A DNA stretch of 64,000 nt from Lyophyllum atratum. Its lineage: Eukaryota; Basidiomycota; Agaricomycetes; Agaricales; Lyophyllaceae. Both the position numbers and the translations under genes were made by a program. The notes below the pieces were generated by a model. It ran no database searches and was not told where the DNA came from. It was given only the letters and a program-made list of their open reading frames with translations. Below are positions 1-64,000 of the stretch, in pieces. Each line of letters begins with the position of its first letter. The stretch's first letter is position 1. The stretch lies in assembly GCA_014905825.1 (NCBI GenBank), contig JACGCN010000011.1, positions 806,001 through 870,000 on the forward strand. The letters run 5' to 3'.

Positions 1-67
1 TCCGGAGCGTCGAGTATGCGTCATGGTGGTTCGGAATGCAGCGTGCACAGAACAAAATCACGGGTCA

Positions 68-1783
68 TCATCCTCCGCGAACTGGTGCGTCCTGATTTCC
101 ACCACCACGGCCTCTCCCCCGTCCCCGCCTGCCGCCCCGTCCACCTCCCCCACCACCGGCACCGGCACCCCTGTTCGACGGCACGCCTTCTTGGTGTGAG
201 GTACCATTTAGAGGTGTAGCGGCCGCTGCAGCAGTCGATGGAGGCTGCAATATCACAGGAACCTTGGGAGGAGGCGCATTCGAGCCCGCAGGAGCTGCAC
301 CACCGCCGGCCTCTTTGGGATTCCTCGCCCGCCGAGGTGATGGGGGTGCAGGTTTGGCAGCAGCAGGCGGCGGGGGACCTGCAGGGCCAGCACCTCCCTG
401 CGCTTCCTTCTCGCGTTCCCGCTCGCGGCGAGACTTACGATCGCCTCCAGCACCAACCCCCGCCCCGCTCAGAGCAGCCTCAAACTGGCGGGATGCAAGA
501 CCAATGACGGGTCGTGCTCTGCGTGGGGGTGCCGCAGGTGCGGCACCGCCTTGCACACCGGGTACAGGGGCTGGAGCCTGTGCTATGACGGGGGAAGCTG
601 CTGGTGTCGTCGCGATGGGTGCGGGGGGAGGCTTAGGGCCACCTTGAGGAAGCTTGGCGGGTGCAGCGGGCTTGGGTGCCCGGGGAGGCTTCGGCGATTT
701 GGGGCCGGCATGCGATGGACCTGGGGCTGCTGCGGGAATTTTTATTGTGTTGGCGGTTGCAGGAGGAGGCTTCTGAGCTGCGGATGGGACGGATAGTGGA
801 GCTTGTTTCTTCAGTCCTTTCTTGCTACTGCTGGGGCTGGGCTCGGCCGGTTTCTGTGGGAGAGCGCCTTTCTTCTTGGGCTCCTCCTTGCGAGGGGAGG
901 CAAGGATGGTGGCGTCCTTGTAGTGAGCGTGGTTACGGAGTATGGCTTCCTTGTCTTTATGTGCAGATTTCTCCGCCTTGAGGGCTTCGAGCAGAGGGGT
1001 GGTCTTGGGTGGTGGGGCTGGCTGGCTGGCAGCAACTGCGTGATGGTTGACTTGAGAGTCAATACTTCGCTGAAATTGATGGAATACATACCAAGAATTT
1101 CGATGGATATAGGTTCAGCATTAGTCGTAGATTTCAACGACTCGATGAAGGAAATATAGTCCTCGTCTGCATACGATATTGTCATGAGCAACGGAGACAC
1201 TAGCTGGACTTGCACAGCACAATTTACCTTTCTCGATTGTTGCATTCCTCGCATCTACTTTCTTCTTATCCGATGGGACCTTCTGATACGGAGCAAATTC
1301 CACGACGGCCTGGTATTCACTCCCTGGAGAGTACAATATTCAATCCTCCGACGAAACACCACCACATAATCGCTCATACCTGTCTTATCTCGGAACAAAT
1401 GTCCGTCGTATTCTCTGCTGAACAGCGCTAGTTGTTCTTCATCCTTAAAAGCAATATATGCACGCGAGGGTATGCTCTCCTTGTTCAACCTGCCCACCAA
1501 CACCGTCACGAATCAGCCACAGCTGGCCTAACACTAACAACGCCTAGACGCACCGTTTCCTTAGTTTTCCGAGATAATACGATTTCCACGTAACAGTATC
1601 CTCCGTAACCCAAGTACCCACACTTCCCCAGAAGACGTCTTCAGGCAGATTGGGCGGCAGTCTGCGCACAACGGTCTTGAGACGCTCTGAGACAGGGGCT
1701 TGCTTCAGATTGCGCTCACGCTCCTTCTTAACTTTCATAGGCGAGGTCTTGACCGTCGCCGTCATGGTCGACATTGTGGACAA
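68..1783 (-). CDS. UPF3: UPF3 (Smg-4/UPF3 family) nonsense-mediated decay factor
   Basis: UPF3 links UPF2 and the exon-junction complex to nonsense-mediated mRNA decay and shuttles between nucleus and cytoplasm. The N-terminal RNP-like domain is clear: KTVVRRLPPNLPEDVFW, then SRAYIAFKDEEQLALFSREYD and VVEFAPYQKVP, then DEDYISFIESL. A fungal-conserved stretch (TPLLEALKAEKSAHKDKEAIL) follows, then a long Ala/Pro/Lys-rich region ending in an RGG/GRGRGG tail. Five exons fit GT-AG rules: 1554-1783, 1380-1489, 1228-1323, 1092-1166 and 68-1035, with introns of 56-64 bp. The start at 1783 is the first ATG of the conserved frame, with a second ATG four codons on. The stop is TGA at 68-70. It is divergent from SYF2. 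The family call is strong; the disordered C-terminus is less certain. Confidence 0.9.
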
Positions 1784-2523
1784 CGATCTGGAGAACGGTC
1801 CGAACGCTGATGAGCTCGAATGAGTCAGCTCAGTGCTCGGTCTTAACGGCGGCTATTAGAAGCGGAGCTTGAACGTACCCTTTATAACCGACATGATTTT
1901 TTTTCTTTCTACTCATCCACCTGTCTTGGTGGTATTCTTCTTTTTTGCCGGTCATCGTCGTCGTCGCAGAGCACATCCAGTGAGTTCGCCCTTTTCATTT
2001 TATCATCCTCAATCCGCTCCAAAATGTGTGATGAACAAAAAGTCACATATCAAGCTCAACAGTCTTAGGGAGCGATCCCTCTGCTGACCCAACTTCTGCA
2101 ATTCTGACCTTTTCGCTTCCTTCTCATCCCTTCCTCGCGACCACGTACAAGACGCTAACCATTACCTTTTCCTTCAGGCTTTTTGTATTCTTTGATCCCA
2201 GTGGAATGTAGTATGGTTTTTGTCGTCGTACCGGTAACCTTATGTATCGGAATCCTCGTTGTACGGTCTTCAATGAAAAATGCACATTCACATATTTTCC
2301 GTGTCTCCGAATTACAGACTTGTGAGCAACATGAAAAAAGAAGGGTCAGACGAATCCGAGGTCGTGGTGGCCGTGACCGCGGTTGGGAAACAGAGTTGTT
2401 ATTACCTAATCAGTCGATACTTGTACTCAACCGTCACTCATCCTCTTCCTCACCATCTTCCTTCCAGCTCTTGTCCCAGGTCACAACCGCGTGCACATCA
2501 CCCAGACTCCCGCGAATCCAGCC
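1784..2523. promoter_or_regulatory. Shared divergent intergenic region UPF3 / SYF2
   Basis: This 740-bp stretch separates two divergent starts and holds no ORF with recognisable protein character. It contains pyrimidine-rich stretches (for example around 1905-1945 and 2425-2465), typical of fungal leaders. Inference: it carries both promoters and the 5' leaders. Confidence 0.4.
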
Positions 2524-3958
2524 ATGCCACCTACAAGAAGCTCCAAAGCCAAACGGACCAAGAAGGCCGCTCCACAACCAGAACCTGAAGAAACAACAAC
2601 TCCGGAGCAGGTACAAGAGGAGCAAGCACAAGAGGAGCAGGAAGAACCTTCGGCGGTTGCGGCCATGGTCGAGGACGTCGCTGAAGCTGCTGCAGAGTTC
2701 GTGGAGAAGATGGACGGGATAGAGGAAGGGCAGAAAGGGGAAGGGGCAGAAAGTAGCGAAGGGGCAGAAAGTAGCGAACAGGGACAGACGAATGGAGAGG
2801 AGACGCTGGTAGAGGGGAACGAGGCCGCACCCCGGGATACGATGGAGCAGCGAAAGGCCAAGATGGAGCAATTGCGGAAAAAGATTGTGCGTATATCCGT
2901 CATCATTGCATTGCTAGTTGCACCACTCACCTTCGGCGTTTCTGTCATCCCGTTTTCTGCCATGTTCGCTATGACGCTTCTGCGAATGCTCAGGCCGCGT
3001 CTTCCCGAGCCAACCGTGCCTCATTAATTGAGGAGAGCGCTAAAGCAAAAATCACGGCGCGTGACGCTGCGAGACTAGAAAAGCAACGCAAGCTAGCGGA
3101 GACGCTGCGCGCAAAGGCTGATGCCGAAGAGAACGGCGAGGACGTAGACAGAGCGAAGAACTGGGAATGGACCATCGAGGAGAACGACAACTGGGAAAAG
3201 AAGTTGGCGCGGAAGGCACGCAGAGCAGACTTTGAGTTCCATGGTACGTCCCATTCCGTAGCATACATGGGCTCAGCGCTGTCTCTGGGTTTCGTTCCTT
3301 TTCGTTGGTCTCACTCGGTTACTGACTCATGTCTATCGCGCAGACGATGCGCATGCTGCGAGGCGGCGGTATAAGAAGGACCTAGACCATATCAAGCCGG
3401 ACATGGCGTCGTACAATAAGCAGAAGGAAATTGCTATGGGACTTGCTCCTGGTTCACTCGTGTCATTTGACCCGACAGCGGGACCGTCGCAGGTACGTCC
3501 AAGTGATTTGCTTGTAACACTGGTACATATCGCTGACGATTAAACTTCGATAGCTTGTTCCGACGAGCCAAGAGCAGCAACTCGCGGCTGCGAATCTGTA
3601 CCGGGACGCCAACACTCTCATTTATGGCGACAACAAGCCCTCAGAGGATGCCATTGACCGAGTGGTTGGCAAGATCAACCAAGAGTGCGTTTCATGTTTT
3701 ATTTGTTTCTGGAATCACTGGTACTGATAATATTTCTTTGCAGTATTGATAAGAAGGGCAAGTTCTCACGGAAGCGGCTCAACGAGGACGAAGGGGATAT
3801 CACGTATATCAACGAGCACAATCGTGTGTTCAACAAAAAGGTACATTCGCTTGATTTGATACTGGAAGCTCCTCACACTTTCGTGATAGATTGCCCGATA
3901 CTACGACAAATATACGGCAGAAATACGGGCAAGCTTCGAGCGCGGAACTGCCTTATAG
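2524..3958 (+). CDS. SYF2: Pre-mRNA-splicing factor SYF2
   Basis: SYF2 is a component of the Prp19/NTC spliceosome complex in the nucleus. After a low-complexity Lys/Glu-rich N-terminus the family core follows in order: MEQRKAKMEQLRKKI, SSRANRASLIEESAKAK, AARLEKQRKLAETLRAKADA, KNWEWTIEENDNWEKKL, RRRYKKDLDHIKPDM, SLIYGDNKPSEDAIDRVV-like text, and the C-terminal KFSRKRLNEDEGDITYIN and FERGTAL. Six exons: 2524-2886, 2994-3243, 3344-3492, 3554-3684, 3744-3840 and 3890-3958, all with GT-AG ends. The N-terminal repeat (GAESSEGAESSE) comes from a short tandem duplication near 2735-2775. The start is the ATG opening MPPTRSSKAK; an ATG at 2491 is in frame but less likely. Confidence 0.92.
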
Positions 3959-4181
3959 TATTGTTATCTGTATTTTTCTGACGAGTTGTACGATACGCTA
4001 ATGAGTCACTATTGCATCTTGGAGGAGCCAAGGAGGAGTCCATAGTTCCACATTTAGAACAATCGATCGTCATTATTGACGGAGCGGGATAATCGCAAAT
4101 GACATCATCGAGCTTGAGGGAACTTTTTAAACGCTAACGACGAGGGATAGACTTCAAATCTTCAACGTTGTATAAGTCAAC

Positions 4182-5526
4182 ATGCGCCTCCCATTTACCA
4201 AACCATCGCCACCCGACGTCGACCCAGTGGACAACTCAGACTCCAGCTCCAGCAGCCGCTCGAACACCCACTCCCCAATTTCCGAGCAATCCAGTACCAC
4301 CCCAGCTGATAAAGCCGACATTGCCAGCCTCGTCGCAAAGTACGGCTCATCTAGTGCCACAGCATGGCTCGAGTTCGACCGTTACAAAATATGGCGGCCC
4401 TCCAAGCCCATCCCGGAGTCCTCATTCCTCCCCGTTCAAGGGTACATGCGCCACGACCCTTACGTCTTTGCCTGGGGTAATCCTCTCGTGTCCGACTCTG
4501 CCGCGCTGCAACCGACTGCGCAGGCGTTCCAGTCGTGGGCTGACGTCCGCAAACTCCACGTAGTATGGGCGTGTGTAGACCAAGAGTTTGAACACGTTCT
4601 CGCAGGGCCGCCGTTCAACTGGAGCGTCATCGAGTGTATATACGAGGAGACACTCGACCCCGCCCACGTCATTGAGCTGACCGGTCCTGAGGCTGTCGGT
4701 CAACAGAATGGCGCGTCTGTCGTGAAAGACCTGAAGAAGAATTTGAGACGGGCGGAGAAGGAGGATGTGCATGTCGCGGAAGTAAAGGCAAATGACTGGT
4801 CTGACGAGAATAAACGGGATGTTGAACGGGGTATAACTGCCTGGAAGAACTCAAGACCAGGCATACAAATTGCGTCGGTAAGTCCTCATTCTCTTGCGCC
4901 ACTCCACCCCAACTTAGTCTCTCTTTCAGACGTCCTTAGAACCCTGGATCGACATCGAGCACCGCCGTTACTGGGTTGCACGTAAAGATGGCAAGGTCAG
5001 CATGTTTTGCGATCAGTCGTACAGCGATTTGACTTGAACTTCACAGACGGTCGGGTTACTCATCCTCACCCCTATTCACGGGCACAACTGGCAAATCAAG
5101 AACGCCATATCCTTTCCAGACGCGCCACGCGGCACCTCCGAAGCGCTAATATACACTGCCCTTTCAGATCTATACCATGAGACCCATCCAGATGCGCCAC
5201 AGCAAGACGAAGTGGATCGCCCACGTGTGACCCTGTCTTTCGGGATCACGGCCTCCGACGAGATGAAGCCTGTGGAAAACCTGGCTGGGTGGAAGGTAAC
5301 CCTCCTGTCATCCATTTATGGCCAAGTTACACGTGCAACGGGGCTGCTGAAGAGAGGAAACTTCCGGGTACGTGGTTTTTTTCGTGCGGCGTTCTGGTAT
5401 TTTCTGAACTCAGCCTTCTTGCAGAGGAAATTCGACTCGGAGCGCCAGCCGATGTATGTGTGCTACCCGCAGGATGGGTTTGGTCTCGATGGCGTCAATA
5501 CGATGCTTAAGCTGCTAAGAAAATAG
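4182..5526 (+). CDS. DUF2156 (phosphatidylglycerol lysyltransferase C-terminal-like) protein
   Basis: This belongs to the GNAT-fold DUF2156 family, whose members transfer an amino acid from aminoacyl-tRNA to a lipid. Established knowledge: fungal DUF2156 proteins include sterol aminoacyl-transferases (ErdS, fused to AspRS, and freestanding ErgS), so aminoacyl-tRNA-dependent lipid or sterol modification is a reasonable inference, not proven here. Visible family features are the N-terminal half with GYMRHDPYVFAWGNPLVS, the KNLRRAEKEDVHV helix, EPWIDIEHRRYWVARKDGK, TVGLLILTPIHGHNWQIKNA and the C-terminal FGLDGVNTMLKLLRK. Exons: 4182-4877, 4930-4995, 5047-5367 and 5425-5526. No tRNA-synthetase domain is fused, so it is freestanding. 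It lies 223 bp after SYF2. Confidence 0.82.
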
Positions 5527-6016
5527 GCTTGCGGCTCCACTTGGGCGACTGTGGGGGGCACAGGCTTTCACTGCTTCCATTCGTCGCATTCCTGCCATCG
5601 CCCTACCTTTTTAGTCTACTTGTAGGTGCCATCTAGAGTATAACTTTCTATAAACTACATCTGGAACGCTTATGGGCCATGATAAATCAATTCTATTGTA
5701 CACTACCTAGCTCAAATATTCGAAGGTGTATGCTATATACCATCAACACATGGAAGAGAAATTTGCCATGAGCCCGGGACGGGATATAGTCCAAAGAATG
5801 ATGATGTGAAGACGAATGTGAGCCGGAGGGAAGGGCATCTGCCATCGAGGAAAGGAATGTGGCGATGACTCGTGGTATGGCGCATCGAGGAATGGTATGG
5901 CGCAGCGGCGCGCCAAAGTTGAAGTCATTTGTGACACTGATAGGTACACACCGGACATCAAAGATCAGATTGGCAATCGATCATAGTAAATCTCTTCTGA
6001 GTCTCCCCACTAACAC

Positions 6017-7265
6017 ATGTCGCACCTTCCTCAGGAAATCGTGAATAGCATCATCGAGGAGCTTGCGAAGGATGACTGGGATAAAGCTTGGCTCAAAGCA
6101 TGCAGCCTCGTGTCGTCATCCTTTTGCAGCGCCGCGCAGAAACATATATTTCGACAAATCGAGATCAACCTATCGCTCGGGGCCGAAGCTTGCGTTAAAC
6201 GCCTACACGAAATCCTAACATCTTCACCTCACATTGTGTCGTACGTGGAGAGTCTTATCCTTCAAGTGGACCCAAACTCGCCCAACATCTCAAGCATCCC
6301 AAGCACTTTACGACAACTACCTCGGTTGCATCGCCTACGTGTCGTGCTCGGAGTCATAATTTTTCCAGATGCGCAATGGACATGGGATTGGGCGTCTCTT
6401 CCAGACGAGCTGAGGCGTGGTATATTGTCCTTGCTACAAATTCCGACACTCAGAGAACTCTTTCTCAGGCAAATCCGAGGCTTCCCGATAAATGGACTGC
6501 GGCATTGTCCCCAGCTGAAGTCACTTAGATTGAGAGCCCTTTCCAACTCTCCTGTGGAGTGGAGCACTATCCCAATTCCTGCACCATCATCCCCCTCGAC
6601 ACAGTTACGCCCTGGGTATCTTGACTCTCTCACAGTATGCGACAGGGGAACTTCCAAACATATTCTAAACGCTCTTCGCGACCCGTCCTCATCCTTGTCC
6701 TTATCAAAGCTTCGATCCTATCACGATTCGATCTTGGAGTATCAGAGCCACGAGGAGCTGTCTCACTCTCAGGAAATCCTCAAGATGTGTGCATCATCAC
6801 TGGAACTCCTCTACTTTGAACTCCAGAGTATGCATATGCGTCAGTCACTCGTTATGTCTTGTACTAAAAATACATCTTCTAGCTATTATCCCATCCTTGG
6901 ACCTGCACAATCTAAGCAACCTAAAACATCTCCGACTTTCGGCGGCCAGCATGGATCAGCTCTCATCTATCTGCTGCACGTTGAATTCGATTCCAGCTAC
7001 CAGTTTTCTCGCGGAAGTTATCGTTAGCATTATTCGAATTCCAGAATACGCAGCGCTCATTTCGAAGGGGGGTGAGTGGCATCAGATAGATGATTCGCTA
7101 ACAAGAGAGGGTATGGTAAACCTGCGTCGTGTGGTCATTTGCCTCTTTGATTGTGCCATGGGTGACGGCTCAGTTATAGCCTTCTTCACCGAAAGCATGC
7201 CAAAACTTCGGTCTTGTGGTTATCTGTTTCTGGATTTCGGAGATGGAGAGTTTCTTCTGGAGTAG
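6017..7265 (+). CDS. F-box-like / LRR-like protein, tandem copy 1
   Basis: The protein opens MSHLPQEIVNSIIEEL followed by a CSLVSSSFCSAAQKHIF segment, the layout of basidiomycete F-box-like proteins (SCF ubiquitin-ligase adaptors). Behind it come leucine-rich strands (LPRLHRLRVVLG, IPTLRELFLRQIRGFP, CPQLKSLRLRAL). No exact LRR consensus is claimed. Two exons, 6017-6827 and 6883-7265, are joined by a 55-bp intron (GTATGC...TTCTAG) that restores the frame into SLDLHNLSNLKHLRL. The start is the ATG of MSHLPQ, shared with the paralog. Function and substrate are unknown. Confidence 0.75.
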
Positions 7266-7641
7266 TTAGTACACAGACATCGACTTGCGTGTTTCTCTGG
7301 ATGATGCGTTCAGAAGTTTGTCCTCGATGGTGTTATCTAGAGTATAGATATCTGTAGATCTATATCTGGAACGCTTATGGGCCATGATCAATCCTTTCTC
7401 TTGTACATTATCTAGCTCAGATATTTGAAGGTGTACGCTATATACCATCAACACATTACGAGGAAGAGGAATCTGCCATGAGCCCGGGACGGGATATAGT
7501 GCGAAGACGAACATGTGCCTGAAGGAAGCAGGTATGGCGCAGCGGCCCGCCGAAGTTGTGCCCATTCAAGTCACTCACCGGACATCAAAGATCAGATTGG
7601 CAATCGATCATAGTAAATCTCTTCGATTCTCCCCACCACGC

Positions 7642-8910
7642 ATGTCGCACCTTCCTCAGGAAATCGTGGATAGCATCATCGAGGAGGTGGCGAAGGATCC
7701 CTGGTGTCGTAGAGCTTGGCTCAGAGCATGCTGTGCCGTGTCATCATCCTTTTGCAGCGCCGCACAGAAACATGTATTTCGAGAACTCGAGATCGATCTA
7801 TCGCTAAGGGCCGAAACTTACCTTAAACGCCTACACGAAATCCTAACGTCTTCACCTCACCTCGCGTCGTACGTGGAGACTCTGCACCTCGAACTGAACC
7901 CGATCCTGCCCAACATCCCCAGCATCCCAAGCGCTTTACGACAACTACCTCGCTTACGTCGTCTACGTGTCATGGTCGGGTTTATAAATTTCACGTATCG
8001 CGAACTTGCTACATGGAACTGGGCGTCTCTTTCAGATGAGCTGAGGAGCAATATATTGTCCTTGGTACAAGTTCCGACACTTAGAGAAGTCTCTCTCAAG
8101 CATATCCGAGGCTTCCCGATAAATGGGCTGCGGCATTGTCCCCAGCTGAAGTCACTCGAATTAGAAGCCCTTCAATCCAACTCTCATACGGAGTGGAGCA
8201 CTATCCCAATTCCTGCACCATCACCCCCCTCAACACAGTTACGCCGTGGGTATCTCGACTCCCTCAGAGTATGCGGAAGCAACACTGCCAAACATATTCT
8301 AAACGCTCTCCGCGACCCGGCCTCTTCCTTGTCCTTATCAAAGCTTCGATCCTATGACCACTCGAAGGCAAGTGCCTACGTCGAGCTGTCTCACTGTCAA
8401 GAAATCTTCAACATGTGTGCATCATCGCTGGAACTCCTTGTCTTCGGCCTGCAGGGTATTACGCGTTAGTCACTCATTCGGTTTTGAGACTTAAGTCGGA
8501 TTGTACTCAGACACTATCTTCTAGCTCTAGCCAATCTTCAGCCCTTAGACCTGCATAATCTCAGCAACCTGAAACATCTCCAACTTTCAGGGGACACAAT
8601 GGATCACCTTCCATTCATCCGTAGTACATTGAATTTGATCCCAGCTACCAATTCTCTCGCAGAAGTTATCGTTAGCTTGATTCAAAAAGTCGTCTACGCA
8701 GAGCTCCCTTTGACGAGGGATGAGTGGCACCAGTTTGATGATTTGCTGACAAGAGAGATGGTACACCTGCGTCGTGTGGTTCTTCGTCTCTGTCTTACCA
8801 GGAGAAACCGTTCATCAGTTATAACCTTTTTCAGGGAAAGCATGCCAAAACTTTGGTCTTGTGATTATCTGTTTCTGGATCTCGGAGATGGAGACTTTCT
8901 TCTAGAGTAG
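7642..8910 (+). CDS. F-box-like / LRR-like protein, tandem copy 2
   Basis: Paralog of the preceding gene with the same opening (MSHLPQEIVDSIIEEV), the same two-exon structure (7642-8455 and 8525-8910; intron GTATTA...TTCTAG) and the same C-terminal ending (GDGDFLLE versus GDGEFLLE). An in-frame ATG at 7513 exists, but the sequence between it and 7642 matches the non-coding flank of copy 1, so 7642 is preferred. Both copies look intact. Substitutions are spread through the LRR-like part. Confidence 0.75.
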
Positions 8911-8990
8911 TTACATAGACATCGACTTGCGTGTTTCTTTTGATGATGTGTCAGTACTACTAGCAGTTTGTCCTCGACTTCATAGTGGTG

Positions 8991-9449
8991 TAAATTTCGG
9001 ATTGTGGATGGAATACTTGTACTTACTGTAGTGCGCATCTCAAGTCCTCGGCGTGATAAATTTGTATGAGATGCTTTATTTCAGACTCATGGACTATATG
9101 GAGTCAAGGGCAAGCGTTGACAAGATACGCCACCATATGCCGAGGATCCGAGACTTGTTTCGCTCAGGATCCAGCCCTAACAAGAACAAGCAGCACAAAG
9201 CATTCGGCAAATTTCCCGATCTTCCGATGTTCAGTGCACTGGCAATATGACATGCGTCATTCGATGGTCAAGATAATATTAATGGCAACTCAATTACATG
9301 CCTGATAATAGTACGCAGCTACAACATCCTTCTTGCCGGATTGTCATTCATTTGCAATTTTGGATACACCACAGTTGTACTCCACTTACAGGCAAATCCT
9401 CATTTTCCTTGCACCACCACTCCGCGCCACGGTGGTGCGCATAGTAGCC
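8991..9449. other. Intergenic, no supported gene
   Basis: AT-richer spacer between the F-box pair and the hydrolase gene. Short ORFs here show no protein-like conservation. It presumably holds the hydrolase promoter. Confidence 0.4.
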
Positions 9450-11197
9450 ATGTCCGCCATCTATAGAGCCACCGAAGTGACATCAGACATGCTCTGCTGG
9501 AATACTAAAGCCCCGCGTAGGGACCCCACACCACCCCTGGATATCACAGATATGTCGTCACACAACGTTCGCCCATACCCTCACCATGCGCATCTCCCGT
9601 ACTCGCGGGAGCCCCTCAAATCACTCTATGTCTCGCAACGCATGTTCACGACTCTGGCCTTGGTTCCCTGCTGGGCCCTCTACTACTCGATCGTTCCTAG
9701 GAGCTATCGCCCCAGAGAATCCTGGTCCCTTCGCCAAATTATCAACGTGAACTTCACTCGCAGGATATACAGGATCACAGAAGTTGCAGGCGTCACGTAT
9801 GGGACCCGCGATCCCGAGTCAGCGCCCGAGCAGGGCTCTTTGAAGGAAACTCGCTTCGAATGGGTGGAACCCCTACCGGAGTCGCTGAAGACCGGAATTG
9901 TGAATGGAGAGGTGGGGCAGGTGCCATTTAAGCCTGTTGGATGCTACGTATGGCCGAAGGAGCCCCCACCAGAGTTGGAACGTATCAAACAAGGGAGGGA
10001 CTGTGAAGGTCAGCACACAAAACCGCGACGAATATATATGAGACTCATGGGAAGCGGTGTAGATCTCAAAGACAAGCCCCCAGTCATTGGCGTCTTCATG
10101 CATGGCGGAGGCTATTGTCATATGTCCGCTCACGAGTCATCTCGTACCTCTAGAATTCCTAGACGGCTGACCAACGTAAGTGTGCAGTCAGATGTATTTG
10201 CGCAGATGAACTAAGCCTGTCGAAAGGATAAGATGATGTCGGAGATATATTCTGTGGAATACCGACTGCTGCAGCACGCCCCGTTCCCTGCTGTAATACA
10301 GGATGCAGCCGCGGTGTACACGCACGTTGTAGAACGATTCTATAGAAAGGAAAAGGAGGCTTGCAAAATAGTTTTGGTCGGAGATAGCTCTGGTGGAAAC
10401 CTTGTACTTGCACTTGCGCGTTGGCTGCGGGACGAGGGAAAGCTACCCATACCAGACGGGCTCCTACTCCTATCAGTAAGACCCTTACCATCCACGCTGC
10501 TCTATATCTTGACCAGGACACCTTTTCCTCGCAGCCATCCTGCGATGTATCACATGCACTTCCCGAGACACTCTCTGCCTATATACCCCGACCCAACGCG
10601 ATTACGGATTATCTCGTCGACACCCCCGAACCCCGCGCTCTCCTCCAGCGCACCTTCCTCGGCTTCAAGCGCCGGGACTTGAATGAGATCCCAGAAGAAC
10701 AGCTCATGGAGATTGTACATTCTGAGTACGTGTCACCCTGCTCTCCGCGCGTGCTTCAGGCGTGGTTGCACACCGTGGAGCAGGACGTCCACGGCGAGCA
10801 TGCGGAGGCGTTCGAGGCGAGACTCACACACGGGGCGGAAAATGTGCAGCGCACGCGCGACCCGGATAATCTGGACCAGAAAAGGGCGTCACGGTACCGC
10901 ACGACGTCGCGGTTTAAGAAGCTGTTCGAGGGGTTCCCGAGGACGCTGATCATTGTGGGGGATGCAGAGAGGCTGGTGCGTGAGATTCAGAGCTTGCAGG
11001 AAGCGATGGAGAGGGATGGTGTGGATGTCAGGACGGAGTGGGTTAAGGATGCGGTGCATGATATTCTGATCATGGCGGAAGGTTGGTGGGATCCGAAGGC
11101 CTGCAAAGAGACGTGGGACGTCATCAGGGAGTGGACAGAGGGCTTTGGGTACGAGGGGACGGGGAATGCGCAAGGCATGTCGAGTTTTCTTCCTTGA
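9450..11197 (+). CDS. Alpha/beta hydrolase fold-3 (HSL/GDXG family) esterase-lipase-like
   Basis: The serine-hydrolase signature of the hormone-sensitive-lipase family is present: oxyanion motif HGGG (VFMHGGGY), nucleophile elbow GDSSGG, and a plausible late Asp (IIVGDAERL) and His (DAVHDIL). An N-terminal hydrophobic stretch (MFTTLALVPCWALYYSIV) suggests membrane anchoring, common in fungal members. Three exons: 9450-10175, 10227-10475 and 10535-11197; the first acceptor (AAAG at 10226) is weak but is the only one keeping frame into MMSEIYSVEYRLLQHAPFP. The N-terminal start is uncertain because in-frame ATGs exist further upstream. The substrate is unknown. Confidence 0.82.
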
Positions 11198-11621
11198 TGA
11201 TATCGTTAGATCGGTATATCATAGTTATGTACGAGGTTGTTCTTATATAACGAGGCTCCGAGGACTTGAATGGATCGCCGTCAACGTTGAGTCATCCCGG
11301 AGTAACGTCCTCCAGGTGGTATCTCTAACTTGATCATCTCCGACGGTTCTCGACCAGAGTCAAGGGACATGTATTAGGCGAGAGGTGCTGCGCTGAGATG
11401 CCGCTTCCCTTCAGAGCTCGTGGAAAATTGTGGCCCATGATGTGGCGCAAAACACCATCACCTTCCGGAGCAGTCTTTCCTAGAGACACAAGTCCGTGGA
11501 GGCCACGATGGTGATAGCTCATTTTTTATTCCGAATGGAATTGGCCCAAATGAGGGGCAGTAATATTACATTTAAGAACTGGTAACTAATTTCTTTAGGA
11601 ATTGCTGCGAGGCGCCGTACT
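11198..11621. other. Convergent 3' intergenic region
   Basis: Lies between the 3' ends of the hydrolase (+) and the Con-6 gene (-). No ORF of protein character was seen; it is presumably 3' UTRs. Confidence 0.4.
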
Positions 11622-12258
11622 TCAGAGCGCATCGTTTTTTTCCAAAACCTTCTCAGCACGTTCTTTGGCTTCCTCGGACACTCTGGGATCTGACCATCGA
11701 CTTCAGAATTACTCCAGGATGTAAAGGATAAGCGACGCACTTTTCAAAACACCCTTGTATCCTGCCAAACGGCGTCTGTTGCCACGTACGTCTTCCTCGT
11801 CTTCTTCCTCGTCTTCTTCGTCTGTAACGAGAATGTTAGAAAATGATGGTCAGGCTAGCTGATAGCATAGAACATACCCATAGACCTTCTGCGCTCGTCA
11901 GCGCCACTGTACTCCTCTGACTCTTCTTCTTCGTCACCTTTGGCTAACAAGGATTTGAGACACAGACGGTTGTGTGAGAAGCATGAAACGTACCTCTACT
12001 AGACTTCATGGTTCGTCCTATGAGAAAGGCTTTGAGCATCTACGTGGAAGGTAGGAAATCGGACTGAGAACCTTTCGTTTCTACCTCCTGAAGGCGTTCC
12101 TTGGCGCTAGCCTTTGCCTCTTCGGAGACGTTCGGGTTATGAAGAGAGGCTTTCAAACCTGCTGCTACGCGACTGGTATGTTTCTGATCTGCGAGAAAGG
12201 GAGCGGAATGGTATCGCGAGCGGCGGAGGTAAGATATGTGCTTACTACTAGTAGACAT
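11622..12258 (-). CDS. Con-6 family protein with two conidiation-6 repeats
   Basis: Con-6 repeats are short fungal segments first known from conidiation-specific protein 6; molecular function is unknown. Repeat 1 reads GLKASLHNPNVSEEAKASAK and repeat 2 reads GYKGVLKNPRVSEEAKERAE, ending KNDAL. An acidic linker (DEEDEEEDEED) separates them. At least five introns are needed: exon 1 is 12246-12258 (only 13 nt), exon 2 starts at 12188, and the last exon is 11622-11689 after a 51-bp intron (11690-11740) that cuts repeat 2 in the middle (VLK|NP). The middle exon limits are approximate. All joins keep frame. Confidence 0.8.
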
Positions 12259-12671
12259 GAGAGGTGCGTGGTTGGTGGGTTAGATTGAAAGTGTATATTT
12301 CCTGGATGGCCAGGCAGATCTGGGTGTTCTTAAACCTTCGGGGAACTTCGACTTCGTCATGGCTGACGTCGAGCCATGACGATTATATTAGATGTGAATT
12401 CGTGCAAAAGGTGAGACTGTGGAATCTAGACCCTGATTGCGTCACATCGTTTGAACGAGGTTGCAGGCCTGCGTAAATGATAGGTGCAGCTTGGTACGTC
12501 TCTCGGCCGGTGGATTGTTGTCGTAGAAAGCTTGAGAAGCATGAGTCAACCAAGTCTCATTGTTTCCGTCATACCTTGCGACGTCACGTCCTTGCCAAGC
12601 GTCAAAGATAAAGTCGACCCAATGAATAGATAGTGGGGTATCGAATACAAACGGCTGCAGAAATCTTCGTG
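12259..12671. other. Intergenic, no supported gene
   Basis: Spacer between the 5' end of the Con-6 gene and the 3' end of ORC3, both on the minus strand. No recognisable coding sequence. Confidence 0.4.
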
Positions 12672-15445
12672 TCAGTCATGCATGTCAAACGCCACCCGCT
12701 GTACATGATCGGCCTTCCGTCCTGTGTGTTTAATGAATCCGAGGTAGTCCAGCTCCTGCAGTGCCCGCATGAAACGAGCCTGGACTTCCAGTTTCCACTT
12801 GTCCGTATGTTCCTCAACCTCAACCTCCTTTTCTGCAGCTTTCGCTCTATCCTTCCTACCACGCTTAGTCGGGGAGTTAGGTCTCGATTTAGTTACCGCT
12901 GCTCGTTTCTTGAGGTTTTTCCGCTGGGTCTCCGCCTCCACCTGGAAGGATTCGAACCAGTCATAAAGATTGATCAGCTTGCCGCTGTCAAGGTACCGCC
13001 TGAATAAGATGCTTGTATCGGGAAGTTCCCATAACGAAAAGTTGGTTCGCTCGTCGTCTTCTTCGTCACCTCGTTCTGCGAAGTCGTGTGGTTGAAGTAG
13101 CCCAGCAATCACAGACGCACGGGCGGAAGGGTTTATCAGCTAGGTATTTGCTCAGCAGAGTCGATATAAGATCGAACAAGTTACGCACATCAGCCGGAAA
13201 CATCGATAGCCCTGTATACCAGATGTCCCAAAGGTTCGCGTCTTCGAGTGGGGCTAAAAGAGTACTGCACAGACTATGAGCGGAGATAAACGCGATGACC
13301 GAAGAGAGTCTTCACTTTAGGTACTCGATTAACCACTCTCCGAAACCACCTGCTACTTGCGAGGCAATTCCTGAGACGTCATCGTCGTTCGTTGGCTGTG
13401 GGAGCGAATTGATCGTAAAAACGAGTTTTGTACGTGCCTCCTCTTCGCTGGAACGTATTGTCGAAGGCATGTCATTGAAATAGACGTGTAATGTTTCTAG
13501 AAGCGCTCCCAACTGTGCTCCACGCAGTTTTCTAAATAAGCAAGAGGTCAACGGTTGCGTGCAGTCAGTCGAAGATCAAGTCAGCTACCTGACCATGTTG
13601 CCCAAGAATTTGATGTCTGAACCTAGTTTACCGCAAAGGAGGTCATTTATTACGTCGAGGATGCCGACTCCCCCTGGATGTTGGCCCCAGTCCAAACCTT
13701 TATATCCTTGCTTCGCCATGAACTCTTGTACGTGTCGCATGATGCCGAGGCCAATGCGAAGGCGCCTCGCTCGGGCATAAAACAAGGTTCGCGCATCATT
13801 TATTGAGGTCGCGAGGGACTGTAGCGATTTTTGGGACCATTCGGAAGCATCAGCCGAGGGCGACCCTTCAGAGGCCTGTAATCGAGCGAACAAGGCATCG
13901 ATGAATGGGAAGGAGAGAGGTTGTCCAAGGATGTCGGGAGATGGCGTTGATTTAACTAAGAGCGTGAGTGGTTCAACCGAGAAATGTTTTAGATGAGCAA
14001 GCTTCAAGATAACACGTAAGGAAACGTCCAAGCAAAACAAGGGTGATGTGAGCGTACGTGGAGGACCTTGAGGGTAGCGTCTAGAGACGAGTCTTGACGG
14101 CTATAGTGATCCGTGAGGAACACAAGTACGGAGGGTCCAATCATGATGTCAGGTTCGAATTCCACATCAAAGAACGTCTGAGGTAACGTGAGAAACCCGC
14201 AAGAGTCCAGAAGTTAAGACGGGATATACTGACCTTAAGGATAATCTCTTCCAGAACTTCTGTTCCAGACGGAACGGTGTAGTTGCGGACACGGAGCAGA
14301 GCCAACGTAGAACGAGGGTAGGTGGTATGGAGGTATGATGGGGATGAGGGAGAAGACAACGCTAGGATGAAAACAAGAGGGAGTCGTGGGACATACAGAC
14401 TAGAAATCTCCGTTAATCAAGACGCAAGTATCTTCGTTGAATGAGAGTATACCTAGATATGTGAAAGACATCTTGGATCACAGTCGGGTCAAGTTGTTCG
14501 AAGTCATGTAAGAGAACAACAAGTTTCGGCTGATGCTCTTCTGTCAGATCTGCGGAACTTCAGATTCATATTGCTGGAGCTTCAAGATCCACGCACCGTA
14601 AGCGTCGCGGGCAGCCATATACCAGACCCAGAGCGTTTCTATATCGTAATTGACCAGTGATGTTGCTGGTCTTCCCTTCACTGTAGGAGGTTATGAGCCA
14701 AAGGCACGATACCGAGCAAAGCTTCCAACCTTTTTCAAGGACGTGAGACCTGTCTACAAATCCGCTGATCATGGCTTTCATAGCAGATGTAAGATTTACG
14801 CAATCACTAGGATACAGGTGTGCAGTGAAAGCCGTTGCTTCGAACAAATCTCCGTTTTCGAGATCAAATGAATCGGTATGAGCTGTGACTTGATCCAGAA
14901 TGGCCGAGCCAGATGTGGGGTCTAAAAGTCAAATATCATCAGCGTGTATCGGTGCATGAAACGGAAGGCATACTCGTGATACTGATGACCGGAAGTTCAG
15001 GATAGGGTAGGCCAGGAAGAACGTTATCATATGATGCATGAACCTGATGCACAATATCGGCAGCAATGGGTGCGTGTAACGCATGTATAAGAGACTAGGA
15101 GAGTTCTAATGATCTTTGAAGATTAATGATCCGCGAAACCGCACGCGTACCTTTACACGGTTTAAACATTTGCCCCAAGCCTCTGTATAAGCTTCAATGC
15201 GGATTTTCTCGCCTTCGGGTAGATCGCGATCGTTATAGGCAGGCTGAGGGAGTGGCACGTCAAAGTCTTCTTCGCCTTCATCTGCATTTCCTGCGGTCTC
15301 TCAGTCAGGACTCGGTCGAGTTGAGGGTGGTCTTTCATACCTGCGAAAGGAATGCAGAAGACAGTCTGTGTTCGTAAGCAAAGAACCGAAGAAAGACGTG
15401 TGATTTACACACTTGATTTGAGTCTTCTAAGTTTGGGTTCGCCAT
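12672..15445 (-). CDS. ORC3: Origin recognition complex subunit 3 (ORC3)
   Basis: ORC3 is part of the six-subunit complex that marks replication origins and loads MCM helicase. The C-terminal winged-helix region is strongly family-like (SILFRRYLDSGKLINLYDWFESF, WKLEVQARFMRALQELDYLGFIKHTGRKADHV). Upstream are LYPSDCVNLTSAMKAM, PKLVVLLHDFEQLDPTVIQD and LAHLKHFSVEPLTLLVK in the expected order. The gene has many short introns. The N-terminus MANPNLEDSNQ at 15445 is likely, but the first splice join is unclear: the best phase-0 solution enters at ACCGCAGGAAATGCAGATGAAGG, through a weak AG. The window also encodes MCM4, another pre-replicative-complex protein, about 26 kb away. Confidence 0.85.
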
Positions 15446-15752
15446 ATTCTGGTTGACGTTGTACTGTGTACAGGGAGGAAGAGAGGATGGCCTACCCTAA
15501 GGCTACGCGACGCGATGGTCACGTGGATACTCTGCCAAAGGTGACAGTCACCGTGACTGACAGTTCAGACCGGGGCCCTATATAGTAAAGCGAATGTTGT
15601 TGGTCACTAATAAGCGCCTTAGAAGCGCCCAGCTGCAGCTTGGCTTGAGCATGGCCCTGAATGACGGATGTTGTTGAACACTCAGAAGCGCCCAGCTGCA
15701 GCTGGGCCTCCCAACACATCCACTTTTGTCGTATATCCTGCGTTCAGCAGGC
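15446..15752. promoter_or_regulatory. Divergent ORC3 / NLR intergenic region with repeated CAGCTGCAGCT motif
   Basis: A 25-bp segment (AGAAGCGCCCAGCTGCAGCT) occurs twice, at about 15621 and 15683. The second copy completes an 18-bp perfect palindrome, GCCCAGCTGCAGCTGGGC, at 15690-15707. This could be a binding site for a dimeric regulator; that is inference only. Confidence 0.4.
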
Positions 15753-18282
15753 ATGTTAAAGAAAAGGTCAGCATTTAACTTCAAGAGCAGACTGTCTAGC
15801 GTTGACGCTTTGACCGTCACAGGTTCCAGAAGACTCCTCAGGAGGCTCCATGGGACGTCTGGAGACTTGACAAAGATTTTTTCAAAAGCCTTGCTCAGTA
15901 TACTGAAGACCATCCCGAAACTACCCTACACCGTGTGCTTGACCAAATCCGGACTGGGCTCGAGAACCATGGAAATCTCACCGATCTCATCCCAGATAAT
16001 CCATTTCCTGCTCGTGGTCTGGTTAAGGCGTTGGCTCATCTCATCATACTTGGCATCGTACGTTCTGCTGTCAATGGATTTTCCTGGTGAATCATTAATG
16101 TCATGGCAGAATGTAACTCGGGCGAAAGCAACTGTCGTTGAATTCTCGATCGAGGTCATTGACTGGGTCATCAAAATCAAGTCTGCCTTTGATTCATCTT
16201 CACGTGGGCATTTCACCTGGACAACGTGGAAAAACCTTGCGAAAATGCGGTGAGTGGGTAGTGATTCATTCTTATGACGCAAACACCAATTTCTTGCAGA
16301 GATTTGATAGATGCAATTTGTCAATGGGCGCACGCGAGATTAGCAAGTTTTCACCTCGTGATCGGTATATTCAGTACTGAGAGCTGCATCATAGCATGAT
16401 AAGCGTTGGACTTGGACTCGAATGAGAAATGGGATGAAAGTCCAGGACGAAATATTGGATTTCAACAAACGGATCATGGAAGCTAGACAGCTGTTCACAG
16501 TTAGAGCAATGTCTGAAGGATTTTTTGCAACACTGACGACATGTTTAGGACCTCAGTCTTATCAATCTTTCGGGAGGTATAGATGCCATTCTGGGCGCAA
16601 TTCGGCTTCTTCTGCAGCCCGACGATATTATCACCAAGAAAATCCAGGAAGTCCAAGAAAAGCAGAAGGAACAATTCGTGAGCAGACCCCTGTACATCCC
16701 ATATCGAATTAAAGGACTCTTTTAGGGACATATTCTCGACGTGATGGAAGAGCAAAAGCAAGCACAGGCACGGCGACAATCTTTATCCCAGAAATTTTCT
16801 TCCCGTACAGTTGCCAACCCGACATACGATGAGCAAGGCAAGCAGCCATGTGATGAAGATACCAGGACCGAGGAACTGGCAGACATCATGAATTGGGTGA
16901 ACGACGTTTCGGCAGAATCCCAGAACTTCCTTTGGCTTACGGGTGACCCGGGATGCGGAAAATCTGCTATAACAGCCTCCATTGCCCGACAATGCAAAGA
17001 CAGAAAGATCTTATGGGCCCAGTTTTTCATCAATCGAAACAATGTTGAGACTACCGATCCAAACTCGTACTTTCCCTCAATAGCTCGACAGTTTGTTAAC
17101 CACTCCATCGAACTTGAGATCGCAATCCACGATTCGCTGAAGGAAAAGCCTTCACTCATGGATCGCATCTCGCCTGATCAGGCGGCGAAATTATTTATTG
17201 ACGCCATCGGTGTTGCATCAAACTTGCACCGCGATCAGCCTGTGGTAGTCGTGATTGATGGCCTCGACGAGACAGACCGGGGGCGCCTCAAGGACACTGC
17301 GGTCATATTCTCGCACTTATTCAAAGGTCTTTCGCAGTACCCCAACGCAAAAGTTTTCATCTCGAGCCGAACTGAGGATGTAATACGAAACCCCTTTTTC
17401 TCCAATATGGAACGCGAACATGTCAAACACGTTCATCTCGACACCGCCGCTCAGTCATCTATCGACGACGTGACCGCCTTCCTGAGGAGGAAGGTAGCTC
17501 AGATCGTCGAAGAGCACGGTCTCAATTGGGAAGAATGGCCCGGCGAGGAACGGATGGCAATACTTGCTATGCGAGCCTCAGGGCTTTTTATCTGGGCGGT
17601 GACAGTGGCAAAGTTTCTCCAAGAATAGATCGACACGATGGGCACTGAATGTCTGAATGGTGTTCTCGATATGCTTAATGCTGACGCATTGGGCGATATC
17701 AATACCCTATACAGCATCATCTTCCGGATGACGTTCAAGAGCCAAGCCAGCAATTGGGAGTTCGAGAAGTTCTGTCGCATCGTGGGCGCTATTGTGGTTC
17801 TCCACGAGCCCCTATGTCTAGAAGACCTTAGCGCACTCCTCGACTTGCGACAAACTCCCACCAGCGCACCAGTTGATGTGGTGAACTTTGTCCGCCGACT
17901 TCGAACCGTACTTGTCGCAGGGACAGGCGAGATCATCAACAGCAAGACTATTCCTCGGCTTCATAAATCATTCTTCGAATTCATCACAAGTCAGCACGTA
18001 GATCCTCGTTTCCGCATTGATTCCAGGGACGCAGACGGAGACATTGCTGTCAAGTGCCTACTTCAATTCCGGAATCATGGTATGACAGGAGGTCAACCTT
18101 CGTCTGCTGGTTCCCTGCCGGGATCATTGCGATATGCATTCCGATTTTGGTCCCTACATCTGCGTGAGGCAGCGGGCACAATACCCAGCATAATAACCCA
18201 AGATACCTGCTCGCTAACGCAAACTGAACTTCATCAACTCCTACAGCGCTCTTCGAACGATGAGCGACTGCATCCTCTGCAC
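15753..18282 (+). pseudogene. NACHT-WD40 (NLR-like) gene, 5' part, interrupted by hAT element
   Basis: This is the N-terminal and NACHT part of a fungal NLR-like STAND ATPase, thought to act in non-self recognition or programmed cell death. The helical N-terminal region (LDKDFFKSLAQYTEDHPE, NPFPARGLVKALAHLIILG) is assembled from exons 15753-15766, 15823-16057, 16110-16249, a segment from 16300 and later pieces. The NACHT domain begins after about 16740: P-loop GDPGCGKSAITAS and Walker B VVVIDGLDET. An in-frame TAG at 17626-17628 interrupts FLQE|IDTMG. The frame then runs on to LHPLH, where the hAT element enters; its first three bases (TAG) form an immediate stop. The WD40 half resumes at 38277. 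The start codon is moderately supported. The gene is broken twice. Confidence 0.82.
18275..18282. repeat. 8-bp target-site duplication, left copy (CTCTGCAC)
   Basis: CTCTGCAC directly abuts the left inverted repeat at 18283 and recurs at 38269-38276 after the right inverted repeat. It fits the nTnnnnAn pattern known for hAT elements. Confidence 0.93.
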
Positions 18283-18297
18283 TAGGACTGCACACCG

Positions 18298-18465
18298 TGC
18301 CGTACAAACACGGCTATACGGTACCGTGGTACGGCTACCGTCCCCGTATCGTCGAGGATTTTGGCGCGAGCCGACGGAGACGGTAGACGGTACGGTAAAT
18401 GCCGTATTTCACCGTCAAAATACGGCCATACACGGCCGTGCACGGTTATACGGTTTGATCAATAT
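18298..18465. repeat. hAT left subterminal TACGG/CCGTA repeat array
   Basis: Multiple direct and inverted copies of TACGG, CCGTA and ACGGCC lie within about 170 bp of the left end, mirrored at 38125-38253 near the right end. Subterminal short repeats are known transposase-binding sites in hAT elements; binding here is inferred. Confidence 0.75.
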
Positions 18466-19170
18466 ATGACGTCACTGTTTGAGGGGTGAATTTTGTTCAA
18501 GTGCTCCCAAAATCGCCCCTCACGCTTACTCAGCCAATTTTCCCGGGCCTGACCATGTGCTCAGCCACTGCAAAGTTAAAGTTTGCAGTATGCGTGAGAA
18601 TGCGCTGAGTTGAACTGCCGTTGTCAACAGTCCAAGCAACGCTCACATGCGACCACAACGCGGTAATCGTCGATCATAGATATTGCGCAGCCCGATCCTC
18701 AATCTGCGTTGAAGATACCTACCGCAGAATGTGTTTTAAGAAACCTTCCGACCTTTATCATCACTTTCGGTGAGTTGGCATATCCATGGACTTCTTTGTT
18801 TCTTTTTCCTTTCTCTCCGTTCCATGCCTGTTGTAGCACCACTGCGGCAGTGCGGGAATTTGTTATTCCAATGCTGACACCGAGTTTCAGGTCTTTTTCA
18901 AATATATGCTCCTCATGCACCTCTCCAACCCTCCCCTCGCTACCCGCTATTCTTGCCGACCTGAGCCGTGCGCTCTCATGTTGCTAGTAATTTACTTTTT
19001 TGTCAGAAATTGTGCACCATGTGAACAGCGCGTTTGAGACTGCGAAAGCGCATGGGCAATAGACCTGTGGATAGCATCATATCAACTCGAAAAAACAGTA
19101 TTTAATGGCTAAGGTCTGTCGGTTGAGTTGGAGTTGTCATCGAGACTCATCCTGCCGTTTTAGTTTCAGC
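18466..19170. other. hAT 5' non-coding region
   Basis: Between the subterminal repeats and the transposase start. No protein-like ORF was seen; it presumably contains the transposase promoter. Confidence 0.45.
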
Positions 19171-22100
19171 ATGTCAGAACAGTGTGCTGTCCATGAAGAC
19201 GGCACTCTGAAAGATGCCTCGGAAATTGACTGGCAGTACGACCCGGATAGCAACATCCAAGATCCTGCAAAGTCCAAGCCAGCACCCGAAGGTATGTCTT
19301 ATCCTTTTACGAGACCAATATCCAAGGTATAACCCGCTTACTGGTATATTCTAGGCCGTCCGCGTCGCGATAAGAAGACTGATAAATACAATGCTGCACT
19401 TGCTGATCAGCATCTGGACGAGTGGGGCAAATCTATCATCCCTAGAACTAACCGTGTTTCTCGCCCACGTCAGCCCAAGCGCAAGCGGGACTCGGAGGAT
19501 GCATCACCAGCAGCAGCTGACAGAAATGACGATGAGGACAGCGAGGATGCCACGTTTTCCGCATCCCAACAATCCAGCGACGATGAATCGGAGCGTGACT
19601 CTGATCTGGCAGAGATAACCAATGACGAGGTAAGATCCAGGGTTTCCGTCCACTGAGTGACGGCCATGTCTAATAACTTATTACTGCACAGCTTGCCGAC
19701 ATGTTACCATCGAAAACAGTGCCCGTTGCAGCCAACCCCAAGAAGCCCACTACGCGAAAGTCAAGCAAGAAGTTCAACACGAACCCGACTGCGCCACGCG
19801 CTAAGAAATCTCGTACTGCCATGGTGGAGGAGATCGAGGACGAGGATAGTCCTCGTAATATAGCTGTGAGGCAGCCGCAGTTCGGGGGTGATAGGGATCC
19901 TCAACCTGCCAAGTCGGGCATCCGTAAGCCAGGTCAGGAGAAGGTATGTGGCTAAATTCATATTCTACTTCTCGACTCAATTTCCTGTAGCGAAATCCCA
20001 TCTACCTGTTCTACGAGCAAGTCACTCGAGATGCCCACGGGAAAAGCGAATCCGGCAGCAAGTATTACAAGTGTTATCACGGCAATCGGAAGACTCTGGT
20101 GATCACAAAGGCGATGAAAGGCAATCTCAATGGTATGTCCTTGTTAACAGACCTCGTCTCTGACTTGATTGTTATTACTTCAGGCCTTATGGGGCATCTC
20201 AAGCACTTCCCTTCCATGGAGCACCTCTATCAGGTTCTCAAGAGCCGCTCTGAGCCTCCGACACCGAACGAGATCGCAATCGCATCGGGTAAATCACCGC
20301 TGGACCCAAAGGCCGAAGCCGAATACCTCCGCCAGCTAGAGACAGCTTCAGAAAACATACAGCGAGCGTTTGAAAAACAGAAAGCTGAAGCTGCGGTACA
20401 TCGATTGCTATTTGTATTGAACTTTACTTACAATATTTTTTAAGGGTCCCTGGGACCAAGAGAAATTCGAGCACCTTATTGCTGAATGGATCGTCGCCTG
20501 CGATCAGCCATTCGAAGAAGTCGAGAGGCCGGAATTCGTTGACATGATGACCTACGCACACCATCCCGCCCCCGAAATCAAGATACCCGGGCGAAACGCG
20601 ATTCGGCGACGGGTTATGAACATGGGTGAAGACACAGTCGAGGGTATCAGAAAGATGTTTGAGGTAAGTGGTTTGATTATGACCACAATTGTTACTGAAT
20701 AAACCCGTAGGAGCTTGAGGGGAAGGTGTCCCTATCACTTGATGCATGGACTTCGAGTAATCAGCACGCATTCTTGGCCATTGTTGCCCATTATGTAACA
20801 AACGAAGGAGAGCTAGGTACATATTTACTCTGATACCTGTCGTCGAGGCTTATCTTTTATTATAGAAGAATTACTTATCGACTTTTGTGAACTCGTCGGC
20901 GAGCATTCAGGAGAGAACATGGCAGAAGCGGTCTGGGGTACAATGAAGCTATATGGGCTCATCGGCCGGGTACATTTATACCCTTTGAGTCACAAACCTT
21001 CTCGTACATATCATACTGGTCTTCAAGGTCATTGCGTTCGTGATGGACAATGCCACCAACAACGACACTATGGTTGCCAGCATCGAGAATCTCTGTCGTG
21101 AGAATGCTATTCCGTTCTCTGCCTCTGACGCACGCATGCGATGCATGCTGCACACGGTTCACCTCTCTGCACTCAAGGTAGGCTTCAACTTCAGTCGTTG
21201 AGATCTTCAAGTTCTAATCTTGGTGGTCATAGTTACTTCAAGCTATTGGTGCAATCTCCAAGGCTGAGAAGAGGAAAGCGGCATCTCGCAGTGGACACTA
21301 CCAAGAGGAGGTTGCTGTTCCCCTTGATCGCGAGGCGGATGATCGTGCTGTATCCCAGCAGGACGATAACGGCGATGCTGCTGCTGAAGGTGGTGCTCCT
21401 GATGGGATGGCGGCCGAGATCCTGTCGGCGTTTGTGAAGGTAAGCTACATTTAGCAGAACAGATGATAATTGTCCGAACTTTTGATACAGCTACGCGCTG
21501 TTGTTCGAGCAGTTCGCTCAAGCCCGCAACGTCGCCAAACCTGGTACCGGGAGATCCAGCTTACAATGAACAAGGATGACGATGACAAGAGCCCAGCTTT
21601 GATGCTGATCCTTGATGTCCGGACCCGATGGTCGTCTACACACCAGATGCTATGTAAGTTGAAGTGTGCCATGCTCCGACTGTTCTTGAACGTTTTAGCA
21701 GGCCGCGCCCTTGATTATCGTGATGCAATCGATGTCTTTGTTTCAAGGCATCGAGAGCTTCGCGCTTATGAGCTGTCTGAGTCAGACTGGGACTCTCTCG
21801 TGCTAGTCGCCGAGTGGCTCAAATGAGTCAAATCATTCCGTGCCGCCACCACACAGATGTCAGCAACAAAGACGCCTATGGTCTCAACGACTCACGCCAT
21901 CTTCCGTGGTCTACAAGATGACCTAAAGACCATTCTTCGTGATTTACCCGCCGGTGTCGCTCCAGAAATCAAACAAGGCCTTACGGATGCTCACGGCAAA
22001 TTGAGTGACTACTACACCAAGTTTGACGAGTCTCCTTTCTATACATGGTCAGCATGTGAGTATGTTTGTTATATTTGGCTTTCGCCATTCGCTAATCATC

Positions 22101-22607
22101 CCTCCTGACAGTGCTCGATCCTAGAATTTCATATCAATGCATGAAAGAAGATTATGCGGATGATGTGTCTCTTACTCGATACCTAGAACACTCGAAGGCC
22201 AATTTGCACGAATATTTCAAGACTCACTATGCCGACAAACATTCAACACCATCACAGCTATCTGTCCCACTTCCTGCTCCTTCTGCCACTTCATCTTCGC
22301 ATTCACCGCAGAAGAACTTCGTCGCCCGTTACAAAAGGAAGGCCAGGGCTATAGGTGACGAGCTGGAGGAGTATTTCAAACTCACACAAGAACCAGCAGA
22401 CTTCGAGAGGTGTAATCCAATACATTGGTGGACGGGGCACCGTGACCAATTTCCAAACCTTTTCTGGCTCGCGCGGGACATTCTTGCGATTCCTGGTAAG
22501 CATGAATAATTCAACTCGCCATCTTTTCTTGTCTCATACGGTCATCTATATAGGCTCTGCTGTCGCGGTAGAGAGAGTGTTTTCGGGAGGCCGTGATACA
22601 ATATCCC
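19171..22607 (+). pseudogene. hAT transposase, 5' part (interrupted)
   Basis: A multi-exon hAT-family transposase starts at ATG 19171 (MSEQCAVHEDG). A Lys/Asp/Glu-rich N-terminus precedes a BED-like segment (KYYKCYHGNRKTL, GHLKHFPSMEHLY). The RNase H-fold core follows: SLDAWTSSNQHAFLAIVAHYV (first Asp), AFVMDNATNND (second Asp), then LDVRTRWSSTHQML. The C-terminal dimerisation region begins AVAVERVFSGGRDTIS and is cut at 22607 by the KDZ-type element. Its last residues are encoded at 37933-38051. An in-frame TGA at 21824-21826 (EWLK|VKSFRAAT) also breaks the frame; related proteins read through here, so it is likely a decay mutation. Introns are short and frequent. Confidence 0.85.
22601..22607. 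repeat. 7-bp target-site duplication of the nested element (ATATCCC), left copy
   Basis: ATATCCC at 22601-22607 recurs at 37926-37932. Joining across one copy gives GATACAATATCCCTGCGTCG, restoring the transposase frame GRDTIS-LRRAS. Confidence 0.9.
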
Positions 22608-22689
22608 CAGGCGTAGCAGCGTGTATCATATATCAGATGACCACAGTCGTAAAACTTTTGGTGATGCATCAATGTCTACAATGTCTATT

Positions 22690-23805
22690 AAGGAAGGTGA
22701 TATATCATGCCCTTCGTGATATATCACGCCCTTGAAAGCTGCTGTAGGGCTCGGCACACCTCGGCATGTCCTCATTCCCGGCAATTGCCCGTCCATGCCA
22801 CCTGCTGTTGATTTCACACGATATTTTTACAGTGTCCGCCTCCATGCTGGCGCTCCCTCATTCCCAATTGGGCTGCATTTGAAATATACCCCGCCTCTCG
22901 GCTATTTTGGGATCCTTGGCCACGTCGGTGCGATCCAGCGGGATTTCCAAAACCGGTCCTTCCCAATTAGGCTGTATTTCCAATACACTGCGCGCTTGGA
23001 CAGGGCCGTGAGACACGGCGGGATCTCCATCTATGGATGCCACTTCTATGCGGATGCGCACCCCACCCCGCTCTCGCAGCTCATCCCCACCCCACCCCGC
23101 TCTCGCAGCTCATCATGTAGTCACGGCCATATGTACTCCCGCCACGGTCCGCCATTCACTCGTGACTCTACGCCCTTCTATGTACCCCGCCACCCCGCTG
23201 ATCCTCTCCCACCTACTCCTCTTTCCTCCTCCGTGCTCCAGGTCCCCCATGAACATTTCCCTCCTCCGCATTCCTCCCTGAACGCTCGTCAAATTTCCCA
23301 CCGACCCCTCTTTGGGCCCTTCTCCACTCCCCGGCTCCCCATGAATGTTTGCCTCCAGCACGTTTGAACTCGATGATACCAACATACCATTGTAAGTAGT
23401 GTTATATCACTTTCTTGTTGCTAGCCTATCTCACATATCCCTGTATCGCCTCTATTGTCCGTGATATATCACCTCTGTATGGTGAAACTGGTGATATATC
23501 ACCTCTGTAGTGACTTCCAGGGTGCTCTATGGGTGATATATCACCTGTAGCAAAGTTCTGGTGCGCTATGTCTCCAGTTGTAGCAGGTGATACATCATCT
23601 AACGTTTGACTCCGGTGATATATCACCTATAGCAAAGTTTTTACGTGCTATGCCTTCAGTTGTAGCAGGTAATATATCATCCACACATTCCCTCCCACCT
23701 GTAGCGAAGTTTTACCATACTATGTCTTCAGTTGTAGAAGGTCATATATCATCTACATACTCTCGAAATCTCGTAAGTTCTCTGCAACATGTTATATCAC
23801 GCATT
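22690..23805. repeat. Array of GGTGATATATCACC palindromes and GC-rich spacer at KDZ left end
   Basis: Perfect or near copies of GTGATATATCAC occur near 22693, 22714, 23462, 23492, 23534 and 23614, with diverged forms near 23587, 23672, 23741 and 23790. From about 23549 they sit in three diverged units of about 75-80 bp (TAGCAAAGTT...TCAGTTGTAGCAGG). More copies occur at about 26783, 26819, 33172, 37832 and 37899, all inside the same element. The GC-rich stretch 22740-23390 also contains a duplicated segment (CCCAATTGGGCTG near 22864; CCCAATTAGGCTG near 22971). No gene is seen here. Confidence 0.75.
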
Positions 23806-23961
23806 GTAACTGTTATCTGAAGACCTGAATAAGAGTTTATTTGCAAGGTAACATATGTATTCAGGACATGTATATAGACTGTACTTTAGAACGACTAAGT
23901 CGTCTTACCCCTGCAGAATTGTTGTAAGCCCGCCCCGTGTCTACAGAATAACGGAGATCAC

Positions 23962-26734
23962 TCACTTCTTCTTGGACGAAGCGCCGGCCGAACCAGCAGC
24001 TTTCCGCTTTGAGGAGCCAGCAGCAGCACGTGCTGCAGCAGCCTCTCCTGGAAGTGGTCTTGCGATGCCATCCATATCTCGAGCGGGTTTGATAACACGC
24101 TTCGCACGCGATGGGAGGCCAACAGTGTCGGTCGGGTCTTCTTCAGCTGGGTTAGGTGACGTGGTCTTTGGGGCGTTCGCGGTAGCATCGGCAACATTGT
24201 TCGTGGTATCGATATGGTGATCCGGTCCACGACTGGGCGGCTGAACCTGATCCGGGCCAGCCGAGGCAGGGCTTGAGCTTACCCCGTCCGTCCCTATGTT
24301 CTTCTTCCCACCTCGACCACCACCTCGACCTCCACCTCGACCTCCACGTCCACGTCCAGCCCCATGTCCACGTCCGCCCCCACGTCCACGTCCGCTTCCA
24401 ATCTCCACTCCAACCTTGGTCACTGGTAACGCAGGTCGGGTGATAGGGAAGCCCGTGTCTCCGCGATCGACAGGTCCGAGTGCAGCCTGTTCAAGTTCAT
24501 CCAGCTCAGCCAATTGCACACTTGAAGGAGCAGGATCCGGCAGCGCAGGGGCTGGAGCAGACGGAATGGATAAGCCCGCGAAGATGGGATGAAGTAGCGT
24601 TGAGGCCATTTGATGGTGGTTGGACATCGGAGTGTTCATATGGAATGGAAATGGTGGTGCCTGCTGAAGTGACTGATCAGGGAGAAAGAAGTTGTGGAAT
24701 TCGCTTGTCGATGGCGAATTTGGAAGGGGTGCTGGGTGTGTCCCGAAAAAGTTCATCGGCACCGGTAGCATAGTAGAACTCTGATACATCGGAATAGGAG
24801 GGGGAAGGGGGACCGGAGGTTGAAGAGTGGTCATCGAGTGGGCTGGGTGGGCTCTGTTCAGCTGCTCAGTGATGGTCTCGTAATCAGACAGGGAATCCGA
24901 GAACAATTCGTTGCTGAACGAGAAGCCATCGACTGTGGAGAAAGGAACGGCAGGATGCGCTACGCCTTGTGCATGTGTGCTGTGCGTCGTGGTGGGTGTG
25001 ATGAGCGACGGATTGCCGACTGTTTCTGATGGCACGGGTATACTGGTTGTCGATGTCGCCTCGGGATCCCCTATCTGATCTGAATCCAATGTGAAATCAT
25101 GGTCAAAAATAGACCATTGATCCGCACCGCCCGATAGAGATTCTGAAGTAGCTGTGGTAGTGTCCACGTCGGCCTGAGAGGCGAAAGGATCTGAGATCGG
25201 TTCAGCGATTCCAGCCCTGGAGTTATGCTTCGGAGTCGACGGAGTCGAAGTGGCTGAACCCGTGTTTGAAGTCGATGACACGTCGGAAGGCTTTGAAATC
25301 GGTCCAGGGATATCAGCAGTGGAGGTGCGGTCCGGAGTCGATGAGGTACGGTTCGGAGTCGATGATTCTTCATCATTCTTGTCAAAGGCGATCAACAAAT
25401 TTGACGGATCAGCGATCCGCTCATTGCTCTCAGAGCCGGATAAACCTCGGCGTCCATGAATACCGTGCTTCGCTAATAAAAGGATTGAGGCTTTTGTTTC
25501 ATCCAAGCAGAAAGACTAGTCAACTTACGATAAACCTCTCTTAACCACCCAGTGTAAGACTCGTCAAAAGCAAGCTTGTCTGCCTTGTATTTGATAGGGT
25601 AGCTTTTGTTGTCTTGATTGGTACCATAACTGACGCTGAATTCGCGCGTAAGTGGACTTCAATATAAACAACGACAAAGAACTGACGTCTGCAATCTAAT
25701 CTTCTCCTTTTGCGACGGATCGGGCCCACCTGCGACTATCACCGTCGACCATCCTGTAAGTCGGTGGATCTCTTCGCAGACGGCTTCCATAAGAGTTATT
25801 TGGTGCGCAATCGCACTATCAAGGGTTCGTTAACATGTTTAGCAGGTCTCTAATGTGAAACTTAGACTTACAATTTGCGCTGTTCAGGGGTGCGTTCCAG
25901 GCCTTCCTTTTTCCCTTCAAGCATCGCCGCCTTCTGGTTCTTCTCCTCTTCCAGGGCCAGCCGTACGACCTCCTTGACTTCCTCTGTTTCCGCTAACCAT
26001 GCCTTCCGAACCACCTCATGCCTCGTCGTGAGAAACAATGAAGCACGCGACTTCCTGCCGCCCGTAACCTCGCCTTCACCGTCGCCTTCCCCTTCATCCT
26101 CGCCTTCACCCTCACCCTCACCCTCGCCCTCACCATCATCGTCGTATTCGCCTTCGCCCTCGACATCTCCACGGCCCTTTCCCTTACTACCCTCTCCACC
26201 GGTCCTGCCAAGCGCCTCATTGATAAGTAAGTTTACTTTTTCCTTGTACTTGATCTGATACATTTCCTCTGCCTTGTGTAAACGCGTCCGCGAGCCTTTC
26301 AGCAGGGAGAGCATCTGACCGGTGCTTTTTCGCCGAGCGGTGCCTTGGGTCCCGGTAACCCTCTTTTCGGAATTTCTGAACCAACTTCTCAGTTGCTGTC
26401 ATTCGGATGTGAGTTAGTGAGTTTTCAATTTGTTATAAGGAGTGCTCACTTTTTGACGTGTGATAACAGCATCCTTCCAAATTTTTTCCAGCTCGTCACT
26501 CCACGAGTTGGAATCGTCAGCCCTAACCGCCCCCTCTGGGATCTTCCCGGCCGCAATACAAGCATCCAATTCCGTCCATTGTTGGAACCAGTCCCGGTTC
26601 ACGTCATTGAAGAACTTTCCAAGCCCCCTGTTCTTACCATCATTTTGCTTCGCTGTATACACCACAAGGTAAGTACTCAGCCTCTCTTCTAGCCATTGAA
26701 GCTGATCAGTAGATGCCCAGTGTCGAGGAGCCAT
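23962..26734 (-). CDS. KDZ-element accessory protein with homeodomain-like helix-turn-helix N-terminus
   Basis: Exon 1 (MAPRHWASTDQLQWLEERL..., start 26734) joins through a 45-bp-scale intron to QLRSWFRNSEKR, a helix resembling the recognition helix of homeodomains. Next are MYQIKYKEKVNLLINEAL, an acidic Glu-Gly repeat (EGEGEGEGEGEDEGEG), VVRKAWLAETEEVKEVV, a region including MEAVCEEIHRLTGWSTVIVAGGPDP, and a long Ser/Thr/Pro-rich tail. The tail ends in RGG/GRG repeats and a basic SSKRKAAGSAGASSKKK segment. I do not know a formal family name. A clear relative with the same domain order is encoded at 56748-58953. A DNA-binding role at element ends is inference. Inner exon limits are approximate. 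Confidence 0.75.
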
Positions 26735-26957
26735 GAGGGGTAGGAATTCGATGTGCGAGACTTCGTTGTCCCATAGACATGTAATATATTACCTATGCTC
26801 ATCCAACTGTAAGCACGTCATATATCACTTATTCTGCCTCAATAAAAGCCGACCGATTGATCTCACATCGGGTCTATATTTGAAATTGAAAAACAAGACC
26901 ATGCGACGGTCATGGTAAATATTTTACTCTACGATATGAAACACGATCTGCTCCTTT

Positions 26958-27516
26958 TTACTCCTCATGCAAGAGATGGTGCGCGATGTTCCACTCGTCC
27001 ACAATCTCGGCTGCAACTTCGAAGTTCCTAAGCGCATGAAATATCAGCCCGATTTGCCTCAAGTGCCAGTAAAACGGAGCTACAAACCCGAGGGATCTCT
27101 CCGCTAAGGCGTAGTCAAGAACATAGTGACTCTTCATGAATTGGTCATACTTTGCCCTAGTGGCCTGCTCCCTAGCGGCCTTGAGCGACTCATTCTGAGC
27201 AGTATGTCGCAGACGAGGGGGCACGTGGGCAGAGCTGCCAGCTTCGTCTTTCGAGGAGGGTGTGTCTGCTATGACTTTTAGCTTCCTAAGGAGTAGGTGA
27301 GCTCGGTACGGTCAAAGGAATTTTTCTTACTTTTCTGCGCGACGTTTTGCAGCTGCGACTCGAGCTCTCTCCCGGCAAGCCTCGCGGTTTCTAGTAAGAA
27401 GTAAGGTAAAATGTGTTGAGGGTTCCAGGTGTGTCCACATACCGATAGTAGTAGTTGCTTGAGGCTTGTCGGCGAGCAGCCTGAGTAGAGGCAGGGTATT
27501 TGGCACTTTCAGACAT
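26958..27516 (-). CDS. Small basic-region (bZIP-like) KDZ-element protein
   Basis: Three short exons give MSESAKYPASTQAARRQASS, then NYYYR joined to NREACRERARVAAAKRRAEK, then KLKVIADTPSSKDEAGSS and RLRHTAQNESLKAAREQA, ending HHLLHEE. The Arg/Lys-rich RxxNREACRERARVAAAKRRAEK segment resembles a bZIP or other basic DNA-contacting region, but no leucine zipper is visible. Similar short basic ORFs accompany many basidiomycete transposons. The start at 27516 is the first ATG; both introns are GT-AG. Function unknown. Confidence 0.6.
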
Positions 27517-27658
27517 GAGGGTTAACAAGAATTTGTAATTTAGTAAGTCCTTACTGAATCTGTAACATCGATCGAGATGGTTCACAATGCGTGATCAATT
27601 TGGGTGGTATATATAGATATCATGTCCAGTTTTCAAACTTACGCCCTTCAACATACCC

Positions 27659-28344
27659 ATGCCAAAAGATCAGTCCAAAGCTACAGGCCCACGTATGACA
27701 GCAGACTCATCTCTTCTCAATCAAAACTGACATCTATCAAGGTCTGGATCTCCGTCAATCATCTCTAAACTCCCGCACAAAGAAAAAGGATTATATTCAC
27801 CTGCCAGAGGTCCCATCCCAGCCAGAAGTCGTCCCACCAGTATCGCCTTTCATGGAAGACACCGCAGACAGTGCCGACGAATCGCCGCAGTCGGAAGACA
27901 CCCTAACCAGTGCCGACGAATCCGATAATGAAGAAACACGCAGGCCCGTAGGTATGGTGCAAAGGGTTCTACGTGATCGCATTACACTCATACCCTAAAC
28001 CAGGTCCAACCAAGCCGGCACCTTGGGTACGATGCGATTTCTGCACTGGGACTATCTGTACCCGAGTGATAGGCAGAGTCTCGGATAAAACCCGTGTTCG
28101 TGTCGCCGAGGCATTTCGTATCGAAGCTGCTCTGCCGGAGTTGGACATGTCCCGCATACTCGATCCCGATCGTTTTGTACTGCCCTGCGTGGATTACTTT
28201 GGGTTAGACCGCCAGCTCTGTGTCTATTGTTTGGAGATGGCGCACAGAGAATGCGACGATCGAAGCCTTGGTTGGTGGGTCTTCCCTGCAAAGAGAGAGA
28301 ACAGCGAAGAAGTGGTGGGCCGAGAGGTGACGGACGAGAAATAA
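27659..28344 (+). CDS. Small two-CxxC protein 1 in KDZ element
   Basis: Three exons: MPKDQSKATGP, then after GTATGA...CAAG the frame RLDLRQSSLNSRTKKKDY with an acidic DSADESPQSEDTLTSADESD segment, then after GTATGG...CCAG the Cys-containing part. CDFC and a later CVYCLEMAHREC would suit a single Zn2+ site. A GWWVFPAK motif follows, matching GWALFPAK in the 32670-33142 gene. I do not recognise a named family. The first exon is moderately supported; the Cys-containing exon is firm. Confidence 0.6.
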
Positions 28345-28839
28345 CAATTTAGTTTCATTTGTTCAATAGCGGCACGAACTTAGTTTCATTTGTTCAAAGT
28401 CGTCGGCTTAGGTATAGATAAGCTAGAAGGATGTAGAAGAACATGAGCAGTCGAATCTTTGAATGAGTAGAGCACACCTTACCGAGATAGTGTGAAAGCC
28501 GGCGGGCATCTAACCTGCAAATCCTAGCACTGTAATCCTTGCCGCTCACAGGAGTCGCTGGTAAAGCTGATGAGGCTGGTGACGTAGAAGTAGGGAAACT
28601 GGTAGATGGGGTGTCGGATGTCTGGCTGTGAACAAATGATTAGTACTGACAGGAAAAGCAAGCGAAGAGGTGCTGAGCACCCGCAGAGAGACATTCCACT
28701 TAAATGCATGCGGAATGAACCTAAGGGACGTTCTATTACACGTGGATAGACATTGACTTGAACTTGAGAAGTCGTCGCATGCATTTGAGACTGTGACTTA
28801 ATGTTCGCAGGCATAACCCAAACATAGAATACGCCTGAA
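28345..28839. other. Non-coding stretch in KDZ element
   Basis: No supported gene. A duplicated TTAGTTTCATTTGTTCAA occurs near 28350 and 28381. An antisense ORF spans part of it but shows no protein-like pattern. Confidence 0.4.
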
Positions 28840-29690
28840 GGGGATCAGATGCATAAGAAGGCATAATCGAACGAGACTTACAGCTGGCGATAGTCATTGA
28901 ATGGATTTGACAGTGTTACCGAATGTTTGAAGGGTTAACGAGACGGCGAAGGGTTAAACAAACGGAGGATTGACCGGAACGAGGTTAGATGCATAAGAAG
29001 GCATAATCGAACGAGACTTACAGCTGGCGATAGTCGTTGAATGGATTTGACAGTGTTACCGAATGTTTGAAGGGTTAACGAGACCGCGAAGGGTTAAACA
29101 AACGTAGGATTGACCTGAACGAGGTTAGATACATGTGAAGCGACAAAAGAACGAGACTTACATGAAAGGAGAGTTGTTGGACGGATTTGACGATGTAACC
29201 GAATGTTGGAATGGTTAACGAAACGGCGGAGGGTTAAGTGAATGTTCCAAGGGTTAAACAAACGTAGGATTGACCTGAACGAGGTTAGATACATGTGAAG
29301 CGACAAAGGAACGAGACTTACGTGCAAGGAGAGTTGTTGGACGGATTTGACGATGTAACCGAATGTTTGAAGGGTTGACGAAAGGGCGGAGGGCTAAGTG
29401 AATGTTCGAGGGTGTAACCAAACGTAGGTTCACCAGAACAAAGTCGGATGCATGCAAAGGGAGAATAGAGAACCAGACTTACATGCAGTGATAGCCGTTC
29501 AATGACTTGGACGGTGTAACTGAATGTCTGAAAGGTTAGCAAAACGACGATACCGCAGAACGGATAACACTTGAAGGATAGCTTGAATGTTTGAAGGGAT
29601 AACTGAACGTAGGATTTGCCTGAAATATGTTAGATACAAAAGAAGTGTATAGAACGAGGCTTACAGCCAGCGATAGTCATTAAATGCAGG
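28840..29690. repeat. Degenerate tandem repeat, six units of about 140-180 bp
   Basis: The landmark ACGAGACTTACA recurs at about 28871, 29011, 29151, 29311, 29472 and 29653 (spacings 140, 140, 160, 161 and 181). Each unit also has a TGGATTTGACRRTGT-like stretch, GAATGTTTGAAGGGTTAACGA and AAACGTAGGATTGACC. No long open frame is shared among units, so this is a minisatellite-like array rather than a gene. Confidence 0.85.
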
Positions 29691-30008
29691 AAGGTGTAAC
29701 CATACTGCCGCAACCATAGACAGTTTCTGATACTTAGGCGGCCTAAGCGAGTTATGATAGAGATAAACACCGAGTTTGTGATAGGTTTCTCATAGAAATG
29801 CGACGATAAGATGAGATAAGATAAGATTGTCAGCCTGCCCTGAACATGATTGCGACCGGACCGATTGTGCAAGTCGGATCTGGACCTTATCTCTCCCCGT
29901 CTCCCCTCTTCCGCGCCGATGACCCTGTTCCGTCTCACCGCCCCCTAGCCCCCTAGCCATCTCACTGCTCCCTAGACAGGCCCGTGCTCTCAAACTCCCG
30001 CTCTTGGC

Positions 30009-30183
30009 TATAAAATGGCAGCGCCTTTGGATATGGCGCACTTCGAAACCTTTCCTCCGAAATTCCCTCTGGTGAGTGAGACCGTGCATTGGGACTCGCC
30101 ATAGGCCCTACGGCGGTTTTACTTTCCTTTATCGCACTGCGCCCGTACATTGGGACTTGCCACAGGCCCTACGGCGGGTGTAT
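30009..30183 (+). promoter_or_regulatory. TATA box and 30-bp direct repeats upstream of the Tet/JBP-like gene
   Basis: TATAAAA at 30009-30015 lies about 260 bp before the ATG. Downstream, CATTGGGACTCGCCATAGGC (from about 30086) and CATTGGGACTTGCCACAGGC (from about 30148), each followed by CCTACGGCGG, form a near-perfect 30-bp repeat 62 bp apart. Inference: leader or promoter elements of the dioxygenase gene. Confidence 0.5.
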
Positions 30184-30276
30184 GTGCTGATCCGCCTCCT
30201 CTTTGCATCATCTTTTGCTGGGTACCTTATACTGACTCATTTATCCCTCGCACTAGATCATATCATCGCTCTAACA

Positions 30277-32037
30277 ATGCCTCACGGTCAGGTAAGGCAC
30301 AAACTCTTTCTTTCATGGTCAGATATGCTGACCATGGTCTAGACCCGCTCAGGAGCCTCGTTCTCGGCGTATGACTTCGCACCCTATCGGGTTTCCGCCG
30401 TCACCAGCCCCACCCTTCACCACGGCCCTCCCGTCCGTATCTCTGATAGCTTTGACACCCTGATGCATGGGGCCATGCTCCAGGAACCCGCCGATGGCGA
30501 CGATGCTGAAGGCGCACCCCTCACAGACGGCCCAACATTCTCCCACGAAGGTCTTGACATTCATCACCCTTCCACCACCTCTGTTCACGTACATCCCAAC
30601 ACGCGTGCTGGTACCATCGAAGCTCAACGTCAGTCAATGAACAAGAAAGTCCAGCGCAGCAAGAAACGGACGTTTGCGGCGGTGTCCGCAACTCCTTTCA
30701 GCCGCCCAGTCCGCACCTCAAAATCCGCCAAAGCCCAACTGTTTTCGGCACCGCTCAAGGCCGGGATCAATGCGGCAACACTTCCGAACACCAAGGGAGG
30801 GGCATGGACAGGGTTTTTCAGACAGAAGGGAAAACGGGGGAAGGGTCAGAGGGGGAAGAAGGGGAAGAAGGGGAAGATGGGGAAGACGGTGATTCCGCGG
30901 AAGCCAGATGAGCTGCAGGACTTGTTGGATGCAGGGTTCGGTCTGGTGGAGTGGGACGGAAGGTACGTGTGCAGGTCTCCGTTCACTTTCCTATGCTCAA
31001 ACCTTTCTTGTAGGACGCCTTTCTCGATTGTCGATGACCAGGGACGCGCCATCGCAGGCTTTCCTGGATGCCCTGAAGATGATCATTGGGACGACGTCAT
31101 CTCGGGAGCCACCTCTGCGATGGAAGATGCCCGGGAACACGCAATCAGGACAGATGCGATCAACGAGGACGACGTGAACCACCGTCGGGGCAATTTTGCC
31201 GCCTTCGCGACAGGAGTATCTTACGGAGGGGGCCAGACGGTACGTGCTCCATGTGGTCCATGCGCTTCCGAACGCATTGACGGAAATCTTCTAGAAACCT
31301 GGCAACCTTGTTCACAGTGGTCCATGCGGCCGCTTGGTTCGGCGTCTCCTTTCCGACCGCAACATCCGTCGCATCGCGGGCTTTCAATCAAGTACGCGTG
31401 ATTCATCCCCCCCTCCCCTCATCGGAGACGATTCCCCCTCCCCATCTCGGTCCCCCTCCCCTATTCTATGCTAAGACAACACTCTTCAGGCACGTTCGCT
31501 TCCTTCGCCCCCAAGTTGTACAATTATTATGCGGACATCCTCCAGTCGCTCTTCCAACACCATCCCAATCTCGAACACAATTTCAATAATTCAATCTTTC
31601 CAGCCTGCACCTTCAACTGTGGTCCTCATACTTGCACCTGTCGTCACGTTGACGCAGGTAATCTCTGTTATGGTCTCTGTGCCCTCACCGCAATGGGTTC
31701 GTACAACTCTAAGCGTGGTGGACACCTTATTCTATATTCTCTGAAACTCGTCGTCGAGTTTCCCCCTGGCTCCACCGCTCTTATCCCTTCGGGTGCTGTT
31801 GAACACGGCAACACCCCTGTTGGCCCCGACGAAACACGGCTATCACTCACTCAATATGCTGCGGGTGGTCTCTTTCGCTGGGTCTCGTATCATTTCCAAA
31901 CAGTCGCTTCCTTCATTTCCACCCGCGCCGGCATTGCAGAGAAGGCGGAGATCGATGCTGGTCGGTGGGAGAAGGGGTTGGACATGTTCACGAAGGTTGG
32001 GAGGGTTGGGGCTCGTCGTATTGTAATCCATCGTTAG
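30277..32037 (+). CDS. Tet/JBP-like 2OG-Fe(II) dioxygenase carried by KDZ element
   Basis: Fungal Tet/JBP enzymes oxidise 5-methylcytosine in DNA using 2-oxoglutarate, O2 and Fe(II). Exon 1 is 15 nt (MPHGQ, 30277-30291), exon 2 starts at 30343; further introns follow WDGR, GGGQ and GFQS-like text. The N-terminus is disordered with a strongly basic GKGQRGKKGKKGKMGK segment. The catalytic half shows NFAAFATGVSYGGGQ, then SIFPACTFNCGPHTCTCRH, the HxD pair (RHVDAGN), GGHLILYSLKLVVEFPPGS, the distal His (SGAVEHGNTP) and the 2OG-binding Arg (DETRLSLTQYAAGGLFRW). All expected ligands are visible and the frame is intact. Location in a KDZ element fits the published association of fungal Tet/JBP genes with KDZ transposons. 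Confidence 0.85.
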
Positions 32038-32181
32038 TTACCATCGGACAATTTGTTATACTCTTTTTGAAATATGCCTTCGCCTTTTTCCAATCAGTTT
32101 ATTAAGAAGGCGAAATTCATAATAATAGTGAACCATATGGTGTAAGGTACGTCATGATTAGGTGCTGTGCATGTGCCGTGG

Positions 32182-32579
32182 CTAAGCTCGACTTCCAGAT
32201 TTAGATTTACGCCCCTGTCCCCATCCCTCTGCTAAGATCTCTTTCCTCCAATCTGCCGTGTGCGTCATTCCCGTTTGTCCGACGGTAAAGTCCATATGAT
32301 CCTCCCATGCTAACATCAGGCACAGATAACATATCAGTCCTTCGACTCCATGCTGGTCAATGAAACGGCTCCAGTATGCGGGGGGACCTTGTGAACATAG
32401 CTCGTTCACGTCAACATCTACCCAGATATGACGCGATCGTGTGCGGCGGTTACTGTTCTGTGAGATGGACAGAGGACCGGGGCGACAAAAGCGGCAGCGC
32501 ATCATTCCTAGCAGCTGGTCAGTTTCGGCCGGCGCTCAATGTTCGCGGTATTACCTTCAGGCGCTTGTGATTCTGCCAT
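32182..32579 (-). CDS. Small two-CxxC protein 2 in KDZ element
   Basis: A 25-nt first exon (MAESQAPE, start 32579) joins through an intron (GTAATA...GCTAG) to GMMRCRFCRPGPLS, then SRHIWVDVDVNELC, YWSRFIDQHGVEGLICYLC and a basic end (GQGRKSKSGSRA). CRFC and CYLC, about 55 residues apart, are a likely Zn2+ pair. The layout matches the other two CxxC genes, but the sequence is divergent. No named family is recognised. Confidence 0.55.
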
Positions 32580-32669
32580 GCGTGAGTCAGGGGGGTTGGT
32601 CTTTGGTGAGTTAGAAGCGCTGCAACGGTATCATTCTAATATACATTTTTGCAGATCATCGGGTACGGA

Positions 32670-33142
32670 TTAACTTTCATCGGCCTCCCATCCGTCACTG
32701 TGTTTCCACCCGACCGGTTTCTCCAGTTCCGGCCACCACGCATCTATTATGCGCAACCCTCTGAATGTCTCCTTTCCCTCGTCGATCAGTGCCTCAATAC
32801 AGGCCCTACAGACGACGCGGCGCCTTTGCGTGGTCCAGTCCTCCCATTCCACAGTTTCCTCCCCCTCCTTCAAGCGATCCCGCAATGCTTTTGCCGGAAA
32901 CAGGGCCCATCCCTTCGCGACCTTCGGTTGCCCGCAGAAATCGCAATTCCGCTCTATCTTCAGCCGATCCAGCTCATCCACGACGCTTTCCACCGAGACC
33001 TCTTCCTCCTTCCCTACCTCTGCATCAGATTTCGTTTCTTGACGTTTAAAAGTTATGACTGTGAGTGCCAGCACTGTTACAATGCACAATGTGACTCACC
33101 TTCTATGGCAGGGGTGCGCTTCTCAATTGCTTGCTTAGCCAT
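32670..33142 (-). CDS. Small two-CxxC protein 3 in KDZ element
   Basis: Exon 1 gives MAKQAIEKRTPAIE (start 33142). A short intron (GTGAGT...CACAG) leads into VITFKRQETKSDAEVGKEEE, then NCDFCGQPKVAKGWALFPAK and, after about 40 residues, VVCRACIEALIDEGKETF, ending WEADES. CDFC and CRAC form a likely zinc site. CDFC and GW..FPAK are shared with the 27659-28344 gene. It lies only 153 bp from the divergent KDZ transposase start, so the two may share a promoter. Confidence 0.6.
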
Positions 33143-33295
33143 GCTGTAAGTGGGGACGGATTTCAAGCTGTGATATATCACCGACAGATACTTGCACCTT
33201 ATTATAACCGAGACCTTCGGCTAATTCGACAATCTGTGATTCAATCGAAATTATCTCGTGCACGCACCCGGTATCTCGGGCCTCCTATTCCACGC

Positions 33296-36200
33296 ATGAA
33301 GCGCCCCAAAGTTCAGTCTGTGGTGTACCCGGATACCAGCGATGAGGACGAGGACGATGACCCACGGCCTCGAAAAACCCTATTCCACCATACGACCTCT
33401 GTCATTTCTAATGGAGGGACAAGAACTACAACCGGCACCGTTGCTGGAGCCGCTTCCCCGAAGAAAAGCTCGACTACTCCATCGAAAGTTCGCGGTGTCG
33501 GGAACATAGGGGTCTCGTCTTTGGAGGATATGTTGGAAGGCTTCGAGTTTATGCAACCAGGGTATTGGGATGGATGGGACCAAGAACATGGCTTGCAGAC
33601 AAAACAGCGTACCCGCTCAGCATTAGTACGTGTCCTTATAGGTGTTGAACATTCCTTAGACTGATATCTTCACAGGACACTCCAAATCCAATGAAAACGT
33701 GGGTAGACTTAGATCGCCAAGTATTTCTCGACGAGTTCCTTCGCCTTGAAGGGCGGGGTGAATATACAAATACTTGTTGCCCTTGTGGTCAGCCCCTGCC
33801 CGCTAAATACCGCTGTGTCGACTGTCTCCCTGGTCCGCTCTTATGTGCTCCCTGTATGGTGTTATTGCATGCACGTAATCCTTTCCACCGCATTGAGGTA
33901 TGCTTTTTTTCTTCTCGCGTGTTAAACTAAATGCTAATGCGTACTTAGCAATGGAATGGTTTTTTCTTCGAAGACGAAACTTTGAAGAAGCTGGGGCTTC
34001 GCATACAATTGAACCATCCGCCAGGTCAACGTTGCCTTAACCCGAAACCCGCAAAAGGTGACGACTTTGTGGTTGTCGACTCATACGGCATTCATGAAGT
34101 GGGCTTGGATTTCTGCAAATGCGAGCAAGCCATCGACGACCCCCTCCAGCTTTTGAGGGCTCGCCTTTATCCGTCGACCGCAACTCAACCACAAACAGCG
34201 ACAACATTCAACTGCCTCAAACACTTTCAGCTTCTTTCCTTCGAGTCGAAATGTTCCGCCTATGAGTTTTTCGGTGCCATATCCCGAGAGACCGATAACA
34301 CCGGTCTGTACGTACCTCGAGTATGTCATTCTCCTTACATCAGAATCCCGAGCTCAATTTTCTCAAAAATAGGATCGATATGATGAGTTCATGTGGATGG
34401 TCCGTCAATGGCGTCACCTGAAGATGCTGAAACGCGCTGCCATTGGGAACGAACCGGACGGCATTATCGCGACAAGACCGGGTCAATGTGCGGTGTCATG
34501 TCCTGCATGCCCACAACCCGGTATCAACCTCCCACCAAACTGGGAAATGGCGCCGGAAGACAAAAAGTAAATTTTACTTGTCATGAACTCACTCAATGCT
34601 GATCTGTCTATTTCTAGATATCTTTATGCGCTATTCATAGGGATGGATGCCAATTTTCGGCTCAAGCGGAAGATCGTATCATCCGACAAACGTGATCCTA
34701 GTCTAGGGGGAGGTTGGGCATTTTTTGTCGAAGAAACCGGTTACAAGGACTATCTTAAGGCGCGTTGGGATCAGAAGCAAGATGTATGTCGCCTGTTTTT
34801 ATTACACTATACATATCTGAATAAAGCCCTCACCAGCGAAGTGACTGTGTGTCGCACGATGCGGTGAACAAACCAGATCGAGAGGCCCGGGGTCTAGCAG
34901 CATCAGGCGCGGGAACTATCGATTGCTCGCGCCATGATTTCAAACGGCCACTCGGGGTCGGCGATTTACAGAAAGGAGAAAGGTAAGTCTTGCACCTGTG
35001 CGTCAGAATCAGTCACCTGAACCGAGCCCTAGATACTTGAATATGGACTACCTTTTTTTCAGTAGTCTTCGCGACACAAATATCCAAACAATCGTAGTAT
35101 CCTACGATATCGTATGCCAATGGCACAAAAAGCTACGTGAGCGAATGCTAAGCTACCCACATGAAATTCACCTCTCGGGTAGCGTGAAATACATGTCCTT
35201 CCTCGTCCCAAAATTTCATCTACCTGCCCATATCGAGGATTGCAACATCCTGTATTCATTCAACCTGGTGAAGGGCGTCGGGAGGACAGACGGGGAAGCG
35301 CCTGAACGTGGGTGGGCCAACATCAACCCAATCGCACAAAGCACAAAGGAAATGGGTCCAGGGGCACGACGCGACACCCTCGACGATCACTTCAACGACT
35401 GGAACTGGAAAAAGGTTATTCAATTTGGTGCGTTGCTATGTCTATTGATTCATTCTGGCATTTATTGATGTGAAGTAAAAGGCTCGCGTTTGCTAACGAA
35501 GCTGAAAGAAGCGGCACCTGCACGAGTCGAGTATGCGACCGCGTTGAGGGATCTTGAGAACAGCATCCCGCCCCAGGTTTTCAAATTATGGGGCGACGCG
35601 GTCGACTTATGGGAGAGGGATTCTTGGAAACCGGAGCCGCCAGCGAATCCTTATAGATCGAACAGCAAAGGTATTTGTTCCCTCCTGATACTTGTACCCT
35701 TCAATCGCTGATGCTGTCCTTAGTGATGTCAGAGCGCGACGTGCGGTTGAAGCTCGCGCAGGAGGTGGCAGTGAAGGAAGGGTTGAACGATCAGAACTCG
35801 GAGCATGTCCACGATCATCATCCGACAGTCATGATCGCAAACGGTCTCGCATTGGCAGATGAGCAGTATGTGATATCCATCTTATTCTGGCGACTATGAT
35901 AGCTAAGCTGCCCCCCTGATCAGACACAAGTTAGCTGCTGATACCGCAGATCTGGGTGATCATCCGACAGCCAACCAGCTCTCAAGTCTTCTCGAGCGCT
36001 CCAATCAACTTCGGCGCAAGATATCATCGTGGATAGAGATCCAAATGCTATTTCTTCCAGAGGCGGCGAGGCAGCGAGCTAAAGCGATGCAGAACGTGGG
36101 TCCGGACGGCTTACCTGCTACAAAAGCCCACGATATCCCGTTATGGCTTCCTTCCGACCTAAAGAAGGAGGGAATCGTGGTCAGTGAGGCGCTGCAAGAG

Positions 36201-36943
36201 TACGAATGGAGGTTGAGAGAAGGACAGGCAAATGACGCACTGGAGGAGGTTCGACGCATCTTACGACTACGTTCTCACCTTTATACTCACAAAGATCGAT
36301 ACTCACGCGGAGTCAAAGCAAATACCCGCTCCAACGTAGCCATTGGTACAGCGAACGAGGCCGTCAGAAGGGCTGCAAATAAATACCGCAAAGCACGCCA
36401 AGCACTGGTCGTACTTTCCCAGGGACGACAAACACCAGTCTGGGAGACCACGATCCGGGTACTGAGGGATACGGATATCCGAGCATTGTCGGAGGGAATG
36501 TTCGGTGAGACGGAGGGGAGCAAGACTACGTCCTGGATCTGGTCGGCTCCAGGGGTGGTTGCCGTGAATGATGAGGATCCCCAGCTGAACGATGGTGAGC
36601 GCTTGATGATGTGGCCGTTGCGGAGGTACTAAAACAAGCTTTAGGTTTACGGATCGAATGGTGTCGCGCCAGAGCTAGGGCAATGAGGTGGGCTGAAGAA
36701 GTCGAGCTACTGCAGGAGGAAATGCGTCGGGTACTGGCAACCCTCTCATGGAAAGCTGGATGGTGGCTGGAGCAGCGGTGTCGGAGGATGGGCCTGGATT
36801 CCATGACCATGGAAGGTGTTGCTGCGTATTCTCAGCAGCAGGCGGCTCTCGCACTAAAGCTTAAATACCGGTTTCAGGCTCACTGGGCGGAGGTCCCCTT
36901 AATTCTACAACGCTGGGAGCCATGTGATGATAAGGACGAATAA
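33296..36943 (+). CDS. KDZ (Kyakuja-Dileera-Zisupton) transposase with N-terminal cysteine cluster
   Basis: The DDE-type KDZ transposase is presumably the mobility enzyme of the 15.3-kb element. After a disordered N-terminus comes a CxC2-like cysteine cluster (CCPCGQPLPAKYRCVDC, LCAPCMVLLHARNPFHRIEQW). Next are LGLRIQLNHPPGQRC, FNCLKHFQLLSFESK, the catalytic-type GMDANFRLKRK and SYDIVCQWHKKL segments, then GEAPERGWANINPIAQSTKEM and DTLDDHFNDWNW. A long helical C-terminal region ends CDDKDE. Many short introns are needed, including one at 36595-36645 with a TACTAAAAC branch site. All inspected joins stay open, so the gene looks intact. Confidence 0.87.
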
Positions 36944-37300
36944 ATGTTGTCTCTCTGACCGTAGAAATGATGGCAAATGAGTGTTATTAATAGAAAGAGT
37001 TGGAAGTGATACGGCAGGGCAAAATGATGGCGGCGAAGGGAAATGATGGCGGCGAGAGGGGGCGATGATGGCGGGGCGGGGTGATGGCGGACAGAATGAT
37101 GGCGGATGATTCTGGCGGGATGATAGGACTATTTATAAATCTGCGGGCCATGATGGCGGGGAGGGGTGGACAGAATGATGGCGGATGATTCTGGGCGGGA
37201 TGATGGGACTATTTATAAATATACATAGGTGGGATGGGCGGCGGCAATGTGGGAGGGACAGCTGAGCTTGAATTGAGGTGGCTGAGGTGGATGAGCTGTT
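36944..37300. repeat. GATGGCGG-rich repeats at KDZ right end
   Basis: Frequent ATGATGGCGG motifs lie from about 37022. A segment of about 60 bp (ACAGAATGATGGCGGATGATTCTGG...GGACTATTTATAAAT) occurs twice, near 37091 and 37169. No ORF of protein character is present. Confidence 0.65.
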
Positions 37301-37303
37301 GTA

Positions 37304-37822
37304 CTGTAGTATTCCGACCGAGTGTTCACAGGGTGTGACGCGTGACCTATAGTGTTCATTGGGCTAACTGTTCACGAGTAGGGATGATCCGTGACGAGGT
37401 TGAAAGTGTTCATTTCTGCAGAAGTGTTCACATTGTCTTTCTAAGGACTACGTAGCGTAGTGTCAGCCTGAATATGGATTAAGATTTCCAGGCATTCAGG
37501 TAGTTGAAAAATCAATAATTGATATGTGATATAATGATCATTGATCAGCATTGATAAGTGATTCAAAAACATTAGCCTGGTGAGCACTGAGCTGGTGGTG
37601 CAATGAATAATCTAGCAGAATCCTGCCTCACATGTTCTGTCTGCTCTTCACAGTCCCTAGGAGGGTGCATTTTGTAGTAGCGCCTGCAGCCCGAAAAAAA
37701 TCCTTTTTTGTCTTAATTTTACAAGTGTTCACGGCTGACCGTGAGCCGTGACAGGTAGCAAAAGTGTTCAGTTCACGACCCTCCGTGATGCGTGACCTGA
37801 ACACTCGGTCGAAATACTACAG
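37304..37822. mobile_element. Probable 519-bp MITE flanked by TA, nested in the KDZ element
   Basis: The left end CTGTAGTATTCCGACCGAGTG (continuing TTCA) and the right end read in reverse complement (CTGTAGTATTTCGACCGAGTG) match at 24 of 25 positions. TA dinucleotides flank both sides (37302-37303 and 37823-37824). The interior has repeated GTGTTCA motifs and no coding capacity. TA target choice and size suggest a Tc1/mariner-type MITE; the superfamily is inference. Confidence 0.75.
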
Positions 37823-37925
37823 TAATACGTGATATATCATGTTTGTCTCATATTGTAGGGTTTGATACATGACCAAAAGTTATACAATTGAGGTATATGA
37901 TATATCACTCTGCTAGGGAGTGGTG

Positions 37926-37932
37926 ATATCCC
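37926..37932. repeat. 7-bp target-site duplication of the nested element (ATATCCC), right copy
   Basis: Partner of 22601-22607, immediately followed by the resumed hAT transposase frame (LRRASLHPDTIR). Confidence 0.9.
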
Positions 37933-38051
37933 TGCGTCGTGCTAGCTTACACCCTGACACAATCAGGGTTCTAATGTTGGTAAAGAAGAAGCTACACCTT
38001 GCGCGCGCAAAGGCTAACGCAGCGCTGCGTGAGTCCTACACATTCAAATAG
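37933..38051 (+). pseudogene. hAT transposase, 3' end
   Basis: Encodes LRRASLHPDTIRVLMLVKKK followed by LHLARAKANAALRESYTFK and TAG at 38049-38051. This is the end of the hAT C-terminal dimerisation domain and continues in phase from GRDTIS at 22606 once the nested element is removed. A GTGAGT inside CTGCGTGAGTCC could alternatively be a donor site. Confidence 0.88.
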
Positions 38052-38124
38052 CTGTAGTACCTCCTTGTATGCTCTTCTCTCCCGTAGCATTAGCACACTT
38101 ATACCACGCCGTCATACCGTACTG

Positions 38125-38253
38125 CCGTTTAACGGCCGTATACATCGCCGTACCGTACCGTCAGGGAGTTTGTCGCTGCTTTATACGGACGGTACACGGT
38201 GGGCCGTATACCGTACATGGCCGTATTTTATACGGCCGTCACCGTAATACGGA
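38125..38253. repeat. hAT right subterminal TACGG/CCGTA repeat array
   Basis: Mirrors the left-end array with many CCGTA, TACGG and ACGGCC motifs before the right inverted repeat (38254-38268). An ATG at 38217-38219 is in frame with the downstream WD40 coding sequence. Confidence 0.75.
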
Positions 38254-38268
38254 CGGTGTGCAGTCCTA

Positions 38269-39851
38269 CTCTGCACGTTACCCTATCTCAGGATAAAACT
38301 CGATTTCTTACGTCCTCTGGAGATCATACCCGACACTGGGATGCGGCAAATGGCTCGGAAATTGACCCCGCCATCCGCAGTGGTCACACCGAACGTGTTT
38401 CATCAGTTGCCTTTTCCTCAGATAGCCAGCAGCTCGTTTCAGGGTCTTTTGACAAGACTCTGAAAACATGGAGCATGGAGACCGGTCGTGCTCTTGCGAC
38501 GTTCGTGGGCCACGATGGACCTATTCGTTGCGTCAAATTTTCTCCGACTATGAAGGAAATTGTGTCATGTTCGGACGACTCTACCATTCGAGTCTGGAAC
38601 GCACATACCTCTCAGCTCATCACAACGTTGACCGGCCACACAGGAGCCGTCCAGTCCATCTCAATTTCTCCCAACGGAATGCAGATTGCATCTGGGTCAG
38701 ACGACAAGACTGTGTGTCTTTGGGATTGGAAAGGTAATCTCGTTGGCTGGAACATGACAGGTCATTTGGCACCTGTAACATACGTGACGTACTCGCCCGA
38801 TGGAAAATCGGTGGCCTCTGCTTCTGAGGACGGGACAGTTCATTTCTGGGACGCGCGACGACACTGCCCCACCAAAAGGCAATATTTAGCGCCTCAAGGC
38901 GAGCCTTCCGTCACTATCTCACCGACATGGAAGTACCTTGCTTTCGAATTTGATGACCAGTATGGAATCGAACCCCAGGCTTGCGTGTGGAATCTGCAAA
39001 CAATGGCGTGTGTGGCAACATTCGACTATCTTCGACACGGCATATCTAAGGCACCTGGATTGCCCATGTCATTTTCGGTAGATGAAAGATTTTTGATTCT
39101 GGGTTGTGGGGACAATTCTCTCCATGGCCTAGAAATACTTTCCGGCAGGACCGTCACTTTCCCTTCCGCTGGTCACAAAGACTCAATAACGTCTGTTTCT
39201 GTTTCACCGGACGGACGCCATATTGCGTCGGGCTCTGCGGATACGACCATCCGTCTATGGGACATGCCGACTAGGGCGGACCCGGTCGATGACGAGGCGT
39301 GGGGAATGTTTACGAGTTTTTCGCCCGATGGAAAGCTTGTCGTGTCCGCCTCTTCCAGCACCACACTTCGTCTGTGGAATTCAAGTAGTTTTTCGCCAGA
39401 TGGAAAGCTTGTCGTGTCCGCCACACTTCGTCTGTGGAATTCAAGGAGCCACGTACGTGACAGCCAGGTGCTCGATGGCCAGGCTGGTCAGATGAGGTTT
39501 ATCGCCTTTGATCCAACTGGATCTCGCATCGCTGGAGTGTCCTTTGAAAGCGCTATCTATCTCTGGGATGTGAGAACCTGCCGACTAATAGCATCCTCCG
39601 TCGCAGATCATATATCTCAACCCATTTCCATATCTTTCACAGCTGGTGGCCAACGTCTCGTTGTGAGATACAGCAACGCGCCTTTGACCATCTGGGAGGA
39701 GAATCACGGGAAAATACTTGAGGCTAGTGGCGCTCTGTGGATGGGATCCCTTTCTGATGGCATTCAGCCTAACTTCAATCTGGGCATAAGTCGGGATCGG
39801 AGGCAGGCGTCATATCAGAGGCGTATGCTGGTACATTGGAGGATCAAATGA
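38269..39851 (+). pseudogene. NACHT-WD40 (NLR-like) gene, 3' WD40 part
   Basis: Starts with the target-site copy CTCTGCAC, then VTLSQDKTRFLTSSGDHTRH in the same phase as LHPLH at the left side of the hAT element. At least seven WD40-type units follow, for example GHTERVSSVAFSSDSQQLVS, GHDGPIRCVKFSPTMKEIVS, GHTGAVQSISISPNGMQIAS and GHKDSITSVSVSPDGRHIAS, each followed by a WD-like dipeptide. A 72-bp segment (39315-39386) is repeated as 60 bp (39387-39446), making an extra partial SFSPDGKLVVSA blade. Known role: WD40 repeats of fungal NLRs sense ligands. The stop is TGA at 39849. No frameshift was seen in this half. Confidence 0.85.
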
Positions 39852-41003
39852 TGGCGGAATGTGGGCATTCCTAGGAAATCATATCATACGGGCTCGCGAG
39901 GATGGTTCCATAACTGTTGTCCCCGTGTCGCGTTGAAAAATGCCACTGCGGTAGGTCTGTTTTGGGCAGCTGGCCTTCAGGTCTTCATCTGACCTTCTCT
40001 GTGGACCTTCTCCCAGGTCAGATACCCAGCCTCCAATTTCACGGGCTGTAACTCAGACGGTGTCAACATTCCAAGAGTGACCTGCGTTCAGCGCCCCGCG
40101 CCCCTCGACGAGTAAATATCTTTTCCCTTTCCATCGAATTTTCCTCTCATATCATACTTATTTCTGTTGGCCGAAATGTACGACTAAACATATACCTGGA
40201 CACCACCATCCTACCAACACGATTATTAACGAGGATGACGACACGACACAGTGACACACCTTCAGTTCACGACATCACGATACGTAGATTGGATTATATA
40301 TCCCGCATCTACCTCATGTTCTTTCCTCATATTCCTTGTGTTCCACGAGCGCTACGTTATGTATACGAATCCACTGTGTTTTGTTTCTCTTTTCATTTGC
40401 GCCTCTCACCTCCCATCTCGGCGCTCACGCGACATCGACTGCGTGATACGAGTTCTTCGTTCTTCGTTCTCGCACCCTGTTCCAGATCCCACACCCATCT
40501 ATCCCGTCGTTCTCCCGACGCCGTTCGTGATTCGTCGTCAATCTCGGCCCGCGTCTCCATGTAGCCCCGTCTTTGGCGAAAGGCAAGCCGTGCAACTGAG
40601 TACGCGAGACCTGCGTTATCGGGAGAGGCTAATAAGTTGCTAAAGGGTGACAAAACGGGAGGGTTTGACGACATTTGGTCCCTCATCTTTGCGCACCAGC
40701 GAGGACCGGTAGGATGAATGTAATGTTTGCAATGGCAGCCATGGCTACATGATTCATGCAGGGGGCCAAAACCTTGAGGGAAATTCAGTGTCCTCGAAGT
40801 TTTTAGGCCAGTACTATAACTTGTGATGCGTCTGTAGCGTTTTACAGTATTAGCCCGTAGCAGCCCATATCATATTGGATGATGGAGGAGGAGCAAGTGG
40901 CACAATGGGCTGATTTCTCACGGATTACTTTAGCCCGCCCTAAAGTCAAGAAATTGACGCGACGCGACGCGTCTGAATCTTGCTTCCGCCCACATCCCCC
41001 ACC
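39852..41003. other. Intergenic region before MCM4
   Basis: No supported gene. Overlapping short ORFs around 40235-40686 on both strands have no family character. A GACGCGACGCGACGCG-like stretch lies near 40959-40975, just before the MCM4 start. Confidence 0.45.
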
Positions 41004-44341
<3,338 letters not shown>

Positions 44342-44824
44342 GTGCCCCGTTCGTTATGGACTATATATTTAGCTGCCTCTCCTTTTGTTTTGTTCGTATG
44401 TCTTCCTTGTTGTGCCACTAATCGCAATGTACTCCATAGAATGTATCGAAGGTCCTGCGAATTGATTATTACATGTACATGGGGTCTTATTCTTCCAAAT
44501 GTCCCGCCATTGGATCAGGAGCCTTCCTTCCGTCGACTGTAGGCCTATGATAATACACCGGCTTGTCCTCGAAATGAGACCATCAGTATATGAAGGTGGA
44601 CAGTGAACCGGGCATAACATTTGCGTGTAGCGACGAGTCAGGCAGATCAATTTATCATAGCTTCGCACAAGTATTGAGTAGGTCAGAATCATACTGTGTA
44701 TGGTGCCCTTGCAGGCTAAGTCAACTGTCTTTCCATCTGTCATCTTCATATAGCGTCCGTAAATTGGAATGAATGTGAAATGGAGATGAAGGTGATACAA
44801 GGTAGTGTCCACTTCGAGCACGGT
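44342..44824. other. Convergent 3' region between MCM4 and D-LDH-like gene
   Basis: Tail-to-tail spacer; no coding sequence supported. Presumably holds the terminators and 3' UTRs of both genes. Confidence 0.4.
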
Positions 44825-46034
44825 TCATTCAACGAGGTTGGCGCTAGTGCCACTAGCCTCGAGATCCTTCAAGCTCCTGATTGTCGTATCTGCAATGTTC
44901 CTCAAAGCTTCCGTTGTTAAGTACGCTTGATGTCCACTATGAGTACGACGTTAAAGGTACTCTCCGGGTAGTTTCGAAGCAGCGCACCTCAAAAAGACAT
45001 TGTAAAAGGACAGAAGTCGGGCAAATACGTCGTCGTGAATGACTTTAGAGCTGGAGTCCGCGAAGAAATATGCCGCCTCCCTTTCATATACATCCAGACC
45101 AACTGCCCCCAATTGTCCGGATTTGAGGGCTCTAGGGATGCCCAGGTATAAGAATGATAACTTAGCTGAAGAGTGGTAGGACGTACCGAATCAAAGCACG
45201 GCTATCGATCAACCCTCCGCGGGAGGTGTTTATCAGGATGACGCCCGGTTTCGTCAGCGCAAGAGTATTGTCGTTGATGATGTATTTAGTCTGATCTGTT
45301 AAGGGACAGTGCAGGCTGATGATATCGGACTGCTTCAACAATTCCTCCAGGGTATCAACATATGTGATGCCATATTCGCCCGCCATGGCTGAAGGGTAAG
45401 GATCGAACGCGACGACATTGCAGCAGAACCCCTTCGCCAAGATCCTCCCCGTTATGAGCCCAATCTTTCCCGTCCCAACGATGCCCACGGTCTTCCCAGC
45501 GAGGTTGAATCCAAGCAATCCATCGAGGAGGAAGTTCCCTTCGCGGACGCGGCAGAAGGATTTGTGGTATTTGCGCACGACGGTCAGGATCATGCCAACC
45601 GCGAATTCGGCGACGGCCTCGGGGGCGTAGGAGGGCACTCTGGTGACCTTGATACCGTATTTGGCGGCCGCTGCGAGGTCCACGTTGTTGAATCCAGCAC
45701 ATCGCAAAGCAACGTATTTCTAACACATCGAAATCAGTGAGGGATCTCGAAGATGGGAGAGGGGCTTACCACGCCATACTGATGGAGCAGCTCAAGCACG
45801 ACCGCATCGCAAATGTCGTTTACGAAGATACAGACTGCCTCATGTCCCTCGGACAGAAGTGCCGTCGTCTGATCCAGTAAAGGCTCGAAGAAAGATAGCT
45901 CAACCCCAGTCGTGTCTTCGCATGTCGCATTGAGTGAGTCAATGTCGTACTACGGGGCTGAGTTAGCGAATGTAGCCTCATAGTGAACGTCGTGGAGAAC
46001 TTACCTTCCTGGCTCCAAACACTGCAACTTTCAT
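44825..46034 (-). CDS. D-lactate dehydrogenase-like D-2-hydroxyacid dehydrogenase
   Basis: An NAD-dependent D-isomer 2-hydroxyacid dehydrogenase of the LdhA-like type, probably interconverting pyruvate and D-lactate. It starts [10 protein letters not shown] (46034) and then [20 protein letters not shown]. It shows [11 protein letters not shown], the NAD-binding [41 protein letters not shown] and the catalytic Arg region [14 protein letters not shown]. It continues with [10 protein letters not shown] (catalytic Glu nearby) and [12 protein letters not shown] (catalytic His). A longer in-frame N-terminus from 46178 exists but the family begins at MKVAVF. Several short introns; the penultimate exon enters at 45143 or so (IR|ALKSGQ). 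No mitochondrial leader is evident with the chosen start. Confidence 0.87.
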
Positions 46035-46633
46035 CGTAACTGCTGGCAAGAACTGGACGCTTGCTTGTCTCACTTCGTCCAACCTTCTCGTGACCTGTGC
46101 AAAGAGGGCCATGGCCCCAGGCCCAGGCGCGGCCCAGTCCTTGGCAGGTGGGCTCGTGAACGATTCGATTCCTTGCACAAATCTCCATTTAAAATAAGAG
46201 GTCCAACATGCGCGACTGTTCGGCGGTGTATTGGAAGTGGTGAGTATGCTGGCGCTCTAGGTTATGGTGCTCGTCAGGTGGGAGAAACTGAGATGGGGCC
46301 CCAGGATAGCGCTTTCGAAACACATAGAGTCCACAATTCCAGCAAAAATCGACCTAGAGACAGTTCGCTACGAGTATTGAGGTTAGCACTTGGGGTTTGT
46401 GGTGGCAACTTGGTGGCAACTGGTTGCAAAACTTGAAGAAATTCCAACGGCTCTGACGGCCCGCAAATGCCGGCGGCCTGCCACTTCTTCATCGTGAATC
46501 AAATGTCCAAAGCCTCGCGAGTACACTGGGTCTTCATTCACATAATCATACTGTACTAGATCATTTGTTCCAAGTGGGGACCGTGTCAGTATAATAATCC
46601 CCTCCTGCTCCTCCTTCTACCACTCGAGTACGG
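46035..46633. other. Intergenic region upstream of D-LDH-like gene
   Basis: Spacer of about 600 bp between two minus-strand genes; no supported ORF. Confidence 0.4.
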
Positions 46634-47885
46634 TCAGCATTCACCCCCTGCAACATCAATATTCTGCAGTCCTGGAATCTCGTCATCCGTGAAGATCCTA
46701 AATTTGTTGGTTGGTACACCCTTGAACGCAGCCGCAAATCTGGCGTCGCTATTATCAGCGCCCTCCACGCGACGAATCCAGCTGCATGTCATGAAGTCAC
46801 CGCCATATTTCTTGAAACTAGCAAACACGAAGGTTAACACCAGCTGACTTCAGAGGAGTAGGAAACTTTGACTTACGCTTCTGCATACGTTTCAGGGTCC
46901 TTCTGAGTAGAATCACCAACTGCCAAGAACTTCTTGTTGGGGTACATTCCGTGGATGCGGTCAATCATGGAAACTTTGTACTCCTGGACGCCATTGCTGT
47001 TAGCGAAGTCCAGAAGCCCAGGGATATCAACCAATGTCAAATTTTGCAGGAGGATCGGGCCTTTGGAGGCAGAATATGCGGTGTCGATGAAATTGTTGAG
47101 GAAGGGGTAGAGCTGGAACGGTGACCCAGAGACGTAAATGAACTGAGGAGAGTTGAGGGACTTGGCGAGGGAGGCGTAAAGCTCCGGCATGCCAGCCACT
47201 GCTTGAGGATCATCCAAGAGTGTGGATTTGGCAAGGGCAAGCTTGTCGAGCACATTCGAGACCTTCACAGTGTCATCGATATCTAAGAGCCAACGGTAGA
47301 AGAATGTTAGGGCCAGAGGGAAAGGAAACAGGCCGGCCGGTACGTACCAGAAATCACCCCAAAGCCGGAATTAGGCGACGGGAAGACAGTCGCGCTAAAC
47401 TTCCGTGAATCCAGTTTCGACCCAGCCACCTGCGCAGTGAATTCTTTCGCTTTTCCACATGCTCCGATGGACACATTCTGCAACGACATGCCCAAATCGG
47501 GGAGACCAGAGGTTCCGGGCAACTGAGCCTGCTTGTTGCATCCTCCGACATCAACTTTCACGTTCTTCCCGGAAAGACCTACGGCTCCAAACAGCCGTAT
47601 CCGGTCCTGGACAGTCGAGATTTTATCACCGACGTCAAGCCCTATCGCCTTGAGGGCGGCTTCGACGCCAGTGGTAAGGGCGCCGAGATCGATTTGACGG
47701 AGGGAAACAAACGCCTGGAGACCAACGAGGGTGTTGGCTGGGTTCGCAGGATCAGGGAAGGCAGGGGCATCGAAAAGAAGGACGTCGTCGAAAACCCCAA
47801 CGGAGTCGAAGACACCACGCTCGACCGGGCGAGCCTGGACGGAAACGGCAGCGAGAACGATGGAAAGGAGTGATGCAAACTGCAT
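46634..47885 (-). CDS. Secreted APP1-like (DUF2183) phosphatidate-phosphatase-domain protein
   Basis: DUF2183 is the catalytic domain of the yeast phosphatidate phosphatase App1, a HAD-type enzyme. Here the DxDxT-type motif is SDIDDTVKVS, made by joining exon 1 (47348-47885) to exon 2 (from 47282). Downstream are FIYVSGSPFQLYPFLNNFI, MIDRIHGMYPNKKFLAVGDS (VGDSTQKDPE is the HAD motif IV-like acidic end) and FKKYGGDFMTCSWIRRVEG. The N-terminus MQFASLLSIVLAAVSVQA is a clear signal peptide, so this protein is predicted to be secreted, unlike cytosolic App1. Three exons. The start at 47885 is chosen for the signal peptide. The substrate of the secreted form is unknown. Confidence 0.82.
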
Positions 47886-49042
47886 ATTAAAGGAGGGTAA
47901 GGGTACTGAACGAGGAGCGAAAAACCCGATAAAACGCAGGAGAGAAAGAAGCACAAAAAAAGACCAGCCCTTCACGGAAGGTTTCCAGAAAAACGAAAGG
48001 AATAGGAATGGGATCGGCGACAGGATAGATGCTTATTCTTATACTTCCATGAATCGCAGGACCGTATGGTACAGACCGCGTTGCTTGATGGCAACGATGA
48101 GCATAAGTTAGATTTCTTTGATTGAAACTGTCTAGGACGTGTTCGAGGGAGTCCGACGATCAGACATCTTGGGGATCTCCGCATGGGCCAAAATATGCCG
48201 AGAGGGGCGGGAGAGTCTTCCGCGGCGTCGGGCTCAGTCGAGGTTGGTAATGTCCGTGCCTAGAGACGCGTAATAGAAGTAAAGCGCATGTACCCGATGG
48301 GTGTTGGGATGGCGGCTGATGGAGGTCACTGTACAGGCGTGATCGTCATCATGCATCTGCATCAGGCGTCATCTGGGTGATCGCTGGAACGGAAACAGTC
48401 CACACGAAAGCACCACAACCAGGTCCGAGTCCCCACCAATCCGTTTATATTCCATTCTCTCCTGCAGTGGTAGCCCTAGCACTCCGCCTTACGCAGTCCT
48501 CGGTGCTTCAAACGGGCATGGGTATGGCTGAACGGTAGCCAGTCGTCATGCGAGTGCTTCGCCAAGGACGGGAGTGCTTTCAGGATTGTCTGTCGCATGA
48601 TCATCTGCAGTCATACACAGCCTTGGAAAAGTTGGGATCGACATCGGACAAGGGCGCCGAGTGATGTTGTGGTCGGGGTTGGGCCGGATCAGGAGCTGAC
48701 CGCGGAGATTGAACTGATCATCTTATGCAGTGGCAGTGCAGCCGGAATTCAGCGGAATACTTTGCTCAGCTCTGCTCGTTGATACCCACCGCTCGGAGCA
48801 TTCTGAGCAGCTGCCACTCACTTACCTTTTTTTCAAACCATACTTCCCTTCAAACCAGCAACAAAATTCCCCCGTCTAACCACAGATCCGATAGCGAAGC
48901 CGGACTTCTGCTGCACATGCTGTGTGTGTCCAGTCATGGCGGATAAAGCCGAGGACCTACCTGGACAAACAACTCCTGAGGCTAATGATTAACGAGCGCT
49001 GACCTTTCGACTCAACCTTGCATCCAACTTGCATCCTCAATC
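47886..49042. other. Divergent intergenic region, no supported gene
   Basis: About 1.16 kb between the secreted DUF2183 gene (-) and the 183-residue gene (+). Short ORFs only. Likely promoters for both. Confidence 0.4.
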
Positions 49043-49594
49043 ATGGAACTTGTTTCCGGTGGACTGTATATCTTCATGACCATGCGCGCCGATTTTGGCG
49101 ACTGTCATTGGGGTCTCTATCTCCACCACAATACGACTGTCGTCGCCGTTCCGCCCAATCTACACAACAATGCACTCCCTTCCGCTGTAAAGCATCGCAC
49201 CATCCACCGAGGGAAGAAGTACCATGTGCGCAATCTTCGTGAAGGGTACATCCCAGATCACCAGGTCGTCGGCGATATGCTCTCTACCTTGTTTCTTGTT
49301 GGACTGCTTCGCATCGGCACCATCCATGATTCCGCTGTCGCAGACGTGGATAACAGTATCAGCGCTCTTGATGACCAGGTCCATGAGCTCTCGAAGGGAA
49401 ATTCGATCTATTGCCGTACCTGGGTCGTAGGCATCATTCGTCAGTTGGTAGAAGGGGGTTACCTATATACGAATGCAACGGACGAGCATGTATGGGCTCA
49501 TGTTGAGGATTTTGGAGTGAAGGAGTGGGGAAGTGCGGAGAAAGCAGTGCAGCCACGACCAATCGCTACCTCTTCTCTGTTCTCAAACCAGTGA
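49043..49594 (+). CDS. Uncharacterised 183-residue protein
   Basis: Intronless ORF starting MELVSGGLYIFMTMRADFGD, then CHWGLYLHHNT, KKYHVRNLREGY, LFLVGLLRIGTIHDSAVADV and CRTWVVGIIRQLVEGGYLYT. The composition is balanced and protein-like, and segments such as DCHWGLYLH and CRTWV resemble a family of fungal hypothetical proteins that I cannot name. No signal peptide or clear membrane span. It stands next to the left end of a retroelement but does not look like an element gene. Confidence 0.6.
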   Translation: MELVSGGLYIFMTMRADFGDCHWGLYLHHNTTVVAVPPNLHNNALPSAVKHRTIHRGKKYHVRNLREGYIPDHQVVGDMLSTLFLVGLLRIGTIHDSAVADVDNSISALDDQVHELSKGNSIYCRTWVVGIIRQLVEGGYLYTNATDEHVWAHVEDFGVKEWGSAEKAVQPRPIATSSLFSNQ

Positions 49595-49941
49595 GGCCAT
49601 GTAAAATGCATGAACTGGGATAATTCTCGCGTTTTACCTCGAATTATCCGACCTCCTTCGTAAGCAAGTTCAATGGCTTCTACGTATCATTGAGAGGCTT
49701 AATAGCAATACATAGCGCTTATCGTTTGGGTACAGAAGATCAAGTACCAGAAACTGTTGAGTGGTCCTATAATAATACATTCCTCGATTTATTCGAACAT
49801 CGAGCACGAACCACTCTTTCGACTCGCATGGGGTTTGACACCTTGTGGTACCCAAGTGTGGTTCAACTTGTTGCGGTCAAGCAGTCTTGCTTGTAGGCAG
49901 CAGGTCACCTGAACGAACCTCGTGACAGCACCGCCCTCTCG
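49595..49941. other. Intergenic, no supported gene
   Basis: Between the 183-residue gene and the first 178-bp repeat of the retroelement. Nothing recognisable. Confidence 0.4.
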
Positions 49942-50119
49942 ATAAGGCAGACGCTCTCGTGTCCGCAGAGCGTGCGCAGTCTGGAATGCTCAGAGGAGAC
50001 AAATAAGTGTAAAGTATAATGTGCCGGGAAGATTGACCGGGGTCCTTCGAATCAAGTCCGTGGACAAGGCGAGCAGAAGCTCCCGGTGAATCTCCGTACG
50101 CAAGTAGGCCTGAGTCCCT
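49942..50119. repeat. 178-bp direct repeat, copy 1
   Basis: Begins ATAAGGCAGACGCTCTCGTG and ends GGCCTGAGTCCCT. Identical by eye to 50578-50755, at an offset of 636 bp. Confidence 0.9.
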
Positions 50120-50577
50120 CTTAATATGAGGGCAGTTTTTGGTCCAACATGGACACAATCTGCCCCTCATTCAATGACATCATCAATTGATATTGTGCCG
50201 TCACGTGAAATTTGCATGAGTGCTTTTTTCTGCGGCGAAACGTGCGTCGCCGCAGGAAAAAGCACTTGCTTTTAAATTGATGGGAACAAAAAATAGTCAA
50301 TGTCTGCCAACATCAGGGCAAGTTCGAAGTTCGCTACACTTAGCCCGAATAAGCTTTAAGAAATGACATAATATGTTGACATGCAAGAACATCGAGAGGA
50401 GGGTGGGTGGGTCGACGAGCTAGAATGGCGCGACTGAGAAGAGTGCCTTCAAAGTCGCGCACGCGCCGCCAACTAGGATCATGCTGAGTCAGCCAGTTGG
50501 CGGAAGCAGATCTCGTGTATTGCTCTGCCTTATCTACCACTTGGGCTAGCCGGCTTCGCACGTAGCCCCAGCTCACA

Positions 50578-50755
50578 ATAAGGCAGACGCTCTCGTGTCC
50601 GCAGAGCGTGCGCAGTCTGGAATGCTCAGAGGAGACAAATAAGTGTAAAGTATAATGTGCCGGGAAGATTGACCGGGGTCCTTCGAATCAAGTCCGTGGA
50701 CAAGGCGAGCAGAAGCTCCCGGTGAATCTCCGTACGCAAGTAGGCCTGAGTCCCT
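50578..50755. repeat. 178-bp direct repeat, copy 2
   Basis: Second copy of the 49942-50119 repeat. The 458-bp interval between them contains no supported gene. The spacer 50756-51139 after it has a further short repeat (TTGTCATGAGGGTARGATGA near 50990 and 51040). Confidence 0.9.
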
Positions 50756-51139
50756 AAGAGGTGAGACTAACGACTACCCACGCAGAGCATAGCTCAACCG
50801 TCGGTCGAACGTTCCCAACAAGCTATGGGAGGCAACAAATACGTTACACACACAAAAGATATACAAATTGTTCGAAGCACAAATGTCTGTAGAAACAAAT
50901 ATGTCCAGGGATAAATGTCTGTAGGTAGGAAGATTGTCAAGTTGTCAAGGGAAGTACGATAAGTGCAGGTGAGGCATAGTAAGGAAGGATTGTCATGAGG
51001 GTAAGATGAAATAGGCAAGGAAGGTACAGTAAGAAGGAATTGTCATGAGGGTAGGATGAAATGTAATACAAGATCTGCTGAAAGTCCGAACTAAAGCAGG
51101 TTAGAACGGAAGCGTGGGAGAGGCAGAGGGTTAACGCAC

Positions 51140-52552
51140 TCAATTCAAATCGAAAAGGAGGTCATCCTCGCCATTTGGAATACGGTGACGTTGAGCGAAC
51201 TCTCGCTGGCGAGCGGCCCATGCACGTGTGAAGGCCGCTGGGATAACCAGTTCGAGGCGGCGCCAATAAATCAAGAAGCAGAGGGAAGTCCAACCCCCAA
51301 TCTTCATAATGATCTCCGGTGCGACACCCAAGGTGAGTAGCATGAGAGAACCACCAATACGATAGCTGTGACCAAATACTGCGTCCAAACTCGCCGAGCG
51401 ATAGATGTCGCCCGTGACTTTCAGGAAGTGATCGCGCGTCAATGGTGACCAGAAATCACCTTCGCAGAAAGCGAAGAGGGGAGCGTTGGAGTCTGTGATG
51501 TTGCTCAGTGATAGATGATGCAGTATGGCCGTGACGGGGCAGAGGATGTCGTCAGTGGAAGTCAGAATGCAGTCACCCCCGCGAATGCCGGTCGTCTTCG
51601 TCCAAGGTAGGTGGAATGAAATAACATGATGGTTATTGACAATTGAGTGGGAGAAATTTGCCTGGCGAGTAACATTCCGTGCGGGCAAGAAAGACGACCG
51701 AGAACGGAGGAGGAGTTCACCAAGTCGACGGCAGCCCCAAAATGCTGTAAGGCCCGCCGCCCAAATTGCAGCGTGGGCAGGGACCGCAAGATCGAGCTCG
51801 GAATGTAGGTGACGAAGGTGGTCTCTGGTAATAGGGCCACGAGGGGGACGTTTGAAAGGCACACCTTGGATATCTGCAGACTTCTGGAGTGAAGTAATCC
51901 ACCAATCGCGGCCATGCCAATCCGCCCGGTTATATAAGTGCCACAAACGAAGGCCGTTAAGCCAGTTGCGAATACAATCACCTGTACACTTCCCAATCGA
52001 ATCAGCGATGAAAGCGGACAGCAGGATGGTGGACGCGGGCATCCGGAGATTTTCTGTAATTTCCTCCCTATCACAGAACTGTGTGAACCGTAACAAACCC
52101 GCACCATATGATTGACGAGTGCTGTCAGAGGTTGCTAGCAGGAGATTCTCGAAGATTTTACGTTGGAGGCGAGGGGAAATAGACGAGTCGAGTGAGAGTT
52201 GAGCATGTTCAGAATGGGGAGTTGTCCAAAGCAGGACTCGGCGGTCAGCTGGAACGAGTGGGCGAAAAACAGAGTCGATCCAGCGGTTAGCAGGAAGGGG
52301 TTTACGGGGTGAACGGGAAGGTAGAGATTGAGCGGCCGTAGTACGAATAGAGGCTAAATTTTCAGAGGCGTCGGAAGATGGTAGGATGGAACAGAAATTG
52401 GGGTCGGAATAAGCAGGCGGAGAATGGGATAGGATCGAGGAGGGGGTTTCTGACCCGGGTCTGCGTGGAAGGGGAGGATCCATAATAAACACCCCAAAAC
52501 CCAAGTCAACGACTTCACATGAAGCCGTGTGCCTAGTACTGTTGTCACTCAT
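51140..52552 (-). CDS. Tyrosine recombinase of DIRS-like retroelement
   Basis: Phage-integrase-type recombinase that would insert the circular cDNA. The N-terminal SAM-like part (SDSTRQSYGAGLLRFTQFC) precedes a catalytic domain with first Arg in WGCRRLGELLLRS, the HxxR motif in GHSYRIGGS, a GGWTS segment and a Tyr nucleophile candidate in CFLIYWRRLE. The R-H-R-Y set therefore appears complete. The frame is open upstream to 52669; MSDNSTRHTAS at 52552, overlapping the end of the RNase H frame by a few bases, is the preferred start, with MDPPLPRRPG at 52484 an alternative. Confidence 0.85.
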   Translation of the reverse strand: MSDNSTRHTASCEVVDLGFGVFIMDPPLPRRPGSETPSSILSHSPPAYSDPNFCSILPSSDASENLASIRTTAAQSLPSRSPRKPLPANRWIDSVFRPLVPADRRVLLWTTPHSEHAQLSLDSSISPRLQRKIFENLLLATSDSTRQSYGAGLLRFTQFCDREEITENLRMPASTILLSAFIADSIGKCTGDCIRNWLNGLRLWHLYNRADWHGRDWWITSLQKSADIQGVPFKRPPRGPITRDHLRHLHSELDLAVPAHAAIWAAGLTAFWGCRRLGELLLRSRSSFLPARNVTRQANFSHSIVNNHHVISFHLPWTKTTGIRGGDCILTSTDDILCPVTAILHHLSLSNITDSNAPLFAFCEGDFWSPLTRDHFLKVTGDIYRSASLDAVFGHSYRIGGSLMLLTLGVAPEIIMKIGGWTSLCFLIYWRRLELVIPAAFTRAWAARQREFAQRHRIPNGEDDLLFDLN

Positions 52553-54897
52553 CAATGAAAATATTGATGAGTTCATGCGGAATGTTAAAAAACCGCGGAA
52601 GAAGTTCGAGAAGAGGAGAACCCGAGTCTCCACGCGAGATCGGGTCAGCAGGATTGAGAGCAGATTCAATATACAGGAATTCGGGATGGATGAGAGCCTC
52701 AGCTAGAACGGAATAAGACCGACGCACGCTAAGGTTGATAGCAATGTTCCGGCTACGACTCTTGATGTGCGCACCAATTGCGCCATTGTTATCGGAGTAA
52801 ACCACAACGCGTTGTTCGTGGAACCCCAGCTGTTTCAAGAAAAGGAATGCGAGTTCGATCGCAAGAGTCTCCAGCCAGCAGATGTCACGCCCGGGACGCT
52901 TCCAGTCCGGAGCGAGTTGAAATGCATGCCAGTACGGGCCGATAATAATACCAATGCCCCAGGAGGTGGATGCGTCGACGTACACCTTGAAGTCATGGAC
53001 TGGGCTGAGAGGCCGCAGTTTGCGAAACGCGGTATGATCTTCCAGACGCTTCTGCCACCAATAAAGCGTGTCGAGGAAGGAGTTAGAGAGACTGTGCTTG
53101 ACAAAGGCGTTGTCATGAAAACCTGAGGAGGGAGATGAGAGTAGAGAATACGAAATGGATCATGTACGAACCCGACATGAAGTTCGAGAGTACAGGGAGG
53201 TGCGAAGAACCCTCTGGGAATACAAAGCAGACATGCACAAGAGTGCCGTGGATTTGCTGGATCTCGCGGAGCGTGAAACGCTCCCCCTTGAAATCAGCTG
53301 AGAGCATCGAAACGACGCGATGGAGATACTTCACTCTTTTCTTCTCGGGTAATGAGACCCTGTGGAGTGTCAGATCCCATTCAAAACCAATAAAAGTTGT
53401 GGTTGAGAGGAATCTCGTCCCCGTCTTCTCTGGATGCCAAGGAATATTCAAGACCTCTACGAGGGCCATAGAAGTCTCGTGGTTGTGGGAGTATGAGAAT
53501 ACGCCGTCTGAGAAGCGGCCGAGTGGGTTAGGATAACGGAAATTCTGGATGTCGTCCTCATACTTGAACAGGCGGTTTTCCGCTCGAGATTCCGCCTGCC
53601 AAATATCGACAAGTGCGTTACCAATCTGTCCAGCATTGCTACTGGCCGGACGAGCTCCGAACGGATGGACGTGATCAATGTAGAATCCGCCCTCAAAGGA
53701 AGCGACGAGGTACGGCTTGTGATTGGGAAGAGCGGGACAAGTACGATGGAAAGCTTTGATATCAAAAGCAATTCCCTGAGTGCCAGGAGGAGCGTCGGCG
53801 ACCTTAAGGAGTGGAAGTGTGAGAATGTGAGAATGCGAAAGATGAGAATGAGGGTGAGGGATGAAACAGGAGCATGCAAGAGACGGGAGGAAGTAGTGAG
53901 TGAAGAGAAAGCAGTATCAGTGGGAAGGGGGAGGGGAAGCAGGGAGTGGGAGTAGAGAGTAAGGAGTAGGGAGTGGGAGTAGGGAGTGTTCAATAAGGAG
54001 TAGGGAGAGGGAGTAGGGAGTGGGAGTAGGGAGTGGGAGTAGGGAGTAGGGAGTGGGAGTAGGGAGTAGGAGTAGGGAGTGGGAGTAGGGAGTAGGAGTA
54101 GAGAGTGGGAGTAGGGAGTAGGGAGTTAGGACAGCAAGGAAGCGAAAACAAGCGAAGAGAGAGAAGAAGGCAGAAGGAGGAGATGGAGAAACACTCACCG
54201 CAGCTGCAACTTTCAAAGCCATATCAAAAGAGGTCGGGAAATCGTCCTTCGCGATGAAGCTGTTGATCGCGGGCATACCAGAAACCGGGTCGGATTTCGA
54301 CAGGTTACGGCACACGCGATACTTCTGAGCAACACCTGGACCACCAATCTGCTCAGAGATGAGGAAAGGGGAACTATGAACAGGTCCGCGAAGAATACGT
54401 TCGACGTCCTCCAGGGAGAATGGTCCTGACATGCGTCCGGCAGCAAGCTCAGTATCAATATACGCCCGGACAACCTCAGGGAATTCGTGAACTGAGCGGT
54501 GGTTCGGAATGATGATAGATCTCTCAAGTCTAGGAAGGTCGCGACCGAGAGGGAAGCCGTGTTCAAGATTAGTGATGAGGCGGGGATAAAACTCTGTAAG
54601 GTTATGAGTCAGGAGCATGTCACGGAAGCCGGTGGTGTTGTAGGGGTGGACTACACGTTCAAATAATTCTATGTCGTGTGACGATGCATTTGGGGGTCGA
54701 GGGCGAATGAGTGTCTTTTCTGTCAGATCGGGATAAGCCAAAGGAGTGTGGAGTATAAAAGAGCGTGAAGGAGGTTCGAAGGAACCATCCTCAAGCGCGG
54801 ATGCGCGAGTCAGAGACGCGCCCGCAGGTGGGGTCTCTGGTAAGGGCGGCGTGCTCCCCGCCGCACAAGGTACAGGCATGGATGGCGTCTGTGCCAT
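52545..54897 (-). CDS. Reverse transcriptase-RNase H of DIRS-like retroelement
   Basis: RT segments: GRMSGPFSLEDVERILRGP, QKYRVCRNLSKSDP, then after a 396-bp intron (53803-54198) VADAPPGTQGIAFDIKAFHR, VALVEVLNIPWHPEKTGT-like text and FIGFEWDLTLHRVSLPEKKR. A second short intron (GTTCGT...CTCAG) follows FMSG. The RNase H part includes KVYVDASTSWGIGIIIG, LETLAIELAFLFLK, VVVYSDNNGAIGAHIKS and NPADPISRGD. The large intron contains the GGGAGT minisatellite. The start is uncertain: 54897 is an in-frame ATG overlapping the gag end; a longer frame reaches 55236. Confidence 0.78.
53935..54125. repeat. GGGAGTA minisatellite inside the RT intron
   Basis: About 190 bp of AGTAGGGAGTGGGAGTAGGG-type units on the plus strand (ACTCCCTACTCCCACTCCC on the coding strand). 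It lies between a good donor (GTGAGT at 54198) and an acceptor at 53803 whose joining restores AAA|VADAPPG. Read as coding it would give only Ser/Leu/Pro/Thr/Tyr low-complexity sequence. Confidence 0.85.
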
Positions 54898-55507
54898 GGC
54901 GGTTGTCACAAGGGCGGGAGAGATTCCAAATGACACAGAGACGCTTTGGAGTGGTCCCCTTGAAGTTTCGGACGGTGCAGATGCTGTTGTCCGACAACCG
55001 CGAGAAGAGTTGCTTTCCGTCCTCGAAAGTGACGGTAGCGGTGGGGTGGTCACGGTAGCGGTGGCCTCGACCACAGATGAGACAAGTTGCCGCGGAGTCA
55101 CGAGTGGAGGGGGTCGTCTCCTCACGGGAGGAGGAGACGTCCGATCGAAAGGACTGGCGAGGCTGCTTGACATTCCGATTGTCAGCCTCCGCAGGTCGCT
55201 TGGAGGAAGACGCGGCTGCAAGCACCGGCTTCGCATGTTGGATCATCTTCACCTCGAGGGCGTAGACATCCCAACTAAAGAGAATACCCTGTAAAATCTC
55301 CCGGCGTGCCCGGAGCTCAAAACTATACCAGGAGGGGTACGTCTCCTCGAAGTCCTTCAGCTGGTCGAAGAAATTGAAATGCTTCTCGTATTCAGATGCG
55401 AAAGTAGGCTTTGAGGTACCGTCATCCGCAACGACGGCAGTCTCGGAGACTAGTTTCAAAGCAGCTAGGAAATTCTTGGAGGCCTCCTTGAAGCGCATGG
55501 GGGTCAA
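54791..55507 (-). CDS. Gag-like protein of DIRS-like retroelement
   Basis: Starts MTPMRFKEASKNFLAALKLV, with a helical region (FDQLKDFEETYPSWYSFELR, VKMIQHAKPVLAA), a Ser/Arg-rich linker, then two Cys/His clusters: CLICGRGHRYRDHPTA and CTLCGGEHAALTRDPTC, i.e. zinc-knuckle-like. The stop at 54791 overlaps the upstream part of the RT frame, so a frameshift or reinitiation would be needed to make RT. Confidence 0.72.
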   Translation of the reverse strand: MTPMRFKEASKNFLAALKLVSETAVVADDGTSKPTFASEYEKHFNFFDQLKDFEETYPSWYSFELRARREILQGILFSWDVYALEVKMIQHAKPVLAAASSSKRPAEADNRNVKQPRQSFRSDVSSSREETTPSTRDSAATCLICGRGHRYRDHPTATVTFEDGKQLFSRLSDNSICTVRNFKGTTPKRLCVIWNLSRPCDNRHGTDAIHACTLCGGEHAALTRDPTCGRVSDSRIRA

Positions 55508-56747
55508 ACACGTGTGCTTGTCCAGGCCATGCTACAATATATTGGTGAACATATGATCTGATCTGATCAAATGACCTTCGCGAATCCGTTGTTAACCAGA
55601 ACTGTGCAATGTTCGCGAACATGTTCGTGAACATTCCTCGTCGCGCAAATGGGGCAGCTCCCACGCCTGCCAGCACCTCCCACACCCGCCAGCGCCGCCC
55701 CGCCCACCAGCACTGCCACTTCTTACACAGCTCCCACGCCTGCCAGCACCTCCACGCCCGCCAGCGCTGCCCCGCCCACCAGCACTGCCACTTCTCACAA
55801 GCGACTGCTGTTCCACATAGCGATCAAAACGCTTCCCTTTCTGGATTCGCTTACACCACGGCTGGATTCGCTTACCCCACGCTCAAAACGCTCCCGTCCG
55901 CTCCGCTCCTCCCCTCCTCCGTTCATTGGGCTCTCTTGCCGTGCGTTGCCAGTCTCTGCATATCCTAAGACGTACCGCACTTCTACAGATACACGACCAG
56001 CCTCGCCGCTTTTGAATACCGGCCCCACCCGCGCCCCCAGGATCGCTCCCACGCCCCCAGGATCGCTCCCGCTCCCCCCCGCCGCCTGGTTCCTCCATTC
56101 ATTGGGCCTCCTTGCCGTGCGTCACCAGCCTCTACATATCCTAAAAACGCTACTAATACCGCACTTGGACAGATACACGATCAGCGCTGCACCCCCAGGA
56201 TTGCTCCCGCACCCCCGCGCCCCCAGGATCGCTCCCGCACCCCGCGCTTCCAGGATCGCTCCCGCTCCCCTCCGCCGCCAGCCTCTACAGAACTTAAAAC
56301 GCTACTAATACCACACTTCTACAGATACACGACCAGCCTCGCCGCTTTTGAATACCGGCCCCACCCGCGCCCCCAGGATCGCTCCCACGCCCCCAGGATC
56401 GCTCCCGCTCCCCCCCGCCGCCTGGATCGCTCCTGCTCCCCTCCGCCTGGCTCCTCCATTCGTTGGGCCTCCTTGCTGTGCGTTACCAGCCTCCAGCTTT
56501 CCCAAAATGCTGATGATATATCACACTGCTACGGATATAAGTGACATGCCAGTTTACTATGCACATTTTTCTACTTACCATAACTATATCACCATAGATT
56601 GTATCCTTCCTTTCGATGCAATAAAAGAAAATTCACCTTAAGTCCTCATCAGCTTCGATAGATAAGATCTCGAACATATTGAGTCAAAGTATGTATTGTA
56701 AGTATTAGCTACTTACACTACGTACTTCTTCGAGTTAACAGAACTAA
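55508..56747. repeat. GC-rich direct repeats, no supported gene
   Basis: Two tandem units of 73 bp (CAGCTCCCACGCCTGCCAGC...) occupy 55655-55800. A separate 112-bp segment at 55978-56089 recurs exactly at 56314-56425 (offset 336). A GATGATATATCACAC motif at about 56513 resembles the GTGATATATCAC palindromes of the KDZ element. Cytosine-rich strings such as CCCCCAGGATCGCTCCC recur in between. Confidence 0.75.
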
Positions 56748-58953
56748 CTACTTCTTAGATCTTTTAGACTTCCCTTCAGCAGCCTTCGTGGCCTTTCGCT
56801 TCTCGGGTACTTTGGGAGCGGGACCGGATTCGGCTCGAGGTTCGGCCCATGGCTGCGATATCACAACACCATCGGGATGTCGTGCAGGGGCCCGCTCACG
56901 GCGACCCGTGACGGTTTCCTTCTCCAACCGCGTTGCGTCTAATAACTTCGCGTGTTCCTTCTTTGCTTTTCGCGTGGCAGCAGCCTTTTGAGCAGGAGTC
57001 AATGCGGGCGGCTGTTCCACAGGCTGGTCGACAACCAGAGGTTCGGGGATCTTCGCGCCAGTCACATGGAAATCAGCAACCACCGGACCGCTGTTCCCTT
57101 GTTCCGGTGCCTGGACCGTCTTCCCCTTTGCTGGCGCCTTTACTGTCTTCCTCTTTGCCGGTGCCTTCTTCCTTGAACGTCCATCGACTTTCTTCGCCGG
57201 CTCTGTAGGATCGGGGACACCTGTTATGGCAGATGGAATAGGATCGGTGGCGGGCAGAGGAGCAGCTACACGCTGTGGGGTGGTGGGGGGAGCATCATGA
57301 GGGATATCGGGTCTGGGCTCGGGGGCAGGCGGCATTGATGCGACAGGAACCGGTAAAGGATCTGCCCGCATGCGTCGCAATGTAGGATCAATCATGCGAT
57401 CAGGCGATTCTGGCATCACGACTCCAGGAATAAGAGTCTGTATGGCCATCCGTTGATACGCGTGGTGGATAGGCGACGTCGGCCCGCCAGGCACGTTCGG
57501 GATGTTATCCGGAATTGGCGCCCACGGGGGAAATAGAGGCAGCGGAAGCGAGGATGGGGGCAGAGGCGAGGATGGGGGCAGAGGCGAGGATGGGGGAGGA
57601 GGCGAGGATGGGGGAGGAGGCGAGGATGGAGGCAGAGGGGAGGAAGGTTTAGAAGGAGTCGTCGGGTTGCTGTGATCTCCTTCCGAGCTCTGCTGATCCG
57701 AATCCTGGTCTGTATCATCCCTTTCGGACTCCTCGTCATTCTCTCGGCTGACACCATACCCGTTATAGTTATCATCGCCCTCAGATTCGGGGGGAAGCGA
57801 CATGCTCGTCATACGGAACGGCGCGTCTGGTACACCAGGATCTTCCGAGGTCTCTGGGCGCGATATACCCACGGTATAGTTTCCGGGCTCGTCAACGTGT
57901 TGCATGCCGGTGGACCTTAGTGCTCGTGCGCGACAAACTTCAGGCGCTAGGTACGAAATGAGTCGTGTATGCTCTCGCGAGAATGATGAACTCACGAAAA
58001 CAACTTTCAAGATGCTTTCCGAACGGTTCTTGGACATTCTCCACATATGGCCGGTAAGCATCCTCAAAGTCGTTGCCAGCTTCAGTGACAGACCCGAAAT
58101 AAAATTTCTCCAAGAAAATAGAACCGTTAGAGTCGGGATTGGGACCACCAGCCATGATATGGAACACCCAACCAGTGGCGTCCGATATTGGCTGAATTGC
58201 AGCATTGAGCAATGCAGGTAGGCGAAGGATGGCTCTGGTATAGCGTATCTGGTAAGGCCATCCAACATTGACAAGCGTGACATACTGATTGTATTGTTCC
58301 GGTGTTGGAGTGGGTCCGACACCATCACCAGCCTTTCCCGCGGCGTTCCGCACGGCTTCCCTCTCCTCCTTCAACTCTTCGACCTTCTCGTCAACCAGGG
58401 CTTGCACTTCGGGGGGCTCGTTGTCTAGGAATTCGATAGAGACTCGACGACGGATACCCATCAGTGTATCACCCGGACCTGGAGTCTTCAAGGCCTCCTT
58501 GATGGCGTCCGTCAACAGATCCCCGCCGAAATACTTCTGGTACACCTCAACCCGTTGAAGATTGCGAGTACGAGGCTGATTCTTGTTGACAATTTTCAGG
58601 AGCTCGTTGAAGTTGGCCGTTGTGGATCGCGTCTCCTTCTGAACAACACGCATCATCCATTGGGCCAATTGCTGCATTATATGTGTAAGTTAGCTGCAGT
58701 TGAATGAGCGAAAGGAACTTACCAGCTTTCGCTTTTTAACAGTGTCCGCAAGCTGCGCCTTCTGCGATGCGTCCAGCTCCTCTGTAACATTTGGAAACAG
58801 TCTAGCCTTCTCAGACCATTTACTGAACCATTGCTCGTGAAGCGCCGTCATGAACCGCCCTACACGCTTCGTTTGCTTGGCCTTGTGATAATCCGGTATG
58901 TTGGACTCTAGGAAAGCTAGCTGCTCGTCACTGGTCCAGCGTTTCCCGCCCAT
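56748..58953 (-). CDS. Second copy of the KDZ-associated helix-turn-helix-like protein
   Basis: Homolog of the 23962-26734 gene with the same order of parts. The N-terminus MGGKRWTSDEQLAFLESNIP and FSKWSEKARLF is followed after an intron by QLAQWMMRVVQKE. Then come VEVYQKYFGGDLLTDAIKEA, PALLNAAIQPISDATGW with VFHIMAGGPNPDS (matching LTGWSTVIVAGGPDP), and a long Pro/Ser tail with SPLPPSSPPPP repeats and a basic end (KSKRSKK). Exons: 58723-58953, then from 58671 to about 57990, then from about 57925 to 56748. The reading frames are open. Its ATG is 22 bp from the target duplication of the LTR element, which has separated it from its upstream region. Confidence 0.75.
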
Positions 58954-58979
58954 ATCGAAATTTGAAACAGGTGAGCACG

Positions 58980-59162
58980 TGTAACGGGTCACCTACCCAT
59001 TACGGGTAGGTTGGTGTTATTTGGCAACGGCTTCTGCCGTTGCCCGGTTTTGTGTTGTTTACATGTTGTTTGTACGATAAGTTTTCGTGTCACTACCTAC
59101 AGCAATAACCAGACTTGGTCAAGCTCTTTGGGTATTGCGAGAACTCCTGTAGCACCGCTACA
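58980..59162 (+). repeat. 5' LTR (183 bp)
   Basis: TGTAACGGGTCACC...GCACCGCTACA. Contains two perfect hairpins: ACCTACCC-ATTAC-GGGTAGGT and GGCAACGGC-TTCT-GCCGTTGCC. Differs from the 3' LTR by one base (GTTGCCCGG versus GTTGCCTGG). Confidence 0.93.
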
Positions 59163-59268
59163 TTTTTTTGAGCTAGCCAGCTCATCTTTGCTGTATCCCG
59201 CTATATCCCGCTATACTCTGCTTCTATCTCTCACGCGTACAATCTGCTCTCTGCTCCTTTTGGACGAC

Positions 59269-61347
59269 ATGGACACCCTGGCCCCATCTAGGCACTCGAC
59301 AGGACCCTTGGCTCCATCTGGGACCCTTCAAGGGTCCTCACTACCTGTTTCGGAACGGCCGGCACCATCGCCGACCGTTGCAGCTGCTTCGCAGTTGCCA
59401 TATTACTGGAATGACATCGACTTGCTATTTCGGGACCCGCCCAAATTCTTGCGACGGTGTCAGCCCGAACTCACCCGATTTTGGTTGCGGCTGGGCTACC
59501 ATTGGCCCAGGAACATCATGGATAGGGTCGAGGCGGCCACCCTGGATGCCGTTTGGGCGAGTCTTCGGGCATCGAGCTCAAAGACAACAATAGATATATT
59601 AGCTCTATATTTTGAGTTAATGGTACCTATAATACAGGATGTAGATAAAGGGCTTTCTATAAGTCCTAATACAAAACATCTGGCGAGGTCGGCTCATAAT
59701 GAGTCAACTAATTACATCGAGCCGTTGCTGCGACCTAAGGACGTAGCGAGTGTATCGAGTCACACGGCGAATGTGTCTCGAAGGCCCAGTAGCCCGTCTG
59801 GGGCTAGCTCGCACTCAGCGGACCACAGTACTGTGGTCCCATTCAAGTCGATAGTTAAACGATCTGCACGACGCGAGTCTGATAGACTCGCACCCGTGAA
59901 CGTCACGTACCGTGGCAGTGACGGCGTCATGAACTGGCGAGCATCGTCGTCAGAGAGTTCTCGAGGCAGCCAACCGTCGACGTTGTCCAGAAGTCGACAC
60001 TCTCAAAAGAGTGGACCCGGAAACGGTGTCGAGAGCAGGTTTGCTCACGAACTCAAACGAGACGTGTCGTCGCCGAGCGACACAGACAACCTCAGCGAGA
60101 GGCGACCGATGTATCGGTCGTCGAACGTAGTGGAGAATTTCATCCACCTGGGACGAAATTCTGGAAGGGGAGAGGGGATGGGAGAGAATGAGGAGGATGG
60201 TGAAAGACACCTGGCAGTTGGACAGGTGGAGGAGATGATGAGCAACGAACGGACGACGCAGTGGGCGAAGTACCAAGCAGTCGACCGATCAGGCGACGAG
60301 GGGGCATTTTACGCTCCGAAAATAGAGGCGCCGGCGCGTCTCGATCCCAGAGCAGCTCTTGATGCTGCGAACGTTGAAGACGAGGGCGTAGTAATACGTC
60401 GTTGTAACGAATTGGTGCCGAAGGCGGCAAGCGGCCGAATTGGTGGTTGCAACGGTGTCGAGCTGTCGAGGATGGCAGCGATTGCAGAGGAGTGGTTCGG
60501 TGGTCACCCGAACATCAGCTCGAAACGAGCTGAGAAACTGCAGGACACAGCGAGGCAGGCATTGGAAATGTCTGCTACGCTGCATCGGGACCTGCGGGGC
60601 GACGATTACGACGTCGCCAACGCCTTCAAGTTGTTGTTACAAGCCTTGACAGGCGAGTACCTTCGTCGGCGAGAGACTCGGAAGTCCCTCAAGGTAGAGG
60701 AGACCGACGAGGTGATGGACGAGTTACCGTCGTCGTCGCCGTCGCCTGGCATCGGTGAGAATGTCGAGGAGACTGGAAATGTGGTGCATGGCGTGTCAAC
60801 ACGTCATGCGGAATTTGTCGAGCCTATGCTGGGCTCGGAAACGAAGGCCAGGGCCACCGAGCGCAGGGTGGATGGCAAGATGGTGCAACCGGGCGGACTA
60901 GCTGTCGCCCATCATGCACCGTGGTCGTCGGCCGTTGGTGGTCGAGAAAACTCGATGCACGGCGCAACACGTCATGCAGGATCCGCCGAGCTCGCTGTGG
61001 GCTCGAAAAGAAGGTCGGAGGCCATCCACACGAGGGTGGATGGCAAAGATGTGGAAATGGGGGGTAAAAACCGCGCCCATCATCGAGAAGCACGACTTGG
61101 ACGTGCGGAGAGGGTTACCTCGGCCCTAAACACCAGTGGGAACGAGTTGAGTCGCTCCCAGGCCGAAAACACGGTCAGCACACCATGGATGGCGCCAACG
61201 ACGCCATCCCCACCGTATGCGAAGGTTCACACACCTTTTAAATCCATACCAGCGTGCTCAAAAGCACGCGAAAACCCGTCCCGAGGCACGCAGGCCTCAA
61301 CTTCCCTCGCCCATATATCATCGATCCCGCGAGATCGCAGGGTGTAG
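59269..61347 (+). CDS. LTR-element internal ORF 1 (unknown function)
   Basis: Starts MDTLAPSRHSTGPLAPSGTL and includes a compact segment (YYWNDIDLLFRDPPKFLRRC, LTRFWLRLGYHWPRNIMDRV) followed by a long hydrophilic Ser/Arg/Glu-rich region. VVHGVSTRHAEFVEPMLGSE and MHGATRHAGSAELAVGSKRR show an internal repeat of about 60 residues. The position suits a gag-like protein, but no CCHC knuckle is visible. The frame is open upstream of the ATG into the LTR. Confidence 0.55.
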   Translation: MDTLAPSRHSTGPLAPSGTLQGSSLPVSERPAPSPTVAAASQLPYYWNDIDLLFRDPPKFLRRCQPELTRFWLRLGYHWPRNIMDRVEAATLDAVWASLRASSSKTTIDILALYFELMVPIIQDVDKGLSISPNTKHLARSAHNESTNYIEPLLRPKDVASVSSHTANVSRRPSSPSGASSHSADHSTVVPFKSIVKRSARRESDRLAPVNVTYRGSDGVMNWRASSSESSRGSQPSTLSRSRHSQKSGPGNGVESRFAHELKRDVSSPSDTDNLSERRPMYRSSNVVENFIHLGRNSGRGEGMGENEEDGERHLAVGQVEEMMSNERTTQWAKYQAVDRSGDEGAFYAPKIEAPARLDPRAALDAANVEDEGVVIRRCNELVPKAASGRIGGCNGVELSRMAAIAEEWFGGHPNISSKRAEKLQDTARQALEMSATLHRDLRGDDYDVANAFKLLLQALTGEYLRRRETRKSLKVEETDEVMDELPSSSPSPGIGENVEETGNVVHGVSTRHAEFVEPMLGSETKARATERRVDGKMVQPGGLAVAHHAPWSSAVGGRENSMHGATRHAGSAELAVGSKRRSEAIHTRVDGKDVEMGGKNRAHHREARLGRAERVTSALNTSGNELSRSQAENTVSTPWMAPTTPSPPYAKVHTPFKSIPACSKARENPSRGTQASTSLAHISSIPRDRRV

Positions 61348-62561
61348 CGATGGTTGCGGCTGTTGCTGGGCACGCCCGAGTTGAGGTGCATCCGAGAGGA
61401 GAGGGTCGGAAGGGCGAGCGAGCGAGAGGGACGTCAATGACGCCCCTCGATGGTGGTGGAACTGAGACAACCAAACGAAGTCATGTGACTTCAACGCGGA
61501 CGCATGTGACGCCCGCCGATTTCTTGTCGGACGCGACGGGGCACGACCCCGTGTTATTGGCGGCTGTTCGGGGGGTGCACCCGAGCGGAATACGCTCACT
61601 AGATGCGGACCTTTTGGCTCGTATCGCGGCGGACATGGACCGTGGGGTGTACACGTCCCAACTTAACACGGCCGTAATGCGGTACTGCAAGTCGGATATG
61701 GAGGCTGATAGCCTTATTGACTTGGTGAACCATGGAGCTCGGTATCGAGCTCTGGAATGGTTTATGGACTCGGGTCGTTGGCGACCACCACTCACAGCTC
61801 GGCGTATAATGTCGATGAGTTGTCAGCCACGGGGATATCTGCCTCGACTGGTGGATATGGTCTTTGACCATATGGAGGTGGAACGTGCATTTATTGGGAA
61901 TGCCCAGCGGACTTCGACACTTTCTACAGTGCCGGTGGTGACTCATTTCGACGATGGTTCAAGTGTTTACTTATCCGACGACAACGTCGCCGGAAATAAC
62001 TTTTTGGTTCATGGTTATGAGTCAGACGCACGACTCGTGAACGCGTCGCGTTCACCAAACCCTAGTGTTGTGGGTGGCTACGACTGTAGCGAGACGCGCT
62101 CCGCGTCTGCAAACATCGAATATCTGGTGTGTATGCGTCAGCTGGTTCCTTGTCAAACCAGTGACGAAGAGTCTTTGGGCAACGGTAGGCTGTCCAAAGG
62201 CACTGTGGATGCACCCGAAATCCTGGCATATGATGTTAGGACGTACCGGTGTGAAGAGGAATGTGGTGACTTCTGTTATTATACGGAAGAGTTAGACCGA
62301 GTTTCTGTAAATTCGGACGACTTTGTGGATGAGCCCATATCGGGTTCGGATTATGGTTCTGATCAATCCTCACGGAGTGATCAAGAGGAGGGGGGTAGTA
62401 GTGTTGATTACTACAACACGGAGAACGAGGAAGGCGTCTATGAAGTCTATGAAGACGCTGATACTCAATATGAGCCTGACGATGGTTCAAACTATCATGA
62501 CTCTGAACCTGATGAAGGTTCTGAGAGTAGTGACTTCTATTCTGATTCTGATGGCTATTAA
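61254..62561 (+). CDS. LTR-element internal ORF 2 (unknown function)
   Basis: Overlaps ORF 1 by about 100 bp in the -1 frame; the frame is open only from 61242. It includes TPADFLSDATGHDPVLLAAV, SLDADLLARIAADMDRGVYT, CKSDMEADSLIDLVNHGARY and RRIMSMSCQPRGYLPRLVDM. It ends in a strongly acidic Ser/Asp/Glu/Tyr tail (DEGSESSDFYSDSDGY). No polymerase or integrase motifs. It may be expressed by frameshifting or splicing with ORF 1, or the two may be one broken gene. Confidence 0.5.
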   Translation: MLKSTRKPVPRHAGLNFPRPYIIDPARSQGVAMVAAVAGHARVEVHPRGEGRKGERARGTSMTPLDGGGTETTKRSHVTSTRTHVTPADFLSDATGHDPVLLAAVRGVHPSGIRSLDADLLARIAADMDRGVYTSQLNTAVMRYCKSDMEADSLIDLVNHGARYRALEWFMDSGRWRPPLTARRIMSMSCQPRGYLPRLVDMVFDHMEVERAFIGNAQRTSTLSTVPVVTHFDDGSSVYLSDDNVAGNNFLVHGYESDARLVNASRSPNPSVVGGYDCSETRSASANIEYLVCMRQLVPCQTSDEESLGNGRLSKGTVDAPEILAYDVRTYRCEEECGDFCYYTEELDRVSVNSDDFVDEPISGSDYGSDQSSRSDQEEGGSSVDYYNTENEEGVYEVYEDADTQYEPDDGSNYHDSEPDEGSESSDFYSDSDGY

Positions 62562-63098
62562 TGGTCATAGTAATCCTCCCTTCCTCCTCCCGTTCCTCGC
62601 CGTTTCATGCCATACCTTACCAGTGGTAATCTCGTGTGTTGGCGTATTCTTACGTCAAATTAGTGCATAGGCCCGATCGCGACTTTTCCTACGTCGTAGC
62701 GGCCCATATGCTGCTGAAACCCTTCCAGGATTAATGTCGGTGTCTTGTACACCTCCGGTGCTGGCCATATACAGTGGCGGAGTCATACGCCAATGAAGCA
62801 TGGGCCATGAATCACCGGCTGACGACTTGGCGGACGACTGGACCAACCTTAGGGACTCAGGCACTAGTGTCAGGTCATCGTACCAGACCACACACCCACT
62901 TGCAAAATGGCATGGACAAGACGAGTTGGGGGACCGAGTGGGAGGAATTTCTCTCACTCATGGGGGCATTTTTAATGCCCTTAACTTATTCTTTTCTCAC
63001 TTGTGACGTGTTTCACGTCGCATATACCACTCTTTCAAGTTCGCATATTGGAACTTGGTGTTTTGTTGAAGATTGCTATGCAATCTTAAAGGGGGGTA
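62562..63098. other. LTR-element 3' non-coding region with hairpin and polypurine tract
   Basis: No supported gene. AAGATTG-CTATG-CAATCTT (63069-63087 or so) is a perfect inverted repeat directly before AAAGGGGGG and the 3' LTR, where plus-strand priming is expected. Confidence 0.6.
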
Positions 63099-63281
63099 TG
63101 TAACGGGTCACCTACCCATTACGGGTAGGTTGGTGTTATTTGGCAACGGCTTCTGCCGTTGCCTGGTTTTGTGTTGTTTACATGTTGTTTGTACGATAAG
63201 TTTTCGTGTCACTACCTACAGCAATAACCAGACTTGGTCAAGCTCTTTGGGTATTGCGAGAACTCCTGTAGCACCGCTACA
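63099..63281 (+). repeat. 3' LTR (183 bp)
   Basis: Matches 58980-59162 at 182 of 183 positions by eye and is followed by the GCACG target duplication at 63282-63286. Confidence 0.93.
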
Positions 63282-63533
63282 GCACGGAAAATTGCCCGAT
63301 TCTTTTAATAATCTGACTTATTCCTATGTTATTTGCTATCTACCTCTCCTTCGCGGTTCCGTTCCGAGGATTAGATCTGATCTGATCGCGCCACCCATAT
63401 ATCAAACATATGGTGCGTCTTCCCTTTAGCGAGAGTCGGCAACACGACCACACCTCGGTAAGGCCCATGCATGCGTAATAAAGAGCCTCCTAACCACACT
63501 CCAATACTCATCAGATCCCCCATCATCTCGTAA

Positions 63534-64000
63534 ATGACAGACATGAACAAGTTAGCTGTTGGTGAGCCCAAGCCTTGTGGCTCGAGCTCAGAAACAGCTG
63601 AGGCTCTGCAACGTCTCGTCGCTGCACTCCAAGCCGCTGCCGATGGTGAGTCTATCCATCGTTCATCTGCTCTACATTAACTGACTAGACTATATATTTA
63701 GCTGCCGACCAGATACGTCTCCCCGTCCGAGTCGGTATGCATCCTAACCCGCTCGTTACCTACAACGCTGTTGACAATAAGTTCTATTTCCAGAAGGCAC
63801 GCGTGCTCTTGGGTGGTACAGCCTTGTCGAAACTGCCGACCTGCCTCAGCAGATGCGTGACATGTGCGACCGGCTCGGGTACCTGGTCTTGCAAGGTACG
63901 TTACGCGATCATTTGAAAATGGAGTCAACACTCATTATCAAATTACATCGGCATCCAGAGACGACTAGTCCGCGTGAGGCGCCTAGTGACGACAGATCGG
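63534..64000 (+). CDS. Partial hypothetical gene at right edge
   Basis: Exon 1 reads MTDMNKLAVGEPKPCGSSSE, then TAEALQRLVAALQAAAD, with a donor GTGAGT. After TATTTAG the frame continues AADQIRLPVRVGMHPNPLVT and YNAVDNKFYFQ. Further splicing is unclear and the gene runs out of the window. The family is not recognised. Its position, divergent from the helix-turn-helix-like gene once the LTR element is removed, suggests it could belong to the same old KDZ-type element. Confidence 0.45.

Follow-up and report, generated by a model that had tools for sequence, protein, structure and literature searches.

Three-deep nesting of cut-and-paste transposons in one haplotype of an NLR-like gene of Lyophyllum atratum

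Introduction

Transposon nests are widespread, and a nest in itself is ordinary. The closest described relatives of the middle element of the nest analysed here are the TET+ Kyakuja DNA transposons of Agaricomycetes, which combine a KDZ transposase and a TET/JBP-type gene in one element (Kojima 2025, PMC12730594). In that report, Kyakuja elements of Laccaria have a 7-bp target-site duplication (TSD) and 5'-CA..TG-3' ends, no terminal inverted repeats (TIRs) are reported for the two Laccaria families, and AG-type enzymes carry Gly/Ser and Asp at the positions equivalent to Gly331 and Asp337. According to a second report, CcTet of Coprinopsis cinerea, a dual 5mC/6mA enzyme, has Gly331 and Asp337, and human TET2 has Asn at the position equivalent to CcTet Gly331 (PMC11040006).

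We analysed a window of 64,000 nucleotides from Lyophyllum atratum (contig JACGCN010000011.1, hereafter C13). In this window an NLR-like (NACHT-WD40) gene very probably holds cut-and-paste insertions three deep, a MITE in a KDZ element in a hAT element, in one haplotype of two.

Results

A hAT element splits an NLR-like gene

The two parts of the NLR-like gene lie on the plus strand. The 5' part (16726-18282) encodes a NACHT/NPHP3_N ATPase domain (PF24883, E 4.9e-25; PF05729, E 2.7e-7) and a linker, with putative further exons upstream to about 15753, while the 3' part (38277-39848) encodes WD40 repeats (PF00400, six stretches, E 7.3e-65 for ORF 38133-39848). The gene therefore joins a NACHT-type ATPase to a repeat domain, the combination by which we call it NLR-like, as in fungal genes of the het-e/het-d type. 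The linker (17629-18285) matches no Pfam family, and the one upstream ORF tested (15678-16250) has no Pfam match and no recognised N-terminal effector domain. The window allele contains an in-frame stop at 17626-17628, which the allele on contig C46 does not have.

Between the two parts lies a hAT element of 19,986 bp including its nested insertions (18283-38268, plus strand). It has TIRs, with TAGGACTGCACACCG at both termini, and the 8-bp TSD expected of a hAT element, CTCTGCAC, at 18275-18282 and 38269-38276. In C46 the hAT site is empty and CTCTGCAC occurs once. The first-pass annotation had proposed that LHPLH rejoins VTLSQD frame-exactly across the element, and the C46 allele indeed reads LHPLH|VTLSQD uninterrupted. 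The 3' part is collinear with C46 except for an insert of the C46 allele's own, a 1801-bp hAT-like sequence in the same WD40 exon. Because of this separate insert, no intact receptor allele is found in the assembly. The in-frame stop, the separate insertion in the other allele and the KDZ-borne TET/JBP-like gene described below had escaped the first-pass annotation.

A KDZ element lies in the hAT transposase gene

The 5' part of the hAT transposase gene (19171-22607, plus strand) consists of ORF pieces that include the start and the beginning of the Dimer_Tnp_hAT domain, and its C-terminus is encoded at 37933-38060 (plus strand), in frame with 22553-22607 after removal of one TSD copy. Specifically, the match to Dimer_Tnp_hAT (PF05699) covers only profile positions 1-45 of 84 before rejoining (E 4.4e-8) and positions 1-83 of 84 after it (E 2.6e-18). 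The C-terminal dimerisation domain characteristic of hAT transposases is thus restored across the join, which bears out the earlier claim of a frame-exact passage from GRDTIS to LRRAS. Besides the KDZ insertion, an in-frame stop at 21824-21826 apparently interrupts the gene.

The interrupting KDZ element (22608-37925, plus strand), probably of Kyakuja type, is 15,318 bp long, or 14,797 bp minus the MITE and one TA. It has the features described for Laccaria Kyakuja, namely 5'-CA..TG-3' ends (CAGGCG..GTGGTG) and a 7-bp TSD, ATATCCC, at 22601-22607 and 37926-37932. A sister copy (L058) independently shows a 7-bp TSD, ATTAGAG, and two further copies of the sequence around the sister contain this target once, without interruption. 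The left end starts at the same first base in three other copies (C141:513466, C141:1120070 and C72:463910), and the right end stops at the same base in the sole other copy read there. The nearest pair of KDZ copies differs by 7 substitutions across the roughly 2.8 kb compared. The KDZ-in-hAT junction is supported by the TSD, the shared ends and the restored hAT domain.

The element also has an imperfect subterminal inverted repeat and an excess of TGATATATCA-like sites. There are 17 such sites with at most one mismatch against 0.55 expected, and nine exact sites against 0.05 expected (20 first-order simulations for each expectation). Twelve of the 17 form a left subterminal cluster (22626-23800), two lie at 37830 and 37898, and three are internal.

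The KDZ transposase gene (33296-36943, plus strand) has 11 exons and a stop-free spliced model of 1041 aa, with a KDZ domain (PF18758, E 3e-66) and a CxC2 domain (PF18803, E 1.5e-41). Several cargo genes were modelled upstream of it. A gene of about 851 aa (23965-26734, minus strand) has no confident domain, its only match being to TrAA12, below cut-off (25.9 versus 30.9 bits) and over an acidic repetitive stretch. A small gene with CxxC pairs (27659-28341, plus strand) has no Pfam match for 27952-28341, and one or more small genes with zinc-ribbon-like CxxC pairs (32182-33100, minus strand) likewise have no Pfam match.

A second hAT copy at C64:3279720 is incomplete and 98.9% identical over 3353 bp (35 differences). 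It was considered as an intact KDZ-free copy and rejected: the match ends at the equivalent of 21633, before the KDZ site, where the copy breaks into sequence with a CxC6 ORF close to the contig end. This is the closest copy, and no uninterrupted KDZ target was found in any hAT copy of the assembly. When the assembly was searched with the 3' end of the hAT element, the coding end turned up nowhere else apart from a 75-bp fragment at 76%; the 3' stretch is present just once in full and with high identity.

A MITE lies in the KDZ element

The innermost insertion was described earlier as a TA-flanked 519-bp inverted-repeat unit, and we find the same: the MITE proper occupies 37304-37822 with a TA on each side (37302-37824 with the duplication). 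Its inverted ends span 27 nt, TA included, and are 96% complementary. Three full-length siblings differ from it by 4, 5 and 9 mismatches, all three flanked by TA. A longer relative of 4.65 kb has the same ends and encodes a DDE_1 protein. With its TA duplication, inverted ends and ends common to a transposase-coding element, the MITE is of the Tc1/mariner-pogo type. Its origin as a simple internal deletion of the 4.65-kb element is unsupported, because only the outer 130-150 bp per side align, at 90-91%. The sister KDZ copy lacks the MITE, and the site there is empty.

Uninterrupted sites are therefore present in the same assembly for two of the three levels of the nest. Among the empty sites that the first-pass annotation had suggested searching for in related strains or species, those at 18282/38269 (in C46) and 37303/37823 (in the sister KDZ copy) exist within this assembly, and none was found here for 22607/37926. 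The TSDs and coordinates that it gave for the hAT and KDZ elements are exact, and its naming of the NLR-like gene, hAT, KDZ and MITE agrees with the Pfam matches, TSD lengths and empty sites. An Rfam scan gave 0 matches, and a search for viral contigs confirmed none.

A TET/JBP-like gene as cargo of the KDZ element

The cargo also includes a gene for a divergent TET/JBP-like 2OG-Fe(II) dioxygenase (30277-32037, plus strand; about 501 aa in a hand-adjusted model) that keeps the HxD..H..R residues. Pfam detects it weakly. ORF 31402-32034 matches Tet_JBP (PF12851) at E 1.1e-4, with 21.9 bits against a cut-off of 34.9 bits; the 501-aa model matches no Pfam family at E <= 0.01, and a 181-aa exon has no Tet_JBP match at E <= 0.1. 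Relatives of the dioxygenase occupy 57 loci in the assembly (98 exon matches clustered with a 6-kb merge; 86 of 132 first-look candidates scored). KDZ loci number 62 (109 exon matches, same merge), and both counts include alleles twice where both haplotypes are assembled. The two gene families are associated: a KDZ locus lies no more than 5 kb away from 21 of the 57 dioxygenase loci, against an expectation of 0.54.

Seven members of the family were read, the window's own and six exons chosen for spread from the 57 loci. Tet_JBP matches three of the seven weakly (best E 6.9e-5). The family was compared by hhalign with a profile of same-genome Tet_JBP genes (A2), built from four of the five places read among 18 Pfam Tet_JBP places, with L074 left out. 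This gave 93% (E 2.9e-7), whereas the control, a single comparison against a NACHT profile of two sequences, gave 2% (E 0.021). The same-genome profile is AG-like and recovers CcTet at E 1.5e-20. Through it, the HxD..H..R core appears to align, indirectly, with a known TET. The H, D, H and R of the 2OG-Fe(II) core are kept in all seven members. The AG hallmark is absent: all seven have Asn and Cys at the Gly331/Asp337 positions, in a stretch that is gap-free in the hhalign alignment, and the same-genome Tet_JBP genes L070-L072 have Ser/Asp or Gly/Asp there. The PE hallmark is absent as well, with HxD, not HxE, in each of the seven. PDB searches with the sequence and with the family profile gave 0 matches, and the single-sequence structure prediction had a pLDDT of 35.

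Alternative readings of the locus

We read C46 as the other allele, and not as a large segmental duplication, from collinearity and copy number. C46 is collinear with the window at 2200, 13751-18282, 38269-40970 and 43400, and the flank spacing after subtraction of the insertions is 21,206 versus 21,195 bp. Should C46 be a paralogous segmental duplication, the insertions might be fixed and not heterozygous, and an assembly without phasing or stated ploidy leaves room for this. Against it, the flank probes at 2200 and 43400 match C13 and C46 alone, and order and spacing agree across about 41 kb of the window; moreover, the KDZ copies on C141 and C72, with nearly identical left flanks, also resemble a haplotype pair. 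Paralogy is thus very unlikely. The probe at 17700 matches C13, C46 and one distant sequence at 67%. A right-flank probe at 59000 was uninformative, sitting in an LTR-like repeat, and 43400-44700 was used instead.

The nesting of MITE in KDZ in hAT is certain. It implies that the KDZ element entered this hAT copy and that the MITE entered this KDZ copy; a pre-formed composite could still have moved whole. The earlier claim of a directly readable order of events is thus too strong, and the arrival of hAT, KDZ and MITE at the locus in that sequence is no more than the simplest reading. The hAT element may have received the KDZ element, whether or not the MITE was already in it, at another locus, the roughly 20-kb hAT later jumping into the NLR-like gene in trans. 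Such a history is compatible with the nesting alone, and the intact hAT ends would let another hAT transposase mobilise the loaded element. We consider it improbable, as it requires trans-mobilisation of a 20-kb hAT, no second loaded hAT copy is seen, and the full-length, high-identity hAT 3' stretch is unique. The KDZ pair (7 substitutions over roughly 2.8 kb) and the hAT pair (35 over 3353 bp) have diverged to degrees that fit a hAT insertion predating that of the KDZ element, though they do not prove it. Collapsed or chimerically joined repeats might also give apparent nesting, all three elements being repeats. Such a mis-assembly is hardly credible: every boundary has a duplication appropriate to its class, other copies share the end bases in different contexts, uninterrupted versions exist for two of three levels, and matching TSDs are not expected from a chimera. 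Chance TSDs are rejected, because uninterrupted sites exist for the hAT, the MITE and the sister KDZ element.

Discussion

A hAT transposase probably placed the hAT element in the NLR-like gene. The KDZ element would have placed itself in the hAT transposase gene through its own CxC2-KDZ transposase, which probably binds the TGATATATCA palindromes near the element ends, and the MITE presumably owes its movement to the DDE_1 transposase of its longer, same-ended relative, acting in trans. Each inner insertion also disrupts or burdens its host element. Two nest levels and the KDZ duplication length could be checked against natural uninterrupted sites within a single assembly, and one receptor-like gene has independent disruptions in both haplotypes.

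The middle element bears a divergent TET/JBP-like enzyme whose relatives adjoin KDZ genes genome-wide. Its likeliest role, to which we give about an even chance, would be to oxidise 5-methylcytosine on the element's DNA and so relieve silencing. More tentatively, the KDZ elements here may carry a further TET/JBP-like lineage beside AG and PE, marked by HxDxxN and by a Cys where AG enzymes have Asp, present at about 57 loci and, in this case, the cargo of a haplotype-polymorphic element. If the dioxygenase is active, its Asn predicts a conventional 5mC oxidase used against silencing, and not a dual 5mC/6mA enzyme like CcTet. A loaded and an empty site in the two haplotypes, together with a candidate anti-silencing gene, offer a test of self-demethylation by a transposon-borne TET.

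The locus shares defining features with several known systems. Like fungal NACHT-WD40 NLR-like genes, the receptor gene has NACHT/NPHP3_N followed by WD40 repeats; unlike them, both haplotype alleles here are disrupted. The outer element shares with the hAT superfamily the 8-bp TSD, short TIRs beginning TAGGACTGCACACCG and the Dimer_Tnp_hAT C-terminus, but the window copy is split by the KDZ insertion and apparently also contains an in-frame stop. The innermost unit resembles Tc1/mariner-pogo-type MITEs in its TA TSD, inverted ends and longer same-ended relative encoding DDE_1. The middle element shares with TET+ Kyakuja a KDZ transposase together with a TET/JBP-type gene, the 7-bp TSD and 5'-CA..TG-3' ends, whereas its dioxygenase has Asn/Cys for the AG Gly/Ser and Asp, and an imperfect inverted repeat is present in subterminal position (PMC12730594). 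The dioxygenase appears distantly related to CcTet through the same-genome AG-like genes, with HxD, the second H and R aligning, but Gly331 is replaced by Asn and Asp337 by Cys (PMC11040006).

Three nested insertions in an NLR-like gene

The ends and target-site duplications (TSDs) of the three nested units claimed by the first-pass annotation are all found in the window, at the positions claimed. The hAT element (18283-38268) is flanked by the TSD CTCTGCAC, and TAGGACTGCACACCG is common to both of its ends. The KDZ element (Kyakuja type, 22608-37925) is flanked by the TSD ATATCCC; its termini are CAGGCG and GTGGTG, and immediately inside them lies an inverted repeat of 43 nt that is imperfect (79%). 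The MITE (37304-37822) has a TA dinucleotide on each side and inverted ends of 27 nt (96%, TA counted in). In the coding sequence of the interrupted gene, a NACHT/NPHP3_N ATPase domain (PF24883, E = 4.9e-25) precedes the insertion and WD40 repeats (PF00400, six stretches; both Pfam) follow it. The suggested check for uninterrupted sites, made here within the same assembly, yielded the hAT site, on contig C46, and the MITE site, in a sister KDZ copy, and yielded none for KDZ in hAT.

In the assembly (64.8 Mb, 151 contigs) the window lies within contig C13. Positions 13751-18282, where 13751 is the edge of the compared stretch, match C46 at 97.7%, and C46 resumes directly at window 38269 with CTCTGCAC in single copy. 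Probes at window 2200, 17700 and 43400 map to C46:100423, 115922 and 123427, with order and spacing in agreement between C13 and C46; the two outer probes match C13 and C46 only, and probe 17700 has one additional, distant match (67%). Specifically, window 2200-43400 measures 41,200 bp, of which 21,206 bp remain once the hAT nest and one TSD are subtracted; the C46 span of 23,004 bp comes to 21,195 bp after subtraction of an insert of its own and that insert's TSD. Because probe order, spacing and insert-free span agree, C46 is most simply read as the second haplotype.

The C46 insert is hAT-like, 1801 bp long (C46:116654-118454; 4654-6454 of the extracted locus L056), with TSD GATAGCCA and ends TAGTGTTGTGC, and contains no frame longer than 140 aa. 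It is located in the same WD40 exon. With a different insertion in each haplotype, both NLR-like alleles are therefore broken. At 17626-17628 the window allele also has a stop codon in frame, absent from the other allele.

Insertion of the KDZ element into hAT

No uninterrupted relative of the KDZ target in hAT was found in the assembly. The best other hAT copy (C64, 98.9%) ends at the equivalent of 21633, and the sole other relative of the hAT 3' coding end is 75 bp long (76%). The claim of a KDZ insertion in hAT rests instead on the 7-bp TSD, on ends common to other KDZ copies and on the hAT dimerisation domain, which is restored across the join (E = 2.6e-18, versus 4.4e-8 unjoined). Past the 21633 equivalent, the C64 copy, near its contig end, runs into sequence (L010 3667-4707) in which an ORF has the KDZ-associated CxC6 domain, and has perhaps been hit by another KDZ-type insertion.

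The left end of the KDZ element is present at three further places. One of them, the sister copy at C141:513466, is nearly identical to the window's element at the left and right ends, which were compared: 6 of 1858 aligned columns mismatch on the left, and 1 of 856 plus 0 of 104 on the right, with gaps (48 columns in total) uncounted. The sister copy has a 7-bp TSD, ATTAGAG, and its uninterrupted target, with one ATTAGAG, is present in two copies of the surrounding sequence (C101 and another place on C141). Beside it, a stretch of ~100 bp (in L057 1831-3000) recurs ~4.4 kb off, in three similar places in the genome; the sister copy is probably itself nested in another repeat. The remaining two left-end copies (C141, C72) have nearly alike left flanks.

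The first-pass annotation also held that the order of events could be read directly. The nesting shows for certain what inserted into what, without proving that the elements reached this locus in the same order. Entry of hAT before KDZ would suit the divergence of the copies, since the KDZ pair is less diverged (7 substitutions in ~2.8 kb) than the hAT pair (35 in 3353 bp).

The motif TGATATATCA occurs at 17 sites in the KDZ element at ≤1 mismatch, versus 0.55 expected (20 simulations). Of these, 12 fall within the first 1.2 kb and two within the final 100 bp; two sites occur in the 44 kb of the window outside hAT. It is probably the motif that the KDZ transposase binds. A tandem-like array of 140-160-bp units lies between cargo genes of the element (28809-29700).

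The sister KDZ copy lacks the MITE: window 37303 abuts 37822 directly, with a single TA. The MITE has three full-length siblings, with mismatch counts of 4, 5 and 9 and a further 8-9 gap columns, and TA flanks all three. The ends of the MITE recur in C67:795022-799669, which codes for a DDE_1 protein and is a likely transposase source.

Elsewhere in the window, a ~163-bp stretch at 59000 recurs at 63119-63281 (99%) and on C64 and C67 (96-99%); 59000-63281 is probably a full LTR retrotransposon.

A predicted dioxygenase carried by the KDZ element

The KDZ transposase model is stop-free (11 exons, 1041 aa) and matches the KDZ domain at E = 3e-66 and the CxC2 domain at E = 1.5e-41. The sole Pfam match of an 851-aa cargo gene is below cut-off, and four smaller frames have no Pfam match.

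The gene at 30277-32037 is predicted to encode a divergent, TET/JBP-like 2OG-Fe(II) dioxygenase. One of its ORFs matches Tet_JBP weakly (E = 1.1e-4, 21.9 bits versus a cut-off of 34.9), the 501-aa spliced model matches no Pfam family at E = 0.01, the 181-aa exon matches only 2OG-FeII_Oxy_3 (E = 0.06), and direct PDB searches gave no matches. The H-x-D motif, second H and R are kept in 7/7 aligned sequences (window exon and six relatives). The family profile aligns with one built from four of this genome's own Tet_JBP genes (hhalign 93%, E = 2.9e-7; NACHT profile as control, 2%, E = 0.021), and the four-gene profile itself retrieves Coprinopsis cinerea TET (CcTet; E = 1.5e-20) and Naegleria Tet (E = 6.6e-5).

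According to PMC12730594, AG-type enzymes have Gly/Ser and Asp at the CcTet Gly331/Asp337 positions, 5 and 11 residues past His326, and PE-type enzymes have HxE. At these positions, gapless in the hhalign alignment, the window family has Asn and Cys (7/7), so that, with its HxD, it shows the hallmark of neither type. Same-genome Tet_JBP genes L070 and L072 (Ser/Asp) and L071 (Gly/Asp) have the AG pattern; in L073 and L074 the pairs are Asp/Ala and Asp/Val. Together with the KDZ genes, such AG-like TET genes point to a mushroom-class basidiomycete. The state of human TET2 at the first position is Asn, according to PMC11040006.

A genome search placed 98 dioxygenase exon matches in 57 loci and 109 KDZ exon matches in 62, with alleles of the two haplotypes tallied separately. 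Twenty-one of the 57 dioxygenase loci have a KDZ locus no more than 5 kb away, versus 0.54 expected by random placement, and 36 have none at that distance. Among 18 Tet_JBP loci detected by Pfam (14 above cut-off), 0 lie within 10 kb of KDZ and 4 within 15 kb. This supports a cargo linkage to KDZ that holds for the window's dioxygenase family in particular.

KDZ matches of low score are located 10-14 kb away from three Pfam Tet_JBP genes (C63:138365, C46:630085, C130:257188); L071, the only one of these three genes whose residues were read, carries the AG residues. The same genome possibly contains a second, AG-type family of TET-bearing KDZ elements.

Comparison with known systems

NLR-like genes broken by transposons are a known kind, as are nested transposons and KDZ-TET elements. 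This locus is undescribed in the titles and abstract openings, among the matches listed, of the literature on Zisupton, Kyakuja and KDZ transposons and on Coprinopsis CcTET, a comparison that drew on PMC12730594, PMC11040006, PMC8889193 and PMC9674265. The new part is possibly a further dioxygenase lineage, set apart from the AG and PE types by their hallmarks.
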